Shown: piece after piece, positions 1 through 64,000 of the stretch | Layout: the number at the start of each line of letters is the position of its first letter | How positions within the stretch are numbered: the stretch's first letter is position 1 | From: a virus | Strand: one strand, 5' to 3' | Length of the DNA: 64,000 nucleotides | IMG/VR virus record: IMGVR_UViG_3300020442_000008 | Location: 62,001-126,000 of that record | Notes under the pieces: generated by a model | Told to the model about the DNA's origin: nothing | Databases searched by the model: none | What the model saw: the letters and a program-made list of their open reading frames with translations, nothing else | Program-made: the position numbers and the translations under genes

Positions 1-2
1 GT

Positions 3-647
3 GTTCAAGCGGATTATTGGAGCAACACAGGTAATGCGGATACAATCGTATTACAAGGTGAAACCAACGAGAGGCATCAAATCTACAATGGTGTTGGTGA
101 AACGATTGAGATTCAGCGTAGAAGTTGTGATGACAACAAAGATCATCATTGCTCTCATGGGTTGCATATCGGTTCGTATGATTATGCTAATAATTGGGCA
201 TCATCTGATGGTAAATTGCTTCTTGTGGAGTTTGATCCCCAAGATGCAGTCTCCGTTCCAACCGATTGTGAATTTCAAAAATTAAGGGTTTGCAAGTACA
301 AAGTGGTTGCAGACATTAGTGACTCTCGCCAAGAGCTAGATAAGGTAGTCTACGAGGCTAATAAGCCTATCTATGGTTCTGATTCAGATTTAGATGATTC
401 TGAAATCGAAGGAGAGTGGGAAGAAGACCAAGACGATGCAGATTTCGTTTCCAAGCTTGAAGTCAAAAACTATATTGAAAATAAGTTAGAAAGAGGAGAA
501 GAAGTTACTCTTAAACTTATATCTTCATTGAAGGTTTGTCGGGAAGAAGGTTGGAGAGTAAGGGATGTTGCAGTTCTTGTTGAAGAACTTGGTTTCGATC
601 TCGATGAAGACCAAAACGACATCATGTCAAATTGGAAGGTTTCATAA
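3..647 (+). CDS. rIIB: rIIB-like protein, C-terminal part (truncated by window edge)
   Basis: The frame is open from base 3 with no start codon in view, so the N-terminus lies outside the window; 214 residues are visible. The segment CSHGLHIGSYDYA, then DAVSVP and KLRVCKY, is the signature of the C-terminal part of T4 rIIB-like phage proteins. T4 rIIB is a membrane-associated early protein involved in exclusion and lysis timing; whether this one does the same is inference. An acidic linker (residues about 110-140) precedes a helical tail. Its TAA overlaps the next ATG (TAATG), so translation is probably coupled. Confidence 0.8.
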   Translation, partial: VQADYWSNTGNADTIVLQGETNERHQIYNGVGETIEIQRRSCDDNKDHHCSHGLHIGSYDYANNWASSDGKLLLVEFDPQDAVSVPTDCEFQKLRVCKYKVVADISDSRQELDKVVYEANKPIYGSDSDLDDSEIEGEWEEDQDDADFVSKLEVKNYIENKLERGEEVTLKLISSLKVCREEGWRVRDVAVLVEELGFDLDEDQNDIMSNWKVS

Positions 648-898
648 TGGACTCAACTCTACAAAAGAACGAATTGTTTGTTTCTCTTAGCAATGCGAAT
701 TCAGTAGAAGTTGATGCTTCATGGGCAATTCTTAAATACAAGGAAATTGGTATTTACAGAAAGGTTGCTTGTTTGAGTTCCCTATTCAACTTGGACTTTG
801 AGAGCGTACTAGATACGCTCCCGAAGGACGATGAGGGTAGATTATTGGACTACAAGACAAGGCACTTAATCCATGACGCATTACTTCTAGTATCGTGA
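647..898 (+). CDS. hypothetical protein, 83 aa
   Basis: Not recognised. The ATG at 647 overlaps the rIIB stop (TAATG) and has GGAAGG about 8 nt upstream, so it was preferred to the in-frame TTG at 632. The product is soluble, mixed charge, probably helical. It overlaps the next GTG start by 4 nt, so it sits in a three-gene rIIB operon. Confidence 0.7.
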   Translation: MDSTLQKNELFVSLSNANSVEVDASWAILKYKEIGIYRKVACLSSLFNLDFESVLDTLPKDDEGRLLDYKTRHLIHDALLLVS

Positions 899-1128
899 GC
901 GAAGAAGCAGAAGCATATATTCACAAACTCCAATCAGAACTAACTCAAATAATTCAAAAGATTTGCAAGTCTTATGATGATGTTATGAGTCAAGAGCAAG
1001 TTAATGAATACTTGGGTTATCTGATTGAGTCGTTAGAATATTTTCATAAAAGAGGAAACTATCAACGCATGGCATACGATTTGCGAAACGCAATAAATTT
1101 TCTGCCATCAGCATTTCCAACAAATTAA
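895..1128 (+). CDS. hypothetical helical protein, 77 aa
   Basis: Not recognised. GTG start overlapping the previous TGA (GTGA). The sequence is predicted helical (EEAEAYIHKLQSELTQII at the N-terminus) with no membrane segment. Last gene of the rIIB operon; the next promoter begins 4 nt after its stop. Confidence 0.65.
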   Translation: MSEEAEAYIHKLQSELTQIIQKICKSYDDVMSQEQVNEYLGYLIESLEYFHKRGNYQRMAYDLRNAINFLPSAFPTN

Positions 1129-1131
1129 TTC

Positions 1132-1160
1132 TTGACTTTCGGGGCAAATTAAAATAGGAT
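1132..1160 (+). promoter_or_regulatory. sigma70-like early promoter
   Basis: TTGACT 1132-1137, 17-nt spacer, TAGGAT 1155-1160; 9 nt to the ATG at 1170, giving a leader of about 3 nt. Confidence 0.65.
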
Positions 1161-1169
1161 ATATATATT

Positions 1170-1580
1170 ATGGGATTAGATCAATACGCTTATAGCAAAG
1201 ATTCAAAAGGAGAAGAGGTAGAACTCGCTTATTGGAGAAAGCACAATCGCCTACAAGGATGGATGGAAGAACTTTGGGAAGCTAAAGGCAGACCAAACTA
1301 CAAACCAACCAATAATGGGGGTCTAGGAGACTTTAATTGCGTGAATCTCTATTTAAGCTTGGAAGACCTTGACGATCTTGAAGAAGTCGTTTGTGCGAAA
1401 GCTTTACCCGAAACTTGCGGATTCTTCTTTGGTGAGGATTCTTTCTCTTGGGAAAATAAAGATGGAGAACAACATAAAGGTTATGATTATTTCTACAAGG
1501 AACTAGATATGGAATTCATAGAAAAAGCTAGAGATGAAATTAATAAAGGAAAAAAAGTATTCTATACTTGTTGGTGGTAA
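1170..1580 (+). CDS. conserved phage hypothetical protein (MGLDQYAY family)
   Basis: 136 residues beginning MGLDQYAY, with LAYWRKHNRLQGWM, a LEDLDDLE acidic stretch, GFFFG and a C-terminal FYTCWW. This architecture recurs as a small conserved protein in many marine phages and is sometimes mislabelled as phosphoglycerate kinase; no enzymatic motif supports that. Function unknown. It has its own near-leaderless promoter. Confidence 0.75.
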   Translation: MGLDQYAYSKDSKGEEVELAYWRKHNRLQGWMEELWEAKGRPNYKPTNNGGLGDFNCVNLYLSLEDLDDLEEVVCAKALPETCGFFFGEDSFSWENKDGEQHKGYDYFYKELDMEFIEKARDEINKGKKVFYTCWW

Positions 1581-1582
1581 AT

Positions 1583-1690
1583 ATGTATTCAATAAATATA
1601 ATAGAATTAATAAATAATATATTTATAGGATTAGGTTTGACGGCACTTTTAATATTTGTTTTATTTTTAGCATTTACTTATGATGACTAA
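1583..1690 (+). CDS. small single-span membrane protein, 35 aa
   Basis: Too short for standard gene calling. The ATG lies 2 nt after the preceding stop with GGTGG upstream. Residues about 12-32 form one hydrophobic segment (IFIGLGLTALLIFVLFLAF) ending in acidic TYDD. It overlaps the next ATG by 11 nt, which supports a translated frame. Function unknown. Confidence 0.5.
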   Translation: MYSINIIELINNIFIGLGLTALLIFVLFLAFTYDD

Positions 1691-1892
1691 AAACAAAGAA
1701 AGAGAATTACTAGATAATATATATAATATAGAGAACGAATTAAAGATAATTGAAAAAGAATTGGATTACATAATCGACAATGCTCCCGAAGATGGGGCAG
1801 TCGCAGAACTCCTAGAGATCGAGCGAGGATACCTTTTGTCGGAACTTGAGATCACCAAGGATTCTTATATGTTACTTACCAAAGATAAATAA
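1680..1892 (+). CDS. hypothetical coiled-coil protein, 70 aa
   Basis: Two adjacent ATGs (1680, 1683) are possible starts. The product is highly charged and predicted helical with heptad-like spacing (IENELKIIEKELDYII). Not recognised. Likely the third gene of the 1170 unit. Confidence 0.6.
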   Translation: MMTKNKERELLDNIYNIENELKIIEKELDYIIDNAPEDGAVAELLEIERGYLLSELEITKDSYMLLTKDK

Positions 1893-2114
1893 CTAAATTC
1901 TATATACAATATATATATAAGACTAATATAACAACAAATAACACACTTATTATATTACTTGATTTATTTTAAGTTAATGAATATTATTAATTTATATATA
2001 AATGCTTGTGAATCAAGGGTATTCAGAGTGGGGGAAAGTGGGGAAAAGTGGTTCAGAGTGGGCTACGCGACTTCAATATATATAAATACTAATACAAATA
2101 TATTCAAATAACAA
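1893..2114. other. AT-rich intergenic stretch with a repeated GAGTGGG motif
   Basis: Mostly AT-rich. At 2023-2065 a G-rich patch contains TTCAGAGTGGG twice and GTGGGG twice, standing out from the surroundings. No gene, terminator or clear hairpin seen. Confidence 0.4.
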
Positions 2115-2294
2115 ATGAAATTAAACAAAATAAACAAAATTCTAAATAATATTAATTTGAAATTGCTTGAAATTAAACTTAAAAATAATTTTAATAGTAA
2201 AAATATATCTAATAATTGCGAAATGAAAATTGATAATGAAAATGATTCAAATATAAAACGAAATAAATACGGATTTCCAACTTTATTCAGATAA
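2115..2294 (+). CDS. possible small lysine/asparagine-rich protein, 59 aa
   Basis: An ATG-initiated frame (MKLNKINKILNNINLKLLEI...) ending KYGFPTLFR. Extreme Lys/Asn/Ile content follows the AT-rich base composition, so it may be chance. The less biased C-terminus and the fit between neighbours favour a real small gene. Not recognised. Confidence 0.35.
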   Translation: MKLNKINKILNNINLKLLEIKLKNNFNSKNISNNCEMKIDNENDSNIKRNKYGFPTLFR

Positions 2295-2360
2295 TACTGC
2301 TCTTTTTAATATATTTTAATTGATTAATATATATTAATTGGCTCGTTCGCAAGTTTTCGG

Positions 2361-2389
2361 TTGACAAAAGGTCGTTTTTCGTCAATACT
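2361..2389 (+). promoter_or_regulatory. sigma70-like early promoter, leaderless
   Basis: TTGACA 2361-2366, 17 nt, AATACT 2384-2389; exactly 6 nt to the ATG at 2396, placing +1 on the A of AUG. Confidence 0.7.
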
Positions 2390-2395
2390 ACTAAC

Positions 2396-2638
2396 ATGAA
2401 CATCAAAGAACGCAGTTTGAAGTATGTAGAATTCCATATGTTCGAGACTTTCGGTCATGTATTCGAGCATCAGCTTCAAACCCAAGGGTATTGGCATCAA
2501 GATGGTAACGATATACGATATGAGAGTGTGGTCGAGAACGCAAAGGGCGAAGAGGGCAACCAAATCAGCTACATCTTCCCCATATTTGACCCCGACAATG
2601 AATTTTATGACAAATATAATAAAGATGAGGATGAATGA
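2396..2638 (+). CDS. hypothetical protein, 80 aa
   Basis: Not recognised. Soluble, aromatic- and histidine-rich N-terminal half (YVEFHMFETFGHVFEHQL) and a very acidic C-terminus. It is the first gene of a leaderless unit and overlaps the next ATG by 4 nt. Confidence 0.65.
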   Translation: MNIKERSLKYVEFHMFETFGHVFEHQLQTQGYWHQDGNDIRYESVVENAKGEEGNQISYIFPIFDPDNEFYDKYNKDEDE

Positions 2639-2844
2639 TGAGTGAATTAACACGAAATATAAATGCTTTGTTAGATGAATATAATAATATTAAACAAAAT
2701 AAATCAAATACAGACGACACTATTGAAAATATAATTAGTGATATAAATAAATTAACTAATAATGGTCGAAATGTTAGTGATATATTTACAAATATATATT
2801 ATATAAACGATAATATGGAAGATAAGCGTTGTGCAGTTAGCTGA
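2635..2844 (+). CDS. hypothetical protein, 69 aa
   Basis: Not recognised. ATGA overlap with the preceding gene (start 2635 or 2638). Asn/Ile/Asp-rich and probably helical. Confidence 0.5.
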   Translation: MMSELTRNINALLDEYNNIKQNKSNTDDTIENIISDINKLTNNGRNVSDIFTNIYYINDNMEDKRCAVS

Positions 2845-3058
2845 AGATCAGATTGCAAGTGAGATTTTGGCAAATAAACACAATGCCACTAATATTGATC
2901 TTTATAAACTAGAAATAATTGATAAAACAATTAATGAAATTATATTGATTTATGAAAATAAAAATATAAATGATTTAATCGAAATTATGAATGGTTTTGA
3001 CCTCAATAAATATAGTAGAAGATTGACTGGAACTGATATGTATTTGTGGGAAACTTAA
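2831..3058 (+). CDS. hypothetical protein, 75 aa
   Basis: Not recognised. GTG start inside the end of the previous frame (14-nt overlap). Predicted helical, ending in a tryptophan-containing tail (TDMYLWET). Confidence 0.5.
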   Translation: MQLAEDQIASEILANKHNATNIDLYKLEIIDKTINEIILIYENKNINDLIEIMNGFDLNKYSRRLTGTDMYLWET

Positions 3059-3197
3059 TATTGCATTATATATCAAGCAATAAACGAAATTAAGATTGAA
3101 TTTGAGCCAAATAAGATTATATCTCACCTTTATGCCTTATATATCAAGCAGTTATGTCGATAAAATGAAAAAAAATCGACATTTCAAAAAAAAAGTG
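3059..3197. repeat. intergenic stretch with a direct repeat
   Basis: TTATATATCAAGCA occurs at about 3066 and again at about 3138, 72 nt apart. No gene seen. Could be a protein-binding site pair. Confidence 0.4.
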
Positions 3198-3226
3198 TTG
3201 ACAAGGGCGACATATTTTGCGATACT
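3198..3226 (+). promoter_or_regulatory. sigma70-like early promoter, leaderless
   Basis: TTGACA 3198-3203, 17 nt, GATACT 3221-3226; 6 nt to the ATG at 3233. Confidence 0.7.
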
Positions 3227-3232
3227 TAAACC

Positions 3233-3478
3233 ATGACAACGATTAAAAGCACTCTTGAAACGCTCCGCAAGCAACGCAACCTTGCGGATGAGGTATCTAA
3301 CTTAGGTTCATACATGAGCGGAAACACATCCGAGCTTGTACAACACATAGGTTTTCTAGGAGATAAGATAGAAGACCAAGCACAAATGACTAATGGTTAT
3401 TTAGATGATATAAGATCATCAATAGATAAGAATACAGAAGCTTTACAAAGAATTGCAGATATAATTGCAAGAAGATAA
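3233..3478 (+). CDS. hypothetical helical protein, 81 aa
   Basis: Not recognised. Predicted as two long helices; the C-terminal half (LDDIRSSIDKNTEALQRIADIIA) has the heptad pattern of a coiled coil. Leaderless start. Confidence 0.65.
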   Translation: MTTIKSTLETLRKQRNLADEVSNLGSYMSGNTSELVQHIGFLGDKIEDQAQMTNGYLDDIRSSIDKNTEALQRIADIIARR

Positions 3479-3504
3479 ATAATAACACTAATATAAATAT
3501 AATT

Positions 3505-3705
3505 ATGAGTATTGCGAAAAACGCTAGAGCATCACAGATTATGTCGAATGTCAGCAACGGACATTATGTAAAGAACGGAAAGTTTGCGAATTTCGGGTCT
3601 ATTCCCGAAGATAGCATCTACTACCACACTTGGTTGGCAGAGAAGGCAGATCGTAAACGCAAAGAGCGAGAAGCTCAAGCCCTTGCGAAAGGAGTTCGGG
3701 CATGA
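3505..3705 (+). CDS. hypothetical basic protein, 66 aa
   Basis: Not recognised. Arg/Lys-rich C-terminus (KADRKRKEREAQALAKG). The stop overlaps the next ATG (ATGA), indicating coupling. Confidence 0.6.
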   Translation: MSIAKNARASQIMSNVSNGHYVKNGKFANFGSIPEDSIYYHTWLAEKADRKRKEREAQALAKGVRA

Positions 3706-3878
3706 TTGACGCTTTTGATAAACAATCAGTTAATATATGTAAAAAGATTCGGGGTATACTTGAAGCAGAACTCGATCTTAATATAAAGGATCATGGATTA
3801 TGGAGGATACAATGCTTAATACATGATGAACTGAAAGAAAATAAAGAAATTCAAAAAAAGGTATTGACAAATAACTAA
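3702..3878 (+). CDS. hypothetical protein, 58 aa
   Basis: Short frame starting at the ATGA junction with the preceding gene: MIDAFDKQSVNICKKIRGIL..., ending QKKVLTNN. Its last codons run through the -35 box of the downstream promoter. Not recognised. Confidence 0.5.
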   Translation: MIDAFDKQSVNICKKIRGILEAELDLNIKDHGLWRIQCLIHDELKENKEIQKKVLTNN

Positions 3879-3892
3879 ATATATAGTATTAT
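3864..3892 (+). promoter_or_regulatory. sigma70-like promoter of the noncoding RNA
   Basis: TTGACA 3864-3869, 17 nt, TATTAT 3887-3892. No start codon follows at the usual 6 nt; the next 400 bases are noncoding, so this promoter appears to drive an RNA gene. Confidence 0.65.
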
Positions 3893-3898
3893 TAATAC

Positions 3899-4300
3899 AT
3901 AACAATTGAGAAAGAAACTCAATCAAATAAAATATAATTGATCTTTAACATTTTTTTAACACTTTGGAAGGGCTTATAATCCTTCCTGTGGGTGACTGAA
4001 TAAGCCTGTCGTGAGCGGGCTAAAGTACGCAGACTTCCTGTGGTGGGAGTGCAGAGTCCAATCGGATGAGCAAAAGATGTAGACCTTGTCTAGTCTGTGG
4101 TTTGAAGTAGGTACACCATTGAACTGATGTTCACGCCGAAAAAATGGAGGTATTCAGTAGTCCTCCCCCACATCTATTTACATAGGCAAATATGCGGAGG
4201 TTGTGTGTTGCCTCTAGTGACTATCATCGCCTGTTGGGTAACTCAATAAAAGCCTAGCAAACTCTAAAAACCCTCATCTTTCGAGATGGGGGTTTTTTTT
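3899..4300 (+). ncRNA. candidate structured noncoding RNA, about 400 nt
   Basis: Bounded by a promoter (3864-3892) and an intrinsic terminator (4269-4300), with no open frame of note and clearly higher G+C than its surroundings. Visible helices: GGAAGG 3966-3971 with CCTTCC 3981-3986; AGCCTG with CGGGCT (4003-4021); ACTTCC with GGGAGT (about 4033-4050); GGAGG with CCTCC (4146-4166); GAGG with CCTC around 4197-4214; and a long-range AGATGT (4075-4080) to ACATCT (4169-4174). The tmRNA peptide tag, the RNase P signature and group I core elements were looked for and not seen. Function unknown. Confidence 0.65.
4269..4300 (+). terminator. rho-independent terminator
   Basis: AACCCTCATCT / AGATGGGGGTT stem with a TTCG loop followed by eight T. 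Ends the candidate noncoding RNA. Confidence 0.85.
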
Positions 4301-4302
4301 GT

Positions 4303-4331
4303 TTGACAAGATCCACCACCTAGTCTACTAT
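4303..4331 (+). promoter_or_regulatory. sigma70-like early promoter, leaderless
   Basis: TTGACA 4303-4308, 17 nt, TACTAT 4326-4331; 6 nt to the ATG at 4338. It follows the terminator by only a few bases. Confidence 0.7.
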
Positions 4332-4337
4332 GGTAGC

Positions 4338-4595
4338 ATGATTACATTAAAAAACATACTATCACACTACGGGTACATCAACTCAGATCAACTCGCAGAA
4401 CTTAACGAACACTTCCCTCACATGAAGGTGGTAATTAAATGGGGTGGACTTCCTCGTGAACGAGTCCCTGTTTGGAAGGCAATAGAAACCATCGAGAGAG
4501 TCGAGAGGGAGAACATTGACTATTGCAGAGAGGTATTTCTCTCGGCAACCGATTGCGAGAATCTTCGCAAAGCTTTACATATAGCCACTAATTAA
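4338..4595 (+). CDS. hypothetical protein, 85 aa
   Basis: Not recognised. The start at 4338 (MITLKNIL) was chosen over the in-frame ATG-like start at 4299 because the promoter's -10 ends 6 nt before it. The fold looks alpha/beta with an IERVERENIDY helix. Confidence 0.65.
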   Translation: MITLKNILSHYGYINSDQLAELNEHFPHMKVVIKWGGLPRERVPVWKAIETIERVERENIDYCREVFLSATDCENLRKALHIATN

Positions 4596-4603
4596 CATAT
4601 ATT

Positions 4604-4849
4604 ATGAAGTATCAAGCAGAACGAAATGCAGTTGAGTTTGGTTTATTGGATATTGAAGATAGAATACATGACAATGACCATAGACTAGACTTCGCTCAAA
4701 AACAAGAGATTCAAGGTAGAACAGACTTAATCAGATTACTATTGAAAAGAAATCTACCATTGAAAGCTAAACAACAATTAAAATTCTTAGATAGATATAT
4801 TGATCAATGCTTATATAATGATTATATGATACATGATTATTTATCTTGA
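4604..4849 (+). CDS. hypothetical helical protein, 81 aa
   Basis: Not recognised. Predicted all-helical, basic in the middle (LLLKRNLPLKAKQQLKFLDR). Its TGA stop is embedded in the next promoter's -35 (TTGACC). Confidence 0.6.
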   Translation: MKYQAERNAVEFGLLDIEDRIHDNDHRLDFAQKQEIQGRTDLIRLLLKRNLPLKAKQQLKFLDRYIDQCLYNDYMIHDYLS

Positions 4850-4874
4850 CCTTTATTCTAAACTTAACTAGTAT
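4846..4874 (+). promoter_or_regulatory. sigma70-like early promoter, leaderless
   Basis: TTGACC 4846-4851, 17 nt, TAGTAT 4869-4874; 6 nt to the ATG at 4881. Confidence 0.7.
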
Positions 4875-4880
4875 TATACT

Positions 4881-5462
4881 ATGATAAATCCACTAGAAGT
4901 AACTAACTACAATCGTTCTCAATCCGAACTACAGGAGTTCCTGTTGTTTTGCATCAATGTCGCAGGTAAGAAATCTGCTGTCGAAGCACCCAAGCTAGAA
5001 GTATTCCTGCAGAGGGTAAGAGACCTCACGAAGTCGGACTCACCATTTGAAGGACTCAGGATACTCCAGAAAGAAGGGAACCTGCAGTCCATCATGCATT
5101 GGGCAGCAATCAGTCCATACAGGCAGCGTTACAACAGTTACCAAGATGTTCTATCCCTAGGCAACCTGCGTTCAGTAACACTTCCAAGACTCATGAAGGT
5201 TCGAGGCGTTGGGCTTAAAACTGCACGATTCTTCCTTTCGCATTCTCGTGAAGACTTCGACGAACCAATGCTGGACACACACATTCTACAGTTCCTGAGA
5301 GACCAAGGATATCGTAACGCCCCGAAGAGCACCCCACAAAACGAAGGTATTTATAATTATTACGCAAATGTCTTCAAGATGTTTGCTCGGACACTTGGTC
5401 AATCTGTAACCGACTTAGACTTGACCATCTGGAAACAGTACTCACAAACCACAAACAACTAA
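4881..5462 (+). CDS. HhH-GPD DNA glycosylase/lyase-like protein
   Basis: 193 residues. The helix-hairpin-helix loop RGVGLKTARFFL (about residues 105-118) followed by LDTHILQFL, with the Asp at about residue 132, matches the HhH-GPD base-excision superfamily (EndoIII, Ogg, AGOG), where a conserved Asp after the hairpin is catalytic. The usual catalytic Lys of bifunctional enzymes falls in the hairpin (LKTA), which would fit an Ogg/AGOG-type lyase. There is no 4Fe-4S Cys cluster. Probably acts on damaged or modified phage DNA; substrate unknown. Confidence 0.7.
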   Translation: MINPLEVTNYNRSQSELQEFLLFCINVAGKKSAVEAPKLEVFLQRVRDLTKSDSPFEGLRILQKEGNLQSIMHWAAISPYRQRYNSYQDVLSLGNLRSVTLPRLMKVRGVGLKTARFFLSHSREDFDEPMLDTHILQFLRDQGYRNAPKSTPQNEGIYNYYANVFKMFARTLGQSVTDLDLTIWKQYSQTTNN

Positions 5463-5746
5463 ATTGGAACTATTAATTATACTGGTAACAGGTATACTTA
5501 TGGGAATAAAATTAGCAATAGAAAGTTGGAAAGATTAATTGCTTAGATATATGAACTAATGAAATTCGAAATAAGTGAATCGCAAATATGAAAATATTAA
5601 ATAACAAGTCAATATATTTTAATCAGAGGGCGCCGCCCATCATACTGACTATCAAGGACTTATGAAATTTCGCCAAGTCAAAAACTTGCGTAAGTCTCCG
5701 GCAATCAAAGACTTACAACAAAAGTAATTAAAAAGCAAAAAAGGTG
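5463..5746. other. intergenic stretch holding palindromic repeat copy 1
   Basis: Contains a GGGCGCCGCCC palindrome near 5629 and repeat copy 1 (5648-5716). Two tiny frames (25 and 21 codons) overlap the repeat and are not convincing genes. Confidence 0.5.
5648..5716. repeat. dispersed palindromic element, copy 1
   Basis: Begins ACTATCAAGGACTT, contains GCGTAAGTC and ends ATCAAAGACTTAC; the GTAAGTC/GACTTAC arms pair. This copy lacks the GCCGGC core of most others but shares the outer arms. Confidence 0.55.
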
Positions 5747-5775
5747 TTGACAGGACGACATTCTTTCTCTAGTAT
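5747..5775 (+). promoter_or_regulatory. sigma70-like early promoter
   Basis: TTGACA 5747-5752, 17 nt, TAGTAT 5770-5775; 7 nt to the ATG at 5783. Confidence 0.7.
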
Positions 5776-5782
5776 AGTATAC

Positions 5783-6151
5783 ATGATGAAAAACGATATG
5801 CCTATAAACGAATTATTAAACTTCGATGATCTTGTTTTCAAGCCACATCGCCATGCCGACGGAGTTCAAGCTGTGCTTGACTTGGGAAACGATCTTTCGA
5901 TCTCTGTCGTTGCAAACAATGACGGAGGGCAAGGGTTATATGGTCAAGTCAGTGATGGTCTGTACGAAGTTGCAGTCTTTTACAAGAATGATATGATTCC
6001 TCTCTCTCCTGCAGATGATGTTGTGGGTTGGCAATCTCCTAACCAAATCTCTTATATGATGATGAAGGCTCAAGTAGAAGGGTTTTATTGGGTTGATGAG
6101 CTTAAGGATGCAAAAAGAGAGTATAGAAGAGAATTCGAGCTTGACAATTAA
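5783..6151 (+). CDS. hypothetical protein, 122 aa
   Basis: Not recognised. The start 5783 (MMKNDMPINELL) is fixed by the promoter; an upstream in-frame GTG lies inside the -35 region and is rejected. A beta-rich middle (LDLGNDLSISVVANNDGGQGLYG) and a charged helical C-terminus are visible. The pattern resembles small phage proteins of unknown function. Confidence 0.65.
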   Translation: MMKNDMPINELLNFDDLVFKPHRHADGVQAVLDLGNDLSISVVANNDGGQGLYGQVSDGLYEVAVFYKNDMIPLSPADDVVGWQSPNQISYMMMKAQVEGFYWVDELKDAKREYRREFELDN

Positions 6152-6169
6152 TTACCATTAGTATAGGAT
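6141..6169 (+). promoter_or_regulatory. sigma70-like early promoter, leaderless
   Basis: TTGACA 6141-6146 lies inside the end of the preceding gene; 17 nt; TAGGAT 6164-6169; 6 nt to the ATG at 6176. Confidence 0.65.
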
Positions 6170-6175
6170 GATATT

Positions 6176-6400
6176 ATGACAGACGCAGAATTAGTAATGC
6201 AAATCGTTAAAGGAAATCTTGCTTGGCAAGATCCAATGTCTAAGGTTTGCCTCGATCAACATGAGCGACATCCCGAAAAGTTCCCTTTGGGTAGTACCTT
6301 TCAGTCATTCGATGAAGTTTTAGACGACATCATTTTTGACTTGACATCTTTACGAGATGAGCGTAGAATAGAATCATCTTTTCAATCAGCACAACTATAA
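6176..6400 (+). CDS. hypothetical protein, 74 aa
   Basis: Not recognised. Soluble, acidic, probably helical. Leaderless, first gene of a three-gene unit. Confidence 0.6.
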   Translation: MTDAELVMQIVKGNLAWQDPMSKVCLDQHERHPEKFPLGSTFQSFDEVLDDIIFDLTSLRDERRIESSFQSAQL

Positions 6401-6411
6401 CCAAAGAAATT

Positions 6412-6636
6412 ATGTTAACAGATAAAAACCAAATCGCAGAGTTTAGACTCCGCACTCTTCACAAAATGCTAAAGCTTGAAATTCTTGGGATGAAACGCAG
6501 AGGTCAATCGGCTTATGCAATCATAAAGCAAGAAACGGGTCTCACGGGATCAAAGCAAAAAGTTTACGACAAACTAGATGCTTTTCTGAATCCTCAACAT
6601 GATGTAGAAATGGAAAGGGCAATCTACAATGGGTAA
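6412..6636 (+). CDS. hypothetical basic helical protein, 74 aa
   Basis: Not recognised. AQSAYAIIKQETGLTG-like segment (residues about 34-48) could be a helix-turn-helix, which would fit a small regulator, but evidence is weak. AAAG precedes the ATG. It overlaps the next ATG by 8 nt. Confidence 0.6.
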   Translation: MLTDKNQIAEFRLRTLHKMLKLEILGMKRRGQSAYAIIKQETGLTGSKQKVYDKLDAFLNPQHDVEMERAIYNG

Positions 6637-6808
6637 GAAGAATAAAGAAAAAGGCATTCCTAGCCAAGAAGCTCATTTGCACTTGCATAAAGTGGCAAAG
6701 AAATCCTCTCACACGGGCAACAAACCTCTTGTTCCACACATTAACAATCCTAATGTTATGGTTACTCAAAAGGTGAGAAAAGCCCAAGAATCGAAAAAAA
6801 ACTCTTGA
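6629..6808 (+). CDS. hypothetical basic protein, 59 aa
   Basis: MGKKNKEKGIPSQEAHLHLH..., Lys/His-rich, ending ESKKNS. The segment HLHLHKVAKKSS is plausible for nucleic-acid binding. The TGA lies inside the following promoter's -35 box (TTGACT). Not recognised. Confidence 0.55.
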   Translation: MGKKNKEKGIPSQEAHLHLHKVAKKSSHTGNKPLVPHINNPNVMVTQKVRKAQESKKNS

Positions 6809-6833
6809 CTTTTAACCCATAATTTGAGATACT
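6805..6833 (+). promoter_or_regulatory. sigma70-like early promoter, leaderless
   Basis: TTGACT 6805-6810, 17 nt, GATACT 6828-6833; 6 nt to the ATG at 6840. Confidence 0.7.
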
Positions 6834-6839
6834 TATATC

Positions 6840-7109
6840 ATGTTAGATTATATTGAAGCAAACTGCGTTTTACCGCCACTTGAAAACAAACCATCCTACA
6901 ACGAAGAATCGGGCTTATGGGAACTATACTTTGAGGAGCTTTTACCATCATGGTATGTTAGAGGTGAAGACGAACACCCCGACCTTATCACTCTCAATTT
7001 CGAGACTTGGGATCAAGTCCAAAACACTTTACTACAACTAGAACAAATCAAACATGAAAGGGACGCTTATGAAGCTACTGAGCAAGATCAAGAATCTGTT
7101 CTCTCCTAA
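6840..7109 (+). CDS. hypothetical acidic protein, 89 aa
   Basis: Not recognised. Trp-rich acidic N-terminal half (SGLWELYFEELLPSWYV) followed by a helical tail. Leaderless start. Confidence 0.65.
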   Translation: MLDYIEANCVLPPLENKPSYNEESGLWELYFEELLPSWYVRGEDEHPDLITLNFETWDQVQNTLLQLEQIKHERDAYEATEQDQESVLS

Positions 7110-7299
7110 GTACCAAGTGGTATATACCACTCAAGACGGACGGACTGAACGCTATACAATCAACAAACCATCATATGAGTATGAGTTTGGCAACAATCAC
7201 GAAGGAAAGAAAGTCGTTGGCTTTCGCTCCTACTGCCACAATCGGCATGGTGTACGCTCTTTTCGTTACGATAGAGTTGTCGCACTAGAAAGGGCATAA
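7069..7299 (+). CDS. hypothetical basic protein, 76 aa
   Basis: Not recognised. The ATG at 7069 has GAAAGGGA 5-6 nt upstream and is preferred to the ATG at 7054. It overlaps the previous gene by 41 nt. The fold looks beta-rich (YQVVYTTQDGRTERYTI) and basic. Confidence 0.6.
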   Translation: MKLLSKIKNLFSPKYQVVYTTQDGRTERYTINKPSYEYEFGNNHEGKKVVGFRSYCHNRHGVRSFRYDRVVALERA

Positions 7300-7302
7300 T
7301 CC

Positions 7303-7461
7303 ATGAATATAATTGCCTTAAAGAAACAGATTCGCCAACTCGGCTACGAGCTAATGCTTGCAGAAGTTAGCGATTCTTATTGCGAAGACTTCGTAGAGAA
7401 AAGGAAGCTCCACGACTCCTTGCTAGAGCAACTCTACAAGGCGGAAAAAAGAGTTTTCTGA
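7303..7461 (+). CDS. hypothetical helical protein, 52 aa
   Basis: Too short for standard calling. MNIIALKKQIRQLGYELMLA..., entirely helical and charged. It follows the previous stop by 3 nt and precedes a terminator, so it closes the 6840 operon. Confidence 0.55.
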   Translation: MNIIALKKQIRQLGYELMLAEVSDSYCEDFVEKRKLHDSLLEQLYKAEKRVF

Positions 7462-7484
7462 TCTTTACCCTCCTAAACCATTAT

Positions 7485-7509
7485 CCCCCAAGCACTTGGG
7501 GGATTTTTG
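7485..7509 (+). terminator. rho-independent terminator
   Basis: CCCCCAAG / CTTGGGGG stem with a short loop followed by ATTTTT. Confidence 0.8.
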
Positions 7510-7510
7510 G

Positions 7511-7542
7511 CATAGGCCGGCCGGCCCGTAAGTCCTTGGTAT
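7511..7542. repeat. dispersed palindromic element, copy 2 (partial)
   Basis: Only the GC core (GGCCGGCCGGCCCG) and right arm (TAAGTCCTTGGTAT) are present, directly behind the terminator. Confidence 0.55.
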
Positions 7543-7625
7543 AGAGTGAGTTAAGCAACAAAAAAAATGTGTTTATTAGTCATTTTATGCTTGCAGTTTG
7601 CACCGATTCTGTCATACTTATAGTT

Positions 7626-7859
7626 ATGATAATTAATGAAGAATACCAATCGGATGAAAACCCTAACGCTGAACTCGTTGTCGAGGCAATCATGGATCAG
7701 ATCGCAACTATCCTTATTCAACCTATGCACGACAAACTTACCGCTGAAGATCAACTGACCCTTGGTCTTGTGGCAAATGCCCTAAAAGTATTGGGCAAGA
7801 AAGCTCAAGCATATGAAAACTTGGAAAACGGAGAACTTCCCCAAGATTGGAAAAATTAG
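7626..7859 (+). CDS. hypothetical acidic helical protein, 77 aa
   Basis: Not recognised. Start 7626 (MIINEEYQSDENP) is preferred to 7569 because ATACTT lies 6 nt before it, with TTGCAG 17 nt further upstream (7591-7596). Helical (AELVVEAIMDQIATILIQPM). Ends just before the DUF932-like gene's promoter. Confidence 0.65.
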   Translation: MIINEEYQSDENPNAELVVEAIMDQIATILIQPMHDKLTAEDQLTLGLVANALKVLGKKAQAYENLENGELPQDWKN

Positions 7860-7862
7860 TGC

Positions 7863-7891
7863 TTGACTTTTTATATATTTTCACTTATACT
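7863..7891 (+). promoter_or_regulatory. sigma70-like early promoter with a real leader
   Basis: TTGACT 7863-7868, 17 nt, TATACT 7886-7891. Unlike its neighbours it leaves about 32 nt of 5' leader before the ATG at 7930. Confidence 0.75.
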
Positions 7892-7929
7892 TATATCATA
7901 ACAATCGAAAATCCTAAACTTAAAAAATT

Positions 7930-8727
7930 ATGTTAGATACAACTCAAGAAACTCCTCGTCTTAACCTTCGCATTTGCGGTAACAGATCAACAATCGTTGA
8001 CATGGATGCCGTTCGTAGAGTACCAACTCCACAAGCAACGAATCGTTGGAAACCTATTGCACACTCAAAAGTTGTCGATACAACTCGAAACACTCTTGAG
8101 GATAAAGGTTTTGAAATTCTCAACGAATGTCACAATGTCACCAAAGGTGGCGAGCATTACTTTGGAATGTTCCAAGTTAATCATGCTGACCTTTCCGATA
8201 ATGGCGGTGAGCGTGGTTGCGTTGTGGGCATGAGAAATTCCCATGACAAACTTTTCGCAGCAGGTCTGTGTGCAGGTGACGCACCATTCATCTGTGACAA
8301 TCTTATTTTTCACAACGAAGTTGTCTTCACTCGCAAACATGTTGGCGATGTTTATGGAGAACTCGTAACAAGGGTGAACAAAATCACCGAGTATCTTATT
8401 CCTATGTGGACTCGTCAAAATGATCGTGTGCAAGCCTACAAAGACCTTGCGGTCAATGATCGTGAAGCTCAGCATCTCATTTTCGATGTTTACGAAGCAG
8501 GAATTAAGACTAATTTGATTGGCAAGTCTATGCTCGCTCAAGCGTGGGAGCAATGGAAAGATTCTGACCACAAGGTTTTCCAAGACCGCAATCTCAATTC
8601 ATTGTACAATGCTTTCACAGAAGTGAGCAAAGGACGCAATGTTATGCACTTGCCCAAACGCTCTGAAATTTTCCACAACGCTTTTGATCCTGTCGCAGGG
8701 GTTGAAGCAGTCGAACTTGTCGCTTAA
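7930..8727 (+). CDS. DUF932-like phage/plasmid protein
   Basis: 265 residues. The central region (RGCVVGMRNSHDKLFAAGLC, then GDAPFICDNLIFHNEVVFTRKH at about residues 95-140) resembles the DUF932 family found in phages and plasmids, where function is unknown although a DNA-metabolism role is often assumed. Well expressed to judge from its perfect -10 and 32-nt leader, which is unusual in this region. Family assignment by pattern only. Confidence 0.6.
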   Translation: MLDTTQETPRLNLRICGNRSTIVDMDAVRRVPTPQATNRWKPIAHSKVVDTTRNTLEDKGFEILNECHNVTKGGEHYFGMFQVNHADLSDNGGERGCVVGMRNSHDKLFAAGLCAGDAPFICDNLIFHNEVVFTRKHVGDVYGELVTRVNKITEYLIPMWTRQNDRVQAYKDLAVNDREAQHLIFDVYEAGIKTNLIGKSMLAQAWEQWKDSDHKVFQDRNLNSLYNAFTEVSKGRNVMHLPKRSEIFHNAFDPVAGVEAVELVA

Positions 8728-8756
8728 TTTTAACACTAAAACAAAGGATATACATT

Positions 8757-8984
8757 ATGAAATGCCGTAATCTCAACGAAGTACTCGATTCACGCAAAGG
8801 ACGATTTGTTTCCGTCCTTCTAAAGAATGGTCTGAAGCGTGAGCTTTATTCAGCTAAAGTTCACGACTACAATTCTAAAGTCGTCCGTTTCCGTGACACT
8901 AATGGAGGCGAGCGTAGAGTTGACCGCTCTATGGTTGTAAGGGCTAAGGTTGCCGAGCGTTATTTCAAACGCTCAAGGAGTTAA
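8757..8984 (+). CDS. hypothetical basic beta-rich protein, 75 aa
   Basis: Not recognised. AAAGGA 8 nt before the ATG. GRFVSVLLKNGLKRELYSAKV and VVRFRDTNGGERRV look like a small SH3/OB-like beta barrel with many Arg/Lys, consistent with nucleic-acid binding. Followed by a terminator; operon partner of the DUF932-like gene. Confidence 0.65.
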   Translation: MKCRNLNEVLDSRKGRFVSVLLKNGLKRELYSAKVHDYNSKVVRFRDTNGGERRVDRSMVVRAKVAERYFKRSRS

Positions 8985-9004
8985 CCAAAGCTCTCCTTCA
9001 AAAA

Positions 9005-9032
9005 ACCCTTGGGAAACCAAGGGTTTTTTTTG
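9005..9032 (+). terminator. rho-independent terminator
   Basis: AACCCTTGG / CCAAGGGTT stem, GAAA loop, run of eight T. Confidence 0.85.
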
Positions 9033-9048
9033 TGCCCTAAGTTATTTA

Positions 9049-9110
9049 CTATCAAGGACTTCCAGGCTTGCCGGCCCAGGCAAAACTTGGCGTAAGTCTT
9101 TGATTATCAG
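9049..9110. repeat. dispersed palindromic element, copy 3
   Basis: Left arm ACTATCAAGGACTT, core TTGCCGGCCCAGGCAA, right arm GTAAGTCTTTGATTATC. The arms are imperfect inverted repeats and the core can form a hairpin. Confidence 0.65.
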
Positions 9111-9137
9111 GTGTTTGAAGCTTAAGAAAAAAAAGTG

Positions 9138-9167
9138 TTGACAGGTGCCTAGTTATAGTGTTATAGT
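9138..9167 (+). promoter_or_regulatory. sigma70-like early promoter, leaderless
   Basis: TTGACA 9138-9143, 18 nt, TATAGT 9162-9167; 6 nt to the ATG at 9174. Confidence 0.7.
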
Positions 9168-9173
9168 ATAGGT

Positions 9174-9575
9174 ATGATTAGAACAAAGACAGACTCTCGC
9201 TACGACATCGACTATGACCGTAAGGTGTTCGTATATAAAAACCTTCACAAGAATTGCTGGAGCATCCGCCAGGACGGGTTAGTCAAAGCTCATTCAGATG
9301 GTTCACCAATTTGCTTATATTCAGCAGTCATGAAAGTTAACCAAAAAGGTCGAGAGCGTGTGATTCGAGAAAAGAGTAAAAATGTTCATGCAGGTATTTT
9401 GGGTTACCTTAGATTTCCTATGATGGAAGTATGGCACGGATGGGTTGACATGATCGAGATTACATATAACCCTTACAAGTATCATTCTTTTGTAGATGTT
9501 GAAAACAAGAAGACAAGATACTTCGCAAGCTTCTGTAAACTTTATCAAGATAAAGTTTTAGTTGATCGTTATTAA
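9174..9575 (+). CDS. hypothetical protein, 133 aa
   Basis: Not recognised. Basic, with SRYDIDYDRKVFVYKNLHKN at the N-terminus and CWSIRQDG, resembling conserved small phage proteins. Leaderless. Confidence 0.65.
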   Translation: MIRTKTDSRYDIDYDRKVFVYKNLHKNCWSIRQDGLVKAHSDGSPICLYSAVMKVNQKGRERVIREKSKNVHAGILGYLRFPMMEVWHGWVDMIEITYNPYKYHSFVDVENKKTRYFASFCKLYQDKVLVDRY

Positions 9576-9578
9576 GGG

Positions 9579-9607
9579 TTGACAAGTTAATTTATTTTTA
9601 TTAGTAT
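9579..9607 (+). promoter_or_regulatory. sigma70-like early promoter, leaderless
   Basis: TTGACA 9579-9584, 17 nt, TAGTAT 9602-9607; 6 nt to the ATG at 9614. Confidence 0.7.
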
Positions 9608-9613
9608 AGTATC

Positions 9614-10354
9614 ATGATTAAAACAACACTTCTCACATCAGGTAATCAAAAAATTCTCAAAGGAGAAAAAATGGGTTACATCACGAAAGGCATCCACCTT
9701 GCCCCTGCCAATCTTGCGGGCTATGAAGTTTGCCAATGGCGTTCCAAAGGATGCACTGCTTCTTGTCTCAACACGGCTGGTCGTGGGCAAATGAACTCTG
9801 TTCAGCAGTCACGCATTGCCAAGACAAAGCTATTCTTCGAGCAACGCAAAGATTTCATGATTAAGCTTTGCAAAGAAATTGCTTCGACCATTAAGTCGGC
9901 AAGCAAGAAAGAGATGAAAGCAGTTTTCCGTCTCAATCTCACAAGTGACATTAAATGGGAGGATGTTTACATGAAAGATCCAAACTATAACATTTTTGAA
10001 TACTTTTGTGCAGAACAATTCTACGACTACACAAAGTCATTTAAGAGAATGTGTGCTTATCTTGGCAAGCCATTCACCAAAGATGAAGCAAAGTTTCCGT
10101 CCAATTATCATCTAACTTTTTCTCGTTCAGAACACAACGATAAGAAGTGTGAAATGGTTCTTGCTATGGGTGGCAATGTTGCCGTGGTGTTTCGCAATCA
10201 ATTACCAAAGACTTGGAAAGGTTACGAAGTTGTTAATGGTGATGAAACTGATTTGCGTTTCCTTGACAAAAAAGGTGTTGTCGTTGGGCTTATCGAAAAA
10301 GGTATGGCAAAGAAAGATGAGACAGGATTCGTGCAAGAAGGTATTGACTCTTAA
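9614..10354 (+). CDS. GP88-like cysteine-motif phage protein
   Basis: 246 residues. The motif CQWRSKGCTASCLNTAGRGQ (about residues 41-60), followed by QQSRIAKTKLFFEQRKDFM, matches the GP88 family first seen in mycobacteriophages: three closely spaced Cys, then C-L-x-x-A-GRG and a basic helix. Function of the family is unknown; the Cys cluster could bind a metal or iron-sulfur centre. The family is widespread in phages of unrelated hosts. Confidence 0.65.
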   Translation: MIKTTLLTSGNQKILKGEKMGYITKGIHLAPANLAGYEVCQWRSKGCTASCLNTAGRGQMNSVQQSRIAKTKLFFEQRKDFMIKLCKEIASTIKSASKKEMKAVFRLNLTSDIKWEDVYMKDPNYNIFEYFCAEQFYDYTKSFKRMCAYLGKPFTKDEAKFPSNYHLTFSRSEHNDKKCEMVLAMGGNVAVVFRNQLPKTWKGYEVVNGDETDLRFLDKKGVVVGLIEKGMAKKDETGFVQEGIDS

Positions 10355-10371
10355 TTGCAATTTGATATAAT
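10344..10371 (+). promoter_or_regulatory. sigma70-like early promoter, leaderless
   Basis: TTGACT 10344-10349 inside the end of the preceding gene, 16 nt, consensus TATAAT 10366-10371; 6 nt to the ATG at 10378. Confidence 0.75.
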
Positions 10372-10377
10372 TATAGT

Positions 10378-10587
10378 ATGAGAAAAACAAAATTCATATT
10401 GACTTTATCAAACGACAAAATTCCAATCATTGCAGAAGTTTGTGCTTTAAGAGTTTTAGAGAATGATGAAAAAGTATTAGGCAAAGCTTGCGTGGAAGCA
10501 AACATTAAGTCAAAAAACTTCATAGACATAACAAGAAAAGCCAACTATAAAGAAGGAAAGTTATATGCTCATGCGGATTATGTATAA
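10378..10587 (+). CDS. hypothetical protein, 69 aa
   Basis: Not recognised. Mixed alpha/beta, basic C-terminus. Last gene of the rightward early block before the convergent junction. Confidence 0.6.
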   Translation: MRKTKFILTLSNDKIPIIAEVCALRVLENDEKVLGKACVEANIKSKNFIDITRKANYKEGKLYAHADYV

Positions 10588-10660
10588 GCGAAAAACCGCC
10601 ACGCAAATAGAAGAATGACAAATAGATAAATAGCAAATAGTATATATTTACCAATAAAAA

Positions 10661-10703
10661 ATTCCATAACCTTTTCATTATCAATGACTTATGGGATTTT
10701 TTT
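10661..10703 (+). terminator. terminator at the convergent junction
   Basis: ATTCCATAA (10661-10669) pairs with TTATGGGAT (10689-10697), followed by a T run. It overlaps palindromic repeat copy 4. Confidence 0.6.
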
Positions 10704-10747
10704 GCTAGGCCAGGGTTTGCGTAAGTCTCCGACAATCAAGGACTTAC
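10676..10747. repeat. dispersed palindromic element, copy 4
   Basis: Left arm ATTATCAATGACTTA, core TAGGCCAGGGTTTGCG, right arm TAAGTCTCCGACAATCAAGG. Lies between the two converging gene blocks. Confidence 0.6.
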
Positions 10748-10748
10748 A

Positions 10749-10916
10749 TCACGAGAAAAAAGGATGCTTGACCACTGAAGACATCGGGACACAAACCCGC
10801 CTCTGTGAGCGGTAGACCCTCGCAAGGACGAAGGTCTCGGCTCCGTCTTTGTAAGTGCCCTCGACATGGAGGATTCGCTTTTTATAGTCTACCACGACAT
10901 CATTTTTTTTAATCAT
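10749..10916 (-). CDS. hypothetical basic beta-rich protein, 55 aa
   Basis: Too short for standard calling. MIKKNDVVVDYKKRILHVEG... with VLARVYRSQRRVCVPM looks like a small beta barrel. It is the last gene of the 11236 unit, 14 nt after the preceding stop. Its higher G+C than its surroundings also suggests coding. Confidence 0.6.
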   Translation of the reverse strand: MIKKNDVVVDYKKRILHVEGTYKDGAETFVLARVYRSQRRVCVPMSSVVKHPFFS

Positions 10917-10930
10917 AATTTTATCCTATT

Positions 10931-11011
10931 CTATCGGCTCAACTCGCCTTTGATCAATTCTTTTATTAATGCGAACAATCCCACAACACCTAGCAATGTG
11001 ACCAATTCCAT
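10931..11011 (-). CDS. tiny hydrophobic peptide, 26 aa
   Basis: MELVTLLGVVGLFALIKELI followed by KGELSR: one short membrane-type segment with a basic tail. It begins 3 nt after the stop of the 11015-11236 gene. Small, so only moderately supported. Confidence 0.45.
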   Translation of the reverse strand: MELVTLLGVVGLFALIKELIKGELSR

Positions 11012-11014
11012 TAT

Positions 11015-11236
11015 TTATTTGTCTGAAGGAACAAAGTCAAGCTCACGATTGTCAAGGATGTATCCTATGACTTTATTGACCTTTTCGATTGTATCGTCGA
11101 GGGTCTTTTTGGAATGTTCTGTGGCTTTCATTTCTTCAAGCACGGAACGCAAGAACTTGAGATTTCCGTTTGCGGAAGCAAGCTTCATTGCGGTATTGTC
11201 GAGGAGTTTTTCGTCTTTGAGTGTTTCGATAATCAT
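11015..11236 (-). CDS. hypothetical helical protein, 73 aa
   Basis: Not recognised. Helical and charged (LEEMKATEHSKKTLDDTIEK). First gene of a leaderless leftward unit with two smaller genes behind it. Confidence 0.65.
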   Translation of the reverse strand: MIIETLKDEKLLDNTAMKLASANGNLKFLRSVLEEMKATEHSKKTLDDTIEKVNKVIGYILDNRELDFVPSDK

Positions 11237-11242
11237 AAGTCT

Positions 11243-11270
11243 ATTCTAAGGATTTAAGGTTAAAAGTCAA
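11243..11270 (-). promoter_or_regulatory. sigma70-like early promoter, leaderless
   Basis: On the - strand: TTGACT at 11265-11270, 16 nt, TAGAAT at 11243-11248; 6 nt to the ATG at 11236. Confidence 0.7.
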
Positions 11271-11280
11271 GCTTTTTTTT

Positions 11281-11466
11281 TCACTCCCACTCGGAGTGAT
11301 GACCGAAGTCGATGTCCTCGACCTCTTGGAAGTCAAGGAGGGAAATCCTGTCTTGCAGGTCTCCGATTTCGTTGCGGTACGCAACGAGGTCAGCGGAGGT
11401 GAGGACGGAATCCGCGATGATTTCGCGGAGGAGAGAAATTTTGTTGAGCATTTCGGATTTTGTCAT
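11281..11466 (-). CDS. hypothetical coiled-coil protein, 61 aa
   Basis: Not recognised. Helical (MLNKISLLREIIADSVL...), acidic C-terminus. It has a leader of about 30 nt rather than a leaderless start. Confidence 0.6.
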   Translation of the reverse strand: MTKSEMLNKISLLREIIADSVLTSADLVAYRNEIGDLQDRISLLDFQEVEDIDFGHHSEWE

Positions 11467-11503
11467 AATTTTTTGTGTTAGGTTTTCTTTATTTTATATT
11501 TAC

Positions 11504-11532
11504 AATGTATCAGAGTTTTGCGGAAAAGTCAA
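11504..11532 (-). promoter_or_regulatory. sigma70-like early promoter
   Basis: TTGACT at 11527-11532, 17 nt, TACATT at 11504-11509; leader of about 30 nt to the ATG at 11466. Confidence 0.6.
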
Positions 11533-11624
11533 GAACTTTTTTTACTTTTTTTCAATTTTGGAATTACGAATTTGCAGAGGATTTTTTCTCTTTCTGTGAG
11601 TTGGGCTTTTTCAATCTTAATCAT
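11529..11624 (-). CDS. small basic peptide, 31 aa
   Basis: MIKIEKAQLTEREKILCKFV..., ending KKSKKSS. The start is exactly 6 nt from a good -10, and its TGA is part of the next promoter's -35 (TTGACT at 11527-11532). Not recognised. Confidence 0.5.
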   Translation of the reverse strand: MIKIEKAQLTEREKILCKFVIPKLKKSKKSS

Positions 11625-11630
11625 ACCTAT

Positions 11631-11659
11631 AATGTAGCACAAAAACCCCGAAAAGTCAA
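11631..11659 (-). promoter_or_regulatory. sigma70-like early promoter, leaderless
   Basis: TTGACT at 11654-11659, 17 nt, TACATT at 11631-11636; 6 nt to the ATG at 11624. Confidence 0.65.
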
Positions 11660-11710
11660 GAAAAATCTTTAACTATTTTTTTGCACAATTCTCCTAGCGT
11701 AAGTTGTTCT

Positions 11711-11768
11711 TTACCAAAGACTTCCGGCATAGCCGGCAGGGGCGACCGGCGCCCTAAGTCTTTGATGG
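11711..11768. repeat. dispersed palindromic element, copy 5
   Basis: Left arm TTACCAAAGACTT, core AGCCGGCAGGGGCGACCGGC, right arm CCTAAGTCTTTGATGG. It lies directly 3' of the 11777-12085 gene on the - strand. The core is nearly identical to copies 7 and 8. Confidence 0.7.
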
Positions 11769-11776
11769 TGTGTGAC

Positions 11777-12085
11777 TTAGAACACGAGAGATTCAAGATT
11801 CTGATTTTGAACGGCAAACCAATCGGATGGGTTAATGATGTGACCGTTTAGTACAGGCTCAAAGTTGACCTGATGAACTCCGGCATTGACTATTCCGTTC
11901 ACTCGCTCACGAGTGGTTGGAGTGTTCCAGCCAGCCAGAGACCATATCACAAACCCGCTTGCATCACGCTTGATTATAGCGTTGCCATGCAACCAAACGG
12001 TGTTGCCGTCAGTGCGAGTGTTGCCAACTGTCAAAGGTTGGCGAGATTCAAAAGCTTGTTTTATTTGTTGTGTTACTTTTCTCAT
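11777..12085 (-). CDS. conserved phage hypothetical protein, 102 aa
   Basis: NTRTDGNTVWLHGNAI followed by LAGWNTPTTRERVNG (residues about 22-65) is a pattern that recurs in small proteins of many phages; function unknown. Probably an alpha/beta fold with conserved N, T and GW positions. Confidence 0.7.
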   Translation of the reverse strand: MRKVTQQIKQAFESRQPLTVGNTRTDGNTVWLHGNAIIKRDASGFVIWSLAGWNTPTTRERVNGIVNAGVHQVNFEPVLNGHIINPSDWFAVQNQNLESLVF

Positions 12086-12094
12086 TGTTATATA

Positions 12095-12280
12095 TTAAGA
12101 TTTTTTTTCGGGTTTTGCAAGTAAAAAGTTCAAGAAAGTTTCTTGAGCCTTTTGGTTGTCCAGGAGTTCGTCAAGTTCAATTTGTGCATTTATTACCATC
12201 TGCTGGCTTTGAATGTGTCCTGCTTCTGCGATAGGGTTGAAAACCCTGATGAGTTCTTTGAGTTCTTTGATTCTATCCAT
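12095..12280 (-). CDS. hypothetical helical protein, 61 aa
   Basis: Not recognised. Helical, acidic (IELDELLDNQKAQETFLNFL). It overlaps the preceding 52-aa gene by 8 nt. Confidence 0.6.
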   Translation of the reverse strand: MDRIKELKELIRVFNPIAEAGHIQSQQMVINAQIELDELLDNQKAQETFLNFLLAKPEKKS

Positions 12281-12431
12281 GGCTTGAGAGAATTGGGGCT
12301 TGGGTTTTGACTTGTAACTGCTTTGCTTTTTTCATGGCTTTTGCGTGAGTCTTTGCGTTGTCTACGATTTTCCCAAAAAGTCGGATATCGAACCAATTTG
12401 AGAAGTTTGGGTTTTTGTCAACATTTATCAT
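12273..12431 (-). CDS. small basic protein, 52 aa, paralogue of 15066-15239
   Basis: MINVDKNPNFSNWFDIRLFG, then KIVDNAKTHAKAMKKAKQLQ. It matches the 57-aa protein encoded at 15066-15239 (NFSEWFNV..., VDNARTHAQAM), so the two are paralogues, which supports both as real. A longer frame at 12193-12396 in another phase was rejected in favour of this one. Confidence 0.65.
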   Translation of the reverse strand: MINVDKNPNFSNWFDIRLFGKIVDNAKTHAKAMKKAKQLQVKTQAPILSSHG

Positions 12432-12439
12432 AAGCTTTT

Positions 12440-12468
12440 ATACTATATCTTAAGGTTTAAAAAGTCAA
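12440..12468 (-). promoter_or_regulatory. sigma70-like early promoter
   Basis: TTGACT at 12463-12468, 17 nt, TAGTAT at 12440-12445; 8 nt to the ATG at 12431. Confidence 0.65.
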
Positions 12469-12471
12469 GCT

Positions 12472-12744
12472 TTATCTCCAACTTTTTAGAGAAAAATTTG
12501 TCTGATGTGCCGAGACGGGCAAACCTTGCGTTGGCAAGTCTTTTGCGAAGTCATCAAAAAAGGCAACCGCTTCCGATAGCTCGTCAGCGTGGATTTGCTC
12601 CTCAAGCTTTTTCAACTCGTCCTGTGCATGGCTGAGATGCAACGCCCGAATGGAACGCAAGGATTCCTTGCGAGAGCGGTTGAGTTTGTCTTGCCAAAAG
12701 GCAATTTCCTTTTGGAGCTTTTCTATCTTTTCAATTTTATTCAT
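12472..12744 (-). CDS. hypothetical coiled-coil protein, 90 aa
   Basis: MNKIEKIEKLQKEIAFWQDK and a second helix rich in Glu form a coiled coil. The start at 12744 (6 nt from the -10) is preferred to an in-frame TTG at 12762. Not recognised. Confidence 0.65.
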   Translation of the reverse strand: MNKIEKIEKLQKEIAFWQDKLNRSRKESLRSIRALHLSHAQDELKKLEEQIHADELSEAVAFFDDFAKDLPTQGLPVSAHQTNFSLKSWR

Positions 12745-12750
12745 GCCTAC

Positions 12751-12779
12751 AATATATCTCAAAAAGGTTGGGAAGTCAA
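12751..12779 (-). promoter_or_regulatory. sigma70-like early promoter, leaderless
   Basis: TTGACT at 12774-12779, 17 nt, TATATT at 12751-12756; 6 nt to the ATG at 12744. Confidence 0.7.
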
Positions 12780-12967
12780 GCTTTTTTTACATTATTTTTC
12801 ATCGCAATCTTGTTTTGCAAATCCCATTCGTCGAGCCAAGCTTGGTTTTTTGCCAAAGCATCCTTGGCAATTTCAACCACGACAGGGTCGCTATCGTGGG
12901 CAATGGTCTCCCGAAGGAATACCATATCGGCTTTGACTTTAGAGATGAGTCTTATTGAATTAAACAT
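12776..12967 (-). CDS. hypothetical helical protein, 63 aa
   Basis: Not recognised. Helical; NQAWLDEWDLQNKIAMKNN near the C-terminus. Leaderless. Its stop region abuts the next gene's -35. Confidence 0.6.
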   Translation of the reverse strand: MFNSIRLISKVKADMVFLRETIAHDSDPVVVEIAKDALAKNQAWLDEWDLQNKIAMKNNVKKA

Positions 12968-12973
12968 ACCTAT

Positions 12974-13002
12974 AAGGTATCAGAAAAACCGACATTTGTA
13001 AA
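12974..13002 (-). promoter_or_regulatory. sigma70-like early promoter, leaderless
   Basis: TTTACA at 12997-13002, 17 nt, TACCTT at 12974-12979; 6 nt to the ATG at 12967. Confidence 0.6.
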
Positions 13003-13040
13003 GCCTAAAATTAAACTATTTTTTTGCACGATTCTGCTGT

Positions 13041-13115
13041 CGTAAGTCATTGTTAGTTAGAGACTTCCGGCGCAGCCGGCCTGGCCGGCCAGGCCCGCAA
13101 GTCCTTGGCTAACAA
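13041..13115. repeat. dispersed palindromic element, copy 6
   Basis: Left arm GTTAGTTAGAGACTT, core with GCCGGCCTGGCCGGCC, right arm GCAAGTCCTTGGCTAACAAAG. Directly 3' of the 13120-13302 gene. Confidence 0.7.
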
Positions 13116-13119
13116 AGGT

Positions 13120-13302
13120 TTAGGTCGTTTTTTCGAGGCTTTCGACCCATCTTCCGACTAGCTCTATATCGTGAAAAATGTGGTCAATCGGCTTATCTTC
13201 GCATTCGTCGTAATGCTTTGCCTCGTCGAAGTAGTAAGTGCAAACGATTTTTTGAATGGAATTGATAACAGGTTCAGGTATGTCTTGCATTTTCATTTTC
13301 AT
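13120..13302 (-). CDS. hypothetical acidic protein, 60 aa
   Basis: Not recognised. Asp/Glu/His-rich (DEAKHYDECEDKPIDHIFHD). Two nt after the preceding stop, so cotranscribed. Its first codons (MKMKM) resemble one of the mini-ORFs just upstream. Confidence 0.6.
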   Translation of the reverse strand: MKMKMQDIPEPVINSIQKIVCTYYFDEAKHYDECEDKPIDHIFHDIELVGRWVESLEKTT

Positions 13303-13304
13303 TT

Positions 13305-13502
13305 TTAGTTTAACTCGTTAAAGTAGTTTTCTTCAATGATTTCTGTACCGATAAACTCACGGCATCGAGATAGGTCTTGCTCTAAGTAGTACCGAACGGC
13401 TTTGGCTACAATTTGATTATCTTCCTTGTAGGGAAGTTCGTCTTTTACTCTCGCCACTATGGCGTCAATCCACTTTGGCACGATGTCTTTTTCAATTTTC
13501 AT
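13305..13502 (-). CDS. hypothetical protein, 65 aa
   Basis: Not recognised. Helical, mixed charge (RYYLEQDLSRCREFIGTEII). A weak promoter (TTGCAA 13532-13537, TAAAAT 13510-13515, 7 nt to ATG) precedes it. Confidence 0.6.
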   Translation of the reverse strand: MKIEKDIVPKWIDAIVARVKDELPYKEDNQIVAKAVRYYLEQDLSRCREFIGTEIIEENYFNELN

Positions 13503-13509
13503 GAGTATG

Positions 13510-13537
13510 ATTTTAGTAATTTTTGAGCCGATTGCAA
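13510..13537 (-). promoter_or_regulatory. weak sigma70-like promoter
   Basis: TTGCAA at 13532-13537, 16 nt, TAAAAT at 13510-13515; 7 nt to the ATG at 13502. Confidence 0.45.
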
Positions 13538-13571
13538 GATTTTTTTTCGTTTTAGTTAAGTTTTTTTTGGT

Positions 13572-13690
13572 TATCTGCGGGGAGCCAAGTCCCGCCGTTT
13601 ACGGCTCTTAGTTTGGGATTTTCATTTTCATATCTGCGGGGAGCCAAGTCCCGCCGTTTACGGCTCTTAGTTGGGAATTTTCTTAATCAT
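13572..13690 (-). repeat. tandem duplication of a mini-ORF plus hairpin element
   Basis: About 42 nt are repeated almost exactly at 13572-13617 and 13631-13674 (period 59). Each copy holds GCCGTAAACGGC and GAGCC/GGCTC arms that can form nested or alternative hairpins, and each is preceded on the - strand by a 7-codon frame: MIKKIPN-stop (13667-13690) and MKMKIPN-stop (13608-13631). The first ATG lies exactly 6 nt from a promoter -10. Confidence 0.65.
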
Positions 13691-13696
13691 ACCTAT

Positions 13697-13725
13697 AACA
13701 TAGCACAGAAACTCAGAAAAGTCAA
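13697..13725 (-). promoter_or_regulatory. sigma70-like promoter of the mini-ORF element
   Basis: TTGACT at 13720-13725, 17 nt, TATGTT at 13697-13702; 6 nt to the ATG of the 7-codon frame at 13690. Confidence 0.65.
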
Positions 13726-13796
13726 GAAAAATCTTTAACTATTTTTTCAGATTTGTGTCGTAACTCTTTGAACTGGAGCGACTTGCGACAGATTTT

Positions 13797-13835
13797 CGGG
13801 GGGCGACCGGCGCCCTAAGTCTTTGATTACCAAGG
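13797..13835. repeat. dispersed palindromic element, copy 7 (partial)
   Basis: GGGGCGACCGGCGCCCTAAG followed by TCTTTGATTACCAAGG. The left arm is missing; it overlaps the end of the 28-aa gene. Confidence 0.6.
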
Positions 13836-13913
13836 CTTTTCGTCTTCTTTCATATCTTGCCACATGAGATAGAAAACTACAAGCCAAGGAGAGAATAGGA
13901 TAATTTCGATCAT
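13827..13913 (-). CDS. small membrane protein, 28 aa
   Basis: MIEIILFSPWLVVFYLMWQD followed by MKEDEKPW: a single membrane-type segment with a charged tail. Follows the 13918-14136 gene by 4 nt. Modest support because of its size. Confidence 0.45.
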   Translation of the reverse strand: MIEIILFSPWLVVFYLMWQDMKEDEKPW

Positions 13914-13917
13914 AATG

Positions 13918-14136
13918 TTATTTTTTGCGTTGTTCGTGCAGTATGGTCTGAAGCTTTTTTCGGGCTTCTTGGACTGCGTGGAGAGCGTCGAGGATCGCGA
14001 TGCCTTGCGTGATGCTCAAGGTTTGGTCTCCTTCGGTGTTGGTTGACCCAGCAAGAAAGTTGAGATTGCCTTCTGCTTTAGAGAGAGCAAGTCCGAGATC
14101 CAACTCGGGAAAATCCATTTTGCTTGATTCGTTCAT
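13918..14136 (-). CDS. hypothetical protein, 72 aa
   Basis: Not recognised. Two helices (LALSKAEGNLNFLAG and ILDALHAVQEARKKL). Its start overlaps the preceding gene by 4 nt (ATGA). The segment KAEGNLNFLAG echoes LASANGNLKFLRS in the 11015-11236 protein, so the two may be paralogues. Confidence 0.6.
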   Translation of the reverse strand: MNESSKMDFPELDLGLALSKAEGNLNFLAGSTNTEGDQTLSITQGIAILDALHAVQEARKKLQTILHEQRKK

Positions 14137-14249
14137 GCTACTGATTTCGTTTTGATTGTTTGGTGTTCGCTTTTTAAAGCTTTGGTGATCTTGCTCATGG
14201 CAAGGGCGTTTAAACTAATTTGTTTTAAGAATGTTTCAATCTTTATCAT
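14133..14249 (-). CDS. small basic protein, 38 aa
   Basis: MIKIETFLKQISLNALAMSK, then a Lys/Thr-rich tail. Leaderless (6 nt from -10), coupled to the next gene by ATGA. Not recognised. Confidence 0.55.
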   Translation of the reverse strand: MIKIETFLKQISLNALAMSKITKALKSEHQTIKTKSVA

Positions 14250-14255
14250 ATTACT

Positions 14256-14284
14256 AATCTATAAAAGTTTTGGGCAAAAGTCAA
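14256..14284 (-). promoter_or_regulatory. sigma70-like early promoter, leaderless
   Basis: TTGACT at 14279-14284, 17 nt, TAGATT at 14256-14261; 6 nt to the ATG at 14249. Confidence 0.7.
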
Positions 14285-14296
14285 GTTTTTTTTAAA

Positions 14297-14572
14297 TTAT
14301 TTTTCCCATATTTGGTTGATGTAAAAAACGGCTTGATCTCCTTCTTTTGGAAACATTCCCCTTTGAAGTTGCACTTTTGTTTGCAACTTGCGAACCATAG
14401 CAAAAAACTTGCGTCTAGCTTCAGGCTTGTCTTCAGCTTCAACGGAGAGAATGTTGTTTGTCATGTGCGTATCAACAAAGGAATTTGTGTTTGTGTTCCA
14501 TAAAGGAAGCTTTTCCTTGCTATCAATGGAAGAGACATGAATGTTTGCAGTGAATGTTTTATTTTTAATCAT
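14297..14572 (-). CDS. hypothetical protein, 91 aa
   Basis: Not recognised. Beta-rich N-terminus (KTFTANIHVSSIDSKEKLPL), helical basic middle (EARRKFFAMVRKLQTKVQL). Leaderless. Confidence 0.65.
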   Translation of the reverse strand: MIKNKTFTANIHVSSIDSKEKLPLWNTNTNSFVDTHMTNNILSVEAEDKPEARRKFFAMVRKLQTKVQLQRGMFPKEGDQAVFYINQIWEK

Positions 14573-14578
14573 GTATAT

Positions 14579-14607
14579 AATTTAAAGGATTTCTTTGTAA
14601 AAGTCAA
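14579..14607 (-). promoter_or_regulatory. sigma70-like early promoter, leaderless
   Basis: TTGACT at 14602-14607, 17 nt, TAAATT at 14579-14584; 6 nt to the ATG at 14572. Confidence 0.7.
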
Positions 14608-14619
14608 ACTTTTTTTTAA

Positions 14620-14766
14620 TTATTTTACAGCTTGTTTGATCATTTCAAAAGTCCAAACGTGACCTCCTGGGCATTCCCAAAGGTCGAAAGCCTCGGACAT
14701 CGGGCTTGCTTGGATACGCTGAAGACCATTTTCTTCAATGAATTTTTGTATTTCTTTAGTTAACAT
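14620..14766 (-). CDS. small protein, 48 aa
   Basis: MLTKEIQKFIEENGLQRIQA, then AFDLWECPGGHVWTF. Too short for standard calling but preceded by a near-consensus promoter. The CPGGHVW segment hints at a metal or structural turn. Not recognised. Confidence 0.55.
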   Translation of the reverse strand: MLTKEIQKFIEENGLQRIQASPMSEAFDLWECPGGHVWTFEMIKQAVK

Positions 14767-14773
14767 ATTTTCT

Positions 14774-14801
14774 ATTATAAGGATTTAAGGTTTAAAGTCA
14801 A
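14774..14801 (-). promoter_or_regulatory. sigma70-like early promoter
   Basis: TTGACT at 14796-14801, 16 nt, consensus TATAAT at 14774-14779; 7 nt to the ATG at 14766. Confidence 0.7.
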
Positions 14802-15022
14802 GCGTTTCTTTCAACGGATCTCCAACCATAACGAGCGACTTCGTCATTATAGCGAGCTTCGGGAAGCCTTGATTTTAGGCTTTTGATATTGGCGAGAATC
14901 ATCTCGCGAGTGTGACCTGTGGCGGGCACGAAGCCTTTACCACTTTCGTAGTGATGTTTTTCGAGGCTAGACTCGAGCATTTGAATGTCGAACTTTATTG
15001 ATTCTGTTTCTGTCATTTTCAT
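14798..15022 (-). CDS. hypothetical helical protein, 74 aa
   Basis: Not recognised. Helical hairpin pattern; GHTREMILANIKSLKSRLPE then RYGWRSVERNA. Its stop lies in the downstream promoter's -35 region. Confidence 0.65.
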   Translation of the reverse strand: MKMTETESIKFDIQMLESSLEKHHYESGKGFVPATGHTREMILANIKSLKSRLPEARYNDEVARYGWRSVERNA

Positions 15023-15028
15023 ATTTAC

Positions 15029-15057
15029 AATCTACTATATTTTTACTAAAAAGTCAA
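15029..15057 (-). promoter_or_regulatory. sigma70-like early promoter, leaderless
   Basis: TTGACT at 15052-15057, 17 nt, TAGATT at 15029-15034; 6 nt to the ATG at 15022. Confidence 0.7.
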
Positions 15058-15065
15058 GCTTTATT

Positions 15066-15239
15066 TTACTTTTTTTTACTTATTCTTGCACCTGTGGTGA
15101 TGGTGTTTGGAAGTTCTTTTTTAAGCCTTTCAGCTATTTGCATAGCTTGGGCGTGTGTCCTTGCGTTGTCTACTAGCACATCATTAACTAGCACATTAAA
15201 CCATTCTGAGAAGTTAGCATTTCGTATTATCTTAATCAT
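15066..15239 (-). CDS. small basic protein, 57 aa, paralogue of 12273-12431
   Basis: MIKIIRNANFSEWFNVLVND, then VLVDNARTHAQAMQIAERLK. The NFSxWF and VDNAxTHAxAM motifs are shared with the 52-aa protein at 12273-12431. Leaderless. Function unknown. Confidence 0.65.
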   Translation of the reverse strand: MIKIIRNANFSEWFNVLVNDVLVDNARTHAQAMQIAERLKKELPNTITTGARISKKK

Positions 15240-15245
15240 ACTAAC

Positions 15246-15274
15246 AACATAGCACTATATGGGGCAAAAGTCAA
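15246..15274 (-). promoter_or_regulatory. sigma70-like early promoter, leaderless
   Basis: TTGACT at 15269-15274, 17 nt, TATGTT at 15246-15251; 6 nt to the ATG at 15239. Confidence 0.7.
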
Positions 15275-15319
15275 GTATTATTTTACTTTTTTTTTATTTT
15301 TTTTCTATTATAACTTACT

Positions 15320-15387
15320 GATTATTAAAGACTTACAGCATAGCCGGCAGGGGCGGCCGGCGCCCTAAGTCATTGGCTATTAAGGGT
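15320..15387. repeat. dispersed palindromic element, copy 8
   Basis: Left arm GATTATTAAAGACTTA, core AGCCGGCAGGGGCGGCCGGC, right arm CCTAAGTCATTGGCTATTAA. Immediately 3' of the 15388-15612 gene on the - strand. Confidence 0.7.
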
Positions 15388-15612
15388 TTAGAACTCGTCC
15401 ATCAAGAACTCGTCAAGTGCATAGGTGTCTAGGTCGGGGTCTTGGTAGCTTGCACCATCAGGTGTGTTGTATGTGCCCGATTCTACTAGATGATTGGCTA
15501 GATCTTTGTATTGCACAAAACGCCTAGCGAGTTTATATAAACTCTCGTCGTTGCCTAACCATAGGGCAACATTCCATGTTGCCCAATTTGCCCAGCCGTT
15601 GTAATCGCTCAT
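15388..15612 (-). CDS. DUF7249-like small phage protein, 74 aa
   Basis: MSDYNGWANWATWNVALWLG at the N-terminus is the NGWxNxxTWNVxLWL pattern of a small protein family common in phages and plasmids (DUF7249-like). The start at 15612, 4 nt after the preceding stop, was chosen over an upstream in-frame ATG that overlaps the previous gene. Acidic C-terminus. Function unknown. Confidence 0.7.
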   Translation of the reverse strand: MSDYNGWANWATWNVALWLGNDESLYKLARRFVQYKDLANHLVESGTYNTPDGASYQDPDLDTYALDEFLMDEF

Positions 15613-15616
15613 GGTC

Positions 15617-15778
15617 TTATGCGTTAGGGTTGACAGCGAAAAGCCCATAACGACGCGAGCCGTCATTGTGCTTCATGCGAGAGCGTAGGAGACGCTCAGC
15701 GTCACGCCTCCGCAACGCTATGGATTCGACTTGCCAAACGGCGCCCGCTTGGTTGAGGATAGACTTAAGGATGTACAT
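15617..15778 (-). CDS. small arginine-rich protein, 53 aa
   Basis: MYILKSILNQAGAVWQVESI, then Arg-rich, ending RRYGLFAVNPNA. AGAAAGG lies about 6 nt before the ATG, so this operon-internal gene has a Shine-Dalgarno site. Higher G+C than its surroundings. Not recognised. Confidence 0.6.
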   Translation of the reverse strand: MYILKSILNQAGAVWQVESIALRRRDAERLLRSRMKHNDGSRRYGLFAVNPNA

Positions 15779-15799
15779 GTTAACCTTTCTGTTGAGGGT

Positions 15800-16096
15800 T
15801 TAGGATTCAAAAATTTCACGCATTGCACCGCTCACGCAGTCCATGTCAACGAGGTTCTCGTCGTTGTCGAAGTCGTCGTCTTCTTGTGCTTCGACTGCAT
15901 CAAGAGAAACGAATTCGTCTTCGATGTCACGCTCGGATGCGTGTTGCACTCCATGTTCAAGGGTAAACTCTTCGTTTGCGATTTGCTCCTGTATGTCAGC
16001 GAGCAAGTCAGCGAATTGACCTGTGACTTTGTTGTTGTTCGCTTCAGCGAGTTCAACGGCTTTACGGATTGCTTCGATATTATTTTCGTTATTCAT
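15800..16096 (-). CDS. hypothetical acidic protein, 98 aa
   Basis: Helical N-terminal half (EAIRKAVELAEANNNKV) and a strongly acidic C-terminus (AQEDDDFDNDENLVDMD). Such acidic small proteins can act as DNA mimics, but that is speculation here. Start 16096 is preferred to 16132 because of the promoter. Confidence 0.65.
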   Translation of the reverse strand: MNNENNIEAIRKAVELAEANNNKVTGQFADLLADIQEQIANEEFTLEHGVQHASERDIEDEFVSLDAVEAQEDDDFDNDENLVDMDCVSGAMREIFES

Positions 16097-16104
16097 AGTT
16101 ATGT

Positions 16105-16132
16105 ATATTAAGGATTTTTTGAAGAATTGCAA
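16105..16132 (-). promoter_or_regulatory. sigma70-like early promoter
   Basis: TTGCAA at 16127-16132, 16 nt, TAATAT at 16105-16110; 8 nt to the ATG at 16096. Confidence 0.55.
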
Positions 16133-16142
16133 GAAAAAAGTT

Positions 16143-16253
16143 TCAGCAAAAGCACTTTTTTTTGTGCTTCGCTTTGCGTGGAAGCACTTTGTTTTTAAGC
16201 TTGTGAGGTCTTGCCTTGGTGAAGACCATTGGAATTCGTACTTTTACTTTCAT
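16143..16253 (-). CDS. small very basic protein, 36 aa
   Basis: MKVKVRIPMVFTKARPHKLK, then a Lys/His-rich tail ending CFC. Leaderless. Possibly a nucleic-acid-binding peptide; not recognised. Confidence 0.5.
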   Translation of the reverse strand: MKVKVRIPMVFTKARPHKLKNKVLPRKAKHKKKCFC

Positions 16254-16259
16254 GATTAT

Positions 16260-16287
16260 ATTCTAAGGATTTAAGGTGTGGAGTCAA
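16260..16287 (-). promoter_or_regulatory. sigma70-like early promoter, leaderless
   Basis: TTGACT at 16282-16287, 16 nt, TAGAAT at 16260-16265; 6 nt to the ATG at 16253. Confidence 0.7.
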
Positions 16288-16293
16288 GCTTTA

Positions 16294-16485
16294 TTATGCA
16301 ACCCACTCCACAAGCTCAAACTTGCGAGGCAAGCCAAACTTTGCAAGATCTTTGTTGAGATCTTCGACGGATGCGTGGTGTTCGCATTTCATCATGACAT
16401 TACGCTGTACGATCTCGCCGCTCTTGCGGTCAATGATGTTGACCTTGGCGATGAAACCATTTACTTGTTTATCATTTTTTATCAT
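16294..16485 (-). CDS. hypothetical protein, 63 aa
   Basis: MIKNDKQVNGFIAKVNIIDR, beta-rich then helical (SVEDLNKDLAKFGLP). Start 16485 (6 nt from an extended -10) is preferred to the TTG-type extension at 16545 that would run through the promoter. First gene of the leftward early block. Confidence 0.6.
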   Translation of the reverse strand: MIKNDKQVNGFIAKVNIIDRKSGEIVQRNVMMKCEHHASVEDLNKDLAKFGLPRKFELVEWVA

Positions 16486-16491
16486 ACCTAT

Positions 16492-16497
16492 AACATA
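16492..16497 (-). promoter_or_regulatory. extended -10 promoter, leaderless
   Basis: TATGTT at 16492-16497 preceded by TGC (extended -10); the -35 is poor. 6 nt to the ATG at 16485. Confidence 0.5.
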
Positions 16498-16545
16498 GCA
16501 AAAAAAACGGAAAAAAGCGAGAAAAAAAACGCTTATTTTGCACAT

Positions 16546-16728
16546 TAAAGCTGAGCTAATGAGCTTATTATTAAGGCTAATTATACCCCCCCGGTGCCCA
16601 AACCCCCACCCTTTTGTGAAATGAAAAGGAATCTAAGCTTTCAGATTTTGGCGGGGGGTGGTGTTTTTCAATATCTGAATCGTTTCCGTTTTAATTAACA
16701 AATGGGCCGACCAAAAAAAATCCACGGG
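16546..16728. other. block boundary with C-rich and G-rich tracts
   Basis: No gene seen. A C7 run (16586-16592) and CCCCCACCC are followed about 45 nt later by GGCGGGGGGTGGTG (16650-16663) and TTTTT. The CCACCC/GGGTGG arms can pair, and the G tract could form a quadruplex. It divides the leftward early block from the rightward genes. Confidence 0.45.
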
Positions 16729-16742
16729 GTGTATTTCTAGGT
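16729..16742 (+). promoter_or_regulatory. GTGTA box, second promoter class
   Basis: GTGTA 16729-16733, then 9 nt to the ATG at 16743; no -35 box. Confidence 0.45.
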
Positions 16743-16958
16743 ATGGCTGATGAACAAGAAATGTATTGGTTGAAGAGTATGCAATTCCAGCTCCAACAAA
16801 AGGATCGGGAAATTGCTGATTTGCTAGTTATCATAGACACACTTCAGACTAACATGAGGAGCGTGTCTACATATGTCCCTGAGGATAAGATTAAAGAAGT
16901 TACAACCCAGAGTTATAACTGGAGCCTTAATTGGAGACCAGGGCAAGATAAGTCGTAG
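16743..16958 (+). CDS. hypothetical coiled-coil protein, 71 aa
   Basis: Not recognised. Residues 5-45 form a heptad-type helix (QFQLQQKDREIADLLVIIDT). Ends with a Trp-rich tail. Followed by a strong terminator, so monocistronic. Confidence 0.65.
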   Translation: MADEQEMYWLKSMQFQLQQKDREIADLLVIIDTLQTNMRSVSTYVPEDKIKEVTTQSYNWSLNWRPGQDKS

Positions 16959-16988
16959 TGCCTTAATGTCACATTGTGACACGCACGG

Positions 16989-17029
16989 GGGTCGCTAAAG
17001 GGCATTTTGTCACTTTGGCGACCCTTTTT
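16989..17029 (+). terminator. rho-independent terminator
   Basis: GGGTCGCTAAAG / CTTTGGCGACCC long stem followed by TTTTT. Confidence 0.85.
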
Positions 17030-17052
17030 GCTTAATTTTAAGGCTCTAAAAG

Positions 17053-17069
17053 TTGGCATGAAGATTGCA
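17053..17069 (+). promoter_or_regulatory. candidate sigma54 (RpoN) promoter of hsp20
   Basis: TTGGCATGAAGATTGCA: GG at 17055-17056 and GC at 17067-17068 separated by 10 nt, fitting the TGGCAC-N5-TTGCW consensus. The expected start is about 12 nt after GC, 2-3 nt before the ATG at 17083. Confidence 0.5.
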
Positions 17070-17082
17070 ACTATATACGCAT

Positions 17083-17469
17083 ATGAAATATTCACTTATT
17101 AATCAATTGTTTGAGCAGGCGAACCTGCTTAATGCCATGGACGACAAAGTTTGTAACGTCATCGATTCTAGTTTGGACTCCTATAAATACAGGACAACCT
17201 TAAATGAGCAAGAAAATGAATACATTATTCATGCTCAAGTCCCAGGACTAAGCAAAGAAGATATAAATATTACTTTAGATAATAATATTTTAAAGATTTG
17301 CGGCGAAAAAGCTATAAATGACCATATGACATGTTCAATTAATAAAGAACTTTCGCTTGGAAGAGATATTAATGCATCAAAAATAACTGCAAAAGTAGAG
17401 AATGGAATACTAGAACTTAATATTCCTAAATCAGAAAAATGCAAAACTAAGAAGATTAAAATTAATTAA
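17083..17469 (+). CDS. hsp20: Hsp20/alpha-crystallin small heat-shock protein
   Basis: 128 residues. The alpha-crystallin domain runs from about residue 35 to the end: VPGLSKEDINITLDNNILKI, then KVENGILELNIPKSE, the family signature (A-x-x-x-NGxLxLxxP). Small heat-shock proteins are ATP-independent holdases that keep unfolding proteins soluble; phage copies are known in cyanophages. The start MKYSLINQLF at 17083 is supported by the upstream promoter, against 17065 in the promoter itself. It may protect host or capsid proteins during infection. It abuts the convergent glycosyltransferase gene with no gap. Confidence 0.9.
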   Translation: MKYSLINQLFEQANLLNAMDDKVCNVIDSSLDSYKYRTTLNEQENEYIIHAQVPGLSKEDINITLDNNILKICGEKAINDHMTCSINKELSLGRDINASKITAKVENGILELNIPKSEKCKTKKIKIN

Positions 17470-18327
17470 TTATAATATATCTTTTATTTCTGAGTATTTT
17501 TTGGAAAAATCCTCTCCCCATGGGTAGCCGAGCTCCTTGTGGAGCATTTGTGTCCGAATTTCCCGGAATTTTTGACTAGTTGCGGTTGGGTTGATGCCAG
17601 CAGAATCATGTTCGAGACTTCGGCGGTCGCCCTCGATACTATCTTGAGGTCTATAAGCGTATACTGGTATGCCATTTTTACTTGCCCTTAAACAAAAAGC
17701 TATATCATCTCCAATTAATCTTATATCATCCGTTATATCTTCGGCAAACAGATATTTTAATGAAGATCTATTAAAAGCCATACCTCCGCAAAGGTAGTCT
17801 ACCTTCTTGAGCATTGGTTTATCTGGATTCCTATGGTTTTTTAAGCTATAATAGGTTCCAAACATATCTGTAATCCCCTTAAAGACTAAAGATGTTTCTT
17901 CGTCAAAATCAGGTTGTCGGTTTATATTATACTTATAGGTTTCACTTCTGTCTAAAATCCAGCCATAATTTTGCACCAAACAGTTTTCGTGATGTAAAAT
18001 GCTCACCATTGCCCTACAATAGTCTGGCATAGGGAATCTATCGTCATCCAATGTTATTATTTTTTCAGTTGGAGCAGATAAAGCGACTTGATATCTTCCA
18101 ATGTGCTTAAAATTTAAATCAGAATAAGCTGTATAAACATTATTCATATTTTTTGTTCTATCTAACCATACTTTCATAAAGTTAGATTTTTCATCTGGAA
18201 GCCCAAGAAAACAGCCGATTATATACTTCGGCGGCAAACTCTGACTAAAAACCCGATCTAATTGCCTATTTAAAAGCTCTTCTGTTTTATTATAATAATT
18301 AAGTATAAGAGTATAATCTGTATCCAT
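17470..18327 (-). CDS. GT2-like glycosyltransferase
   Basis: 285 residues with a GT-A arrangement: N-terminal Rossmann-like strand (DYTLILNYYNKTEELLNRQL), nucleotide-sugar metal motif LDDDRFPMP (Asp 94-96), and IGDDIAFCLRASKNGIPVYA at about residues 205-225, corresponding to the acceptor-side acid motif. It probably transfers a sugar to a phage or host-surface component. The GTGTA box lies 9 nt before the ATG. Co-directional with the FkbM gene 15 nt upstream. Confidence 0.8.
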   Translation of the reverse strand: MDTDYTLILNYYNKTEELLNRQLDRVFSQSLPPKYIIGCFLGLPDEKSNFMKVWLDRTKNMNNVYTAYSDLNFKHIGRYQVALSAPTEKIITLDDDRFPMPDYCRAMVSILHHENCLVQNYGWILDRSETYKYNINRQPDFDEETSLVFKGITDMFGTYYSLKNHRNPDKPMLKKVDYLCGGMAFNRSSLKYLFAEDITDDIRLIGDDIAFCLRASKNGIPVYAYRPQDSIEGDRRSLEHDSAGINPTATSQKFREIRTQMLHKELGYPWGEDFSKKYSEIKDIL

Positions 18328-18341
18328 GGATAATAATACAC
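18328..18341 (-). promoter_or_regulatory. GTGTA box, second promoter class
   Basis: - strand GTGTA at 18337-18341, 9 nt to the ATG at 18327. It lies at the end of the FkbM gene. Confidence 0.45.
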
Positions 18342-18342
18342 A

Positions 18343-19098
18343 TTACTTTTGTACAAAACCAAATATACCTAGACCATCTCTTTCTACAGGATCATAGAAC
18401 CAACTTTCGTGGCTATCTTTTAATATTTCATTTAATTTATTGAATAATGTGGATTGTGTTGGCGCATCTGGGCTGTAATCCTCGAATCCGTGCCATTCTC
18501 CCATGATAGCCTTTGTTTTCTTGAGTATATCTAGGTCTTGGCAGTCATCTCTAAGGAAACCGTTTTCTCCGCCCTCACAGTCTAACTTCAATAAATCTAT
18601 ACTCTCTATATTATATTCTTCCATTAATGATCTTAAAGTATAATGCTTAACATCAAAATCTTCATGTAATTTATATACTTGTTCTTCTGCTTGTTCAACA
18701 CTTTCTTTAGTAGGTATTAATTCATTAGTAAGAAAACCTCCACCAGTAGCTTCTTTAACACTTCTATAGAAATATACTTTATCAGGATAATAATTAAGAA
18801 CACCTCTAATAAGAGTATTGTTATTATTTTCTAAATTTAATTTGCACATTTGATAATTGTCTACGTCAGGCTCGACAGTATACGTTCTGCAATCGGGAAA
18901 TAGGGAATGACAACGCTTGGAAAAGCTACCTATGTGTCCTCCAATATCAACTACAACTTTCGGCGCACAGTTGATAAACTGATTGATGGGGTAATTCTCC
19001 TCACTAAACACTTCTCCCAAAACATTCTTATCTTCTTGTTGAAAATGCTCTCTAATTTTAAATGGAATATTGTTGAATAAAATATCTTTTGTTTGCAT
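18343..19098 (-). CDS. FkbM-family SAM methyltransferase
   Basis: 251 residues. KVVVDIGGHIGSFSKRCHSL is SAM-binding motif I, TVEPDVDNYQMCKLNLE is motif II, and IDLLKLDCEGGENGFL is the FkbM signature. FkbM enzymes O-methylate sugars, commonly in surface glycans, so with the neighbouring glycosyltransferases it forms a glycan-modification cassette. The target could be a host polysaccharide or virion sugars. Confidence 0.85.
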   Translation of the reverse strand: MQTKDILFNNIPFKIREHFQQEDKNVLGEVFSEENYPINQFINCAPKVVVDIGGHIGSFSKRCHSLFPDCRTYTVEPDVDNYQMCKLNLENNNNTLIRGVLNYYPDKVYFYRSVKEATGGGFLTNELIPTKESVEQAEEQVYKLHEDFDVKHYTLRSLMEEYNIESIDLLKLDCEGGENGFLRDDCQDLDILKKTKAIMGEWHGFEDYSPDAPTQSTLFNKLNEILKDSHESWFYDPVERDGLGIFGFVQK

Positions 19099-19277
19099 AT
19101 AGTATTATATTGTTTGATTCAGAAAAGATACATAATATCTTTTATATTTTGTTTTTAATGCCAATCAGGCGATTTCGGCGAGAGCCGAAGATAAATTTTA
19201 TAGATTTAATCATAATTAATAATATTATTTGGAATCGCCTCGGAAGTCTTGGCATATAGTTTCAAATGCTAAATGAT
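19099..19277. other. intergenic inverted repeat
   Basis: AGGCGATT (19167-19174) and AATCGCCT (19233-19240) are perfect 8-nt arms 58 nt apart, enclosing a TTCGGC-GAGA-GCCGAA hairpin (19174-19189). It lies in the gap between the two sugar-cassette units and may be a transcript 5' or 3' structure. No gene seen. Confidence 0.5.
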
Positions 19278-20804
19278 TTATCCAATTTTTTGATGAACAA
19301 TAATGGTTTCCGGATAATTAGATTCTAGGAAATAAAGCGGGAGTTTCGCATCTTTTGCTTGAGATAGGTTTGAAATCAATTTTATATCCTTGAGTTGATT
19401 GGGTTCTTCGTCTGGATAAAATATAGGGAATCCTACAGCGCTTTGAGCAAAGGAGTGAATTGCCACATCAAAGCTTAAAAACTCTTGGTTCCCAGATCTG
19501 ACGGATTCAGAAATTAATCTAATCGCCCCATCAAGAAGATATTTCAGCTTGGTTCCGGTTTTATATACCGCAACACCGTTTAAATGTCCAGACCACGGCT
19601 GTATAGAGCCTAGCGGAGAAAGACAGCCTTTTGGTCTAGAGCCTGCAATGGTAAAATCATTATCGCAATATTCAATAAAAGGATCTAACCATTTTTCTTT
19701 AATATTCCTGGTGTCGGTTTCTAGCATAAGTATATTTTTATAATCCCCATGCTTTCCTTCGAGAATGTTGAACATTGCTTCAAAGAATAATTTATTAGGT
19801 CCAGAAGAAAAGCCTAAAATAGGAACATAATTATTTTCTTCTTTAAATTTTCTCTGATCCGACCCAGGTAATATATAGATATCCTCTTTTGGATCTATTT
19901 CCGCAGAGAAGAAACATATAGAATTAATATTTTTATGATATTGAAAGTATTTGCTTTTTTCATCTATTATTTCTTTATTTGTATAAACTATAATATCTAC
20001 TGCATGATTGTCTGAGGCGGTTGATGAAAAATATCTAGAAAACAACTTATATAGCCTTCCATCTTTTATTTCTGCTTCGGTTGTTAATATTAATAATAAT
20101 AATTTGTTTGAGAATGTTTTTTTAAGCCGATCTCCAGGCTTCTCCCAGAATTTGTATTCTGGAGATTTTAGGATCGCCGCCTCCTCTTCTCTGTCGAGCT
20201 TTTCGCTTGATTTAAAGAAAAAGTTCTCAGTCTTTTTTACTGCTTGAAATCTTTTATGGGCAATGGGATGGTTAACTCTTTTATCTTTGCAATTCTCTAT
20301 ATACTTCGGTAATGTACAGGGGATTGTATTAGATTCTGGCATGTTATTAATAAGTTTTTGCGCCCCAGATTTATTTATAATATAACAGACGCTTCCTTCA
20401 TGGTATATGCTGGCAAGATCTATGTAGTCCGAATCTATTTTGAGTGGAGAATTTAATAAACCAAATAGATCTGTGACCGAATGATAGTTTTCTGCGATAA
20501 TGTAAAACTCCTCTTCTGATTTGTAAAGCTGATTCCATAGAAAAAAATGAGTCAAAAATCTACCATATTCCGCAGGTTTCGCTGAGAAGCTTATATTATC
20601 CTCTTGTGTTACTGGATTTAACTTTATCGAGAAGGAGCCTGAGTGGTCATAGTCTGAAAAAGTACAGAACTGCTCGAAAATCTCAAATTTTGATTTAAAA
20701 ACTGGATCGACAAGTAGCGTGTTTCTTATCTCTGATATCCCTTCTTCACGGGATTCAATGTCTGAATGATTGATATAAATTATTTTAAATTTGTTAGTTT
20801 CCAT
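19278..20804 (-). CDS. two-domain glycosyltransferase-like protein
   Basis: 508 residues. The N-terminal half (KIIYINHSDIESREEGISEI, then AEYGRFLTHFFLWNQLYKSE and FYIIAENYHSV) resembles GT25/LPS-type glycosyltransferases, in which a YINL-type start and an ExYxR-type segment are typical. The C-terminal half is a second module with MLETDTRNIKEKWLDPFIEY, a plausible metal/nucleotide motif, and a SGHLNGVAVY segment. Bifunctional polymerising enzymes have such layouts. Acceptor unknown. Confidence 0.65.
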   Translation of the reverse strand: METNKFKIIYINHSDIESREEGISEIRNTLLVDPVFKSKFEIFEQFCTFSDYDHSGSFSIKLNPVTQEDNISFSAKPAEYGRFLTHFFLWNQLYKSEEEFYIIAENYHSVTDLFGLLNSPLKIDSDYIDLASIYHEGSVCYIINKSGAQKLINNMPESNTIPCTLPKYIENCKDKRVNHPIAHKRFQAVKKTENFFFKSSEKLDREEEAAILKSPEYKFWEKPGDRLKKTFSNKLLLLILTTEAEIKDGRLYKLFSRYFSSTASDNHAVDIIVYTNKEIIDEKSKYFQYHKNINSICFFSAEIDPKEDIYILPGSDQRKFKEENNYVPILGFSSGPNKLFFEAMFNILEGKHGDYKNILMLETDTRNIKEKWLDPFIEYCDNDFTIAGSRPKGCLSPLGSIQPWSGHLNGVAVYKTGTKLKYLLDGAIRLISESVRSGNQEFLSFDVAIHSFAQSAVGFPIFYPDEEPNQLKDIKLISNLSQAKDAKLPLYFLESNYPETIIVHQKIG

Positions 20805-20830
20805 TTATTAATGTTTAAGGTTATATATTC

Positions 20831-20877
20831 TACACGTTGTTGCGTTTTTTGCAAGTAAAAAATATTATATAAGTGTA
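20831..20877. promoter_or_regulatory. divergent GTGTA boxes
   Basis: GTGTA on the - strand at 20831-20835 (26 nt from the ATG at 20804) and on the + strand at 20873-20877 (21 nt from 20899). The region separates the sugar cassette from the virion genes. Confidence 0.4.
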
Positions 20878-20898
20878 ATTTTATTAAAGGTTTAAGGA

Positions 20899-21390
20899 AT
20901 GTACGATTTAGATAATTTAGCTACAGATAAAAAGCAGGGCTATATCAGGGCTTTGTCTCATTCAGATATCAATATGTTAATGACTGATTTGATCGATGAA
21001 GATAAATTTTTTGCTCAGTCGAATAAGTACATTTCTCACCTTGATATGATCGCTAAAACAGTGATGCATTCTGAGGTTGGTTACAGTATAATTGATCCTG
21101 ATGGAAATTTTTGTTCCGCTTTCGGGGTGATTCCTCTAGAAAAAGCTGATACAGCACTCATATGGTTGTTGAGTTGTAATAATTACAAGAAAAATTATAA
21201 TAAAATACATGTTGCGAAAAGATTGTTAGATTTATCCAATAAAGTTCTTGATGAAGTGAATAAAAAATACAAATATATACTGTGTCATATAGAGAAAAAT
21301 AATTTCATTGCTGCTCGAAGAACTAAGCTTATGGGGTTCAAGAAATCAAAGGAGTTGGATTTTGTAGACGAGTACATAAGGGAAGTGTAG
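20899..21390 (+). CDS. GNAT-like acetyltransferase / internal-virion-type protein
   Basis: 163 residues. YSIIDPDGNFCSAFGVIPLE, then CHIEKNNFIAARRTKLMGFK, matches the C-terminal half of a GNAT fold (phosphate-loop Arg/Gly region and the x-K-x-GF end). Similar proteins precede virion genes in T7-like phages (gp13). It ends one base before the giant ORF, so both are probably one transcript. Enzymatic activity not established. Confidence 0.6.
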   Translation: MYDLDNLATDKKQGYIRALSHSDINMLMTDLIDEDKFFAQSNKYISHLDMIAKTVMHSEVGYSIIDPDGNFCSAFGVIPLEKADTALIWLLSCNNYKKNYNKIHVAKRLLDLSNKVLDEVNKKYKYILCHIEKNNFIAARRTKLMGFKKSKELDFVDEYIREV

Positions 21391-21391
21391 C

Positions 21392-24300
21392 ATGGGAGGT
21401 AGTGGTTATCAAATTCACGGCTTACCCGGCGGTTATGCTCCCGCAATTTCCGAAAAAGGGGTTGATATATATGGTGGACCTAGAGGTTCTTTAGCGGGCA
21501 CTCTGCCGTCTTGGATTGCATGGTGGACCACTGGCTTCAGGTATCAGCCTGGGCATATTGTATATATGCCTGGCGTGTATGAGAGAGATTATAATGTGGC
21601 TGGGCAAGTTATAAACCAAGGATCTTTTTCTCCTGGACAGGCATACGACGATGGCAGAGGAAACCTGTCTTATAAAAGAGACGAGCTTGCTTGGGATCAA
21701 GATATCCAGGTACAAAGCCTTCAAGAAGGAGGAGATCTTACAGGAGGAAGCATGTCTAGGGGCGCCGGTTCAATCAAGTCTGAAGGGGCTAAGCAGTACT
21801 TTGAATATGGATCTCATACATTATGGGTTAAATTATTTGGAGGTCAGGATAATGCGGCGACAAACGACTCTTCATTAACAAAGGATGCAGATTTTTTTGA
21901 TGTAAACAAGCGGCGAAAAAACGGGTGGTATTGTTTTTACGAGCTAATGAGGGAAACAGATCCTATTGTTGGAGGAAACCTTGAAATCGCTTTTCCTGGA
22001 AATTATGATATACAAAGTAATCAGTGGGACAGTAATAAAAAAAGATATACAGTTAAAGTAAATAACCAAGAAACTTTAAAGGTTGTCTATGGTTCCTGGG
22101 GTGAAGATCTTTTTAGACAAATTCCTTGCGAACCAAATAGCGCTACAGAAATCGCAGTTTTTCACGATGAGACCATATTGAACATGTGTGATACTTTTGC
22201 TCTTCTAGCTTCAACTCTTGCAGCTAGCAAGCATTTAGTAAATTTTGTTGTATGTAAAAGTGTTCTTAGGTCACCTGGATCTTTAGGAGAAGATGAATCT
22301 GCAAGCCCTGTTGAGGTTGCAATTCTTCCGACCGATAAAATTACTATCGGAGGAAATGTTCTCAGAAGCCCTCAAAAGGTTGCCATTAGGGATACGGTTG
22401 ATAATAGTTTTGATAAGGATAGTAGTTTTTTTGAAAACGACAGCGGTTCAGATGAAGAAATAACGATGCTCTCTGCAGGTTACCCTGGAATTATGAATCC
22501 TGAGGCATTATTTCATGCCGCTCGAAACGCAGACGATTTTGATGCAAAAATAAGCGATATTGCCAAGGGTAATGTTGTAGGAAGTGACGTTATTGTGGGC
22601 GAGCAAATTCTAGCAGATTCTGAGCAATTATATTTAGATAAAATAAAATTTGGTAAAATGCCTGCTTACGATCCTAGATTTGGTGAAGCTGCAACTTCGT
22701 TAAATAGTTTTATAAGTTCTGTTTATAATTTTTCCCTACCCATGTCAACTAGTGCGAGCATTGATTTCTGGGAAGCAAATATATTATACAAAGTTGGCAA
22801 GGTTGTAAGGCTGTCTCCCAACGCAACCGAATATAATGCGGCAGAGGCGGAGAAAAACTTTAAAGATGTTGTCTGGGTTTGTAAAAAAGAGCATACATCT
22901 GGCGTTTTTGCTGGAGAAAAGTGTCCGCCTTTGGGAAGTGGTGGTTCTCGCTCTGTTCCCGAGGTTTTTGAAAACACCTATTGGAGAAGTTATGGAGTCT
23001 TGGCGAATCAACCAAATTCATCGCTTCTTCAGTTGAATGATTTATATAGAGATTCTGAAATATTTGTCCCCACAATTAATGTAACAAAAAGTGCTTCTGA
23101 AAATCTAAACCTTGGAGAAGCTGATTTTTCGCGAAGCTTACTGGGTTCTTCTAGGAGAATTAGAATGTCTGAAATGTCTGGAGGTTGCAGATTGTATGCG
23201 AGTTTAACCATTTCACCTGCCAAAAAATTTGACGTAAAATATTATCGAAAAAGAAATTCATGGGGAAGAAGAAGAACCGTATCTTTTAGATTTCCACCTC
23301 AGAGGTCCGATGCAGCTCAAGCAGACTTATGGTTGTATGCCAATAACTTCAGGAAGGATCATGCAGGATCTATAAATTTTGCAGTTACATTTGTTGAGCA
23401 TACTGGTTTTGTTTGGGCTCAGGCAAAAAGGAGAAGAGGTTCATTTTTTGGAGTTTTACTGGGAGTGGCTTTTGCGGTTGTTGGAATCCTTAATCCCGCT
23501 TTATTTCTTACTGCAGGTATGCAATGCGCTGCGTGGGGTTTTGGTGGCGGGCTTGCTTTAGGGGCTTTGGGTGGAGCGGTGGGATTAGGTATTGGTACTG
23601 CTCTAGGGGCAAGCGCTGAAGCGGTTTACGCAAACCTGGGAAAAGGGGTTGGTAGAAAAAAAGCTTTTACTAGGCAATCTTTTTCTAAAATCGTGAGTAA
23701 GGTTGCTGCTGATGCACCATCTTTGGACTATGTTCTTCAACGTGGTCAAAGCCCAGACAATGGAGTTGTTATAGGAAAAAATAGTAGTGATGTTGCGCAA
23801 GATATGTATGATAGCAGTAGTGATACTAAAAACGAAAATGATATAATTAGATTTAATTTTGGTAATCTTTATCCATATCTATATGAAAGCAAGCATAATA
23901 ATACAATTCATGTTACTGGAGAATATCAGTTTATGATCCAAGATTTGAATTCAGCGCAAACAATAAAGGTTGATTTTAAGTATGAAGAAATTAGCCGCAG
24001 AAGATCTAGGAATTTTAATGATTCCTTTGGTCAAACCTTTTCAGGTTACCCGCGAGGAACACCAGAAAGCCCGCATGCTAGTGCAAGCTCAACCCTTTAC
24101 AATGCATACGTAAGCGCAGCAAATGATATTATTAGCGGAAGCACAAGTTCTGGACAAAATCTTAAGTTAATTGCAACAAGAAATTATTTTAATTATCTAT
24201 TAATTGGCCAAGAAAATGTAAGAGACGCTAATGATCCCCTAAAAGCTTTAACGATGTGGTCTGTCGATTTGAGTAATGCTCAATTTAATGCTTTGATAGG

Positions 24301-27300
24301 TATGATGCAAACGGGTTTTAGGGATTTGGTGTTTTCTGGGGATGGCAGTTTCGCTGATCAGGATGGACTTAGTGATTATCATGAGTTTTATACAGAAAAC
24401 CCTCCTATTGCCGCTGCGGAGAATGAAGCTGCACCAGGTTACCAACTAGAAATAGAAAACAACAGTATCAAGGCTGTGATCAAGGATCCAGGTTTAGAAA
24501 CAGAGCGTAGGGTGGGAGTATTAACCAGTGTATCACAGACCCAAAGTTTGGATCGCGAAGAAGCAGAGGTGCTTGCGAAAGGTCTCGTTCCTGGGGAATT
24601 TAAATTAGGAAAAGAATTAAGTGAATCGACCCCTCAATATATAAATTTTTTAAACACTCCGTCTATTACTGATTCTATAAAGTGGGGGGATATTCAAAGC
24701 GGTATAAAGATTAATGGTGGTAGTGTTATTGAGCATGACTCTAAATTCTACTTCGTAAATTCTACTTTTATTAAGGGCAGTCAAAACTTGACTGATGTCG
24801 CAACTCTGGTTCCAGGCTCCTCGTCTAGTATATATACTGCAGACTCTTTCTCCCCAAGTTTGACACTCACTAAACAGTGGCAAAAAATGATTGAGTCCGA
24901 GTTTTACTTAGAGAGAGCAATAGATCGAAGCCCGACCTATTCTGTCGTGGGTAGAAAACTAGATTTTTCATTTATTGTTAAAGAAAGCGCGGATTCTTCA
25001 TTGATTAATTTATTCTTGTTTGGTTTTTCTGATTTTGTGCCGAGGTTCTCTATGAGTAATTTTAGAACTTATTTTGTAGATTCTGTGGCGACGATTAGTA
25101 TACAAAGGCCAATCAAAGATATCAGCGGCCAGTTGCTTGGAGAGGGTACGGCCAGTTGGTCTCAAGCAGATACAAAAGATACTCAAGACCACGTATTTAG
25201 ATTAAAAGAAGATATTCCTGACAAGGAAAATCCTAATATAGGAACCATTCCTGGCTTTAAGGATGAAACTTCTTGGGAATATATTGGAATGCCTCCTGAT
25301 TTATCGAATAATGCTTTTGATTGGTCGTTACCAGTATTAAATGAAATCAGTGAGTTTTCCGCAGGAGACGACCTGCTGACTGGATCCAGAACGCGTTCCA
25401 TAGGCTTTTTAACTTCTAATTCAGAAAGGTTTAGGCTTGTTTCTAGCGATACAATAGAAGACGTTTTGGCCAGATCTGATGCGAATTCTATTAATTTTCC
25501 ATGGATCAAAAGAGATTCACAAGAATCAGGCGGAACATATATATCTAAAACGGATCGGAATGGAGACTTGGTGCATCTTTTATGCCCATATAATTCAACT
25601 AATCAAGATCAATGGGGACCTAGTAATGTATCATCCGTATGGAAAAGCGTAATGAATTCAATAATCGGTGCATCAAATGTATCGCATTTACTAGATGCAT
25701 ACCTTACAAATGAATTAGATACTGCTCGCAGTTTTTCGGATGGCGCAGTAGATCTAACTCATATTCAATTTGTTATATCACCTGTAAGTGATATAATTTC
25801 CTCTCTTGAGGTTTGGGATGCAAGTAAGAATTACAATAATGGAGATGTCGTTGCCGTGCATCATACAAATTACCATTACGTAGATAAGTCTACAGGAAAC
25901 ATTAACTCACGAAGTAGTCAGTTTGGCAAGCTTTGGATGTTTGCAAAAGCAAGAAAAAATATAGTTGCAAATACAAACATTCCTTTGTTTGATGATAATG
26001 GAGATCCTGGAGCTGCTTTAGGAAAATCCACTTCAGAGCTTGCGACCATGGTTTTACCAATAGAAACAAAATACTGGGAATGTGCAACAGCGAGAGAGGG
26101 TACTGGTAAGGAGGCAGTGACTAGCGCTATTGGCTCTAAGAAGTTATCTAAATCTTACTACGGAACAGATTTGGATGTTAAAAGTTACGGCATCTCAATG
26201 GGTTCTCCAGACACTTACCAACAGAAGGACAGGGCGACGAAGACCACAGTCGCATACGTTCCTCAGCAAAGAATGATTTACAACAATAACGTAAACACCG
26301 ACTTTCAAAACGTTAATAATTTAATCTTTACCACAACTATATCTGAAGACGCCAAAATCGTAGGTAGACTTCCTGCGGAATCTATATTATATACAAACCA
26401 GGGAGGAACTTGGCCTGGTACAGTTGGGGATAAAGCTTCCACTTACTTATCTAGAGTTGATTGGGCGAACTTATATCCCGAGAATCAATTGATAAGCTTA
26501 TTTCTTCAAAGAACTGTAAATGCCGGAGCCAAATGGACAACCTGGCTAGACGCGTATGGTGAGTTGGCTTATGGAGAGCAAAATAAAGCCAAAGCATACG
26601 AGACGGTTACTTTTTCTCAAGGAGATGAATTTAATCAATTTCAAACGATTCCAAATGTAACACTTGGCGTTTCTAAAGACGACGGTACAACATTTTCTTC
26701 GTATGAAGCTTTTAGAAATTTTGACCCAAATTACCCCGTATTTCACAAGGGTTATACCGTACCTATTGGAATCAAAGCTTCAGTTACTAACACGGCAGGA
26801 TTGATCGTGAAGCCTTCGTCCACCGATGGCTCAAACCTTTATGGCTACGCCTCTTGTTTGGCTGGTCCTGGTGAAAGCATAGTAGGTGGGCAATACGGCA
26901 AAATTACATATGTTCACGAAGGTTCTGGCAGTGAAAATGTAAAAATTATGGATTCTTCAGGTAGTGTTATAAACAATGTGGAAATATCTGAAAGATTTCG
27001 ATCACTAGTGGCTGGAGATAAAAGCGGGGTAATAGGATATGGTCCAGAATGCTTAACTACTGAGTTCAATATTCATAGTATTTCTGGGATTGATATGGCC
27101 AATTTTACTTCAGCTTTGTCGGTTAAATTACCTGAAAAATGCGCAACTCGTGAAATTGCAGATTTATGTACGCAGAAGTGCGTACTGGTACTTGGAATAA
27201 GAGATGGAAACGATGGAACTACTCTAAATAGAACTAGATTTAAAAATTTTTATACTGGAAGTGGTATAAATTTTGAATTTGATAATTGGTTCGCAAGAAG

Positions 27301-30300
27301 AGATTCTAGTGGAAATTACAAGGATTCATTTGGAGAGTCCTGGCCAGATTCTATGAGGACACATGGCGAAGACGATGAAATCATAAAGGTTGTTTCCAAG
27401 CTGAATACAGTTTCAGAAGCGGTAACTGGACTTATTGATGTTTGTGGGGCAGGGGAAGCGGATTCTCATAAAGATAAAACGATAAAGTTGTCTGATACGG
27501 AAACTCATTATCATGGATTTGAGCAAGAGTTCTTGCCTTATGATGATATAGGCTTGGCGTATATAACTGAAATATTGAAGGGTGCTGGGCAATTTATCGG
27601 ATCGCAAGTCGGCGCAGGTTTTAATGCAAGTGGCACTTATATAGGTGGTTCAGGATTAACCCAGACAACCATGGCTACTGCAGAGTTTATGGCGATATCT
27701 CAGCCAGCATTTGAGGATGGGTTGATGCACGGAAAACCTCCTGGCTCGGATAAAATTTATTTTTATTCAAATTCAAATTATGATTTTAAACTTGATGTAT
27801 CAATTCCATCTCTTTTGTATAAAAAATATGTTAATAATGATGATCCTTCAGATGTGATTAATAAAAACTATTACGATACATTGTTTGATAGTAATTCTCC
27901 AGGAGGAGGAGATGCAAAAAATGATTTTTATGAAGAATACGTATTCTTGCCTGAATTTAAAATTTATTTAAATAATAATTTACAAAACACCTATAATCAG
28001 TCTAGTTCTGAATTTAGTGAAATAAATGGATATATAGGAAGATTTACTTTAAATAAAGCGAAATTAGGAAATCCTTCTAATAATAGTATTATTAAATTTA
28101 CTATTGATGACGGAATAACCTGTCCACATGGGGCTAATTTCAAAGAATTGAGTTTAACCGCCAAAGTTGTTCAGCCTCCGTCTTTTAGTGCAATGGAGAA
28201 TAATATCAATGGAAAGTTATATTATTATACAAACGATGATCATCTTTATTCTTTTGGCGTGGCTTTTCCGAATAGTAGCACCTTTGGTGGAAGAGTCGTT
28301 ATTAATGACGGCGTCTCAGGGGATCAATTTTTCGAATCATCCAGTGGAGCTCCGAATGTAGATTTCACTGGGCCTGGTGCTGGCTCAACGCAAGTAACTA
28401 TTACTGTAGATGATGGAATACCTTTTGGGTTCGGCAAGGCCAGAACGGGTGCAGCGGGACATAATTTAATTTACCCCTCTAATTTTGATCCTGTTCAGAT
28501 TTTTCCTGTTGCAAAAATTCCTGTTGGTGATATCTTTTTAACTTTGAGTACGACCGGAGATGGTTTTATAGCAAACAAGACAATCGGTACACCTCCAGAC
28601 ATAGAAGTTGTGGATATTATGAAGCAATATATTTATAATAAATATGACCACGAATACTCTGGACTCATTGCAAACATTCCCGCCTTTGCGGTTGATGATG
28701 TCACTGATCGAACGCATTTCGTGTCGAGCTCTTCAATTACAGGTGAAGCAGCGGGGTCTTCTACCCAATTAGCGCTCTATTTTAATCCGTTTTTCTTTTT
28801 TTCCGCGGGTCAGGGCCTAGTTACGTTAAAGGAAGATATGTTTCCAGAGGAGGAAGAGGGAATTCAGAATTTTACAATTCAAGACGGAACATTTTTAAGT
28901 TCACCCAAGTCTTCGGCGGTAGTGCAAATTCCGTATGTTAGAATAAATAGACCTCACGCAACGATTACTGGAATTGATTTTAGTGAAACTTTTAAACTTT
29001 GGAATGATTCACCATTGGTTGCATCTGGAGAATTCGAAATTGAAGGGCTTATTAGTTGCTCTGAATTTGCTAACATAAAGATCACAACTGATAGGGGCGA
29101 ATACAATCTTTCTGACGAAGATGGTTTGGAAAATCCTCCTGATGGTGGCTTTACAAATTTTAGGTGGAATTTTACTGATTACAATTTAGATTCTAGTATT
29201 AATGGCGAGGCGGATCTTATTGATGGATTGTATGTAACAATTTTAGATCGAAACCGAGGGACTAACGAAGGTACAGACACTTGGGAAACATATAATTATA
29301 CCACCTCAGAAACAATCGACTTGTTTCTTGATAGTAATGAATATAAAAGTAATTATGCAAGTGGAGACATCGTTACCACTGATCCGTTAAAGAGAATTAG
29401 GTTTAGCAAGAGCATTAGCGGAATTCCTCTTACCGTTCGAATACAGGACAATGTTTTGAAAGATAATGGAATCATTGAAACCAAGGATATCGAGCTACCT
29501 GGGCAGATGAGTGTTGCAAATATACCAATTTATAGCAAGCTTAAAAGTTTATTTAAGTATGAAGATCAGAGTGATAGCTTGATTAAAAATAGAATGGGTG
29601 GTCAGTTTAATATAGTTGACAAGGATTGGAATCCTGGATTTGCTTCGCTTGAAGACTTTCAAGTCCGAAGGTATTCTGCTGCAAATAGTGCTTTGCTTTA
29701 TTCTTCTTATACTGTATTAAGCTCTCTTCGAATTAATTATCATCATAGTGCAAATGTATCACGGACAAAAAATATTTTTGAAACCGGAAATAGGACAAGC
29801 TATGATGCACACGACGCTAGGATAGCTTATGATTCCGCAAGGCATGGTAATAATGAACCCAACGTATGGGCAGAGAATTCAGGCACCGAAGACTGGAGTC
29901 AATATTGCACCACTGCAATGTCAAATGGAGCGATCGATTTGTGTCCGAATGCTATGGGCGATTTAATTTGGTCAGATGATGCAAAATGGCTAAGGCATGA
30001 AGATGTCGACCCATCTTCCCCAACGTCGCCAGATGAAAGGGCTTATGACGATTTTGTAATTTGGCACCCTAAAGACCACAAGGGAGAAGATAACTGGGAA
30101 ATTGTTGGTAGGTCAGATAAAGATGATAATGATGAATCTTCCATGAGACTTCCTGATTGGGTGGGAGATGACGACGGTCTTGTTTCGTCAGATCAAGACT
30201 GGTTTTCTACAACAAGACTCATGGGGTGGCGTGTAACTTGCCCTCATTTGAGTTTTATAGGGAATTTGGCAAACTGCGCGCAGGATACAGAAAAGCGTTA

Positions 30301-32935
30301 TGTTCACCTTCATAAAAATGGATCTGCTGTCTGGGGAGGATTAAGCTTGTCAGATATCTGGAAAACTGACTCTTCAGGAGATACTTCGGAGAATTGGTTT
30401 GGTTATGATAGAAAATCATATATCGGATTGCAAACTGGGCAGGCCTCAAGGATCACCAAGTTTGTTTACGGTCTTTCTCCTGGGGTTACATATAGATTAT
30501 ACCTATCCGCAGCATACAGGCCTGATTATGGACCCTCAGGGGCTAGGGTTTATATTTGCGAACCTGACCAATCTCAATCCGAATCAGGCGATTTAAATAA
30601 TGAATTGATTGCTTATGGAGAATTTACTTGCAATGCTTCTAGATCTATAGATTATAATGCAAAAAATCATTTTGGCGGAAGAGGGGTTCAAACAAACTTT
30701 GTGAACAATAAACCTTTTTCTGGAAATACTGCCGAGGGCTCAACGACTATAACTAATGATAGCGAGGCAAATTTACATAGCAAGGTGGGGGAAGATGGAT
30801 TTAGATTATATTATGTAGAATTTACTCCCACTCTAGGATCTGGAGTAGTGGAAATAAGAATCGAGAATGCATTTGTTGATGGATTGTATAACGGCGTGGG
30901 CAGGGGTGATCTTTCAAGTTATGATTATACTTGGCAAGCTCCCACTCAAGGGCATATGTTTGATGTTTCTGAAGGATGGTTTTCTTCATCAAGGAAAAAC
31001 TGGACTGAGTATTCTGGCATTTGGGCGTCAAATGGAATACAAGGTAGTTCTGGAGATCAGACGGTTTTTATTGGAGATGTGTTTATTCGTTCGGTTAGGC
31101 CTCTTTACGTAGAGTCTTTAGAGTTTAATGCTTCTTGCGACCAAGGTGGTTACGAAATTATTGTTAAAAATGGAGACACTGAAAATTCTGCAATTCCGAA
31201 AACTTATTTAAGGAGTCCTGACGCCCATCGGGATATATTTAAGAAAATGGCGGATTCTGGATACAGCGGCCCAATCCTTGACATGTTTGGAGAAGATTAC
31301 GACTCGTTTGGGTGGTTTGAGAACGGCACCGATTACGAAGTAGATATAGTTCGCCCGCATCCATATTTATTAAATTGGGATCCTTTTGCAGTTGATGCTC
31401 AAAATTTTCCAGCAGTAGGATCAAGCCAGGGGTATATTGCTAAGAAGTTTATTCCAGATGTTTTTGGTGATAGCGAGCATGGCGTATATGATCTTGATGC
31501 GGTCGTCGATGAAGAGTCTGTTGAGGCACTTTACGAAATAATGCTAGGTAGAGCTTCCGACGAGGCCGGAAGGAATGCAAAAATCAACAGTCAAATGACA
31601 GTTGACGAAGTTATAACAGAAATGTTAGATAGCGCAGAATACGCAAGCAATAAAGCAAGTCTTAATCTTCCGGATGATCCTAGACCCGAAATGTCAAAAG
31701 ATAGACCCTTTCATCCAAATTTAATGCCAGGATTTTATCTAGGACACACATGCTTTTTTAGCGATGGAATATGGAGAATCTCTAAAGATCACCGAAAATA
31801 TTCTAACTCTGATTATACAAAGCGTAGGCCAGGCTACGATAATTGGAACTGGGCGGATGATTACGATGCTTATGTGCCTAAGTCAACCTCAGATAATTGG
31901 GAAAATATTAGTGATCTTAACGCTGCGCAAATCTTTTCTGATGCAGCTGCTGGAACTGGAGCGTATCACAATAGCTCGTTAAACTCGGTAAGAGTTTATG
32001 ACTCGTCTAAATTTACTGAGAGTGATAAAGAAATGATGTGGAGCGCCCATTTCTTGGATTCATTTTTCAGAAGACCCTTTGTTCAGGAACATCTAAAAGA
32101 GGAAACGATTGATTACATAGGAGACTTGGGAAGAATTAATAATTTTCCATATGCAATGCTTATTGGCGAAAACCCTCAAGCCCGAGATGAAGGTGATTCT
32201 TCAGAGCAGCCAGAATTTAGATTTGGAGACGTTTTTGAATTGGCCGCTTCTGATATCAATAAATGGACTAATGCTGACGGCTGGCTTCAAGCAACCATGT
32301 CCACTCCAACCGATGTTGAAAGACAATGGCATATTCCCCTTGGCTTCTTCTTTTCTCCTGTTTATTCTGGAGCTCTCAGTAAACTGGGAGGTATTTACTC
32401 GTCAAACTCAGATGCGGAATTTGTAATATATAAAGGCGGCTGGGGCCAAACCGTGGGTCCAAACTATCCAATTGTCCATGCGTCATTCTATGATTCTGCT
32501 ACGTCGCTATGGACGGCGCGATATGATCGTGAGGAATTTTTAATGGACCCAATCGGCGCAAGTCTTTCTAGTAGCGGTGAAGCTTTAAATGCAAACCAAA
32601 CCAAAAGAATGATAGGCAACTCAAAACATTCCGTGTCTTACGCTTTTGGGATCGGAACTGCCATCGAGTTTTCCTCAAGGGGAGAATCAAGACTTTCTAG
32701 AATAGAGCTTCCAATTAATATCGGTCAAAATGGATCGGGTATAGTTAGTCGTATTGGCGATAATTATTATGGCGGGGCGAATCCAGTTCCGCATTATGGC
32801 TTGGCACACGAAGTTAATAATGCGGGCTACTTTGATGATTACGATTCATATAATTCAATAACTGATAAGTATAAATATACCTCATCAAGCTTAAGCTTAG
32901 CTTTCAGCGGAAGACAGCGTAGAAATTTAATTTAA
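21392..32935 (+). CDS. giant virion/adhesion protein, 3847 aa
   Basis: The largest gene of the window (11.5 kb). Seen: two Y-x-x-G-x-x-V segments like CBM5/12 chitin-binding modules (about residues 459-529 and 1473-1512); a hydrophobic Gly/Ala-rich segment (about 685-750) that could insert in a membrane; a galactose-binding/CBM-like beta region (about 2943-3236); a DUF4214-type repeat (LYEIMLGRASDEAGRNAKI... SAEY, about 3370-3425). Many beta-rich, Ser/Gly/Asn/Asp-rich linkers. No coiled-coil stalk or autoproteolytic C-terminal chaperone recognised. Most likely a tail fibre, tail-tip or ejected core protein contacting the host surface. Downstream, a further virion-type gene follows within 30 nt. 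Confidence 0.75.
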   Translation: MGGSGYQIHGLPGGYAPAISEKGVDIYGGPRGSLAGTLPSWIAWWTTGFRYQPGHIVYMPGVYERDYNVAGQVINQGSFSPGQAYDDGRGNLSYKRDELAWDQDIQVQSLQEGGDLTGGSMSRGAGSIKSEGAKQYFEYGSHTLWVKLFGGQDNAATNDSSLTKDADFFDVNKRRKNGWYCFYELMRETDPIVGGNLEIAFPGNYDIQSNQWDSNKKRYTVKVNNQETLKVVYGSWGEDLFRQIPCEPNSATEIAVFHDETILNMCDTFALLASTLAASKHLVNFVVCKSVLRSPGSLGEDESASPVEVAILPTDKITIGGNVLRSPQKVAIRDTVDNSFDKDSSFFENDSGSDEEITMLSAGYPGIMNPEALFHAARNADDFDAKISDIAKGNVVGSDVIVGEQILADSEQLYLDKIKFGKMPAYDPRFGEAATSLNSFISSVYNFSLPMSTSASIDFWEANILYKVGKVVRLSPNATEYNAAEAEKNFKDVVWVCKKEHTSGVFAGEKCPPLGSGGSRSVPEVFENTYWRSYGVLANQPNSSLLQLNDLYRDSEIFVPTINVTKSASENLNLGEADFSRSLLGSSRRIRMSEMSGGCRLYASLTISPAKKFDVKYYRKRNSWGRRRTVSFRFPPQRSDAAQADLWLYANNFRKDHAGSINFAVTFVEHTGFVWAQAKRRRGSFFGVLLGVAFAVVGILNPALFLTAGMQCAAWGFGGGLALGALGGAVGLGIGTALGASAEAVYANLGKGVGRKKAFTRQSFSKIVSKVAADAPSLDYVLQRGQSPDNGVVIGKNSSDVAQDMYDSSSDTKNENDIIRFNFGNLYPYLYESKHNNTIHVTGEYQFMIQDLNSAQTIKVDFKYEEISRRRSRNFNDSFGQTFSGYPRGTPESPHASASSTLYNAYVSAANDIISGSTSSGQNLKLIATRNYFNYLLIGQENVRDANDPLKALTMWSVDLSNAQFNALIGMMQTGFRDLVFSGDGSFADQDGLSDYHEFYTENPPIAAAENEAAPGYQLEIENNSIKAVIKDPGLETERRVGVLTSVSQTQSLDREEAEVLAKGLVPGEFKLGKELSESTPQYINFLNTPSITDSIKWGDIQSGIKINGGSVIEHDSKFYFVNSTFIKGSQNLTDVATLVPGSSSSIYTADSFSPSLTLTKQWQKMIESEFYLERAIDRSPTYSVVGRKLDFSFIVKESADSSLINLFLFGFSDFVPRFSMSNFRTYFVDSVATISIQRPIKDISGQLLGEGTASWSQADTKDTQDHVFRLKEDIPDKENPNIGTIPGFKDETSWEYIGMPPDLSNNAFDWSLPVLNEISEFSAGDDLLTGSRTRSIGFLTSNSERFRLVSSDTIEDVLARSDANSINFPWIKRDSQESGGTYISKTDRNGDLVHLLCPYNSTNQDQWGPSNVSSVWKSVMNSIIGASNVSHLLDAYLTNELDTARSFSDGAVDLTHIQFVISPVSDIISSLEVWDASKNYNNGDVVAVHHTNYHYVDKSTGNINSRSSQFGKLWMFAKARKNIVANTNIPLFDDNGDPGAALGKSTSELATMVLPIETKYWECATAREGTGKEAVTSAIGSKKLSKSYYGTDLDVKSYGISMGSPDTYQQKDRATKTTVAYVPQQRMIYNNNVNTDFQNVNNLIFTTTISEDAKIVGRLPAESILYTNQGGTWPGTVGDKASTYLSRVDWANLYPENQLISLFLQRTVNAGAKWTTWLDAYGELAYGEQNKAKAYETVTFSQGDEFNQFQTIPNVTLGVSKDDGTTFSSYEAFRNFDPNYPVFHKGYTVPIGIKASVTNTAGLIVKPSSTDGSNLYGYASCLAGPGESIVGGQYGKITYVHEGSGSENVKIMDSSGSVINNVEISERFRSLVAGDKSGVIGYGPECLTTEFNIHSISGIDMANFTSALSVKLPEKCATREIADLCTQKCVLVLGIRDGNDGTTLNRTRFKNFYTGSGINFEFDNWFARRDSSGNYKDSFGESWPDSMRTHGEDDEIIKVVSKLNTVSEAVTGLIDVCGAGEADSHKDKTIKLSDTETHYHGFEQEFLPYDDIGLAYITEILKGAGQFIGSQVGAGFNASGTYIGGSGLTQTTMATAEFMAISQPAFEDGLMHGKPPGSDKIYFYSNSNYDFKLDVSIPSLLYKKYVNNDDPSDVINKNYYDTLFDSNSPGGGDAKNDFYEEYVFLPEFKIYLNNNLQNTYNQSSSEFSEINGYIGRFTLNKAKLGNPSNNSIIKFTIDDGITCPHGANFKELSLTAKVVQPPSFSAMENNINGKLYYYTNDDHLYSFGVAFPNSSTFGGRVVINDGVSGDQFFESSSGAPNVDFTGPGAGSTQVTITVDDGIPFGFGKARTGAAGHNLIYPSNFDPVQIFPVAKIPVGDIFLTLSTTGDGFIANKTIGTPPDIEVVDIMKQYIYNKYDHEYSGLIANIPAFAVDDVTDRTHFVSSSSITGEAAGSSTQLALYFNPFFFFSAGQGLVTLKEDMFPEEEEGIQNFTIQDGTFLSSPKSSAVVQIPYVRINRPHATITGIDFSETFKLWNDSPLVASGEFEIEGLISCSEFANIKITTDRGEYNLSDEDGLENPPDGGFTNFRWNFTDYNLDSSINGEADLIDGLYVTILDRNRGTNEGTDTWETYNYTTSETIDLFLDSNEYKSNYASGDIVTTDPLKRIRFSKSISGIPLTVRIQDNVLKDNGIIETKDIELPGQMSVANIPIYSKLKSLFKYEDQSDSLIKNRMGGQFNIVDKDWNPGFASLEDFQVRRYSAANSALLYSSYTVLSSLRINYHHSANVSRTKNIFETGNRTSYDAHDARIAYDSARHGNNEPNVWAENSGTEDWSQYCTTAMSNGAIDLCPNAMGDLIWSDDAKWLRHEDVDPSSPTSPDERAYDDFVIWHPKDHKGEDNWEIVGRSDKDDNDESSMRLPDWVGDDDGLVSSDQDWFSTTRLMGWRVTCPHLSFIGNLANCAQDTEKRYVHLHKNGSAVWGGLSLSDIWKTDSSGDTSENWFGYDRKSYIGLQTGQASRITKFVYGLSPGVTYRLYLSAAYRPDYGPSGARVYICEPDQSQSESGDLNNELIAYGEFTCNASRSIDYNAKNHFGGRGVQTNFVNNKPFSGNTAEGSTTITNDSEANLHSKVGEDGFRLYYVEFTPTLGSGVVEIRIENAFVDGLYNGVGRGDLSSYDYTWQAPTQGHMFDVSEGWFSSSRKNWTEYSGIWASNGIQGSSGDQTVFIGDVFIRSVRPLYVESLEFNASCDQGGYEIIVKNGDTENSAIPKTYLRSPDAHRDIFKKMADSGYSGPILDMFGEDYDSFGWFENGTDYEVDIVRPHPYLLNWDPFAVDAQNFPAVGSSQGYIAKKFIPDVFGDSEHGVYDLDAVVDEESVEALYEIMLGRASDEAGRNAKINSQMTVDEVITEMLDSAEYASNKASLNLPDDPRPEMSKDRPFHPNLMPGFYLGHTCFFSDGIWRISKDHRKYSNSDYTKRRPGYDNWNWADDYDAYVPKSTSDNWENISDLNAAQIFSDAAAGTGAYHNSSLNSVRVYDSSKFTESDKEMMWSAHFLDSFFRRPFVQEHLKEETIDYIGDLGRINNFPYAMLIGENPQARDEGDSSEQPEFRFGDVFELAASDINKWTNADGWLQATMSTPTDVERQWHIPLGFFFSPVYSGALSKLGGIYSSNSDAEFVIYKGGWGQTVGPNYPIVHASFYDSATSLWTARYDREEFLMDPIGASLSSSGEALNANQTKRMIGNSKHSVSYAFGIGTAIEFSSRGESRLSRIELPINIGQNGSGIVSRIGDNYYGGANPVPHYGLAHEVNNAGYFDDYDSYNSITDKYKYTSSSLSLAFSGRQRRNLI

Positions 32936-32964
32936 TTTATAAAAACATATTCATATAATATTGT

Positions 32965-33777
32965 ATGGATCATATAATGCGAGGTTTATTAAATGCTAAT
33001 GTAGTGGAAGTGCAATATTTTAAGCTAGGCTTTTTTCCTACTCGAGGTCTTTTTACTTTAAATAAAAATTTTATTAAAGAGCCTGAGCGCTTAGACGATG
33101 TGGACGGGGATTCGTTCTTTTCTGCTTTTGATGTCTTAAGGGGTAGGGTCGTGAATTTTGATAGCGAAGAGCAGATTTTGTCAACTAATGTATTTAATCC
33201 TCATGGATTAGATCCAATGCAGCTATGGCAGAAGGGGTTCTCTGCAGATAAAAAAGATATTGAGCGGGCTATAGATGAATTTAGAGGCAAGCGCCTGCAA
33301 AGTATAACCAGTGTGGGAGATGTTTCTAAGTTAAGTTCAAAGAGCAAGGCAACGTTAGTGGACTTGTTTATGGCCACAGGAAATTCAATAACTGACCCAA
33401 TTGAGCTTAGTAGACATATAGAGGATATATATTTTGCTGACCCTACGATAAGAACAATGACTCAGATTAGGTATGGGTTTTTCTTTGCTATGGATTACGA
33501 CTGGAAAAGCGAGAAGGAAGCTTTAAGGTTTGCTGCAAAAAAATGGTTTTCATTAATAGATGTATACAAAGAGCTGTTTCTACAAACCGCATCCGATAGA
33601 ACAATAAAAAACATTGAAAATATAAAATACCCAGACGCTGATCAATTTGATACTTACGAGAAAATAATAGACTATTGGCCTTACGCTTTAACTCCAAGGC
33701 CAGTTGAGATATTAGAATCTCACCTGGTCGCGATTTATGAAACTAGCGAATCAACCCTCTCGGATAAGGCTTCGTAA
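32965..33777 (+). CDS. hypothetical virion-associated protein, 270 aa
   Basis: Not recognised. Starts 29 nt after the giant gene and is probably cotranscribed. The N-terminal part is beta-rich, then helical, with DWKSEKEALRFAAKKWFSLI. It ends in the convergent overlap (43 nt) with the 33735-34796 gene. Perhaps a structural partner or chaperone of the giant protein. Confidence 0.6.
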   Translation: MDHIMRGLLNANVVEVQYFKLGFFPTRGLFTLNKNFIKEPERLDDVDGDSFFSAFDVLRGRVVNFDSEEQILSTNVFNPHGLDPMQLWQKGFSADKKDIERAIDEFRGKRLQSITSVGDVSKLSSKSKATLVDLFMATGNSITDPIELSRHIEDIYFADPTIRTMTQIRYGFFFAMDYDWKSEKEALRFAAKKWFSLIDVYKELFLQTASDRTIKNIENIKYPDADQFDTYEKIIDYWPYALTPRPVEILESHLVAIYETSESTLSDKAS

Positions 33778-34796
33778 CCCGCGTTCCAAAACCTTACTCC
33801 TCCTAGAAAATACTTCTGAAAGTTTTTTTCACTTAAATTTTTATCAAGACAAATTATGTTATCCGTTAAGCTAAAAAGGTTATTTGCGTCGTTTTTCGGG
33901 CGACCGCTATACATAATACTTGTTGCTGGAAACTTCTTCATTAGTTTGTTTATGTCTGTTTTTTTCTCAGAAAATAGACCTAATCTATCCAGTAATTCTT
34001 CTTCTATGAATTCATCTATGTAATACCTGAAGTTTGAGTTCGGCATTTTTGAAAAAAGTATTTGCTTTATTTTTTCTGAATCTCTACCTTCAATTGTATC
34101 TATTAGGAACTTGGGATATTTATATTTTTCAACCTCTTCTTGATTAATTCCTCCTAATATTGTGAATAAATTCGACATTTTCTTTAAGGAGGGTCTGATC
34201 TGTTGATCTAATATTTCTGCGTTATAAATTAATTTAAAGTCTCCTGTACATCTTTCTGTGTCGTTTGATTTGGGGTGGTCTATCCAGTTTAATATGTCAT
34301 GTATGTTTGCGCATTTTGAGATACACTCAAAGAAATCTTCGTTTGAAACGTTGTGGCTTTTAAATATACTGTGCCATTGACTTTTTCGGAGGGATATCGA
34401 CTCTGTTCTGCTGTCCAGTATAACCATTTTATATTGATTAAAATTCACCACATCCGCTAAAGCATGAACCATGAATAAATTTGGGTAAGAGAAAAATCTA
34501 AGTTCTTCAACGGTCCTACCTGCGCAAAGAGTTCGAAATAAATTATGCAGTTCAGTGGATTGCAATAATTTGGCCCTGCGATCAAAAGACTTTAGTTCGT
34601 GGGACTGGATTGTTGGATAGCTGTTTAGAATAAAGTCTACCTCGTGACCTAGTTCGCATAAATAATGAGAAAGGTTTCTTGAACAGTTTTTTGTTTGAAG
34701 GAATCCTTTTGATCTACAAAATCTAGATGTCGGCCATATATTAACTTGATTGAATATACCTGCAGAACAATTTGTCAAGTATAATATTTTTGCCAT
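33735..34796 (-). CDS. hypothetical protein, GT-B-like start, 353 aa
   Basis: N-terminus KILYLTNCSAGIFNQVN... CSRNLSHYLCELGHEVDFIL resembles the first Rossmann strand and helix of GT-B glycosyltransferases. No convincing C-terminal nucleotide-sugar motif is seen, so the role is open. It overlaps the preceding ParS-like gene by 1 nt, implying translational coupling. Confidence 0.55.
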   Translation of the reverse strand: MAKILYLTNCSAGIFNQVNIWPTSRFCRSKGFLQTKNCSRNLSHYLCELGHEVDFILNSYPTIQSHELKSFDRRAKLLQSTELHNLFRTLCAGRTVEELRFFSYPNLFMVHALADVVNFNQYKMVILDSRTESISLRKSQWHSIFKSHNVSNEDFFECISKCANIHDILNWIDHPKSNDTERCTGDFKLIYNAEILDQQIRPSLKKMSNLFTILGGINQEEVEKYKYPKFLIDTIEGRDSEKIKQILFSKMPNSNFRYYIDEFIEEELLDRLGLFSEKKTDINKLMKKFPATSIMYSGRPKNDANNLFSLTDNIICLDKNLSEKNFQKYFLGGVRFWNAGYEALSERVDSLVS

Positions 34797-34990
34797 TATT
34801 TCTTCTTTGACTTTATGCGTTTTATTTCTTTATCAAGTATTTTTTCCACACTCTCGGGGTTTCCTTCTAACATTACTTCCGCAGGGCTTTTACCATCAAG
34901 AAGGGAGTTTTCGGACTTTAGCCAAGATGTAGACTCGTATCCGTTTAAATTTTTACTTAGGGAAGTTAGTATTTTTTTTGCGTTTTTCAT
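34796..34990 (-). CDS. ParS/MbcA/Xre-antitoxin C-terminal-domain-like small protein, 64 aa
   Basis: MKNAKKILTSLSKNLNGYES then WLKSENSLLDGKSPAEVMLE and GNPESVEKILDKEI. The WLxxxNxxLDGxxPxEVMLEGNxxxV pattern is that of the MbcA/ParS/Xre (DUF2384) antitoxin C-terminal domain. The N-terminal Xre DNA-binding part is missing or minimal, so it may be a stand-alone domain. The start at 34990 has a GTGTA box 10 nt upstream. Its coupled partner at 33735 does not look like the usual RES toxin. Confidence 0.55.
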   Translation of the reverse strand: MKNAKKILTSLSKNLNGYESTSWLKSENSLLDGKSPAEVMLEGNPESVEKILDKEIKRIKSKKK

Positions 34991-35037
34991 ATATAATATA
35001 TACACATATTGTAATTAGGTGTACTATATAGTCGTAC
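34991..35037. promoter_or_regulatory. divergent GTGTA boxes
   Basis: - strand GTGTA at 35001-35005 lies 10 nt from the ATG at 34990; + strand GTGTA at 35019-35023 lies 14 nt from the ATG at 35038 (phoH). One intergenic region thus serves both directions. Confidence 0.45.
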
Positions 35038-35766
35038 ATGACAAGGAAAAAATCCACGTTAAAAGAGGATTCCTTTAAGATTCCGCAATTGGAGCAATCG
35101 ATTCATATTGCGTCTTTAAGGCTTACTGAAAAGCAAAAAAGATTTTTATCTATAGCTTTTCAAGAAGATACAAAAATTATGTTCGTCGCGGGGCCTGCGG
35201 GCTCTACTAAGACATATATGGCAGTTTACTCTGCTCTTAGATTATTGAGTGCATTTAATGAGCTCGATTTACTCTATGTTCGAACGGTAGCAGAAAGTGC
35301 CGAAAAGGGGTTGGGTGCTTTACCTGGAGATATTGATGAAAAATTTAACCCATATATGGCCCCTTTGGAGGATAAGTTATATGAAATGCTTCCAAAAAAT
35401 GATACCTCAAGGAGAGAATTGTTAGAAACTGGAAGAATTTCTGCAATGCCAATTAATTACCTTAGGGGTTCGAGCTGGAAAAATAAAATAGTTGTTGCAG
35501 ATGAAGCGCAAAACTTTACGTATAAAGAATTAACGACACTAATTACCAGAATCGGAGATAACTGTAAACTGTTCATTTGTGGGGACTTTATGCAGAGCGA
35601 TATCAACGGGAAAAGCGGTTTTGCTCCGATGTTTGATCTCTTTAATGATGAAGAAAGTGTATCTAAAGGTATACATTCTTTCAAGTTTGGCAAGGAGGAC
35701 ATATTACGAAGTGAAATACTTAAATTCATTATTAAAAAGCTCGATAGCAAAAGCTATACTCGCTAG
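35038..35766 (+). CDS. phoH: PhoH-like ATPase
   Basis: 242 residues. Walker A GPAGSTKT (residues 52-59), then VRTVAESAEKGLGALPGDID, VVADEAQNFTYKELTTLITR (Walker B DEAQN) and FICGDFMQSDI. This is the phage PhoH core; PhoH is an ATPase linked to RNA metabolism and phosphate stress, common in marine phages. The glycine before the P-loop lysine is Thr here. It overlaps the peptidase gene by 56 nt. Confidence 0.9.
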   Translation: MTRKKSTLKEDSFKIPQLEQSIHIASLRLTEKQKRFLSIAFQEDTKIMFVAGPAGSTKTYMAVYSALRLLSAFNELDLLYVRTVAESAEKGLGALPGDIDEKFNPYMAPLEDKLYEMLPKNDTSRRELLETGRISAMPINYLRGSSWKNKIVVADEAQNFTYKELTTLITRIGDNCKLFICGDFMQSDINGKSGFAPMFDLFNDEESVSKGIHSFKFGKEDILRSEILKFIIKKLDSKSYTR

Positions 35767-36640
35767 TAGTTTTAGGCGAAAGCCCTTAACCGTTCCAGTT
35801 CAGCCAATTGACAAAAGAGATTGGCCTATGCCCAGCATGCATATAAAGGGCACTATAGCTTTGGCCAACTTTTCCTTGAGGAATCAAACTTTACCCGTTA
35901 AAAACCAGGGGCGAATAGGTTCCTGCGTTGGACAAAGCGGGCGGGTTGTTTATGGTTTCTGCAAGGAGTTTGAGAATGACGAGCCCAGTGTTATGCATAT
36001 ATATAAAACGGGGCAAAAATTTGATCCTTGGCCTGGAGAAGAATACTCTGGAACAACCATTCGTGGTGCAGCAGTGGGGCTCAGGAATGAGGGTTGCTGC
36101 GAAGAAAAGTATTGGCCATATACAGGAAGAGAAGATGCCCCCATGAAAGAGGGAGCTAAGGAGAATGCTTTATCTAAAAAAATAGATGCTTTTTATGTAA
36201 TTGATAAAAATGATGAAAACCTAATTAAGTCTACCTTATTAAAAGAACCTTTGTGGACATCAATTATGGTGCATGAGAATTTATATTATACTGATTCTTC
36301 TGGGGTTATAAATGATGAAGATTACTTATCGTCCAAGAAAGCTGGCGGACATGCAATCGCAATGATTGGGTGGAAGACGATTGGGGGTAAGTTGTATTGG
36401 GAGTTTCAAAATAGCTGGGGTAAATGGTTTGGAAATAAAGGTTATTTTTATTTATCTAATGACTTATATAAGAAGGTACTGATTAATGCTAATGGCCCTT
36501 TTTATATTCAAGCTCATTCTGAAAATAAGAAGCCTCCGCCTCCGCCTGACCCAGTGCCTAAAAAATCTAACTTTATTATCAGGTTATTAAATAAGCTGAT
36601 AGATCTAATAAAAAACATGTTAAAACGAAAGGATAAATAA
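35711..36640 (+). CDS. papain-like (C1A) cysteine peptidase
   Basis: 310 residues from the GTG at 35711, which has AAGGAGG about 12 nt upstream; upstream in-frame starts lie deep in phoH. LPVKNQGRIGSCVGQSGRVV provides the oxyanion-hole Gln and nucleophile Cys (about residue 70), GGHAIAMIGW the His (about 213), and QNSWGKWFGNKGYF the Asn (about 233). A poly-Pro linker (KPPPPPDPVPKK) leads to an amphipathic C-terminal helix (LNKLIDLIKNMLKRKDK). No propeptide. C1A peptidases are rare in phages; here it lies beside membrane proteins, so a role in lysis, entry or disabling host proteins is plausible but unproven. Confidence 0.85.
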   Translation: MKYLNSLLKSSIAKAILASSFRRKPLTVPVQPIDKRDWPMPSMHIKGTIALANFSLRNQTLPVKNQGRIGSCVGQSGRVVYGFCKEFENDEPSVMHIYKTGQKFDPWPGEEYSGTTIRGAAVGLRNEGCCEEKYWPYTGREDAPMKEGAKENALSKKIDAFYVIDKNDENLIKSTLLKEPLWTSIMVHENLYYTDSSGVINDEDYLSSKKAGGHAIAMIGWKTIGGKLYWEFQNSWGKWFGNKGYFYLSNDLYKKVLINANGPFYIQAHSENKKPPPPPDPVPKKSNFIIRLLNKLIDLIKNMLKRKDK

Positions 36641-36641
36641 A

Positions 36642-36827
36642 ATGGAAAAACAATTCTGGAAAAGTAAAAAATTCTGGGCTTCTGTTGCTGCTGTTTTTAT
36701 TCCTATGTCTAATCATTTTCTTGGTTGGAATATGGATCATAACGCAATTGTTACCATGATGGCTCCTATGATTGCTTATATTTTTGGGCAAGGTATGGCC
36801 GACATGGGTAAAAACGCTAAAAAGTAA
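36642..36827 (+). CDS. small membrane protein, 61 aa
   Basis: Hydrophobic segments at about residues 11-30 and 36-53, basic tail. AAATAAA leader; the ATG follows the peptidase stop by 1 nt. Possible holin-like or anti-holin role in the lysis-type cluster; not recognised by motif. Confidence 0.55.
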   Translation: MEKQFWKSKKFWASVAAVFIPMSNHFLGWNMDHNAIVTMMAPMIAYIFGQGMADMGKNAKK

Positions 36828-37261
36828 TGGGACCTATTTTAAATACAATCCTCGGCGCCGGGATTAAAATAGGCGCCAATTTAATTAATGCCTGGCTTGA
36901 GCAAAAGCGCCAAGATCAGCTGGCTCTGGCCGCAAGGGATAAAGATACTCTTGATGCGCTTATAGCAAGTCAAAAAGCTCAAGCTAGTGATCCTTTTGTT
37001 AAGGTTACTAGAAGGGTTTTGTTTATGTCTATAACTTTCACCCTGTGTTATTTAATGTTGTATTATGCTCATAACCCTAATATAAGCTACGACATGATTG
37101 TTCCTTACGGAGAAAATACTAGATGGGGAATTTTTTCGTGGTTTTTTGGTGGGAAAGATTTTCACGTTGTAAAGCTAACTGGTGGCTTAATGTTATCCTC
37201 TTTTATGGATCTGTGTTTTATGGTGGTTGGTTTTTACGCAATACCCAGTAAAAGAAAATGA
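36827..37261 (+). CDS. holin-like membrane protein (3-TM type)
   Basis: 144 residues with hydrophobic segments at about 5-20, 61-80 and 110-135. SDPFVKVTRRVLFMSITFTLCY and the overall layout resemble the GTA/3TM holin superfamily. Its ATG overlaps the previous stop (TAATGG). Holins make membrane lesions at lysis. Plausible but not certain. Confidence 0.6.
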   Translation: MGPILNTILGAGIKIGANLINAWLEQKRQDQLALAARDKDTLDALIASQKAQASDPFVKVTRRVLFMSITFTLCYLMLYYAHNPNISYDMIVPYGENTRWGIFSWFFGGKDFHVVKLTGGLMLSSFMDLCFMVVGFYAIPSKRK

Positions 37262-37530
37262 AAAGAATATTATTATTATTAACTTTATTTTTTTATTCTT
37301 GTAATCCTATTGCTAAAATTAAAAAGGAATCAAATCCTGGTATTGCGCCTATATCTTTCAGTGATTTAGATATTGATAATAATGGAACTATAGATAAATT
37401 GGAATATTATAAATCTATGTCTGAGGTTGATAGTAAAAAACCTGCTTACGGATTATTGCTGATATTGGGTGGTGTGGCGATTTGTGCTTTTGCTCCATCT
37501 TTGTTCTATAGAAATAAAAAAGACGTGTAA
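37258..37530 (+). CDS. EF-hand lipoprotein-like membrane protein, 90 aa
   Basis: MKRILLLLTLFFYSCNPIAK looks like a lipoprotein signal (FYSC lipobox-like). DIDNNGTIDKLE (about residues 39-50) is a textbook EF-hand calcium loop with ligands at positions 1, 3, 5, 7 (T), 9 and 12. A second hydrophobic segment is at about 65-83. ATGA overlap with the previous gene. Likely inserted in the outer or inner membrane in the lysis/peptidase cluster; perhaps a spanin-type component. Confidence 0.6.
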   Translation: MKRILLLLTLFFYSCNPIAKIKKESNPGIAPISFSDLDIDNNGTIDKLEYYKSMSEVDSKKPAYGLLLILGGVAICAFAPSLFYRNKKDV

Positions 37531-37538
37531 TCCATTTT
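37525..37538 (+). promoter_or_regulatory. GTGTA box, second promoter class
   Basis: GTGTA at 37525-37529 overlaps the stop of the EF-hand gene; 9 nt to the ATG at 37539. Confidence 0.45.
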
Positions 37539-38132
37539 ATGGAAAATATTGCTATAATAATTGCATCCATAGTTTCTGCAATTGGTGGGGTAGTTGCTGT
37601 TTGGGTGAAAAATAAATTTGAGTACAGGAAAAAGGAATGTATTCAAGAGATTGCGAGTTCTGGGGTTAATGTATATAAGGCTTTAGACTTTGTATTAAGT
37701 GAAACTGGTGCTGCCAGGGCTTATGTTTTTGAGTTTCATAATGGTGAGAAATTCTTCTCTGGAAAAGGTCAGCAGAAGTTTAGTTGTACTTATGAAAAAG
37801 TGAGGCCAGGGGTTAGTGCGGAGTGTTTAAATTCTCAGAACCATAGAATATCTAATTATAATGAATATATTCATACTTTGATTTGTGATGGTAAATATTA
37901 TTCTACAGACACAAGCTCTATAAAAGATTCTGCTTTATCTTCAATACTTCAAAATAAGGGTGTGCATTCTTTTTATAACGTTCCAATTAAAACTTTGAAT
38001 GGAAAAATTATTGGCATACTTGGAATAGATTACATCTGTCCTATAGAGAAATTTGAGTTTAATACGGATTGTCCTGATCCCGAGGTTTTTATGAAACGCC
38101 AGGCCAGAATTATAAGCGGTTACCTGATCTAG
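37539..38132 (+). CDS. membrane-anchored GAF-like protein, 197 aa
   Basis: One N-terminal membrane segment (about 3-24), then a soluble domain with VFEFHNGEKFFSGKGQQKFS, VPIKTLNGKIIGILGIDY at about 150-168. This layout fits a small-molecule-binding GAF domain. Similar TM-GAF proteins occur near holins in phages. Function unknown. Confidence 0.6.
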   Translation: MENIAIIIASIVSAIGGVVAVWVKNKFEYRKKECIQEIASSGVNVYKALDFVLSETGAARAYVFEFHNGEKFFSGKGQQKFSCTYEKVRPGVSAECLNSQNHRISNYNEYIHTLICDGKYYSTDTSSIKDSALSSILQNKGVHSFYNVPIKTLNGKIIGILGIDYICPIEKFEFNTDCPDPEVFMKRQARIISGYLI

Positions 38133-38166
38133 TTGATTTTTTAAAATATAATACTTATTATTATGT

Positions 38167-38487
38167 ATGTCTTTTACATATTGTAAATCCTGTGGTCATA
38201 AAAATATATATGCTGTAAATCCACCCAATTTTTGCGGAGGATGCGGGGCAAGTTTAGGCTCTGTTTCAAAAACTATGCCTATAAAAAAAGTTCGCCGAAC
38301 AAGGGTCAAACCTGAAGAGGTTGATTCGGAAGACGGCGAAGACATAAATGAAGTACCAAATATTGGCGATTTTAAATTCTCTGTATCCAACGATGGCTTG
38401 TATAAAGAAAAGATTAAGCTGGGTCAGATAGTTCCTAATATCGACACCATCGCCAAAGAACAGCTAGGCGATGAAGAAACCCAATGA
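38167..38487 (+). CDS. zinc-ribbon protein, 106 aa
   Basis: YCKSCGHKN ... NFCGGCGAS at residues about 5-28 forms a CxxC-x17-CxxC zinc ribbon. The remainder is acidic and disordered. It overlaps the sigma gene by 17 nt, so an association with transcription is plausible (inference). Confidence 0.7.
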   Translation: MSFTYCKSCGHKNIYAVNPPNFCGGCGASLGSVSKTMPIKKVRRTRVKPEEVDSEDGEDINEVPNIGDFKFSVSNDGLYKEKIKLGQIVPNIDTIAKEQLGDEETQ

Positions 38488-39250
38488 AGAGCAAGTTAAA
38501 AATTTTACTTTTGAAGAAAAATACGAAGAAATTTCAGTAGAAATTAAAAAAAGGCGGGGCAAATGGTTTCTTAATTCTTTGGCCTGGTTTGATTTTCAAG
38601 ATGTAGAACAAATAATTTGCGCCCACATAAGTAAAAAGTGGCATCAGTGGGATCAATCCCGACCACTAGGGCCGTGGATTAATAAAATTATTACCAATCA
38701 GATGAAGAACATCTTGCGTAATAATTACTCTAATTTTGTTAGACCATGCCTGAGTTGCCCATTTAATCAATCTAGGTCTAGTATAGATTCTGGAATATCT
38801 AATGGCAGTTTATGCGGATTTACTAGTAGTGGATTACAGGATTCGGAATGCCCATTATACTCTAAGTGGGAGAAGACTAAAAAATCAGCATATGATATCA
38901 AGATGGCTGTCACGATAGAGAACCATGCTGGAGAGGTTGCATGCATGTGTGATAAGCAAATAGATATTGATCGCGCCGCCGCAAAGCTAAACGAGCAAAT
39001 GAAAAAGGTTTTGCCCGAAAAACAGTATAAAGTATATAAAATGCTTTACGTAGATCATATGGATGAGGTAGAGGTGGCCAAAATTATGGGCTACAAGACA
39101 AGCGAAAAGGGAAGAAAGGCAGGGTATAAGCAGTTGAAAAATTTAAAAAAGATTTTCAAAGAAAAGGCAGTAAATATATTAAAGAAAGGAGAGATTGTAG
39201 CGTATGAAACCGCAGCTAGAATTAACCAAGGATCAAAAGGAATTTCTTAG
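38471..39250 (+). CDS. phage sigma-70-like factor with cysteine insert
   Basis: 259 residues. About 40-85 (DVEQIICAHISKKWHQWDQS then GPWINKIITNQMKNILRN) resembles sigma region 2. A Cys-rich insert (CLSC, LC, EC at about 95-135) could bind zinc. About 180-245 (LPEKQYKVYKMLYVDHMDEV, then EVAKIMGYKTSEKGRKAGYK) resembles sigma region 4, a helix-turn-helix reading the promoter. It lies among late genes. T4 gp55 is a functional precedent for a late phage sigma, not an obvious homologue. Candidate reader of the GTGTA class. Confidence 0.75.
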   Translation: MKKPNEEQVKNFTFEEKYEEISVEIKKRRGKWFLNSLAWFDFQDVEQIICAHISKKWHQWDQSRPLGPWINKIITNQMKNILRNNYSNFVRPCLSCPFNQSRSSIDSGISNGSLCGFTSSGLQDSECPLYSKWEKTKKSAYDIKMAVTIENHAGEVACMCDKQIDIDRAAAKLNEQMKKVLPEKQYKVYKMLYVDHMDEVEVAKIMGYKTSEKGRKAGYKQLKNLKKIFKEKAVNILKKGEIVAYETAARINQGSKGIS

Positions 39251-40262
39251 AGAAAATATAGATAAGATTAATGATCTATCTGAGCTTACTCGTCGGGTTT
39301 TTAACCGAGACGATTTAGATGGTAGGTCTAGGGAGGGTAGGGCCGTTAGGGCTTACCTCGCTCAGCAGGAATTGGATTATTCCACAAGGCATATAGACAA
39401 GAAAGAGGATATAGAGCTTAGTGAATCTCAGAAAGAGTTCTTAAGAAACAACGCTGCTCCTGGAGTCAGTAGTGTTGAGCTCGCAAAATTATGTTTTTCT
39501 GATAATAAAATAAAAAACTTAAGCAAGGAATTCTGGGCGGTTCATAACTTTATAACCGAAGAGGGTCTCGATGTTTTTGCTGAGGAGACAGGTTTAAATG
39601 TGAAATACTCCCCACCCAAGGCTGATAGTAAGGTTTTGAAGAAAATAAACGACTTTGTTGGCACGGAGATTTCTGAGGAGAAAATGACAGTTCAGTATAA
39701 AAGGTGCATAGAGTCCTTGAGAAAGTTTTTATGCGCCCCTAGGTTCTTGCAGGTTATTGAGACTTACACGTCCCTTGAAGATCGGGATTTGTTTGAGGCA
39801 GAATTCGTTCGGGCAACATGGGACAAACCAGACCTTTCTACTGACGAAATAAATTTATATATTAATGTATGCATGGATTACATTCAATTAAAAAGAATTC
39901 AATCCGCAATGAATAAACTTAATCGAATGTTTGATGAGGCCGAAGATCAGCAAGATTTAACTGTTAGGCTCGCAGAGCTTTTGAAGACTAAAAGCGAAGA
40001 GTATAATCAGTGTGAAAAGAGAATGGAATCCTTGATTTCAAAACTGCAGGGTGATAGGTCAAAAAGGATACAAAATAATGTTGAAAAAAACGCCAGTATA
40101 TTAAATTTGGTTCAATTGTTTCAGGAAGAAGAGGAGAGATTAATTATGGTGAAGATGGCTGAAATGCAAAAGCAGAGTATAGCTGAAGAGGCCGAGCAAT
40201 TAGAGAAGATGCCAGAGTGGAAGGCTAGAGTCTTGGGCATTAAAAAAACCGATGTAATATGA
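39204..40262 (+). CDS. tandem-domain DNA-binding-like protein, possible terminase small subunit
   Basis: 352 residues. Two N-terminal copies of LTKxQKEFLRxNxxxxxxxxEL (about 7-55 and 75-130) look like repeated helical DNA-binding domains; the C-terminal half is a long coiled coil (about 230-330). Placed upstream of the nuclease and TerL, which fits a terminase small subunit, but no motif proves it. Overlaps the sigma gene by 47 nt and the next gene by 4 nt. Confidence 0.5.
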   Translation: MKPQLELTKDQKEFLRENIDKINDLSELTRRVFNRDDLDGRSREGRAVRAYLAQQELDYSTRHIDKKEDIELSESQKEFLRNNAAPGVSSVELAKLCFSDNKIKNLSKEFWAVHNFITEEGLDVFAEETGLNVKYSPPKADSKVLKKINDFVGTEISEEKMTVQYKRCIESLRKFLCAPRFLQVIETYTSLEDRDLFEAEFVRATWDKPDLSTDEINLYINVCMDYIQLKRIQSAMNKLNRMFDEAEDQQDLTVRLAELLKTKSEEYNQCEKRMESLISKLQGDRSKRIQNNVEKNASILNLVQLFQEEEERLIMVKMAEMQKQSIAEEAEQLEKMPEWKARVLGIKKTDVI

Positions 40263-40921
40263 GCTATGACAGGCAGATAATTAACCAAAAGTATATTTCA
40301 AATCAAGGAGCTCTAGTTTTATCTCCTGGCCTGAAAGAGTGCGCCATGAATTTTTATAGAAATCCTAGCGCCCCAATATTTAGAGTTTTATATACTAATT
40401 GTACATTCGATGGAGCTAATACTTATTGGTCTGCTAAGTTTAACTTTGAATATTCTCAAAGTTTTGAGGGTTGCAAGTTTATTGGTGGGTCTAAGGGTAT
40501 TATTGATATTTGTAGGGGTGGAGATATTCAGTTTAAAAACTGCGATTTTGAAGGTAAGTCAAAAAATAGTCAAGTCTGTATTAGGGGTGGCGCAAAGAAT
40601 GTTGTGTTTGAGGATTGTAGTTTTCGGCGCTCAAGCGTAAGTCTTATTAGTCCAGTATTTACGTTTGGTGGTTGGTCTATTTTTGATTTTTTTGATCGGC
40701 CATTTTGCAGAAATATTAAGGTTGAAAATTGTAAATTTGTTAAAAGCCTTATTAAGGGTTTTACGATGTATTCAGAAAAAATAAATATAAAAAACTCAGG
40801 GGTTGGTTGGTTGGGGTTGCCCGTTTGGCTTGTTAACTTTTACTGGAAAATCAAACGCAGAATTTTAAAGCATAAAAATATTCCACCGTCCATAGCTGCT
40901 GTATACCCAGAAGAATTATGA
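40259..40921 (+). CDS. right-handed beta-helix-type protein, 220 aa
   Basis: Repeated short strands with a C-x-F turn (CTFDGAN, CKFIGGS, CDFEGKS, CSFRRSS, CKFVKS) imply a parallel beta-helix of pectate-lyase type, seen in tail spikes. The C-terminus is hydrophobic then basic. Its placement between packaging genes is odd. Overlaps both neighbours by 4 nt. Confidence 0.6.
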   Translation: MSYDRQIINQKYISNQGALVLSPGLKECAMNFYRNPSAPIFRVLYTNCTFDGANTYWSAKFNFEYSQSFEGCKFIGGSKGIIDICRGGDIQFKNCDFEGKSKNSQVCIRGGAKNVVFEDCSFRRSSVSLISPVFTFGGWSIFDFFDRPFCRNIKVENCKFVKSLIKGFTMYSEKINIKNSGVGWLGLPVWLVNFYWKIKRRILKHKNIPPSIAAVYPEEL

Positions 40922-41871
40922 TAACTTGTAAAGTTTGTGACAAAGAGTTTAAATCCGAGAGAGCCTTACATTGCCACCTGAAGGCTCACAATATGACCCT
41001 GGCCGAATATTATACTAAATTTTTTCCAAGAAAGAATAAGTTAACAGGAGACCCTATTCCTTTTAAGGATAAAGATACTTATTTTAATACAGACTTTAGT
41101 GATTACAGGCAGTTAAAAAAGTGGTGTGATACCGCTCCAGAAGAAGAGGTTAAGGAGTATATTATATCTTTATTAAAGAAGAGGGTTGATTTAAGATCTT
41201 TAACGAGGGCGCCTAGTCATTTGGAGCTTATAATAAATAAAATGCCTACGATTGATCATTATAAGAAACATTTTGGGTCTTACAGCGAAGCATCTAAGGC
41301 TATAGGCTTAAGGCCCTTATTTGAAAAAGCCTTACCTTTAGACTTTAATAATTGTGATGATTCGATGTTGAAAATATTTATAGATACTAGAGAGCAGATG
41401 CCATTGACCTTTAATAACTCGGAGATTATGGCTTTAAATATAGGAGACTATACTGCCTCGGGAAGTTTTTATGATAGGACTTATGTAGATAGAAAAAGCA
41501 CTAATGATTTTATAGGAACTTTAAGTCTTGGAAATATAGATCGATTTAAAAGAGAAATGGAACGGGTGAGAAATGCAGACTCTTATATGTTTGTTGTTGT
41601 GGAGTCTAATTTAAGAGATTTAGAATCTTACATGCGGGCCGCAAAGAGTAAAAAATTCGGTCCGCATAAGACTAATTTAAAATTCATATACCACAATATG
41701 CGAGAAGTTATGCATGAGTTTGAAGACTGCTGTCAGTTTGTTTTTGCGGATAACAGAAAAGGTTTAGAAATTATCATTCCAAAGATATTATTTTTTGGTA
41801 GGATTATATGGGGAGTGGACTTACAATATTATATAGACAAAAATGAGCTGGACATCGGGAGAACAAAATAG
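40918..41871 (+). CDS. C2H2 zinc finger - ERCC4-type nuclease fusion
   Basis: 317 residues. CKVCDKEFKSERALHCHLKAH (residues 4-24; C2H2-type spacing) is followed by a helical linker, then IFIDTREQ (about 155), IGDYTASG and DRKSTNDFIGTL (about 190-205; the ERK nuclease signature) and DRFKREMERVRNADSYMFVV, matching the ERCC4/XPF-Mus81 endonuclease fold. It probably cuts branched phage DNA before packaging; the 29-nt overlap with terL supports that. The two-domain layout is unusual. Confidence 0.8.
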   Translation: MITCKVCDKEFKSERALHCHLKAHNMTLAEYYTKFFPRKNKLTGDPIPFKDKDTYFNTDFSDYRQLKKWCDTAPEEEVKEYIISLLKKRVDLRSLTRAPSHLELIINKMPTIDHYKKHFGSYSEASKAIGLRPLFEKALPLDFNNCDDSMLKIFIDTREQMPLTFNNSEIMALNIGDYTASGSFYDRTYVDRKSTNDFIGTLSLGNIDRFKREMERVRNADSYMFVVVESNLRDLESYMRAAKSKKFGPHKTNLKFIYHNMREVMHEFEDCCQFVFADNRKGLEIIIPKILFFGRIIWGVDLQYYIDKNELDIGRTK

Positions 41872-43711
41872 AGAGATTAATAATTCTATTAATCAAGAGC
41901 TTCTTGCAAAAGAGGGTTTTCTTGAGGAAAGGGAGGCGAAGATTTTGTTGTATAAATTTCTGAGAGAAAATACAACATTTACTACAGAGCTTATCTCTGG
42001 CATTAAATTATTTCCTTTTCAGCACATGGCTATTAAGGCTATGTTTGAGACTGATTATTTTATGGGAGTTTGGAGTCGTGGTATGTCTAAGTCTTTTACT
42101 ACAGGTATATATGCTTTCTTGGATGCTATATTAAACCAGGGTGTTGAAATTGGTATACTCTCCAAGTCTTTTCGTCAGGCGAAAATGATCTTTAAAAAGA
42201 TAGAGGATATCGCCGCTAAACCTGAGGCTTCTTTTTTGTCGCAATGTATAACTAGAAAATCTAAAAGCAATGACGAATGGCTTATGGAAATCGGATCTTC
42301 AAGAATTCGCGCGCTACCTTTGGGCGATGGTGAGAAACTTCGTGGTTTCAGGTTTCATAGAATTATCATCGATGAGTTTTTATTGATGCCAGAGAGAATT
42401 TATAATGAGGTTATTGTACCCTTCCTTTCTGTTGTAGAGAACCCAACCCAAAGACAAGAACTTTATGATCTTGAAAGCAAATTAATTGAAGAGGGTAAGA
42501 TGGAAGAAAAGGATAGATATAGGTGGCCAAACAATAAATTAATAATGCTATCTTCGGCTAGTTATAAATTTGAATATATGTATAAGTTGTATTGTCAGTT
42601 TGAGGATTTGATTCAGGACCCTTCTCAGGACAAGAACGACGCGCACCGCACGATCATGCAATTTAGTTATGACTGTGCCCCTCAGCAGCTTTACGATCAG
42701 AACCTAATCGATCAAGCAAAAGCAACCATGAGCCATAGTCAGTTTGAGCGAGAGTTTGGCGCAGTTTTTACTGACGATAGTAGTGGTTATTTTAAAACAT
42801 CTCGTATGGCGGGATGCACTGTTGACGAAGGTTCTAATCCGTGTGTAGAGGTTAAGGGTGAGGCGGGCGCAAAATACATATTATCCTTTGACCCAAGTTG
42901 GGCAGAGTCTGAAAGTTCGGATGATTTTGCTATGACGGTTTTTAAATTAAACCCAGAAACAAAAATGGGGACAATGGTTCACGGTTATGCTTTAAGTGGT
43001 ACAAATTTAAAACAACATATTGAATATTTTGATTATATACTTAAAAATTTTAATATAATATTTATTGTGGGCGACTATAACGGCGGAGTTCAATTTATTA
43101 ACGCCGTAAATGAAAGTTCTATATTTAAAAAGCAGAATAAGAAAATCGGAGTAATATCTTCGTCTCTTGATAAGCCAGAAGAGTATCATGGCGACTTGAT
43201 TGAATTAAAAAAACAATACGATCTTGATTCTAATAAAATATGTTATCTGAGAAAGCCTTCTTCGTCATGGATTCGGGTGGCTAACGAATTGCTTCAAGCT
43301 AACTTTGATCACAAAAGGATTTGGTTTGGATGTAGGGCAACCGACGATCAGTATCACGAGCAAGTTAGAAAAAAGATTCCTATTTCAAAAATTAAATTCT
43401 TAAGGACAGCGGATTCCGAAGACAAGCAAAGTGACAGAGCTAAAATGATTGACTTTGTAGAACATCAATATGATATGATTGAGCTAACCAAGTCTCAGTG
43501 TGCTTTAATACAAATAAAAACATCTCCCCAGGGTACTCAAACTTTTGATTTACCTGACAATTTGAGAAGACAGACTGGTCCAGATAAGGCAAGAAAAGAT
43601 AGTTATTCTTCACTTGTACTTGGTAATTGGATGATTAAAATATATAATGATATGAACGATCTAAAAATAGACAATATTCAATCTACATTTACTCCAATGT
43701 TTATCGGTTAA
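41843..43711 (+). CDS. terL: terminase large subunit
   Basis: 622 residues. Atypical Walker A WSRGMSKS (about 77-84), Walker B RIIIDEF (about 172), and C-terminal RNase H-like nuclease with FDPSWAESESSDDFAM (about 348) and VGDYNGG. TerL powers DNA translocation into the prohead and cuts at the end. The Gly before the P-loop Lys is Ser. It starts inside the nuclease gene and ends 35 nt before the protease. Confidence 0.9.
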   Translation: MSWTSGEQNREINNSINQELLAKEGFLEEREAKILLYKFLRENTTFTTELISGIKLFPFQHMAIKAMFETDYFMGVWSRGMSKSFTTGIYAFLDAILNQGVEIGILSKSFRQAKMIFKKIEDIAAKPEASFLSQCITRKSKSNDEWLMEIGSSRIRALPLGDGEKLRGFRFHRIIIDEFLLMPERIYNEVIVPFLSVVENPTQRQELYDLESKLIEEGKMEEKDRYRWPNNKLIMLSSASYKFEYMYKLYCQFEDLIQDPSQDKNDAHRTIMQFSYDCAPQQLYDQNLIDQAKATMSHSQFEREFGAVFTDDSSGYFKTSRMAGCTVDEGSNPCVEVKGEAGAKYILSFDPSWAESESSDDFAMTVFKLNPETKMGTMVHGYALSGTNLKQHIEYFDYILKNFNIIFIVGDYNGGVQFINAVNESSIFKKQNKKIGVISSSLDKPEEYHGDLIELKKQYDLDSNKICYLRKPSSSWIRVANELLQANFDHKRIWFGCRATDDQYHEQVRKKIPISKIKFLRTADSEDKQSDRAKMIDFVEHQYDMIELTKSQCALIQIKTSPQGTQTFDLPDNLRRQTGPDKARKDSYSSLVLGNWMIKIYNDMNDLKIDNIQSTFTPMFIG

Positions 43712-43732
43712 TATCTATTTTAAATAAATAAA

Positions 43733-43746
43733 GTGTATCAAAAAAT
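43733..43746 (+). promoter_or_regulatory. GTGTA box, second promoter class
   Basis: GTGTA at 43733-43737, 9 nt to the GTG start at 43747. Start of the head module. Confidence 0.45.
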
Positions 43747-45312
43747 GTGAAAAAGTATAAATATTCTACTAAATTTAATTTTGAAGTTTCCGCTGCATCT
43801 CTAGATGAATATCAAAATGTATCGGAAGCTTCCTTAAAATCCTTAAGGGACTTGATACCTGATGATGTTGACCTCGAGAGAAATATTGATATTACTGCCG
43901 TGGCTTTTAATGCCGCAGTGGTTAATAAGTTTAATAAAAACGGAGATGGAATAGATAGCAAGTCCGCAATAGAGATAAAAGATTTATTTATACATAAGCC
44001 CTGTAATATAGAGCACCAAAAAGATAACGTTGTTGGTCATATCATTTCTGCAGGGTTTTCCGAATATAAGTCAGATAATCAGTTTATGGATCCTGACCCC
44101 GAGTCTTCTGAGCCTTTTAATATTTGCCTAGGTGCTATTGTTTATAAAACTGTACAGCCGGAATTTGCAGAACAAATAATTGACTCAGTTGATGAAGCTA
44201 GCGAGAATTACCAATCTGTATCCGCAAGCTGGGAAATTGGTTTTAATGAATATGCTGTTGTCGTGGGGTCTGGCCCGTTTGATCAACGAAAGGTTATTAG
44301 GGATAAAGATGAAATTGAATCTTTGAGTTCTAATTTAAAATCTTTCGGAGGAAAGGGTGTGACTGAAGATGGCGAAGAAATTAATAGACTTATTGAGGGT
44401 GAAATTTTTCCACTTGGCATAGGGTTTACAAATAATCCTGCAGCAGACGTCAAGGGTGTCGTAATGAAAGAAGATGATGATGAAATTGAAAATGTTGATA
44501 ACTCGAGCGTTACGAAAAAAACCGACGATCAAGAAAAAAGTTCTCATTTAAATGACAGCGCTGTAATACAAGAGGAACAAAACTTTTTTTCAAAAACTAT
44601 GGAAAAGCAAGAACTACTAAAAGATATTGAACAGCTCCTTTCTGAAAAGGCGGCTGCAAAAGACTTTTCGGATGAAGCTATCGCTAACATTACTAAGGTC
44701 TTTCACGATGCTATTCGTGAAAAGAGCGAGGAGTATGTTGAGCAGATTGAAAAAGCGAAAGCTGAGCAAGCCGAAGCGCAAACTCAAAAAGATGAGCTAG
44801 CAAAAACCTTATCGGAACTTCAAAGCAAGCTTGAAGAAACCGAGCAAAAACTTGAGTCCCTTGAGGTTGAAAAATCTGAAAGAGAATCTCAGGCAAGATT
44901 TGATTCAAGAATGAGCTTGATTGAAGAATCTTATACTTTGGAAGACGAGGACAGAAAAATTATCGCTGCCGAACTTTCTGAGATTGATGATTCTGAAGAG
45001 GCGTTTGCTTCGTATCAGGAAAAGCTTTCTGTAGTATTCAAATCCAAGAGCAATGAGTATATTAAAAAGCTCGCAGAAGAGATGGAAGCTAAGATTCAAG
45101 AAGAAGTCGCTAAAAGATTAAATTCTGAAACATCAGAAGCAACTGAAGTGACTGCTGAAGAAGGCTCAAAAGTTATTGAAGAATCTTTAGAAAAAGCCGA
45201 AGCAACAGAAGAGGTTATTCCTAATAATAATGGCGCAACCTCCGAGACCGAAGAATCATTGAGAGATCGGTTTGCTCAAGCATTTAAAGATTCTGTGAAA
45301 GTTACATACTAA
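43747..45312 (+). CDS. prohead protease fused to scaffold
   Basis: 521 residues, GTG start. The N-terminal part (ITAVAFNAAVVNKFNKNGDG, NIEHQKDNVVGHI with His 90, SVSASWEIGF with a Ser at about 157) fits the herpes/T4 gp21-type serine protease family. From about residue 280 a long coiled coil rich in Glu/Lys resembles a scaffold core. So protease and scaffold are one polypeptide; such fusions cleave their own core during maturation. Confidence 0.8.
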   Translation: MKKYKYSTKFNFEVSAASLDEYQNVSEASLKSLRDLIPDDVDLERNIDITAVAFNAAVVNKFNKNGDGIDSKSAIEIKDLFIHKPCNIEHQKDNVVGHIISAGFSEYKSDNQFMDPDPESSEPFNICLGAIVYKTVQPEFAEQIIDSVDEASENYQSVSASWEIGFNEYAVVVGSGPFDQRKVIRDKDEIESLSSNLKSFGGKGVTEDGEEINRLIEGEIFPLGIGFTNNPAADVKGVVMKEDDDEIENVDNSSVTKKTDDQEKSSHLNDSAVIQEEQNFFSKTMEKQELLKDIEQLLSEKAAAKDFSDEAIANITKVFHDAIREKSEEYVEQIEKAKAEQAEAQTQKDELAKTLSELQSKLEETEQKLESLEVEKSERESQARFDSRMSLIEESYTLEDEDRKIIAAELSEIDDSEEAFASYQEKLSVVFKSKSNEYIKKLAEEMEAKIQEEVAKRLNSETSEATEVTAEEGSKVIEESLEKAEATEEVIPNNNGATSETEESLRDRFAQAFKDSVKVTY

Positions 45313-45332
45313 ATTTTAAGGAAAAATAAAAA

Positions 45333-45968
45333 ATGGCTACTAGATTAGAACCATACAGAGACTACAGTGAACACGAGGTGGTAAACCTCTTTTCGCTAGC
45401 CGTTGCTGACGACCAAGACTTACGTCTTTGGGGTCCTGGCGACGCACTCTCGGGCGATCAGGATGCGGGCGTTATTGTTACAGCAGATGCTGCTGCTGCA
45501 GAATTGCCCGGGGATATTCCTGGTTTTTCCGATAAAGATGCAGGAGGCGCAACAACTGCCCTAAGAAAATTTCTTGGTGCAAGCGGGCAACCTCATGTAG
45601 GATATAATGCTTACCCAGTTGTGGGATTGAATGTGAAAGCCGCTACAAATGGTGGCGATGCACCTTTAGGCATTACTTTAAAGCAAACTCTCGCTTACGA
45701 TGAGAATGACGAGAACCTTCTTCGTTATCCTCTTAAGAAAGATGAGCTTCAAGCTGTTCTTCCTGGACAAGCAGTACCAATTTTGACAAGAGGTCTTGTA
45801 CTTCTTAATGGTCTTGCTTTCGAGAACGGAGCAACTCCAGCAGTTGGAGAAGGTCTTGACCTTTCTGCAACTGATGATGGTAAATTCGCCGCTGGCGGAG
45901 CAGGATCGCTTGGAAAAATCATCGCATCTGGTGCAGGTGGGAAGTTTCTTTGCAAAATTTCTTTCTAA
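45333..45968 (+). CDS. head decoration-type protein
   Basis: 211 residues, Ala/Gly-rich with VPILTRGLVLLNGLAFENGA and an Ala/Asp/Gly-rich N-terminal loop, similar to decoration proteins upstream of capsid genes. AAGGAAAA leader is a Shine-Dalgarno site. Located between protease and capsid, as in lambda-type order. Assignment by context plus composition. Confidence 0.65.
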   Translation: MATRLEPYRDYSEHEVVNLFSLAVADDQDLRLWGPGDALSGDQDAGVIVTADAAAAELPGDIPGFSDKDAGGATTALRKFLGASGQPHVGYNAYPVVGLNVKAATNGGDAPLGITLKQTLAYDENDENLLRYPLKKDELQAVLPGQAVPILTRGLVLLNGLAFENGATPAVGEGLDLSATDDGKFAAGGAGSLGKIIASGAGGKFLCKISF

Positions 45969-45986
45969 CATTAGGAGATAAACGAC

Positions 45987-47123
45987 ATGGAAATTAAAAT
46001 CGAAAGAACCGCAGAGCAGGTCGAGCTTGTAAAAGCTATGGCCTCTAAGAATCGCGAGGTTGCATACGAAGCCCAGGCTGCACTCGGAGACTTTATTGGT
46101 CCCGTTTTGGCTGAGGTTATTGCTCAAGCTCCTACTCTTAGTAATCTTTTTACTTCGCTTCAGTTTAACTCTGAAGATAACGCAAGTATCCCGTTAGATC
46201 TATATCACGATATTACAGACGAAGACTACATTCAGATCTGGTCGCAAAACGCCCCTGGTGGTTTGCCAACCAATCACGTAGCACCCGTACAACAAGAAAT
46301 GAAGTTTACAACTTACCGTTTGGACAGTGCGCTCTCTTTTGACAAGAGATTCGCTGCTCGTTCCAGAATGGACGTTGTAAGCAAGACTTTCACTCGTATG
46401 GCTCAAGAAATCCTGTTGAAGCAAGATAAAACATCTGCTTCCATGATCTTGACTGCTCTTGGTAATGCTAGTTTCACCGATAACGCTGGAGCAACTCAGT
46501 TCCACGTTCAAGACGCTGTAACTCCTGGCAGATTTCTGCTCGCAGACTTGAATAAGCTCTTTACTCTTTGTAAGAGACTTAACACTTCCTGGGCTGGAGG
46601 AACTCCTGCAGACCGTCGTGGTCGTGGAGTAACTGACTTGATTGTCTCGCCTGAAATCGTAGAAGAAATTCGCGGAATGGCTTATAACCCAATCAATACT
46701 GTAAGTAACCGTAAGGTTAGTGATGGTGCTGGTGGGACTGTTGATGGCGGTGGAGACATTGCTGGAACAGAAGCTCTTCGTGAACGCGTATTCAACAGTG
46801 CTGGAATCCCTGAATTCTATGGAGTTTCCATTATGGAAATTAACGAAATGGGTAAAGACCAGAAATGGAATAACCTTTTCGGTCAAGTTAAGGATGCAGG
46901 AATCAGCTTTAACCCATCAACTCAAGAAGTTATTGTTGGTGTTGATTTGTCCCGCGAATCAATGCTTCGCGCAGTAGCTACAGACGCCGAAAGCGGCTCT
47001 GAGTTTGACTTGGTTGTTGACGATCAATTCGTATCCAGATCTCAAAAGGTTGGGTACTACGGATCTCTTGAAGAAGGCCGCATGCTTCTCGACGACAGAG
47101 TTCTGACAGGTATTATTGTTTAA
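45987..47123 (+). CDS. major capsid protein (HK97 fold)
   Basis: 378 residues. The N-terminal charged helix, then SIPLDLYHDITDEDYIQIWS, an E-loop-like region and an A-domain with VTDLIVSPEIVEEIRGMAYN, plus the C-terminal SRSQKVGYYGSLEEGRML, fit HK97-type capsids. AGGAGA precedes the ATG at about 9 nt. Preceded by protease and decoration genes and followed by a terminator. Confidence 0.85.
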   Translation: MEIKIERTAEQVELVKAMASKNREVAYEAQAALGDFIGPVLAEVIAQAPTLSNLFTSLQFNSEDNASIPLDLYHDITDEDYIQIWSQNAPGGLPTNHVAPVQQEMKFTTYRLDSALSFDKRFAARSRMDVVSKTFTRMAQEILLKQDKTSASMILTALGNASFTDNAGATQFHVQDAVTPGRFLLADLNKLFTLCKRLNTSWAGGTPADRRGRGVTDLIVSPEIVEEIRGMAYNPINTVSNRKVSDGAGGTVDGGGDIAGTEALRERVFNSAGIPEFYGVSIMEINEMGKDQKWNNLFGQVKDAGISFNPSTQEVIVGVDLSRESMLRAVATDAESGSEFDLVVDDQFVSRSQKVGYYGSLEEGRMLLDDRVLTGIIV

Positions 47124-47147
47124 GAGTAAATACTTCTTAAGTTTAAA

Positions 47148-47178
47148 AAAATCCACCTTTTTAGGTGGATTTTTTTTG
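47148..47178 (+). terminator. rho-independent terminator after capsid gene
   Basis: AAAAAAATCCACC / GGTGGATTTTTTTT stem with a short loop and a strong T run. Confidence 0.85.
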
Positions 47179-47200
47179 TGTTCACGAAGAATATATATTT

Positions 47201-47227
47201 GTGTACATTTTATAGGAAAAAGGACTT
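47201..47227 (+). promoter_or_regulatory. GTGTA box with Shine-Dalgarno leader
   Basis: GTGTA at 47201-47205, 22 nt from the ATG at 47228, with AGGAAAAAGGA near the start. Confidence 0.4.
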
Positions 47228-47665
47228 ATGAGTAATACAAGAAAAAACAAAAAGAGTAGTTCTTCTAGGGCCAAGGCAAGCAAAAGCTCGACACCTAAAA
47301 GAAAGAAAACATCACTAGAAAACCTTCAACAAACAAACGGAAAGCTTTATGAACCAACTGTTGATCAGGTTAGAAAGTTGGAAGAAATTTTAGAAGTTAA
47401 GAAAACAAACCCGTTTGGGACAACTGATTTAAGAATATTCGAAGAAAACGTAGCGTCAATGAATTTGACCGATCTTCAAGAAGTTGCAGTAAGGGCTGGA
47501 GTTTTTCCAAATGGTAATAAAACTGTTTTAAAAAATAAATTAATTAAAGCTTTTAAGTCAGAGGGTTTTGGAATAAATAAAAGTGTTGTTGAGTCAGATA
47601 AGCAAATTGTACTTGACCCTAAAAACAAAGCCCATAAAGAAATTATTGATTATTTAAATAGCTAA
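47228..47665 (+). CDS. SAP-domain-like basic protein, 145 aa
   Basis: Lys/Ser-rich disordered N-terminus (about 1-35) then NLTDLQEVAVRAGVFPNGNK and LKNKLIKAFKSEGFG (about 80-115), the SAP DNA-binding motif pattern. May bind DNA inside or around the head. No close family match claimed. Confidence 0.65.
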   Translation: MSNTRKNKKSSSSRAKASKSSTPKRKKTSLENLQQTNGKLYEPTVDQVRKLEEILEVKKTNPFGTTDLRIFEENVASMNLTDLQEVAVRAGVFPNGNKTVLKNKLIKAFKSEGFGINKSVVESDKQIVLDPKNKAHKEIIDYLNS

Positions 47666-47666
47666 A

Positions 47667-48167
47667 ATGACTGCGCTATCTTCAATTGCAGAATCTATAT
47701 TTGACGAAGAGTTCTACTGGAAGGAAGAACTAAAAGATACTCGCTACTCTTCTGGCGAAGAGGAGAGGGAGAAGGAGATAGTGATTATAACTGACTGGCT
47801 TGAGGCTCACTTGGGCGAGCTTAACTTAATGATTAATACTGATTTTGCTGCAGAAAACGGAGTTGTCCCTGACTTAAAAAATGAGGAGTCTGCAATTCTT
47901 AGAGAAATGTATATGATGAATTACTATCGCAAGCAAGGGAGAAATCTCTTGAGGACAATCGATGGATCTGCTGCAAGTTTAAACTTTAAAACTATTCGAG
48001 AAGGAGATTCCGTTATTACTGCGGCATCTATAGGAGAGAAACAAAGCGTTGCTAGAAGTTATCGAATGTTAATGGAGGACGCTAGGGAGAAAATAGAGAA
48101 GTTAGTTCATTCTTACAATATGTATCAGTCTAAGCCTAATCAGGTGTCAGGTAATGATGCAAATTAA
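47667..48167 (+). CDS. head-completion/connector-type protein, 166 aa
   Basis: Helical, acidic (TDWLEAHLGELNLMINTDFA, then EESAILREMYMMNYYRKQGR). Located after the capsid gene where head-tail connector proteins usually are; no diagnostic motif. Confidence 0.5.
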   Translation: MTALSSIAESIFDEEFYWKEELKDTRYSSGEEEREKEIVIITDWLEAHLGELNLMINTDFAAENGVVPDLKNEESAILREMYMMNYYRKQGRNLLRTIDGSAASLNFKTIREGDSVITAASIGEKQSVARSYRMLMEDAREKIEKLVHSYNMYQSKPNQVSGNDAN

Positions 48168-48176
48168 TTTTTTTTA

Positions 48177-48190
48177 GTGTAATATATCTT
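48177..48190 (+). promoter_or_regulatory. GTGTA box, second promoter class
   Basis: GTGTA at 48177-48181, 9 nt to the ATG at 48191. Confidence 0.45.
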
Positions 48191-48727
48191 ATGGAAAATC
48201 CAGAACCCAGGAAACTACATTTCAAGGAATCTAACGAAGCAGAATCCAATGATAGCCGTATGTATAAATCAACGCTATTTCAGGCAGCAAAAAATGCACA
48301 AAAGATTTTTGATTTTCTGAACGAAGGGGTTGAGTTGGACGAATGGATGAAACAAGAAATCATATCTGCCGGGGAAGAGCTTTCTCAAGTTGCCCAGAGC
48401 CTTGAGTATGATAAAGAATACCCAAGAAAAGCAGAATCATTACCTGACGAATCAGAGGTTGAAAATAATTACTTATCTAACGAGGATAAAAGGTACCCCA
48501 TGCCTCAAGAGTCAGAAAGCAGCGAGCAATTCATGACTAGATGCATATATGATGCGAACATGAAAAATAGATACCCCGAGCAAGGAGATCGATTTATGGC
48601 GTGTATGCTTATATTAAATGGGCCAAACGAAAATAAGGCAGATAATCCAGGTGAAAAATTTGAAGATCCGATGGATCCAAGTAAGTCTGAAGTAGACCTT
48701 GATCCTCAGAAACCTATACTTCCTTAA
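48191..48727 (+). CDS. hypothetical head-region protein, 178 aa
   Basis: The segment ESESSEQFMTRCIYDANMKN and RYPEQGDRFMACML resembles a pattern found in many phage head-morphogenesis regions (CxxDxxxxxxYPxxxQR). Acidic tail. Its end overlaps the convergent ClpC-like gene by 14 nt. Confidence 0.6.
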   Translation: MENPEPRKLHFKESNEAESNDSRMYKSTLFQAAKNAQKIFDFLNEGVELDEWMKQEIISAGEELSQVAQSLEYDKEYPRKAESLPDESEVENNYLSNEDKRYPMPQESESSEQFMTRCIYDANMKNRYPEQGDRFMACMLILNGPNENKADNPGEKFEDPMDPSKSEVDLDPQKPILP

Positions 48728-51188
48728 TGGTATGAACTACCTTACCTTTTCTTACGGAGAAAAGGATTCGAGAGCCTTCTTTAAGTTTGGAGGATATCAA
48801 AAGAGTTGCTAGGGGATCTTCGATTTGTTTTTGAATAATTCTAGCTATTGGTCTTGCGCCAAATTTAGAATCTTTTAGGTCTTTTATTATTTCTTCCTTT
48901 AAAGTTTTAGACACAGATAAGGTAATTCTTCTTTTCTTCAGTTTTTCTTTTACAGGTTTTAATTCTAAGTCTATAATTTTATTTAAAGATTTTTCGTCAA
49001 AAGGCTTAAACATAACCACTTCAGTTAGCCTGTTTACGAATTCTGGCCTAAGGGCTTGACTAGCCTTTTCAATAAGTTTTTCTGTATACTTCTCGTCCTC
49101 ATTTTCAAACTGAGCAAACCCTACTCCGGGCTTTTTATGAGCTAGCTCGCTACCTATATTTCCAGTAATTATAATAATTGCATTCCTAAAGTCCCCAACT
49201 CTTCCCAGGCCATCAGTTAACCTACCTTCTTCTAGGATTTGAAGCATCGACTGTATTACATCTGGGTGGGCTTTTTCTATTTCATCAAATAATACAACAC
49301 TGTGTGGGTTTTTCATTATTTTATCAATTAATACCGAGCCTTCTTCGTAACCTACATAACCTGGAGAAGCCCCAGCTAAACGTGTGCTTGCAGTTTTCTC
49401 AGAGTATTCGCTCATGTCTAAATGAATAATTTCTGATTTTTCCCCAAGCAAGCATTTTGAGATTTGTTTTGCGGTATGAGTTTTTCCGAGGCCGCTTTGC
49501 CCTAAAAGTAAAAAACTTCCTATTGGTTTGCATTCATTTCTTAGTCCAGATTTTGATCTCAATATAGCTTGACATATCGAATCTATTGCCTCTTCTTGTC
49601 CGATTATTTTGGTTGCCAATTTTTTATTTAAATTTAAAAACTTTTCAGATTCAGTCATTGATAGCTCGCTCATTGGGATTGACGTGATCTGACTTACTGT
49701 GCGAATAATGTCTTCTTCTTTGATATTGATCTTATTTTTAAATCTTTTTGCAGCCCACTGATTTAGTTTGTCAGAGTATTTTTCTAAAAGCTCATCTTGT
49801 TTTTGTATAATATCGTACTTTGCTAGGTCGTCTATTGCTTGCTCCTCTTGCTTCATAAGTTCTTCTAGTTCTAGCTCCATGTTTTTTATAGATTTTGGCC
49901 TAGTGAATGCTTTTATTTTAATCTTTGCTCCAGTTTGATCCATGATATCAATAGCTTTATCTGGAAACTGCCTGCTGGGTAAGTATCTGTTTGCTAGATT
50001 TACTATTAAATCTAACGATTCTTTAGAAAAAGAAACATGGTGGAATTTTTCATATTTAGAAACTATTCCATTTAGAATCTCTCTAGTTTCTTGAGCCGAT
50101 GGTGGCATACATTTTATTGGCTGAAATCTTCTGTCTAGCGCGGCGTCTTTGAGTATGCTTTTTTTGTATTCGTTATGCGTCGTTGCACCAATGCATCTTA
50201 TATCTCCCCTGGCTAACATGGGCTTGAGGATGTTGGCTGCATCCATGGTGCCTTCTGCGCTTCCTGCTCCAACAAGGGTATGTATTTCGTCAATAAATAT
50301 AATGAACCTCTCCGACTCTTTAACTTCTTCTAGCAAACCCTTTAATCGTTCTTCAAATTGGCCCCTGTATTTGGTTCCAGCAATCATGCCCGCTAGGTCT
50401 AAGGCTAGGATATTTTTATCTAATAAATGCTCTGGAGCATTTCCTTTCGCGATCATTTGCGCCAGCCCTTCTACTAGTGCTGTTTTACCCACTCCCGCCT
50501 CTCCTAGTAGTACAGGATTGTTTTTGGTTCTTCTGCATAGGGTTTCACACATTTCTAATGTTTCTGATTCCCTACCAATGATTTTGTCAAATTTACCCTG
50601 AGATGCCAGAAGGGTATAGTTAAGCGTATACTTCTCTATAAGCGAAGGATTCTTAGAGGACTTTTGGGGTTGTGGTGGTGCAGAAGGGTTATTCATATTA
50701 TTATACATATCATATGTATTCATAATAAAAGGTGTGTCATTACTAATAGAAAGTTTAAAATAATTTTTGATCTCTTCAATAATGATATCTTCTGGTATAT
50801 TTATATCTTTAAAATATTGATTAATTGGAGAGTTTTCGTACTTTAGCATAGCAAGTAATAAATGTTCTATACCTACATAGTCATGTCCAAAGTTATGGCT
50901 GATTAGTGTTGAAATTTCTAATACTTGCTTAAATTTTTTATCAAAAGGTACATCTTTGATATCCTTGCTTGATGTTCTTCTCCATTTTCTCGCTACAGAT
51001 TCAATGAGCGACGCAGGGTCTAACCCGACCGAAATTAAAACTTCATGTACTATCCCTGCCTTAAGATTTAAAATGCCCAAAAATAAATGCTCCAGAGAAA
51101 CCTTAGGATGTCCTAGTTCTTTGCAGCATTTTTTAGCTATTTCAATAGCTCTTTGGGCTCGTGGTGTAAAGTTTGGCTTATGTTCCAT
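48714..51188 (-). CDS. clpC: ClpC/ClpA-like AAA+ unfoldase
   Basis: 824 residues. N-terminal Clp-N repeat pair (TPRAQRAIEIAKKC..., HDYVGIEHLLLAMLKY), AAA1 with GEAGVGKT (about 230), AAA2 with GQSGLGKT (about 560), FDEIEKAHPDV and a small C-terminal domain. A KKPGVGFAQFENE loop could be the ClpP-binding VGF tripeptide. No ClpP gene is in the window, so it would use host ClpP or act alone. Start 51188 or the adjacent 51191. Confidence 0.9.
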   Translation of the reverse strand: MEHKPNFTPRAQRAIEIAKKCCKELGHPKVSLEHLFLGILNLKAGIVHEVLISVGLDPASLIESVARKWRRTSSKDIKDVPFDKKFKQVLEISTLISHNFGHDYVGIEHLLLAMLKYENSPINQYFKDINIPEDIIIEEIKNYFKLSISNDTPFIMNTYDMYNNMNNPSAPPQPQKSSKNPSLIEKYTLNYTLLASQGKFDKIIGRESETLEMCETLCRRTKNNPVLLGEAGVGKTALVEGLAQMIAKGNAPEHLLDKNILALDLAGMIAGTKYRGQFEERLKGLLEEVKESERFIIFIDEIHTLVGAGSAEGTMDAANILKPMLARGDIRCIGATTHNEYKKSILKDAALDRRFQPIKCMPPSAQETREILNGIVSKYEKFHHVSFSKESLDLIVNLANRYLPSRQFPDKAIDIMDQTGAKIKIKAFTRPKSIKNMELELEELMKQEEQAIDDLAKYDIIQKQDELLEKYSDKLNQWAAKRFKNKINIKEEDIIRTVSQITSIPMSELSMTESEKFLNLNKKLATKIIGQEEAIDSICQAILRSKSGLRNECKPIGSFLLLGQSGLGKTHTAKQISKCLLGEKSEIIHLDMSEYSEKTASTRLAGASPGYVGYEEGSVLIDKIMKNPHSVVLFDEIEKAHPDVIQSMLQILEEGRLTDGLGRVGDFRNAIIIITGNIGSELAHKKPGVGFAQFENEDEKYTEKLIEKASQALRPEFVNRLTEVVMFKPFDEKSLNKIIDLELKPVKEKLKKRRITLSVSKTLKEEIIKDLKDSKFGARPIARIIQKQIEDPLATLLISSKLKEGSRILFSVRKGKVVHTIKEV

Positions 51189-51191
51189 CAT

Positions 51192-51203
51192 ATTGAATTA
51201 CAC
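51192..51203 (-). promoter_or_regulatory. GTGTA box, second promoter class
   Basis: - strand GTGTA at 51199-51203, 7 or 10 nt to the two alternative ATGs of the ClpC-like gene. It overlaps the polymerase stop. Confidence 0.45.
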
Positions 51204-53758
51204 TATTTTACGTCAGCTAGCTTCATATAGATGCTTTCATCCATGATTTTTAAGTTACGGATAAAAAATGTCTCATCTCCCTTAGACCCATATGCTGCAA
51301 CTATACTGTTTTTCTCTGGGACTTCGTTATGCTCCAGAAACTCGTCGAGGCTTTTACTTCTTCTGTTGTTGCAGAGCATGCATTGGAAAATGCCATTTTC
51401 ATCTGCGATTTCAACTTTCATATATTTATTACCTGACCTACTAGTTCTAACGAAACTATCCTGAACTAATCCAATAATGCTACCTGAGTCGTTTTGCTGC
51501 ATGTTTAGGTATTCTGAAAAATTGATGAATTTTTGGTTTCCTTTGGCGAAGATTTGCTTTAAGTTTTGACTATAAGAATAACCTAATAGCTGGTTTTCGA
51601 AATACCAGTCAGCGAAGTTGCTGCTTTGTATATTTTTTTGATAAATTTTTCTATAAGGCTCATATTTCTTTTTGAAGTTTTGAAACCTAGACTCCTTAAA
51701 CAAAGGTTTTCCATCGTCCGCAGGAATTTCATTATCTCTTGCATATACTATGCTGTCCAGTAATTTATATTTAAATTTTTCTCCAAGTTCCACAAAGTTT
51801 CTTTTTTCCCTTGGGGTTAAGATATTAAAAACTTGAGCTTCTAAAACCAATAAGGGTCTACTGCCTTCGAAGTTTGATAACGCTCCAGCCTGTATAAGAG
51901 AGCATAAGGTTCCTATATTTAAACCAGCTTGTTTTGCTGCAATAAACATATCGTATTTTGAGCTCGAGTCTTGACTCCTAAATTGTATTAACGAGTCAAT
52001 TGATTTCTCACTAATACCCTTGATGCTATTAAGTCCGTATCTTATGTTTTTACCTTCTTTCTTGAAATCCATGTCTGACTTCGCGAGGTTTGGTGGAAGC
52101 AGTTTGATATTAAAATAACTAAGCTCTTTGCTGATTCGGCTTATTTCTTCCTGCGGTGCTGGCTCAAATCTGGTCATTTTTAGAAGTGATAGAAAGAACT
52201 CTTGAGGGTATTTAAATTTTAAATACGTAGTCCATGCAGATAGTGTCGAATATGCAATCGAGTGACTTTTATTAAAAGAATAGTTTGCGCTGTCTTCTGC
52301 AACCTTCCAGAGTATTTCTCCAATCTCTTTTGGTAATTTGTTTTCTTCAATTTTGTTTTTAATTTTACCTTTCCACTCGGACATTTTATCAACCTTTTTC
52401 TTGCCAACTATTCTTCTGAGTTGTTCTGATTCGTCTAAAGTAAAGCCAACTTTAACAGCCATTTTCATTAATTGCTCTTGATATAATGGTATGCCTCCTG
52501 TATATCCTAAAACCTCATCGAAGAAAGGGTGGATGCTTTGGAAGCTTCCTGTTTGCACATACCTCTCATAATTTGATAAAAATTCGAGAGCACCTGGGCG
52601 AGCAATCGCAAGTACTGCGCTTAGCTCTTCGATGTTTTTTGGTTTGATTTTTTTACAAACCTTATAATCTGTCTCTGCTTCAATTTGAAACAGTCCATGT
52701 GGAGAGTTTAATTCTTGAAGAGGTAGGTAGACATCTTCTGAATGCATATCAATCTCTTCGGGCTTGATCCCTATGAGCTTACAGGTGTCATCTATTACAG
52801 AAAGGGTTCTAAGGCCCAATATGTCAAATTTAACCATAAGCTCTGCAACCCAATTCATATCGTAGCCCGTAATTAAAACGCCGTCTGAATTTTTTTGTGT
52901 TGGGCAAATTTCGGATATTTTACTTCGGGAAATTGCTATACCTGATGGGTGTACGCCAGTGTTTTTGTTTAAACCCTCTATGCCTTTTGCTACCGAAAAT
53001 ATTTCTTCATTTTCATCTGCCCATTTTTTAAAATCTTCACTTTCTTCGTAGGCTTGAGATAGGGGTAGGACTTTACCAAATTGCTTTGGAATCATATCGC
53101 TCACCCTTGACGCTTCGGACTCGTCAAGATCTCCAACGATTTTTATGCACTCTTTCATGCAGAGCTTTCCGCTTAAAGTATTTAAAGTCAGTATTTTTGC
53201 AGTTCTCCCTGGATGCTTCTTTTCGATATACTCAATAACTTTCGGTCTATGCTCATAGGCTATGTCGTTATCAATGTCCGCCAATAAACTACCATCCAAA
53301 TAGGTCTTTCCTCGTTTTTCTATTTTTCTTGCACGACTCTTAGATACAAACCTTTCGAAAAAGAGATCGTTTTCTACGGGATCTATTTTAGTCACACCAA
53401 TTAAATACAACACAAGAGACCCTGCGGCAGATCCTCTTCCTGGACCCGTAGGAATTTCATTGCGATGGCAAAACTCTAATATATCCCAATTTAATAAAAT
53501 ATAATCAACAAAGCCTAATTCATTTAAAATATTAAGTTCTTCTTTTGCTCTGTCATAATATACCTGCTTATTTTCTTTTTTATTTATATCGTGATCTTTT
53601 ATACCTTTTCTGCATAAAGATTTAAGGAATTCGAAATTATCTATATCCTTCTCTACGCCCAAGCTTTCGTATTCCTTATTACTTATATTAATATTTGGCA
53701 GCAGGACGCCTGGCTCCATGCAGTCTTTGTAATCTTTAAATCCTTCTTTAAAACTCAT
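51203..53758 (-). CDS. dnaE: DNA polymerase III alpha subunit, polymerase part
   Basis: 851 residues. GPGRGSAAGSLVLYLIG (residues 105-121) and DIDNDI (161-166) are the DnaE palm and catalytic Asp motifs; YSFNKSHSIAYSTLSAWTTY and LKFKYPQEFF belong to the fingers, followed by an HhH and OB-type end (GLVQDSFVRTSRSGNKYMKV). The N-terminal PHP domain is absent and is encoded separately at 54396-55118. Replicative DNA synthesis. Overlaps the exonuclease gene by 4 nt. Confidence 0.9.
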   Translation of the reverse strand: MSFKEGFKDYKDCMEPGVLLPNINISNKEYESLGVEKDIDNFEFLKSLCRKGIKDHDINKKENKQVYYDRAKEELNILNELGFVDYILLNWDILEFCHRNEIPTGPGRGSAAGSLVLYLIGVTKIDPVENDLFFERFVSKSRARKIEKRGKTYLDGSLLADIDNDIAYEHRPKVIEYIEKKHPGRTAKILTLNTLSGKLCMKECIKIVGDLDESEASRVSDMIPKQFGKVLPLSQAYEESEDFKKWADENEEIFSVAKGIEGLNKNTGVHPSGIAISRSKISEICPTQKNSDGVLITGYDMNWVAELMVKFDILGLRTLSVIDDTCKLIGIKPEEIDMHSEDVYLPLQELNSPHGLFQIEAETDYKVCKKIKPKNIEELSAVLAIARPGALEFLSNYERYVQTGSFQSIHPFFDEVLGYTGGIPLYQEQLMKMAVKVGFTLDESEQLRRIVGKKKVDKMSEWKGKIKNKIEENKLPKEIGEILWKVAEDSANYSFNKSHSIAYSTLSAWTTYLKFKYPQEFFLSLLKMTRFEPAPQEEISRISKELSYFNIKLLPPNLAKSDMDFKKEGKNIRYGLNSIKGISEKSIDSLIQFRSQDSSSKYDMFIAAKQAGLNIGTLCSLIQAGALSNFEGSRPLLVLEAQVFNILTPREKRNFVELGEKFKYKLLDSIVYARDNEIPADDGKPLFKESRFQNFKKKYEPYRKIYQKNIQSSNFADWYFENQLLGYSYSQNLKQIFAKGNQKFINFSEYLNMQQNDSGSIIGLVQDSFVRTSRSGNKYMKVEIADENGIFQCMLCNNRRSKSLDEFLEHNEVPEKNSIVAAYGSKGDETFFIRNLKIMDESIYMKLADVK

Positions 53759-54396
53759 ATTTCTATATCCCAGATCATTTTCTTAAAAACTTCCACATTT
53801 CTTTCTATATCATATAGTGCGTCGTGAAGTTTTTCAGGGTCAAATTCTATATCGTAATCCTTGCAGCATTGCTGAAGGTTAACCTTTAGATTACGCTCCC
53901 TTATATTCAGTAGTCTATACTGCCAAGATACCATGTCTGTTTCTTTCTGTTTCTTTATGCCTTTTTTTATAGCCCTAGCAAGACAAACTGTATCTAGTGA
54001 GTTTTTAACATAACTGTAGTCTGTATTCTTGCCACAAAGTTTTCTGTGAGTATTATGCATGTAAAAGTCAAAGCCAAATATATTATGTCCAACTTTTATA
54101 ATGGAGTCGTCATATAAATATTTCTCAAAATGGGTCAACACTTTTTTTGCGCAGACATTATTCTTTTCATATTTTGCTTTATTAAATCCAGTAATTTTTG
54201 CTGCCTCTTTTGATACTTTTAGGTTCTTCCATTTTACGAGATAGTCTGCTTTATCTATTACTTTAGATAAATCTGTAACAATAAATGCTAATTGCCATGG
54301 TTTGTTTTGTTCAGAAACAAGATTTAGGTTGCACGTTTCATAATCAAAAAACATATACTTTTGTTTCTTGTTGAACCTTAATAGTTTTTCTTTCAT
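53755..54396 (-). CDS. DnaQ-like 3'-5' exonuclease
   Basis: 213 residues. FFDYETCNL (Exo I, residues 16-24), VGHNIFGFDFY (Exo II, about 106-116), and LHDALYDIERNVEVF (Exo III with the His and Asp, about 190-204). Proofreading exonuclease of the polymerase. It lies exactly between the PHP and polymerase genes and overlaps each by a few bases. Confidence 0.9.
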   Translation of the reverse strand: MKEKLLRFNKKQKYMFFDYETCNLNLVSEQNKPWQLAFIVTDLSKVIDKADYLVKWKNLKVSKEAAKITGFNKAKYEKNNVCAKKVLTHFEKYLYDDSIIKVGHNIFGFDFYMHNTHRKLCGKNTDYSYVKNSLDTVCLARAIKKGIKKQKETDMVSWQYRLLNIRERNLKVNLQQCCKDYDIEFDPEKLHDALYDIERNVEVFKKMIWDIEI

Positions 54397-55118
54397 TAGT
54401 TTTGGTTTTCTAGGTAGGATTCAAACGAGAACTCTCTGCTACCGAAGTGGTCTAAGTTTGGTTTGGATAGGGTTTTTTTTCCAAATTTTCTACTGCAAAT
54501 GCATTTGTAGGTTTGGAGTTTTGTTACGTCTGATCTTTTGTTATAATAGATTGATTTTACAATCTCTGTTTCAAGGTTAAATTGTTTTGCGTATTTTCGG
54601 ACCTTTTCTTCCAGTACTTCGTCAAAGGGTAGCCCTCCCTTTTCTATAAAGAAAGTTGGCTTTAATTGGTTTAGGTCTGGAGCGCAACTATCAAAACTCA
54701 TCATATTTTTAAAAATAAAAGAATCATAAAAAGGTATGCAGAGTTTTAAATTTTCTTCCTCCCAGACTTCCTTAAGCTTTGATTCATTGATACACTCTTG
54801 TCCTCCGTGAGCTATACTATATATTTTGTTTAATAGCTTCGCTCCTTTTGAGTTTTTAGCGAAAACAGCCACCTTGTGTTCCTGCTTGCAAATTTTAACC
54901 AGCAATCCAAACCTCAGCTTGAAGCCAAGCTGTTCAGAGTTTTTTAAAGCTTCTGGGAATCCTGTTAAGCTATTTTCCAAAAGGAATAGTTCTTCCATGT
55001 TTTGGTCTTCAAGGATAGAGAATATACTTGTGCTCCCCGAATCTTTATCTTTGCTTGGGGCGCCTAAAGTTAAAATACTTTTTCCTATACTATAATGCGA
55101 AGAGAATATTGGTATCAT
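54396..55118 (-). CDS. PHP-domain-like N-terminal part of DNA polymerase III alpha
   Basis: 240 residues. FLLENSLTGFPEALKNSEQL, FKLRFGLLVKIC and AKNSKGAKLLNKIYSIAHGG fit the PHP region of DnaE. It begins near SSHYSIGKSIL where active PHP has an HxH motif; that metal pair seems reduced to a single His, so the domain may be structural. Together with the polymerase gene it reconstructs a whole DnaE split by the exonuclease gene. Promoter directly upstream. Confidence 0.75.
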   Translation of the reverse strand: MIPIFSSHYSIGKSILTLGAPSKDKDSGSTSIFSILEDQNMEELFLLENSLTGFPEALKNSEQLGFKLRFGLLVKICKQEHKVAVFAKNSKGAKLLNKIYSIAHGGQECINESKLKEVWEEENLKLCIPFYDSFIFKNMMSFDSCAPDLNQLKPTFFIEKGGLPFDEVLEEKVRKYAKQFNLETEIVKSIYYNKRSDVTKLQTYKCICSRKFGKKTLSKPNLDHFGSREFSFESYLENQN

Positions 55119-55129
55119 TTATGGATATA

Positions 55130-55158
55130 AGTATAGCCTAAAACTTCACTTATGTCAA
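55130..55158 (-). promoter_or_regulatory. sigma70-like promoter of the polymerase operon
   Basis: TTGACA at 55153-55158, 17 nt, consensus TATACT at 55130-55135; 11 nt to the ATG at 55118. Confidence 0.75.
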
Positions 55159-55164
55159 GAATCT

Positions 55165-55302
55165 TTAAGGTTTATTTAATAGAGAAAGAAAAAAAACTAT
55201 TCCAATGGTGGCACATATATATATGCCAAATAAGGTTGACGCCCAAAATAAATAAAATAGTATAGATAGCGCTATACGCGCAATTTCAAGCAAATCTTTC
55301 AT
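55165..55302 (-). CDS. small membrane protein, 45 aa
   Basis: MKDLLEIARIALSILFYLFW, ASTLFGIYICATIGIVFFLS: two adjacent hydrophobic spans. Starts 5 nt after the NUDIX stop. Too short for standard calling. Function unknown. Confidence 0.55.
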   Translation of the reverse strand: MKDLLEIARIALSILFYLFWASTLFGIYICATIGIVFFLSLLNKP

Positions 55303-55307
55303 GCAAA

Positions 55308-55763
55308 TTATTTAAGCAAATTCAGTAATTTTGTATCTATTGGATTTGGTAAAACTGATAGTTGTGATTTTTTAAACCATCCAGACTCTGTGTGTTCGTA
55401 GCATAAGTCTGGAGTTAATATGTCGTCTACTTCATATTTAAATATAGCTAACCTTTCTACTGTATCGACATACTTGAAGTTTTTCACTGGAAAATCAAAA
55501 CCAGTTTCTTCTTTAAGTTCTCTTGCGGCGCATTGTAATGGCGTCTCACCTTTTTCTATTGAACCACAAAAACAGGACCAATACCCTGCATATGGCGGCG
55601 GCTGATTAGAGTAGGGGCAGATTTCTATTCTTCTTGCGAGTAGTACCAGCCCCTTATGGGTTACTACTGTTCCTGCGTAAAGTGGCGTTTTAGAGCTCAA
55701 ACTCTCCTGAGCATTGCCATTTGGGGCAACCTTCGTATGATCTTTTTTCAATTCTTTTTTCAT
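55308..55763 (-). CDS. NUDIX hydrolase
   Basis: 151 residues. GSIEKGETPLQCAARELKEE at about 85-104, then TGF, is the Nudix box (GX5EX7REUXEEXGU) with all conserved residues. Nudix enzymes cleave nucleoside diphosphates linked to other moieties (e.g. mutagenic nucleotides, NAD, ADP-ribose). The start lies 74 nt inside the preceding nuclease gene. Substrate unknown. Confidence 0.85.
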   Translation of the reverse strand: MKKELKKDHTKVAPNGNAQESLSSKTPLYAGTVVTHKGLVLLARRIEICPYSNQPPPYAGYWSCFCGSIEKGETPLQCAARELKEETGFDFPVKNFKYVDTVERLAIFKYEVDDILTPDLCYEHTESGWFKKSQLSVLPNPIDTKLLNLLK

Positions 55764-56766
55764 CTTTCAACAAATCTTTCAGGGAGTCTTTGTCTTCTTT
55801 ATACACACTTTTTTCTACGTTTCCATCTTTGTCTAAAAGAACGTAATAATCAAAGGGCTTTCTAAAAGCGCATATAAAGGCCCTTATAGGCTTTCCTTCT
55901 TTATCTTTGACCTCCTTCCCTCGACTCATCTTAAAACCGTCTTTACCGCATGCTAGTGGACCTCCAAACGTACCATCCTTTGGGTAGTCTTGGTCTGCTG
56001 CAAAATTATTTTTAGCATCCTGTTCGTCAAAATGATCTATAAAGTTCTGAATGGAAGAGAGTTCGAACTCAAAACCTTCTAATACATCATCGCTTAAAAA
56101 ATCCATAGCAATTCGCCCTGGGCCTGGTTCGTCTAGTAGATTTTTTTCTAAATCAAATTTTAAAAATAAGAACTCGCTAATGCTTTTGTATTCTGGAAAT
56201 AGTTTTTTAACTGCAAGGCAATACATTAGGTCTTGCATGTTGTCTGTAATTTCTTTTCCTTTGAATTTTTGTTTACTGGTCTTGAAATCTCTTATTATTG
56301 CGGTTTTATCTTTATATAAGAAAAGCTTATCTATAAAGCCTCTGATGTTATATTTTTTTCCATCTTCATCTATTGATAGGTTGAAATCTTTTTCTGAATA
56401 TGACTCATCTAGTTCTCCCCCTTCTTCCCCAAAGAAGTCGTAGTTTAATCCATTTAAGGTCATTTTATTTATATCCTCAAGATTTTCTGCATCGTTGACA
56501 TTTAATCTTCTGGCGTGTTTTTGCACCATCCTTGCGATAGATTCGACACACCAAATTGATTTATGTTTTAGTATTTCTTGAATATATTTTTGGTGACGTG
56601 GGTTGCCTAATACTTCGAAAATCAAATGACAAATCCAGCCCTTGCTTGCCCCATCGTTACTCTTGTCTGGAAGTTTTAGTATATATTTACACCAATATGT
56701 CCAGGAGCACTGTTGTGCTGTTTTAATCCTGCTCGCAGAAAGGAAGATTTTTTTCTTTTCGATCAT
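55690..56766 (-). CDS. RecB/Cas4-type PD-(D/E)XK nuclease
   Basis: 358 residues. N-terminal FLSASRIKTAQQCSWTYWCK (CxxxxxxY type), then DKLFLYKDKTAIIRDFKTSK (the D-x(n)-E/D-x-K core with GTSK-like end), and QDLMYCLAVKKLFPEY. This is the PDDEXK_1/Cas4-RecB exonuclease family. Likely processes phage DNA ends in recombination. Next to primase and RecA genes. Confidence 0.85.
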   Translation of the reverse strand: MIEKKKIFLSASRIKTAQQCSWTYWCKYILKLPDKSNDGASKGWICHLIFEVLGNPRHQKYIQEILKHKSIWCVESIARMVQKHARRLNVNDAENLEDINKMTLNGLNYDFFGEEGGELDESYSEKDFNLSIDEDGKKYNIRGFIDKLFLYKDKTAIIRDFKTSKQKFKGKEITDNMQDLMYCLAVKKLFPEYKSISEFLFLKFDLEKNLLDEPGPGRIAMDFLSDDVLEGFEFELSSIQNFIDHFDEQDAKNNFAADQDYPKDGTFGGPLACGKDGFKMSRGKEVKDKEGKPIRAFICAFRKPFDYYVLLDKDGNVEKSVYKEDKDSLKDLLKDEKRIEKRSYEGCPKWQCSGEFEL

Positions 56767-57812
56767 TTAATAAATTTAATTTTTTTAGAGAGGTTTTGAG
56801 AAAGCTTGCCTTCACTCCTTAGTTTTTCGCAGGCATCTTTAATTTTGGGAATTTGGTCGATTTCTAGGCAGGTGCTTAATTTTTTTGACCAGTTATCAAA
56901 ATCCTCTGCACCCATGTCTCCAAAGTCTGACTGTGTGGGTAGGCATATTTTAATCGAGTCAGGAGAAAATAGAGTTGTCAGTTTTAGGAAATTTTTAAAG
57001 CAGGCATTCATGCCCCTGTTTTCTGTAGAAGTAAAATCGTTATTTAGTGATAGCACTATATTTTTTGTTGGTAATGAAACTAGGGATGTCGACAGCTTGC
57101 TTGAAATGTCTAAGCCAAAGGAGACTAATACATTATGGTATCCATTTTGTTTTAGGTTTAAAAGGTCACCTATACTTTCTACTATGATGACATAATTCTT
57201 TTCTTCTATATAACCCAGGGTTTTTTTATCTGTATGGAGGGGGTATATCCAGTTTGTCTTTCTACCTATATGCTTCCATTTTGGACGGTTTGTATTTGTC
57301 TGTTTGGACATATCTCTACCAGAAAAACCGTGAATTAATTCGTTTTCGTTAAAAATTGGAAATACGAATCTTTGATTTAACTGTCCAGTGCTAGCTAGGC
57401 CTCCTTTTAAATCTTTTAGTATATCTGTTGATATGCCTTTATCGTTATAAAACTTATAATGTGGTAAAAGTCGATCTAGAATATTTAAATCGTAAGTCTC
57501 TTCGACCTGAAGTTTTGGGGCGGAAGATTTAGTTATGGTAGTAAAACCTATGGAATCTTCAAGGTTTCCATCGATGTATTTTCCAATTTCCTTTGGGTCG
57601 TTAGTACCAAGTGTGATTTCTACTAACCTCGAAAAAGGAGACCAAGGGGTGTTTTCTACATAATCTTTCCAGATGCCTTTATCTTTATATATCTGAATTG
57701 CAGTCTGATTATCTCCATTCCTGAAAATAGCGTTAGTCTGCCAATAAGAACCTCGGTCGTTTAATTTAAAACCAAGCGCGAGTAACGATTCTTTAATTTT
57801 TTCTGAATTCAT
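56763..57812 (-). CDS. DnaG-type primase core (TOPRIM)
   Basis: 349 residues. FPIFNENELIHGFSGRDMSK (about 165-184) is the primase RNA-polymerase-domain core, and VIIVESIGDLLNLKQNGYHN, then VLVSFGLDIS and SLNNDF give a TOPRIM fold with Glu and Asp. The N-terminal domain has no zinc-binding Cys cluster. Synthesises RNA primers. The ATG overlaps the previous stop by 4 nt; the next gene overlaps likewise. Confidence 0.8.
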   Translation of the reverse strand: MNSEKIKESLLALGFKLNDRGSYWQTNAIFRNGDNQTAIQIYKDKGIWKDYVENTPWSPFSRLVEITLGTNDPKEIGKYIDGNLEDSIGFTTITKSSAPKLQVEETYDLNILDRLLPHYKFYNDKGISTDILKDLKGGLASTGQLNQRFVFPIFNENELIHGFSGRDMSKQTNTNRPKWKHIGRKTNWIYPLHTDKKTLGYIEEKNYVIIVESIGDLLNLKQNGYHNVLVSFGLDISSKLSTSLVSLPTKNIVLSLNNDFTSTENRGMNACFKNFLKLTTLFSPDSIKICLPTQSDFGDMGAEDFDNWSKKLSTCLEIDQIPKIKDACEKLRSEGKLSQNLSKKIKFIK

Positions 57813-59329
57813 GAAAACTGCGGAGCTTCAAAGAAATTATTACCATTTTCTGCCTCGATATCATTAAGATCCATATTGTCGGCCAGGTCTTTCAAGTCAC
57901 CCTTGTCTGTTACATTAAAATTATTTATTTCTAAATTTATAGAGTTTTTTCTTCTAGAACCATCTGGCATTTCTACGGGGGTTAATGCCCTGTATACATC
58001 GGGACCTAGGTGTCTATGTTTTATGCACGTCAACCTATGTGTTCCAAAATCTGCAGGTTCATTCTGTAATTCGTCTAGAGTTTTTTGCCTTAAGCTTAAT
58101 AGGTGAGATGAGAATTGAATAATTCTATCACTCAAAGAAACTATACTTTCATCATCAACGATGGAATCAGAGTTTCTATTGCCAACTATACCTGACCTGT
58201 TACTTTGAACACTGGTCATCATGGCAATCATGGGCTCACCCTCAAATACAATTTCCTTCTGGACTAATCTTTTGAATTTATCAACCATTTCGCCAACTAC
58301 TTGCCATTCGGTTTTGGTGTTAAATTTTTCAAAAGTAGTTTTAATATAGTCAAAGCTTAATATCATTCTATTCCCCCTTCCAACTTTTGAGTAGTAGAAC
58401 CTTTTAACTACATTAATCATATTGTCCACTGACATTCCTCCTACGTTATAATAGTAGAATTTCATATCTTTAACTTGAGCCAATGCTTGCCTCATTTTTT
58501 TAACAACTTCTTCCCCTGCTCTTCTCCATTTTCCTGTTTCAATTAGGTGCAATTGCACTCCTGATAGGGCGGCACACTGCCTGTTCATGATTTCTTCCTT
58601 ACTCATTTCCCCATTATCAAAATGAAGAACTGGAACATTTTTGTAAGCCATTGATGTCTTCGTGCAGAAGTCCATGCAAAATTGAGTCTTACCTACGCCA
58701 GACCTTGCGACGATAACAGTGATATTTCCTGGCCTAAGCAAAGAACCGTAAAGGTTATTTATTGTTTGGTGAGGCCCCATGAATCCATATTCTTCTACTG
58801 GGTTTTCTCCACGCTCCTCGATGACATCTTCCATCTCTTCAAATATATTAACTGGAAGGTCGTCTCCTTCTTGGAATAGATCTACTTTTTTATTGTAAAT
58901 CTCGTCTGCGGTTTCTACGATCTCTGAATAAGTTGCTGTATTTGGTAGCTCCTGTATCTTTTTGGACATTTCTTCTGAGGCACTGCAAAGTGTCCGCTTT
59001 ACTGTTAGTTTCTTTAATTCTCTTGCAGAAACTATTAGAGAGTCTTCCGAAACCCTCCTCATGGATAGTGCTTTAATATAGTCAAAGATATTTAAGTTAT
59101 CTTCAAATGATATCCCTAAGGAATTAACTCTTTCTGCAAGGATAATCTCATCAATCTTTTCTCCAGAAGATAAAGCCTGTCTGAGAACACAGAATATGGT
59201 TTTATTTACCTGGCTGGATAAATCGAAGAAATCTTCTTCAGAGATAAATGGTGCGATCTCGGCATACGCTCCGGGAAATTTTATTAAGCCCGCTAAAAGT
59301 TGTTGTTCGCATTCGTAGGAATATATCAT
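57809..59329 (-). CDS. dnaB: replicative DnaB-type helicase
   Basis: 506 residues. N-terminal EQQLLAGLIKFPGAYAEIAP, RecA-like core with Walker A ARSGVGKT (208-215), and LSFDYIKTTF (Walker B). DnaB-family 5'-3' helicase of the replication fork. Promoter at 59339-59367. Confidence 0.9.
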   Translation of the reverse strand: MIYSYECEQQLLAGLIKFPGAYAEIAPFISEEDFFDLSSQVNKTIFCVLRQALSSGEKIDEIILAERVNSLGISFEDNLNIFDYIKALSMRRVSEDSLIVSARELKKLTVKRTLCSASEEMSKKIQELPNTATYSEIVETADEIYNKKVDLFQEGDDLPVNIFEEMEDVIEERGENPVEEYGFMGPHQTINNLYGSLLRPGNITVIVARSGVGKTQFCMDFCTKTSMAYKNVPVLHFDNGEMSKEEIMNRQCAALSGVQLHLIETGKWRRAGEEVVKKMRQALAQVKDMKFYYYNVGGMSVDNMINVVKRFYYSKVGRGNRMILSFDYIKTTFEKFNTKTEWQVVGEMVDKFKRLVQKEIVFEGEPMIAMMTSVQSNRSGIVGNRNSDSIVDDESIVSLSDRIIQFSSHLLSLRQKTLDELQNEPADFGTHRLTCIKHRHLGPDVYRALTPVEMPDGSRRKNSINLEINNFNVTDKGDLKDLADNMDLNDIEAENGNNFFEAPQFS

Positions 59330-59338
59330 ATGTTTTAT

Positions 59339-59367
59339 AATATAACAGCTATGGCTGTTTTTGTCAA
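59339..59367 (-). promoter_or_regulatory. sigma70-like promoter of the helicase operon
   Basis: TTGACA at 59362-59367, 17 nt, TATATT at 59339-59344; 9 nt to the ATG at 59329. Confidence 0.75.
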
Positions 59368-59378
59368 GGAATTAAGTC

Positions 59379-59636
59379 TTATTCCCCAGGATTAATATCT
59401 GGTCTTGTGAGCATAGAACACTCTTCGAGGTAGTCTTCTGCAGCCTTCCTTAAGCCCATATCTATGACTGCTGAGCATGATTGAGAAATTATCTGAGGTG
59501 TTCCAGACTGGTCTGCGAAGATTAAAATAAATCCTTTATTTTCCTCAGACGATCCAGAAAATTCATATATTTGATTCATTAAATTCGCCGGCATGGAGAA
59601 TTCTGGCAAAGAATCTGGATTGATACCGTCACTCAT
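59379..59636 (-). CDS. hypothetical protein, 85 aa
   Basis: MSDGINPDSLPEFSMPANLM start at 59636; a GTGTA box is 10 nt upstream. Alpha/beta (GFILIFADQSGTPQIISQSC). Not recognised. Confidence 0.6.
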   Translation of the reverse strand: MSDGINPDSLPEFSMPANLMNQIYEFSGSSEENKGFILIFADQSGTPQIISQSCSAVIDMGLRKAAEDYLEECSMLTRPDINPGE

Positions 59637-60042
59637 CACATTTAATTACACTAGAAATTTTCTTTTTTGAGATTTCATCATCATAATATATCTCAACTAG
59701 CTTGATATCGTTTTTCTCGCAAAACTCTCTTTTCTGGTGATCTCTTCTTAATTGAGAGATGTAGTTTGCTTTATTTTTGCCATGAAAGAAAGGTGTGTAT
59801 TTTGTATGCTGTTTACCCTGAACTTCTATCGCTATTTTTTTTGTAGCATTATAGAAATCCAAAGTTAACTTTGAGCCTGCTACGGGAAATTCTTCGAATA
59901 CAACATGATTACCCCACAGTTCTTTTAGTATTTTTTTGACAGCGAATTGTATTTTGCTTCTACTAGGGCCGTTCCATTTTATTTTATACTTGTGGGATTT
60001 AGGTACTCTTTTGAGCACCCCGAATAAAGTCTTAAACTGCAT
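59629..60042 (-). CDS. Vsr/HJR-type PD-(D/E)XK endonuclease
   Basis: 137 residues. LDFYNATKKIAIEVQGKQHT, then HQKREFCEKNDIKLVEIYYD match the restriction-endonuclease-like fold with D...ExQ core used by Vsr and some Holliday-junction resolvases. Sits between the RecA and helicase genes; likely a recombination or repair nuclease. Overlaps RecA by 11 nt. Confidence 0.75.
   Translation of the reverse strand: MQFKTLFGVLKRVPKSHKYKIKWNGPSRSKIQFAVKKILKELWGNHVVFEEFPVAGSKLTLDFYNATKKIAIEVQGKQHTKYTPFFHGKNKANYISQLRRDHQKREFCEKNDIKLVEIYYDDEISKKKISSVIKCDE
59637..59651 (-). promoter_or_regulatory. GTGTA box, second promoter class
   Basis: - strand GTGTA at 59647-59651, 10 nt to the ATG at 59636. Confidence 0.4.
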
Positions 60043-61123
60043 CGCTAAATTTCTTAAACTCTCCGTATAAAAAATTAGATAGACTTTCGTTTGATTCTAG
60101 ATAGGTTAGTAGCTTTTGTTCTCCTTGAAATTTGCTTTCGTATTCAATTGAATTACTTTCCAGTTCTGCAATAAGTTCTTCTGAAAAAGATATCCATGCT
60201 CCCTTTTTTACTGCCATTTGAAATGCGAACATCATATCTAGAACTTCCTTTTCTTTCCATACAGAATTACCCCCAGTCCTGCCATACCTTATTGGGTATC
60301 TGACTTGCGCCCCGGTCTTTTCATTGACGCTTTTACGAAATCTAATTTTACAATAATGCCCTATCGGGTCTCCCTTGTCCTCTATTCTTGTAGCAGAAGG
60401 GTTTGAGAACATTATATCTGAGGTATATCTTTCTTCAAATTCTAAAATAAAATTGGCGTAATGTTTTACTGCGTTACCTCCAGCTTGTTTGGTTTTGGGT
60501 CCACCTCTAGATGCATAGGGGTTGGTTGCAACCTCCACCCTAACTTGACTAGTGAGAATCATTAGATGTCCCATTTTGCTGACGGGTAGTACCATTTTCT
60601 TCAAGAAAACAGAAGTTATTAACGCTCCTCCGGCGACCTGCTCTGGTTCGTCAAAGCCTTTTTCTAGATCATTTATTCTACAGAGTGCGTCAACACTATC
60701 TATTATAAACATATACTTTCTTTCGTCCTTGTTTTCCATTACTAGGTTTCTGACTAGTTCAAAAACCTTTTCGAACACATTGCAATCAAATACGAAAAAA
60801 CGATTAGGGTCTGTATCTACCCCACTTCTTTCTAGTATATTTTGGCTGAGCCTTCCTTCAGATTTAACTACTACAACCATGGCTTTTTCTCCGAAATGAT
60901 CTTGGAAATTTTTAGCAAAAGATAGGGCACAGCTAGTCTTCCCTCCTTCGTTGACTCCCGTAAACCTATGTGCTCCTGATGTTAAACCTCCACCCATGGC
61001 GATATCTAAGTTTAAACTTCCAGAGGGTATTTTGTAGTTAAGTTCTTCAAAGTTATTGAAGTGGTATTTCTTGTTGTTTTTATCGTTTAAAAACTGCTCT
61101 ATTTGTTCTTGCGTACTATTCAT
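60032..61123 (-). CDS. recA: RecA/UvsX-type recombinase
   Basis: 363 residues. Walker A GVNEGGKT (56-63), then FIIDSVDALCRINDLEKGFD and VRVEVATNPYASRGGPKTKQ (DNA-binding L2), GGNAVKHYANFILEF. Homologous-recombination strand exchange; phage forms are UvsX-like. Central member of the recombination/replication operon. Confidence 0.9.
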   Translation of the reverse strand: MNSTQEQIEQFLNDKNNKKYHFNNFEELNYKIPSGSLNLDIAMGGGLTSGAHRFTGVNEGGKTSCALSFAKNFQDHFGEKAMVVVVKSEGRLSQNILERSGVDTDPNRFFVFDCNVFEKVFELVRNLVMENKDERKYMFIIDSVDALCRINDLEKGFDEPEQVAGGALITSVFLKKMVLPVSKMGHLMILTSQVRVEVATNPYASRGGPKTKQAGGNAVKHYANFILEFEERYTSDIMFSNPSATRIEDKGDPIGHYCKIRFRKSVNEKTGAQVRYPIRYGRTGGNSVWKEKEVLDMMFAFQMAVKKGAWISFSEELIAELESNSIEYESKFQGEQKLLTYLESNESLSNFLYGEFKKFSDAV

Positions 61124-61436
61124 TTAAAAAATCTTTTATGTTTTTTGGTTTTTTTTCAATTTGTTTATCTTCTCCCCAAGAAAAGGAAAACGTATCTTGC
61201 TTCTCTTGGTCTTGTATGTAGTTTCTATATTTTAACGAAAGAATGTTGGCGCCTTTCTTTGTCTTGAAGAAAAATAGGCTTGTTATCTCAAAGTCAAAAC
61301 TAACGTTGTTCCAGAATAACTCTTCTGGGTATAGTTTGATTAAGCTTTTAAGTATTGATACTTGCTTGAAGTAAGCTTGAGAGCTTACAATTAGATCTTT
61401 TGAAATAAGTCTTTCTACAATCTTTCTCTTATTCAC
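61116..61436 (-). CDS. hypothetical protein, 106 aa
   Basis: Not recognised. GTG start with a -10 exactly 6 nt upstream, so leaderless even in the replication block. Mixed alpha/beta, basic N-terminus. Overlaps RecA by 8 nt. Confidence 0.65.
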   Translation of the reverse strand: MNKRKIVERLISKDLIVSSQAYFKQVSILKSLIKLYPEELFWNNVSFDFEITSLFFFKTKKGANILSLKYRNYIQDQEKQDTFSFSWGEDKQIEKKPKNIKDFLNE

Positions 61437-61442
61437 GAGTTG

Positions 61443-61471
61443 AGTATAGCATATAAATTTTATATAGTCAA
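61443..61471 (-). promoter_or_regulatory. sigma70-like promoter, leaderless, of the RecA operon
   Basis: TTGACT at 61466-61471, 17 nt, TATACT at 61443-61448; 6 nt to the GTG at 61436. Confidence 0.75.
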
Positions 61472-63409
61472 GAAATTATATTTAGGAATATTGTATGTTA
61501 TAAATTTTTTGATGGCTCTCTTGTATTCAAATTCTAGATCTGTTTCATCTTTTACTTCTTTTAATACATTAACAATTTCGTGGAAGTATTGATTTGAAAG
61601 CTTGCAGTGGTTTTCTGGAATAATGAATTGATGTATTCTGTTTCCTTCTTGAATTGATAAAAGCTTGCCAGATTCATGGTCTTGACATATCTCTTGTATG
61701 TTTGTATTCTTTAAGATATCTATTACACTAGATGTATCTACCGCTTTTTGGTATGAATCTTCTAAGGATTTAATCATTTCCTCTTTGTCCTTTATTAGTT
61801 CGTTTTGTTTGGAAATTTTTATATTATTCTGATCTATTTGCTTTAGGGCGCTTTTATTTTTACTCTCAATCTGCCTGTTTTCGAGGGTAGATTCTTCAAG
61901 TATTTTTTTTATGTTTTGCATCTTTTCGTATTCTGATTGTTTTTCTTTTTCGAATGAATCTTTTTCTGATGCGTATTTTTCTTGATTTTTCTTTAGCTCA
62001 TCCTGCTTTGGTTTGAGATCTTTGATCGCTAAATCATATTCTGATTGCTGTTTTTCTAATTCTTCTTTAAGGCCAGAAATTGCACTTGATATTTCTTTTT
62101 CTGCAGACTGTTGGTTTTTTACTAGGTTTTTCATATCAGTAAGCTCTTGATCTTTTAGGGATAATTCTTCTTTCTTTTTCCTAAGACTCTCTTCTGATTC
62201 AGCTAGTTCATTTTGATTTTCCTCTACAGATTCATTCATGGACTTACAGGAATCTTTTTTATACGCAAGTTCCTTTTCTGAAGATTTAATCTTTGCGTTG
62301 ATTTCGTCTAAATGTTTTTTTGCTTTCCTATATTCTGGTTGGCTTTTTGGAAGGTACTTTTCAATACTTATATTTGCTGCGATAACCAATAAAATTGCCA
62401 AGGGGTCGAATACTAAAACTAAAATAATGATTACTATTCTCACCGCTTGCGATATATCAAATTCTTTTCCTGTAAAATCTGCAATAGCTTCTGCCACATA
62501 CTTTACAGGTCCGACTTCTGCCTCAAGCTCTCTAGCGCTGTCCTGGAATCCTATTTTTTCAACTTCTAATAAGTCGATTCTTCCATGGGCTTCAGCAATG
62601 TTTTTTGAGAACTCTTCTATTTGGGGTAGTGTGGACGTGTCTTTTTGGCTGCTAAGGTTTCTGAATGATGTAATTTTATCTTCAATTATTTTAATTTTGT
62701 TTTGCGCAGCGCTTCGGAAATTATCTATATTCGAGTTATAGGTTGATATTTTTTGAATTATAGACTCCCTTATTGGCGCTTGTTGGGTTTTTAATTCTTC
62801 AATTTTTTTCTTTTTATTAGAAAATAATCCTCCTGAAGATTTTTCTAGATCTTTTAAGGCTTCGTCTAGCTCTTCTAATTGTTCATTTTGTTGCACAATC
62901 CTGCTTTGTTCAAAGGACATGTCTTTGTTTAATTGCTCTGTAATGTCTTTGATTTTTTGAGTTTCTTGGTCAATGTCTAGTCTTGCAGTACTGGCGGTAC
63001 TAGTGGTACTTTCTTTTAAGGATTGAATTTGTTGTTTTTGCCGCTCTATGTAATCTTTTTCTCTATCTATTTTACTGTCTATAGTCTCGGCCATAGCAAT
63101 AGATCTTTGGGTATTGGTTTCATGCTCAATATGAGCCCTTGATAGAAAACCAAAAATACCCATGCTGGTGATCCCCATTAATACTAAAGTCGCAAAGCTT
63201 AAATAGCTTTTAACTAAAAAGGGTGAACTTTTCCAGTTTCTATGAAGCCATATTGCGGTTACGATTTTACCTATCTCGAGTACTCCACCCATGATGATAA
63301 CGGATGTTATAGAGCCTGGGAAGATCGTGGCCAATCCAATAACGCTAAAATAAGCTGCAACAGCAGATATGCTGAGGGCAGATAATAAATACAATATGCA
63401 GAAAAACAT
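61460..63409 (-). CDS. large membrane coiled-coil protein, 649 aa
   Basis: Membrane segments at about 4-28, 31-55, 66-90 and 322-345, with very long Glu/Lys/Gln coiled coils before and after the last. GVLEIGKIVTAIWLHRNWKS, then TSMGIFGFLSRAHIEHE, recurs in marine phages as a membrane coiled-coil protein of unknown role. May organise replication or virion assembly at the host membrane. Confidence 0.7.
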   Translation of the reverse strand: MFFCILYLLSALSISAVAAYFSVIGLATIFPGSITSVIIMGGVLEIGKIVTAIWLHRNWKSSPFLVKSYLSFATLVLMGITSMGIFGFLSRAHIEHETNTQRSIAMAETIDSKIDREKDYIERQKQQIQSLKESTTSTASTARLDIDQETQKIKDITEQLNKDMSFEQSRIVQQNEQLEELDEALKDLEKSSGGLFSNKKKKIEELKTQQAPIRESIIQKISTYNSNIDNFRSAAQNKIKIIEDKITSFRNLSSQKDTSTLPQIEEFSKNIAEAHGRIDLLEVEKIGFQDSARELEAEVGPVKYVAEAIADFTGKEFDISQAVRIVIIILVLVFDPLAILLVIAANISIEKYLPKSQPEYRKAKKHLDEINAKIKSSEKELAYKKDSCKSMNESVEENQNELAESEESLRKKKEELSLKDQELTDMKNLVKNQQSAEKEISSAISGLKEELEKQQSEYDLAIKDLKPKQDELKKNQEKYASEKDSFEKEKQSEYEKMQNIKKILEESTLENRQIESKNKSALKQIDQNNIKISKQNELIKDKEEMIKSLEDSYQKAVDTSSVIDILKNTNIQEICQDHESGKLLSIQEGNRIHQFIIPENHCKLSNQYFHEIVNVLKEVKDETDLEFEYKRAIKKFITYNIPKYNFLTI

Positions 63410-63633
63410 TACTTTCCTTCTTTGTTTGAGTTTGGGAAAAAGTTAGGGTGTGCTTGTTTGTTGTTTTCACCTAATCCGCTATTACAATTTGAGTAATAAT
63501 GCTCTGTGTTATCGTTACCATAGTATCCTCGATCTCCTTTTTTCTTACTGGGATCGTGCTCAGTTTGGTTTGAATAGTTTGGTTTACTAAGGTTTGATGA
63601 ATTGTTATTGTTCGGGTAATCTATATTACTCAT
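63409..63633 (-). CDS. asparagine-rich small protein, 74 aa
   Basis: Low-complexity Asn/Ser/Tyr/Gly composition, no fold suggested. Its ATG has a GTGTA box 12 nt upstream. The stop overlaps the next gene's start. Confidence 0.5.
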   Translation of the reverse strand: MSNIDYPNNNNSSNLSKPNYSNQTEHDPSKKKGDRGYYGNDNTEHYYSNCNSGLGENNKQAHPNFFPNSNKEGK

Positions 63634-63650
63634 GGCTATAATAATTACAC
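63634..63650 (-). promoter_or_regulatory. GTGTA box, second promoter class
   Basis: - strand GTGTA at 63646-63650, 12 nt to the ATG at 63633. Confidence 0.4.
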
Positions 63651-63651
63651 A

Positions 63652-63846
63652 TTAATCAATGATTTCTAGAACTTCTTCTTTTTTTATATGAAGCTCTTCG
63701 TGTGACTCTTTATCTTGTATTACTACAAAACCCTGCCCGTCCAGTGGTCCTCCAGACTCTTCATATTCATCTATAATAAAACCTTTTCTGTTTTTACCTT
63801 TACATAGATATATGCAGGCTCTAGGATAATCTCCAAAATTTTTCAT
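63652..63846 (-). CDS. hypothetical protein, 64 aa
   Basis: Not recognised. Alpha/beta (KGFIIDEYEESGGPLDGQGF). A GTGTA box is 9 nt upstream of the ATG. Confidence 0.6.
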   Translation of the reverse strand: MKNFGDYPRACIYLCKGKNRKGFIIDEYEESGGPLDGQGFVVIQDKESHEELHIKKEEVLEIID

Positions 63847-63860
63847 GTACGAAGGTACAC
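63847..63860 (-). promoter_or_regulatory. GTGTA box, second promoter class
   Basis: - strand GTGTA at 63856-63860, 9 nt to the ATG at 63846. Confidence 0.45.
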
Positions 63861-63868
63861 TTTATCCT

Positions 63869-64000
63869 TTAAAAATCGTCTTCTAGGGCCCCGCTTTGTT
63901 GATATTCCCTAACTCTTCTTTCGAAAAAGTTACCCATGGCCTGCACATCAACAACTTCACTTAACCATGGAAAAGGGTTTTTATCACTTGGAAATCTATA
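63869..64000 (-). CDS. nrdB: ribonucleotide reductase beta subunit, C-terminal end (cut by window edge)
   Basis: Only 43 residues are in the window: NPFPWLSEVVDVQAMGNFFE then RRVREYQQSGALEDDF-stop, the conserved NrdB C-terminal region, whose acidic end normally docks with NrdA. The gene continues beyond base 64000. It supplies deoxynucleotides for phage DNA synthesis; nrdA is probably near by but not in view. Confidence 0.9.
   Translation of the reverse strand, partial: YRFPSDKNPFPWLSEVVDVQAMGNFFERRVREYQQSGALEDDF

What the first reader, a model, noticed from the sequence alone, without database searches (positions are those of the whole stretch)
1132..16497. An array of leaderless early genes: -10 box exactly 6 nt before the ATG
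More than 20 early units, on both strands, show TTGAC(A/T), a 16-18 nt spacer, TAnnnT-type -10 and then exactly 6 nt to the start codon (e.g. 2396, 3233, 4338, 4881, 6176, 6840, 9174, 9614, 10378; reverse 11236, 11624, 12744, 12967, 14249, 14572, 15022, 15239, 16253). With the usual -10 to +1 distance, transcription would begin at the A of AUG, so mRNAs lack a 5' UTR and a Shine-Dalgarno site. Downstream genes inside operons do carry purine-rich sites, and head genes have full leaders. A phage whose whole early program is leaderless is, as far as I know, unusual. It could exploit intact 70S or non-canonical initiation and resist translational control by the host.
Basis: partly seen in the sequence, partly recalled or inferred. 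Interest (0 to 1): 0.85.

Follow-up and report, generated by a model that had tools for sequence, protein, structure and literature searches.

The report
Phage promoters fused to start codons
In this uncultured phage group most early genes, and apparently many late ones, have their promoter placed so that RNA synthesis should begin exactly at the start codon, so the messages would carry no leader and no ribosome-binding site, and this layout is kept across distant relatives.

Summary
In the window's first 17 kb, 17 units have TTGAC-N16-18-nAnnnT ending exactly 6 nt before ATG. In the whole 128.6-kb record, 19 of 42 strict promoters sit at 6 nt and 5 at 7; shuffles give 0. The spike is conserved in 37 related loci (163 at 6 nt, shuffles 0) and absent from unrelated phages such as T4. 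Three features not used for selection point to +1 = A of AUG: a pyrimidine at -1 in about 93% of k5-7 units versus 49% of operon-internal genes; almost exclusive AUG (196 ATG, 1 GTG, 0 TTG); and Shine-Dalgarno depletion. New here: late and structural units carry a second element, GTGTA, ending 9-10 nt before the start, with Y at -1 in 96% of the 9-nt class, so they are probably leaderless too. 'Head genes have full leaders' is therefore partly wrong, and some early units do have leaders. The proposed advantage (70S initiation, escape from host control) is untested; an SD-scarce, possibly Verrucomicrobiota, host is the simpler context. Leaderless phage genes are known (phiYS40); two whole promoter classes locked to AUG is a new variant.

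The parts
2361..2638 (+). early unit: TTGACA-N17-AATACT-6 nt-ATG2396, ORF 80 aa
3198..3478 (+). early unit: TTGACA-N17-GATACT-6 nt-ATG3233, ORF 81 aa
4303..4595 (+). early unit: TTGACA-N17-TACTAT-6 nt-ATG4338; 19 of 22 orthologue upstreams have k=6-7
4846..5462 (+). early unit: TTGACC-N17-TAGTAT-6 nt-ATG4881, 193 aa (phrog_11575)
5747..6151 (+). early unit: TTGACA-N17-TAGTAT-7 nt-ATG5783
6141..6400 (+). early unit: TTGACA-N17-TAGGAT-6 nt-ATG6176
6805..7109 (+). early unit: TTGACT-N17-GATACT-6 nt-ATG6840
9138..9575 (+). early unit: TTGACA-N18-TATAGT-6 nt-ATG9174
9579..10354 (+). early unit: TTGACA-N17-TAGTAT-6 nt-ATG9614, 246 aa (phrog_1617); 18 of 24 orthologue upstreams k=6-7
10344..10587 (+). 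early unit: TTGACT-N16-TATAAT-6 nt-ATG10378
11015..11270 (-). early unit: TTGACT-N16-TAGAAT-6 nt-ATG11236
11529..11659 (-). early unit: TTGACT-N17-TACATT-6 nt-ATG11624, 31 aa ORF
12472..12779 (-). early unit: TTGACT-N17-TATATT-6 nt-ATG12744
14133..14284 (-). early unit: TTGACT-N17-TAGATT-6 nt-ATG14249, 38 aa ORF
14297..14607 (-). early unit: TTGACT-N17-TAAATT-6 nt-ATG14572; 8 of 11 orthologue upstreams k=6
14620..14801 (-). early unit: TTGACT-N16-TATAAT-7 nt-ATG14766
14798..15057 (-). early unit: TTGACT-N17-TAGATT-6 nt-ATG15022
15066..15274 (-). early unit: TTGACT-N17-TATGTT-6 nt-ATG15239
16143..16287 (-). early unit: TTGACT-N16-TAGAAT-6 nt-ATG16253, 36 aa ORF
61116..61471 (-). TTGACT-N17-TATACT-6 nt-GTG61436 (the one GTG case), 106 aa, in the replication region
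16729..16958 (+). late-type element GTGTA 16729-16733, 9 nt before ATG16743
17470..18341 (-). late-type element GTGTA 18337-18341, 9 nt before ATG18327
34796..35005 (-). late-type element GTGTA 35001-35005, 10 nt before ATG34990; 17 of 26 orthologue upstreams keep it at 9-11 nt
37525..38132 (+). late-type element GTGTA 37525-37529, 9 nt before ATG37539
43733..45312 (+). late-type element GTGTA 43733-43737, 9 nt before GTG43747 (521 aa protein next to the terminase)
48177..48727 (+). late-type element GTGTA 48177-48181, 9 nt before ATG48191; 4 of 4 orthologue upstreams keep it
48714..51203 (-). late-type element GTGTA 51199-51203, 10 nt before ATG51188 (7 nt before the in-frame ATG51191) of the ClpC-like ATPase
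63652..63860 (-). late-type element GTGTA 63856-63860, 9 nt before ATG63846

Best explanation
The phage uses two promoter classes whose distance to the start codon is fixed so that +1 falls on the A of AUG. Class 1 (early/replication; host sigma70-type) is cTTGAC(A/T)-N17-TAnnnT, with T at -17 and a pyrimidine at -1, 6 (5-7) nt before AUG. Class 2 (late/structural) is GTGTA at -14 to -10, with no -35 box and a pyrimidine at -1; it is probably read by host polymerase redirected by an unidentified phage factor. First cistrons are thus translated from leaderless mRNAs with a 5'-terminal AUG; cistrons further along an operon are translated by overlap or re-initiation and only sometimes have an SD. 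Shown: motif positions, excess over controls, conservation, initiator bases, coding from that ATG. Inferred: the actual transcription start, sigma usage, early/late timing, and the mode of ribosome binding. The likeliest reason is an SD-scarce host (perhaps Verrucomicrobiota), where a leader brings little.
For: Spike at 6 nt: own record 19 of 42 versus 0 in shuffles; related early-gene loci 163 of 539 versus 0. After clustering at <60% identity, 74 of 278 still lie at 6 nt and 33 at 7. TTGAC ends exactly 30 nt before the start in 187 of 1209 upstreams, 8.1 expected. The pattern occurs 3-20 times per related contig, 0-1 times in the reversed-pattern controls of those contigs, and 0-3 times in nine unrelated phages. 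Y(-1): 93% for k=6, 93% for k=7 and 96% for late k=9, versus 49% of 639 internal genes; in the own record 35 of 36 versus 26 of 76, Fisher p=2.6e-11. AUG 196, GTG 1, TTG 0 at k=6. Strong SD in 0% of leaderless units versus 7% of internal genes (30% with any SD core). Start ATG aligned in 236 of 275 homologue pairs; changes in codons 2-13 fall 220/107/358 on codon positions 1/2/3, and -35 and -1 bases are conserved while the spacer varies. Early 5' ends are A-rich and weakly folded. GTGTA ends 9-10 nt before the start in 16 genes versus 1.8 expected, with 83 in the genome versus about 274 by base composition, and 65 + 39 in terminase-linked loci versus 4.9 each. The same TANNNT geometry, 6-7 bp before ORFs, was shown experimentally to give leaderless mRNA in Deinococcus radiodurans (PMC12340547).
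Against: No transcript data exist for this phage. About 30% of strict promoters lie at other distances (k=10-59 or no ATG), so a minority of units have leaders. k=8-9 units could have 1-3-nt leaders. The late k=10 class shows no pyrimidine preference at -1 (50%), so its start may not be the A of AUG. No late sigma or gp55 homologue was found. Host unknown: MAG hits disagree, and no -10 spike was seen in small samples of Verrucomicrobiota-class genomes.
Confidence: 0.85

Rival explanations
1. The leaderless layout merely mirrors the host: the host itself expresses many genes from -10 boxes next to AUG, and the phage copies that habit. Nothing is phage-specific.
For: Operon-internal phage genes use SD only weakly. 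Sampled Verrucomicrobiota-class genomes have few SD cores (9-21% of ORFs). SD-scarce Verrucomicrobia are reported (PMC10783764). A PVC-type protein is encoded by the phage.
Against: In the sampled Verrucomicrobiota-class genomes no TAnnnT excess appears at 6-7 nt, and whole-MAG pattern counts per megabase are far below the phages'. Samples are small and the host is not established.
Confidence: 0.4
2. Transcription starts a few bases off the AUG (very short leaders or starts within the codon), so mRNAs are near-leaderless rather than leaderless and ribosomes need other signals.
For: k varies from 5 to 9; the k=8-9 classes and the late k=10 class have weaker or no Y(-1) preference.
Against: k=5, 6 and 7 and late k=9 all show 93-96% Y immediately before the A of AUG, the initiator expected if +1 is that A.
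Confidence: 0.12
3. The conserved ATG is part of the promoter's initiation region and not the start codon; translation begins at a later ATG.
For: Several ORFs are short (31-48 aa) and some have further in-frame ATGs.
Against: 31 of 34 leaderless ORFs have homologues, the ATG is kept at the aligned first residue in 236 of 275, and substitutions in codons 2-13 prefer third positions. A pure initiator would not need ATG rather than GTG/TTG.
Confidence: 0.04
4. Chance: AT-rich DNA gives -10-like hexamers everywhere near ATG.
For: The genome is AT-rich and single -10-like hexamers are common.
Against: Joint -35/-10/ATG geometry is absent from shuffles, reversed-pattern controls and unrelated phages.
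Confidence: 0.01

Closest known systems
Thermus thermophilus phage phiYS40 leaderless middle/late mRNAs (reviewed in PMC3594737; original Sevostyanova et al. 2007 not held)
   Same: A phage that expresses whole temporal classes from mRNAs without leader or SD.
   Different: In phiYS40 most middle/late mRNAs are leaderless; here the sigma70-type (early) class is leaderless as well as a separate GTGTA late class. No transcript mapping exists here, and IF2/IF3 changes are unknown.
'-10 region adjacent to ORF' expression in Deinococcus-Thermus (PMC12340547)
   Same: TANNNT about 6-7 bp before the ORF, experimentally shown to start leaderless mRNAs.
   Different: There it is a cellular phylum trait (about 30% of ORFs), often without a -35; here it is a phage trait with a near-consensus -35 and 17-nt spacer.
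T4-type late promoters (TATAAATA, gp55/gp33/gp45-dependent)
   Same: A single -10-like element, no -35, in front of structural genes; GTGTA at -14 to -10 overlaps the T4 element's usual position if +1 is the A of AUG (T4 position from own knowledge).
   Different: Sequence GTGTA rather than TATAAATA; locked to AUG; no gp55 or gp45 homologue found by profile search.
Single leaderless phage genes such as lambda cI (own knowledge; cited in PMC12340547)
   Same: Promoter whose +1 is the AUG.
   Different: Isolated gene versus dozens of units in two classes conserved across a phage group.

Membership tests
Leaderless genes / -10-adjacent ORF expression | TAnnnT -10 box 5-7 nt before the start codon | tested here: met
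Leaderless genes / -10-adjacent ORF expression | Initiator (Y-1 R+1) at the AUG | tested here: met
   93-96% Y(-1) versus 49% in internal genes
Leaderless genes / -10-adjacent ORF expression | No Shine-Dalgarno; AUG start strongly preferred | tested here: met
Leaderless genes / -10-adjacent ORF expression | Mapped 5' end at the AUG | not testable with these tools
   no transcriptome available
sigma70-dependent promoters | TTGACA / 17 nt / TATAAT | tested here: met
   logo of 245 promoters: N17 dominant, C-36, T-17
T4-type late promoters | single -10-like element, no -35 conservation | tested here: met
   late logos show no conserved position upstream of GTGTA
T4-type late promoters | TATAAATA consensus | tested here: not met
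   GTGTA followed by A/T-rich, non-conserved bases
T4-type late promoters | gp55 late sigma and gp45 clamp encoded | tested here: inconclusive
   no significant profile or hhalign match; a gp44-like clamp loader is present

The most novel reading that the evidence does not exclude
A widespread, undescribed phage group has abolished 5' UTRs for nearly all transcription-unit heads: both the host-sigma70 early promoters and a phage-specific GTGTA late promoter class are locked to the AUG, an essentially leaderless viral gene-expression programme suited to an SD-scarce (perhaps PVC) host.
Probability: 0.5. Interest if true: 0.75.

Novelty: new variant of a known kind. Interest (0 to 1): 0.62.

Why it matters
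Phage leaderless mRNA is usually discussed as isolated genes or the late genes of one Thermus phage. A whole phage group that fuses two promoter classes to start codons would be a natural system for studying leaderless initiation, would let start codons and promoters be annotated precisely in uncultured viruses (+1 = AUG), and would warn that SD-based gene callers mis-score such genomes. The GTGTA element also gives a handle for finding the late transcription factor.

Tried and rejected
Sequence lookups among annotated phages: no DNA match and only about 25% identity terminases, so the group is not represented there. Host assignment by MAG-binned terminases: four hits, three different named groups, inconclusive. 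Host by ClpC similarity: full-length homologues at 40-44% in nearly all sampled Verrucomicrobiota-class genomes, while the Halobacteriovorax class generally lacks them, although the Halobacteriovorax MAG itself had the best hit; suggestive only. Search for a T4 gp55/gp45 homologue by HMM and hhalign: nothing significant; the best hhalign candidate (record 13437-14324) had no support in the PDB and no useful relatives. -10 spike in Verrucomicrobiota-class samples: none, but samples are small. GTGTA as an SD variant was rejected because its distance, the Y(-1) signature and the lack of a G-rich core do not fit SD.
Full report
What it is. The window is bases 62001-126000 of a 128,598-base virus record. 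It encodes a tailed-phage terminase, DnaB, a UvsX-like recombinase, a DNA polymerase and a ClpC-like ATPase. Loci around an early gene (L087-L123) and a clamp-loader gene (L128-L166) were also fetched. All comparisons below use these.

Checking the observation. In the first 17 kb, 17 units have the -10 box exactly 6 nt before ATG; 17 of the 18 listed positions hold and 12967 is weak. With the strict pattern TTGAC(A/T)-N16-18-TAnnnT over the whole record there are 42 promoters: 19 at 6 nt, 5 at 7, 2 at 8, 3 at 9; a dinucleotide shuffle has 11 promoters and none at 6. Relaxed to TTGAC plus nAnnnT, 28 lie at 6 and 7 at 7. The units extend through the 62 kb left of the window, so the array is genome-wide. 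Exceptions exist: 7930 (38 nt), 11466 (37 nt) and several in the left part.

Conservation. In the early-gene loci 163 of 539 promoters sit at 6 nt and 54 at 7; shuffled, none at either. After collapsing similar sequences (<60% identity), 74 of 278 clusters remain at 6 and 33 at 7. Orthologue by orthologue, the spacing is held: the 355-aa endonuclease-like gene at record 51183 has 6 nt in 15 of 18, the ligase gene 6-7 nt in 7 of 7, ATG4338 6-7 nt in 19 of 22. Unrelated large phages, T4 included, have 0-3 pattern hits in 143-490 kb.

Why +1 should be the A of AUG. The -10 box ending at -7 is the standard geometry. Independently, and without being selected for, the base before the ATG is a pyrimidine in 95%, 93% and 93% of units with 5, 6 and 7 nt, against 49% of 639 operon-internal genes; in this genome alone 35 of 36 against 26 of 76, p=2.6e-11. 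That is the initiator preference expected of a start on this A (established knowledge of sigma70 transcription). At 6 nt, ATG occurs 196 times, GTG once, TTG never, as expected if a 5'-terminal AUG is needed. Strong SD motifs are absent (0% against 7%; any core 6% against 30%). The first codons are A-rich and weakly folded. Coding starts at this ATG: 31 of 34 leaderless ORFs have homologues, 236 of 275 keep ATG at the aligned start, and differences in codons 2-13 fall 220/107/358 on codon positions 1/2/3. The same TANNNT geometry was shown by experiment to make leaderless mRNA in Deinococcus (PMC12340547).

A positional search of all start regions found GTGTA ending 9-10 nt before the start in 16 genes (1.8 expected), while GTGTA is rare in the genome as a whole (83 against about 274 from base composition). 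In terminase-linked loci it is the dominant signal: 65 at 9 nt and 39 at 10 nt against 4.9 each. It precedes long and structural-region genes (for example 43747, 37539, 48191, and the divergent pair at record 10201/10272). No -35 is conserved. For the 9-nt class the base at -1 is a pyrimidine in 96% of 134, again pointing to +1 = A of AUG; the 10-nt class lacks this (50%), so its start is less certain. I read this as the late promoter, by analogy with T4's single-element late promoters, but no gp55 or clamp homologue was detected, so membership is not claimed. T4 and other phage records (L167-L175) served as queries and controls.

How it most likely works. Host polymerase with its main sigma reads class 1 on entry; a phage factor later redirects it to class 2; both yield first cistrons beginning with AUG. 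Later cistrons in operons rely on overlap or re-initiation, with SD in a minority. Which ribosome form initiates is not addressed by sequence. The advantage is also open: the record encodes a DUF1549/DUF1553 protein, a family present 68 times in a Verrucomicrobiales MAG, once in a Halobacteriovorax MAG, and above threshold in none of 14 control genomes. Sampled Verrucomicrobiota-class genomes are SD-poor, and SD-scarce Verrucomicrobia are reported (PMC10783764). A host that makes little use of SD would make leaders dispensable. Host identity remains unproven.

Novelty. Leaderless phage classes are known for phiYS40 (PMC3594737) and leaderless genes in many bacteria (PMC5397173). I found no report, in the held library, of a phage with both early sigma70-type and late promoters locked to AUG. 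I file it as a new variant of a known kind.

Noticed in passing
window 3966-4176 (+): manA RNA (RF01745, 84 bits) lies between operons, followed near 4270-4300 by a terminator-like hairpin with a T run, just before the leaderless gene at 4338; it looks like a free-standing RNA rather than a leader of that gene.
   Followed up: partly
L004:5533-6728 (record 45533-46728): A leaderless operon encoding a weak phosphopantetheine-attachment (acyl-carrier) match followed by a ketoacyl-synthase-like protein, unusual for a phage.
   Followed up: no
L003:16554-18824 (record 36554-38824): 756-aa protein with PSCyt2/PSD1 (DUF1549/DUF1553) domains, a family very abundant in a Verrucomicrobiales MAG; possible host marker or acquired gene.
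   Followed up: partly
window 5641-5720, 9041-9116, 10700-10758, 11676-11764, 13019-13107, 13800-13839, 15287-15375: Repeated GC-rich palindromic blocks (variants of GTAAGTC...GACTTAC with CCGGC cores) between early units; possible terminators or mobile repeats.
   Followed up: no
window 13561-13678: Two tandem 59-nt copies of a hairpin-like sequence (CGGGGAGCCAAGTCCCGCCGTTTACGGCTCT) at 88% identity.
   Followed up: no
L003:10108-11352 and nearby: Two sulfotransferase-like genes, a sugar-epimerase-like gene and a glycosyl-type gene in a cluster.
   Followed up: no
record-wide class 1 logo: T at -17 in 81% and TG-like bases at -15/-14 of early promoters, not selected for, resembling the TRTG extended -10 element.
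   Followed up: no

What the first reader, a model, noticed from the sequence alone, without database searches (positions are those of the whole stretch)
3864..4300. Possible undescribed phage noncoding RNA of about 400 nt
A clean promoter, about 400 bases without coding frame, relatively GC-rich sequence with several compact helices plus a long-range pairing (AGATGT with ACATCT), and a strong terminator. The same promoter class that elsewhere puts an ATG at +7 here lacks any start codon, so the RNA itself looks like the product. It does not show signatures of tmRNA, RNase P, 6S or group I introns that I could recognise. The size is near that of other large structured RNAs of phages (GOLLD/ROOL class), but no specific match is claimed.
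Basis: partly seen in the sequence, partly recalled or inferred. Interest (0 to 1): 0.8.

Follow-up and report, generated by a model that had tools for sequence, protein, structure and literature searches.

The report
Stand-alone manA RNA of marine phages
The stretch is a real noncoding RNA gene, but of a class already named (manA, known so far as a control element at the start of phage messages); in this little-known group of marine phages it appears to be made as a separate RNA with its own promoter, an rRNA-like leader and its own stop signal.

Summary
The RNA unit is real, but the family is known. Window 3966-4176(+) matches Rfam manA RNA (RF01745) over the full model: 84.4 bits, cut-off 55.2.

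Rfam and Weinberg 2010 file manA as a cis-regulatory 5'UTR element. I collected 31 non-redundant manA loci of this phage's clade (uncultured, not T4-like). There the RNA is a self-contained transcription unit: a sigma70 promoter of at least 11/12 in 24/31, an intrinsic terminator (mostly 5-30 nt after manA) in 27/31, and in 26/31 a separate promoter with a leaderless ATG for the next gene. The structure is kept: 95% of cells paired, 23 pairs with double changes.

Nearly all members share a leader absent from cyanophage manA loci: a 5' hairpin (pseudoknot in about 12) and GWTCTTTWANA, close to the rRNA antitermination signal boxA (GYTCTTTAANA): 29/31 against 1/79.

In cyanophage-type loci manA precedes gp32, talC, thyX and hsp20 genes; the two groups separate cleanly in a tree. 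My reading: a trans-acting structured RNA made with Nus-factor help; target unknown.

The parts
3864..3892 (+). sigma70-type promoter of the RNA (TTGACA-17-TATTAT); transcription start inferred near 3899
   Evidence: 11-12/12 promoters at the equivalent place in 24 of 31 clade members, shuffled 0.4
3906..3922 (+). 5' leader hairpin TTGAG-AAAGAAA-CTCAA (in other members its loop pairs downstream as an H-type pseudoknot)
   Evidence: 28 of 31 members; compensatory variants TTAAG/CTTAA, TCGAG/CTCGA, CTGAG/CTCAG
3940..3950 (+). boxA-like element GATCTTTAACA
   Evidence: G[ACT]TCTTT[AT]A.A upstream of manA in 29/31 members vs 0.3 shuffled and 1/79 cyanophage-type loci; other matches in the window lie inside protein genes
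3966..4176 (+). manA RNA core (RF01745), closed by long-range helix 3987-3992/4167-4172
   Evidence: 84.4 bits, E 4.9e-20, model 1-192; covariation in 31 sequences
4183..4259 (+). accessory 3' structured module between manA and terminator, present in only three members
   Evidence: shared with L162 and L273; alignment
4266..4300 (+). intrinsic terminator (14-bp stem, loop TTCG, T tract)
   Evidence: terminators in 27/31 members; 4177-4304 folds with z -4.3
4303..4595 (+). independently promoted leaderless next gene (TTGACA-17-TACTAT, ATG 4338, 85 aa, no family match); not part of the RNA

Best explanation
The window carries a stand-alone gene for a manA-family structured RNA of about 400 nt (near 3899 to near 4301). 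Host RNA polymerase would transcribe it from a near-consensus sigma70 promoter and an intrinsic terminator would end it before the next gene. [Architecture shown by sequence and conservation; actual transcription inferred.] The leader carries a 5' hairpin or pseudoknot and a boxA-like element, which probably loads NusB/NusE(S10) and other Nus factors on the polymerase so that this untranslated RNA is made fully and folds properly, as for rRNA and CRISPR arrays. [Element shown; Nus loading inferred.] The finished RNA most likely acts in trans as a folded RNA that binds a host or phage factor; in cyanophages the same domain seems to be used in cis in 5'UTRs. [Trans action and target inferred; target unknown.]
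For: Rfam manA hit. Of 27 related or pattern-found records, 19 hold manA over the cut-off; 31 non-redundant clade members in all. Promoter >=11/12 in 24/31, boxA in 29/31, terminator in 27/31, all far above shuffles. Separate promoter with leaderless ATG for the next gene in 26/31. The next gene is not constant: 20 share one family, the others are unrelated. No conserved ORF. Structure kept: 95.1% of cells paired, 141 double-changed cells vs 36 in shuffles. The clade is one branch, support 0.99, apart from cyanophage manA. boxA agrees with the published gamma-proteobacterial consensus GYTCTTTAANA (PMC5725501) and with boxA use on CRISPR arrays (PMC7862264).
Against: No expression data. Promoters and terminators are consensus matches. 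The trans target is unknown. Outlying members L157, L158 and L161 lack part of the unit, and in L157/L161 the next ORF starts shortly after manA without its own promoter. 16S leaders examined in the two MAG-linked groups do not show the same boxA and the host is unknown.
Confidence: 0.62

Rival explanations
1. A cis-acting riboswitch or attenuator: manA senses a ligand and the terminator is its expression platform for the next gene.
For: manA is filed as cis-regulatory (PMC2864571); 20 members have the same family of next gene; some cyanophage loci have a terminator only a few nt before the ATG.
Against: The next gene has its own promoter after the terminator in 26/31; the next gene changes while the unit stays; in the window and L162 a 77-nt module separates manA from the terminator; in the alignment the terminator stem lies outside manA.
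Confidence: 0.15
2. A Nus-factor decoy: an abundant boxA RNA that takes NusB/S10 away from rRNA synthesis of the host.
For: Strong promoter and conserved boxA; overexpressed lambda NutL RNA titrates Nus factors and lowers rRNA expression (stated in PMC4807359).
Against: It does not explain the conservation of the manA fold; one boxA per transcript.
Confidence: 0.08
3. The boxA-like string is not a Nus site but another conserved single-stranded signal of a stand-alone manA RNA, for example the binding site of an unknown phage protein.
For: Position 2 is A in most members, outside the published Y; the downstream TTTT is also conserved; no matching host rRNA boxA was found.
Against: The fixed positions coincide with those of boxA and the variable ones (2, 8, 10) include both degenerate positions of the consensus; GTTCTTTAATA in 5 members and GTTCTTTAAAA in L279 match it exactly; the hairpin-then-boxA order is that of rRNA leaders (PMC10250234).
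Confidence: 0.3

Closest known systems
manA RNA motif (RF01745), Weinberg et al. 2010
   Same: Full-length match over the cut-off, same helices, invariant closing helix, found in marine phages.
   Different: Known as a 5'UTR element; here it has its own promoter, a leader with hairpin and boxA, and a terminator. Lower scores (64-89 bits; cyanophage-type loci checked 166-192 bits); a separate branch.
rRNA (rrn) antitermination leader (boxB-boxA-boxC)
   Same: Hairpin followed by a boxA-like element between promoter and a long untranslated RNA.
   Different: No boxC looked for or seen; no rRNA; pseudoknot in some members; Nus binding untested.
boxA-led CRISPR array leaders (reported by Stringer et al., as cited in PMC7862264)
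   Same: boxA upstream of a noncoding transcript, one member (L279) with the identical 11-mer GTTCTTTAAAA.
   Different: A phage structured RNA, not an array; function not tested.
GOLLD / ROOL and other large structured phage RNAs
   Same: Stand-alone structured noncoding RNA in phage genomes.
   Different: No Rfam match to them; those RNAs are larger (own knowledge).

Membership tests
manA RNA (RF01745) | Score above the curated gathering cut-off over the whole covariance model | tested here: met
   84.4 bits vs 55.2, model 1-192
manA RNA (RF01745) | Consensus helices including the long-range closing helix, supported by covariation | tested here: met
   49 pairs, 95.1% paired, 23 pairs with double changes; 0/500 shuffles as high
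manA RNA (RF01745) | Cis-regulatory position in the 5'UTR of an mRNA (Rfam type, not part of the sequence model) | tested here: not met
   terminator and a second promoter lie between manA and the next gene
boxA / Nus antitermination site | Match to GYTCTTTAANA in an untranslated leader | tested here: inconclusive
   window GATCTTTAACA has one mismatch (position 2); 6 of 28 members match exactly
boxA / Nus antitermination site | Binding of NusB/NusE and effect on transcription | not testable with these tools
   needs experiment
Riboswitch | Ligand binding and control of a downstream gene | not testable with these tools
   no ligand known; gene context argues against it here
tmRNA, RNase P, 6S, group I intron, GOLLD, ROOL | Match to the Rfam model | tested here: not met
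   only manA above cut-off in the window; no tRNA or tmRNA

The most novel reading that the evidence does not exclude
manA is not at root a riboswitch but a trans-acting phage RNA. In one phage lineage it is a dedicated, Nus-factor-assisted noncoding RNA gene that borrows an rRNA-type antitermination leader to make itself, and the 5'UTR copies in cyanophages are another use of the same factor-binding fold.
Probability: 0.3. Interest if true: 0.75.

Novelty: new variant of a known kind. Interest (0 to 1): 0.52.

Why it matters
manA has been an orphan riboswitch candidate since 2010, filed as a 5'UTR element. A whole phage lineage that appears to make it as a separate RNA, tied to no one gene, gives a direct handle on what the fold does by itself and suggests that its 'cis-reg' label is at least incomplete. 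The rRNA-like leader would be a new example of phages using Nus factors for a noncoding RNA, and it can be tested in a laboratory strain with a small plasmid.

Tried and rejected
Undescribed RNA class: rejected by the Rfam hit. Coding sequence: rejected; longest internal ORFs are 16-44 aa, mostly with GTG/TTG starts, not shared. BLAST against cultured phages: only AT-rich promoter-like matches in Streptococcus, Listeria, Enterococcus and Staphylococcus phages, judged chance, and no match with a relative's manA; the first 25 kb of the window have no near relative there. Host search: the one bacterial-genome scan gave two true clade manA loci, in a Neomarinimicrobiota MAG (L279) and a Rickettsiales MAG (L273), probably binned phage contigs; apart from one GTTCTTTGAAA, the 16S leaders examined from the L279 genome and from the family of the L273 genome lack the phage boxA. 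The 3' module as a separate widespread RNA: only three examples. Weak Rfam hits to rnk_pseudo, SpF11 and BTnc231 at the 3' end are terminator look-alikes below cut-off.

Full report
What is there. The window is part of a 128,598-base virus record, positions 62001-126000. cmscan finds one RNA family in the whole window: manA RNA, RF01745, at 3966-4176(+), 84.4 bits against a cut-off of 55.2, covering model positions 1-192. Rfam and those papers treat it as cis-regulatory, in potential 5'UTRs.

The anatomy of the window unit. Promoter TTGACA-17-TATTAT 3864-3892; inferred start near 3899; hairpin TTGAG-AAAGAAA-CTCAA 3906-3922; GATCTTTAACA 3940-3950; manA 3966-4176; an extra 3' module 4183-4259; terminator 4266-4297 with T tract. 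It is followed at once by another promoter, 4303-4331, with ATG at 4338.

Relatives. The first 25 kb of the window have no near relative among 50,697 phage records. The DNA polymerase is DnaE-like, and terminase and helicase are only distantly like known ones, so I take the phage as not T4-like. A protein 3' of the RNA (4881-5462) found 19 related loci in IMG/VR. When the records behind these and behind a short pattern scan, 27 in all, were searched with RF01745, 19 were over the cut-off. A clade-specific DNA pattern and a bacterial-genome scan raised the set to 40 loci, 31 non-redundant at 97%. In a midpoint-rooted tree with 87 loci found by a cyanophage-type pattern these 31 form one branch, support 0.99. 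Members checked directly score 73.6-86.6 bits, cyanophage-type loci 166-192.

The unit is conserved. Within 240 bases upstream, 24/31 have a promoter of at least 11/12 (shuffled 0.4) and 29/31 have G[ACT]TCTTT[AT]A.A (shuffled 0.3). 27/31 have an intrinsic terminator within 150 bases after manA (2 in shuffles), mostly 5-30 nt after it. In 26/31 a promoter follows that puts an ATG 5-7 nt after its -10 box. Next genes: 20 share one small family, the others are unrelated. The same measures on 79 cyanophage-type loci: promoter 33, boxA 1, terminator 15. There the next gene on the same strand is often gp32, transaldolase, ThyX, HSP20, a phosphomannomutase-like protein or DUF6561, at about 11 to several hundred nt. 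That is the cis-type arrangement of the literature, with a functionally mixed gene set.

Structure. On the 31-sequence alignment, 49 pairs give 95.1% paired cells, 23 pairs with a change on both sides and a covariation score of 0.352 against 0.177 in shuffles (0/500 as high); slid structures reach 50% paired at most. The structure was derived partly from this alignment, so the slid control leans in its favour. The long-range helix TGTGGG/CCCACA is almost invariant. The leader hairpin has compensatory variants. In about 12 members the loop can pair with a segment before boxA (GGGC/GCCC, GGAT/ATCC, GGGT/ACCC, GAGGC/GCCTC, GGGGC/GCCCC, AAGCT/AGCTT), an H-type pseudoknot with an A-rich linker; in the window (loop AAAGAAA) no such pairing was found.

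The boxA reading. Across 28 leaders the element reads G[A/T]TCTTT[A/T]A[C/T/A]A with all other positions fixed. The gamma-proteobacterial boxA consensus is GYTCTTTAANA (PMC5725501); a CRISPR-array boxA of L. pneumophila Lens is GTTCTTTAAAA (PMC7862264), identical to the element of L279. In rRNA operons the order is boxB, boxA, boxC (PMC10250234). Outside the unit the window's few matches to this string lie inside protein genes. I take this as a probable, not proven, Nus site. The host could not be identified, and 16S leaders examined in the two MAG-linked groups did not show the same boxA.

Mechanism. Shown: a conserved unit with its own promoter, structured non-coding body and terminator, decoupled from the next gene. 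Inferred: host polymerase makes it; Nus factors on boxA help it to be made in full and to fold; it is released as a separate RNA and acts in trans on an unknown factor. The cis-attenuator reading is the main rival. It is disfavoured by the second promoter and the changing next genes, but it may hold for some cyanophage loci where a terminator lies only a few nt before the start codon.

Limits. No expression data; relatives are metagenomic; the two sets were collected with different DNA patterns; L045 and L104 in the cyanophage-type set are probably pattern matches only; R-scape was not available.

Noticed in passing
window 1132-16287, both strands, and 59367(-): About 20 sites of TTGAC-type promoter with ATG directly after the -10 box: many early genes seem to have leaderless mRNAs with their own promoters.
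   Followed up: partly
window 4183-4259; L162; L273: A 77-nt 3' module (AGGCAAATATGCGGAGGT.GTGTGTTGCC...) found in only three members, with apparent compensatory changes in its last hairpin.
   Followed up: partly
L162, L220, L235 between boxA and manA: Nearly identical 60-nt insert (TTTTGAGCATAGATCTCGCAAGC...CTCAATT) in otherwise different loci, as if a module moves between phages.
   Followed up: no
L015, L054, L062, L066, L068, L085, L114 just after manA: In cyanophage-type loci a recurrent hairpin AGACCTAAGATGCAACTC...GGTCT followed by T's sits 4-11 nt after manA; no Rfam family reached its cut-off there in the five loci searched.
   Followed up: partly
L065, L105, L109: Terminator-like hairpin with T tract directly before the start codon, downstream of manA: looks like attenuation.
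   Followed up: no
window 21392-32935: An 11.5-kb ORF of 3847 aa, next to terminase and structural genes.
   Followed up: no
window 48714-51191: An 825-aa ORF on the minus strand matching the phage ATP-dependent protease family phrog_4871 over nearly its full length.
   Followed up: no
window 4881-5462: Glycosylase-like (Ogg-HhH, weak) protein whose nearest annotated relatives, 37-38% identity, are mostly in Caulobacter phages, with Erythrobacter and Sinorhizobium phages also matching; a weak hint of an alphaproteobacterial host.
   Followed up: partly
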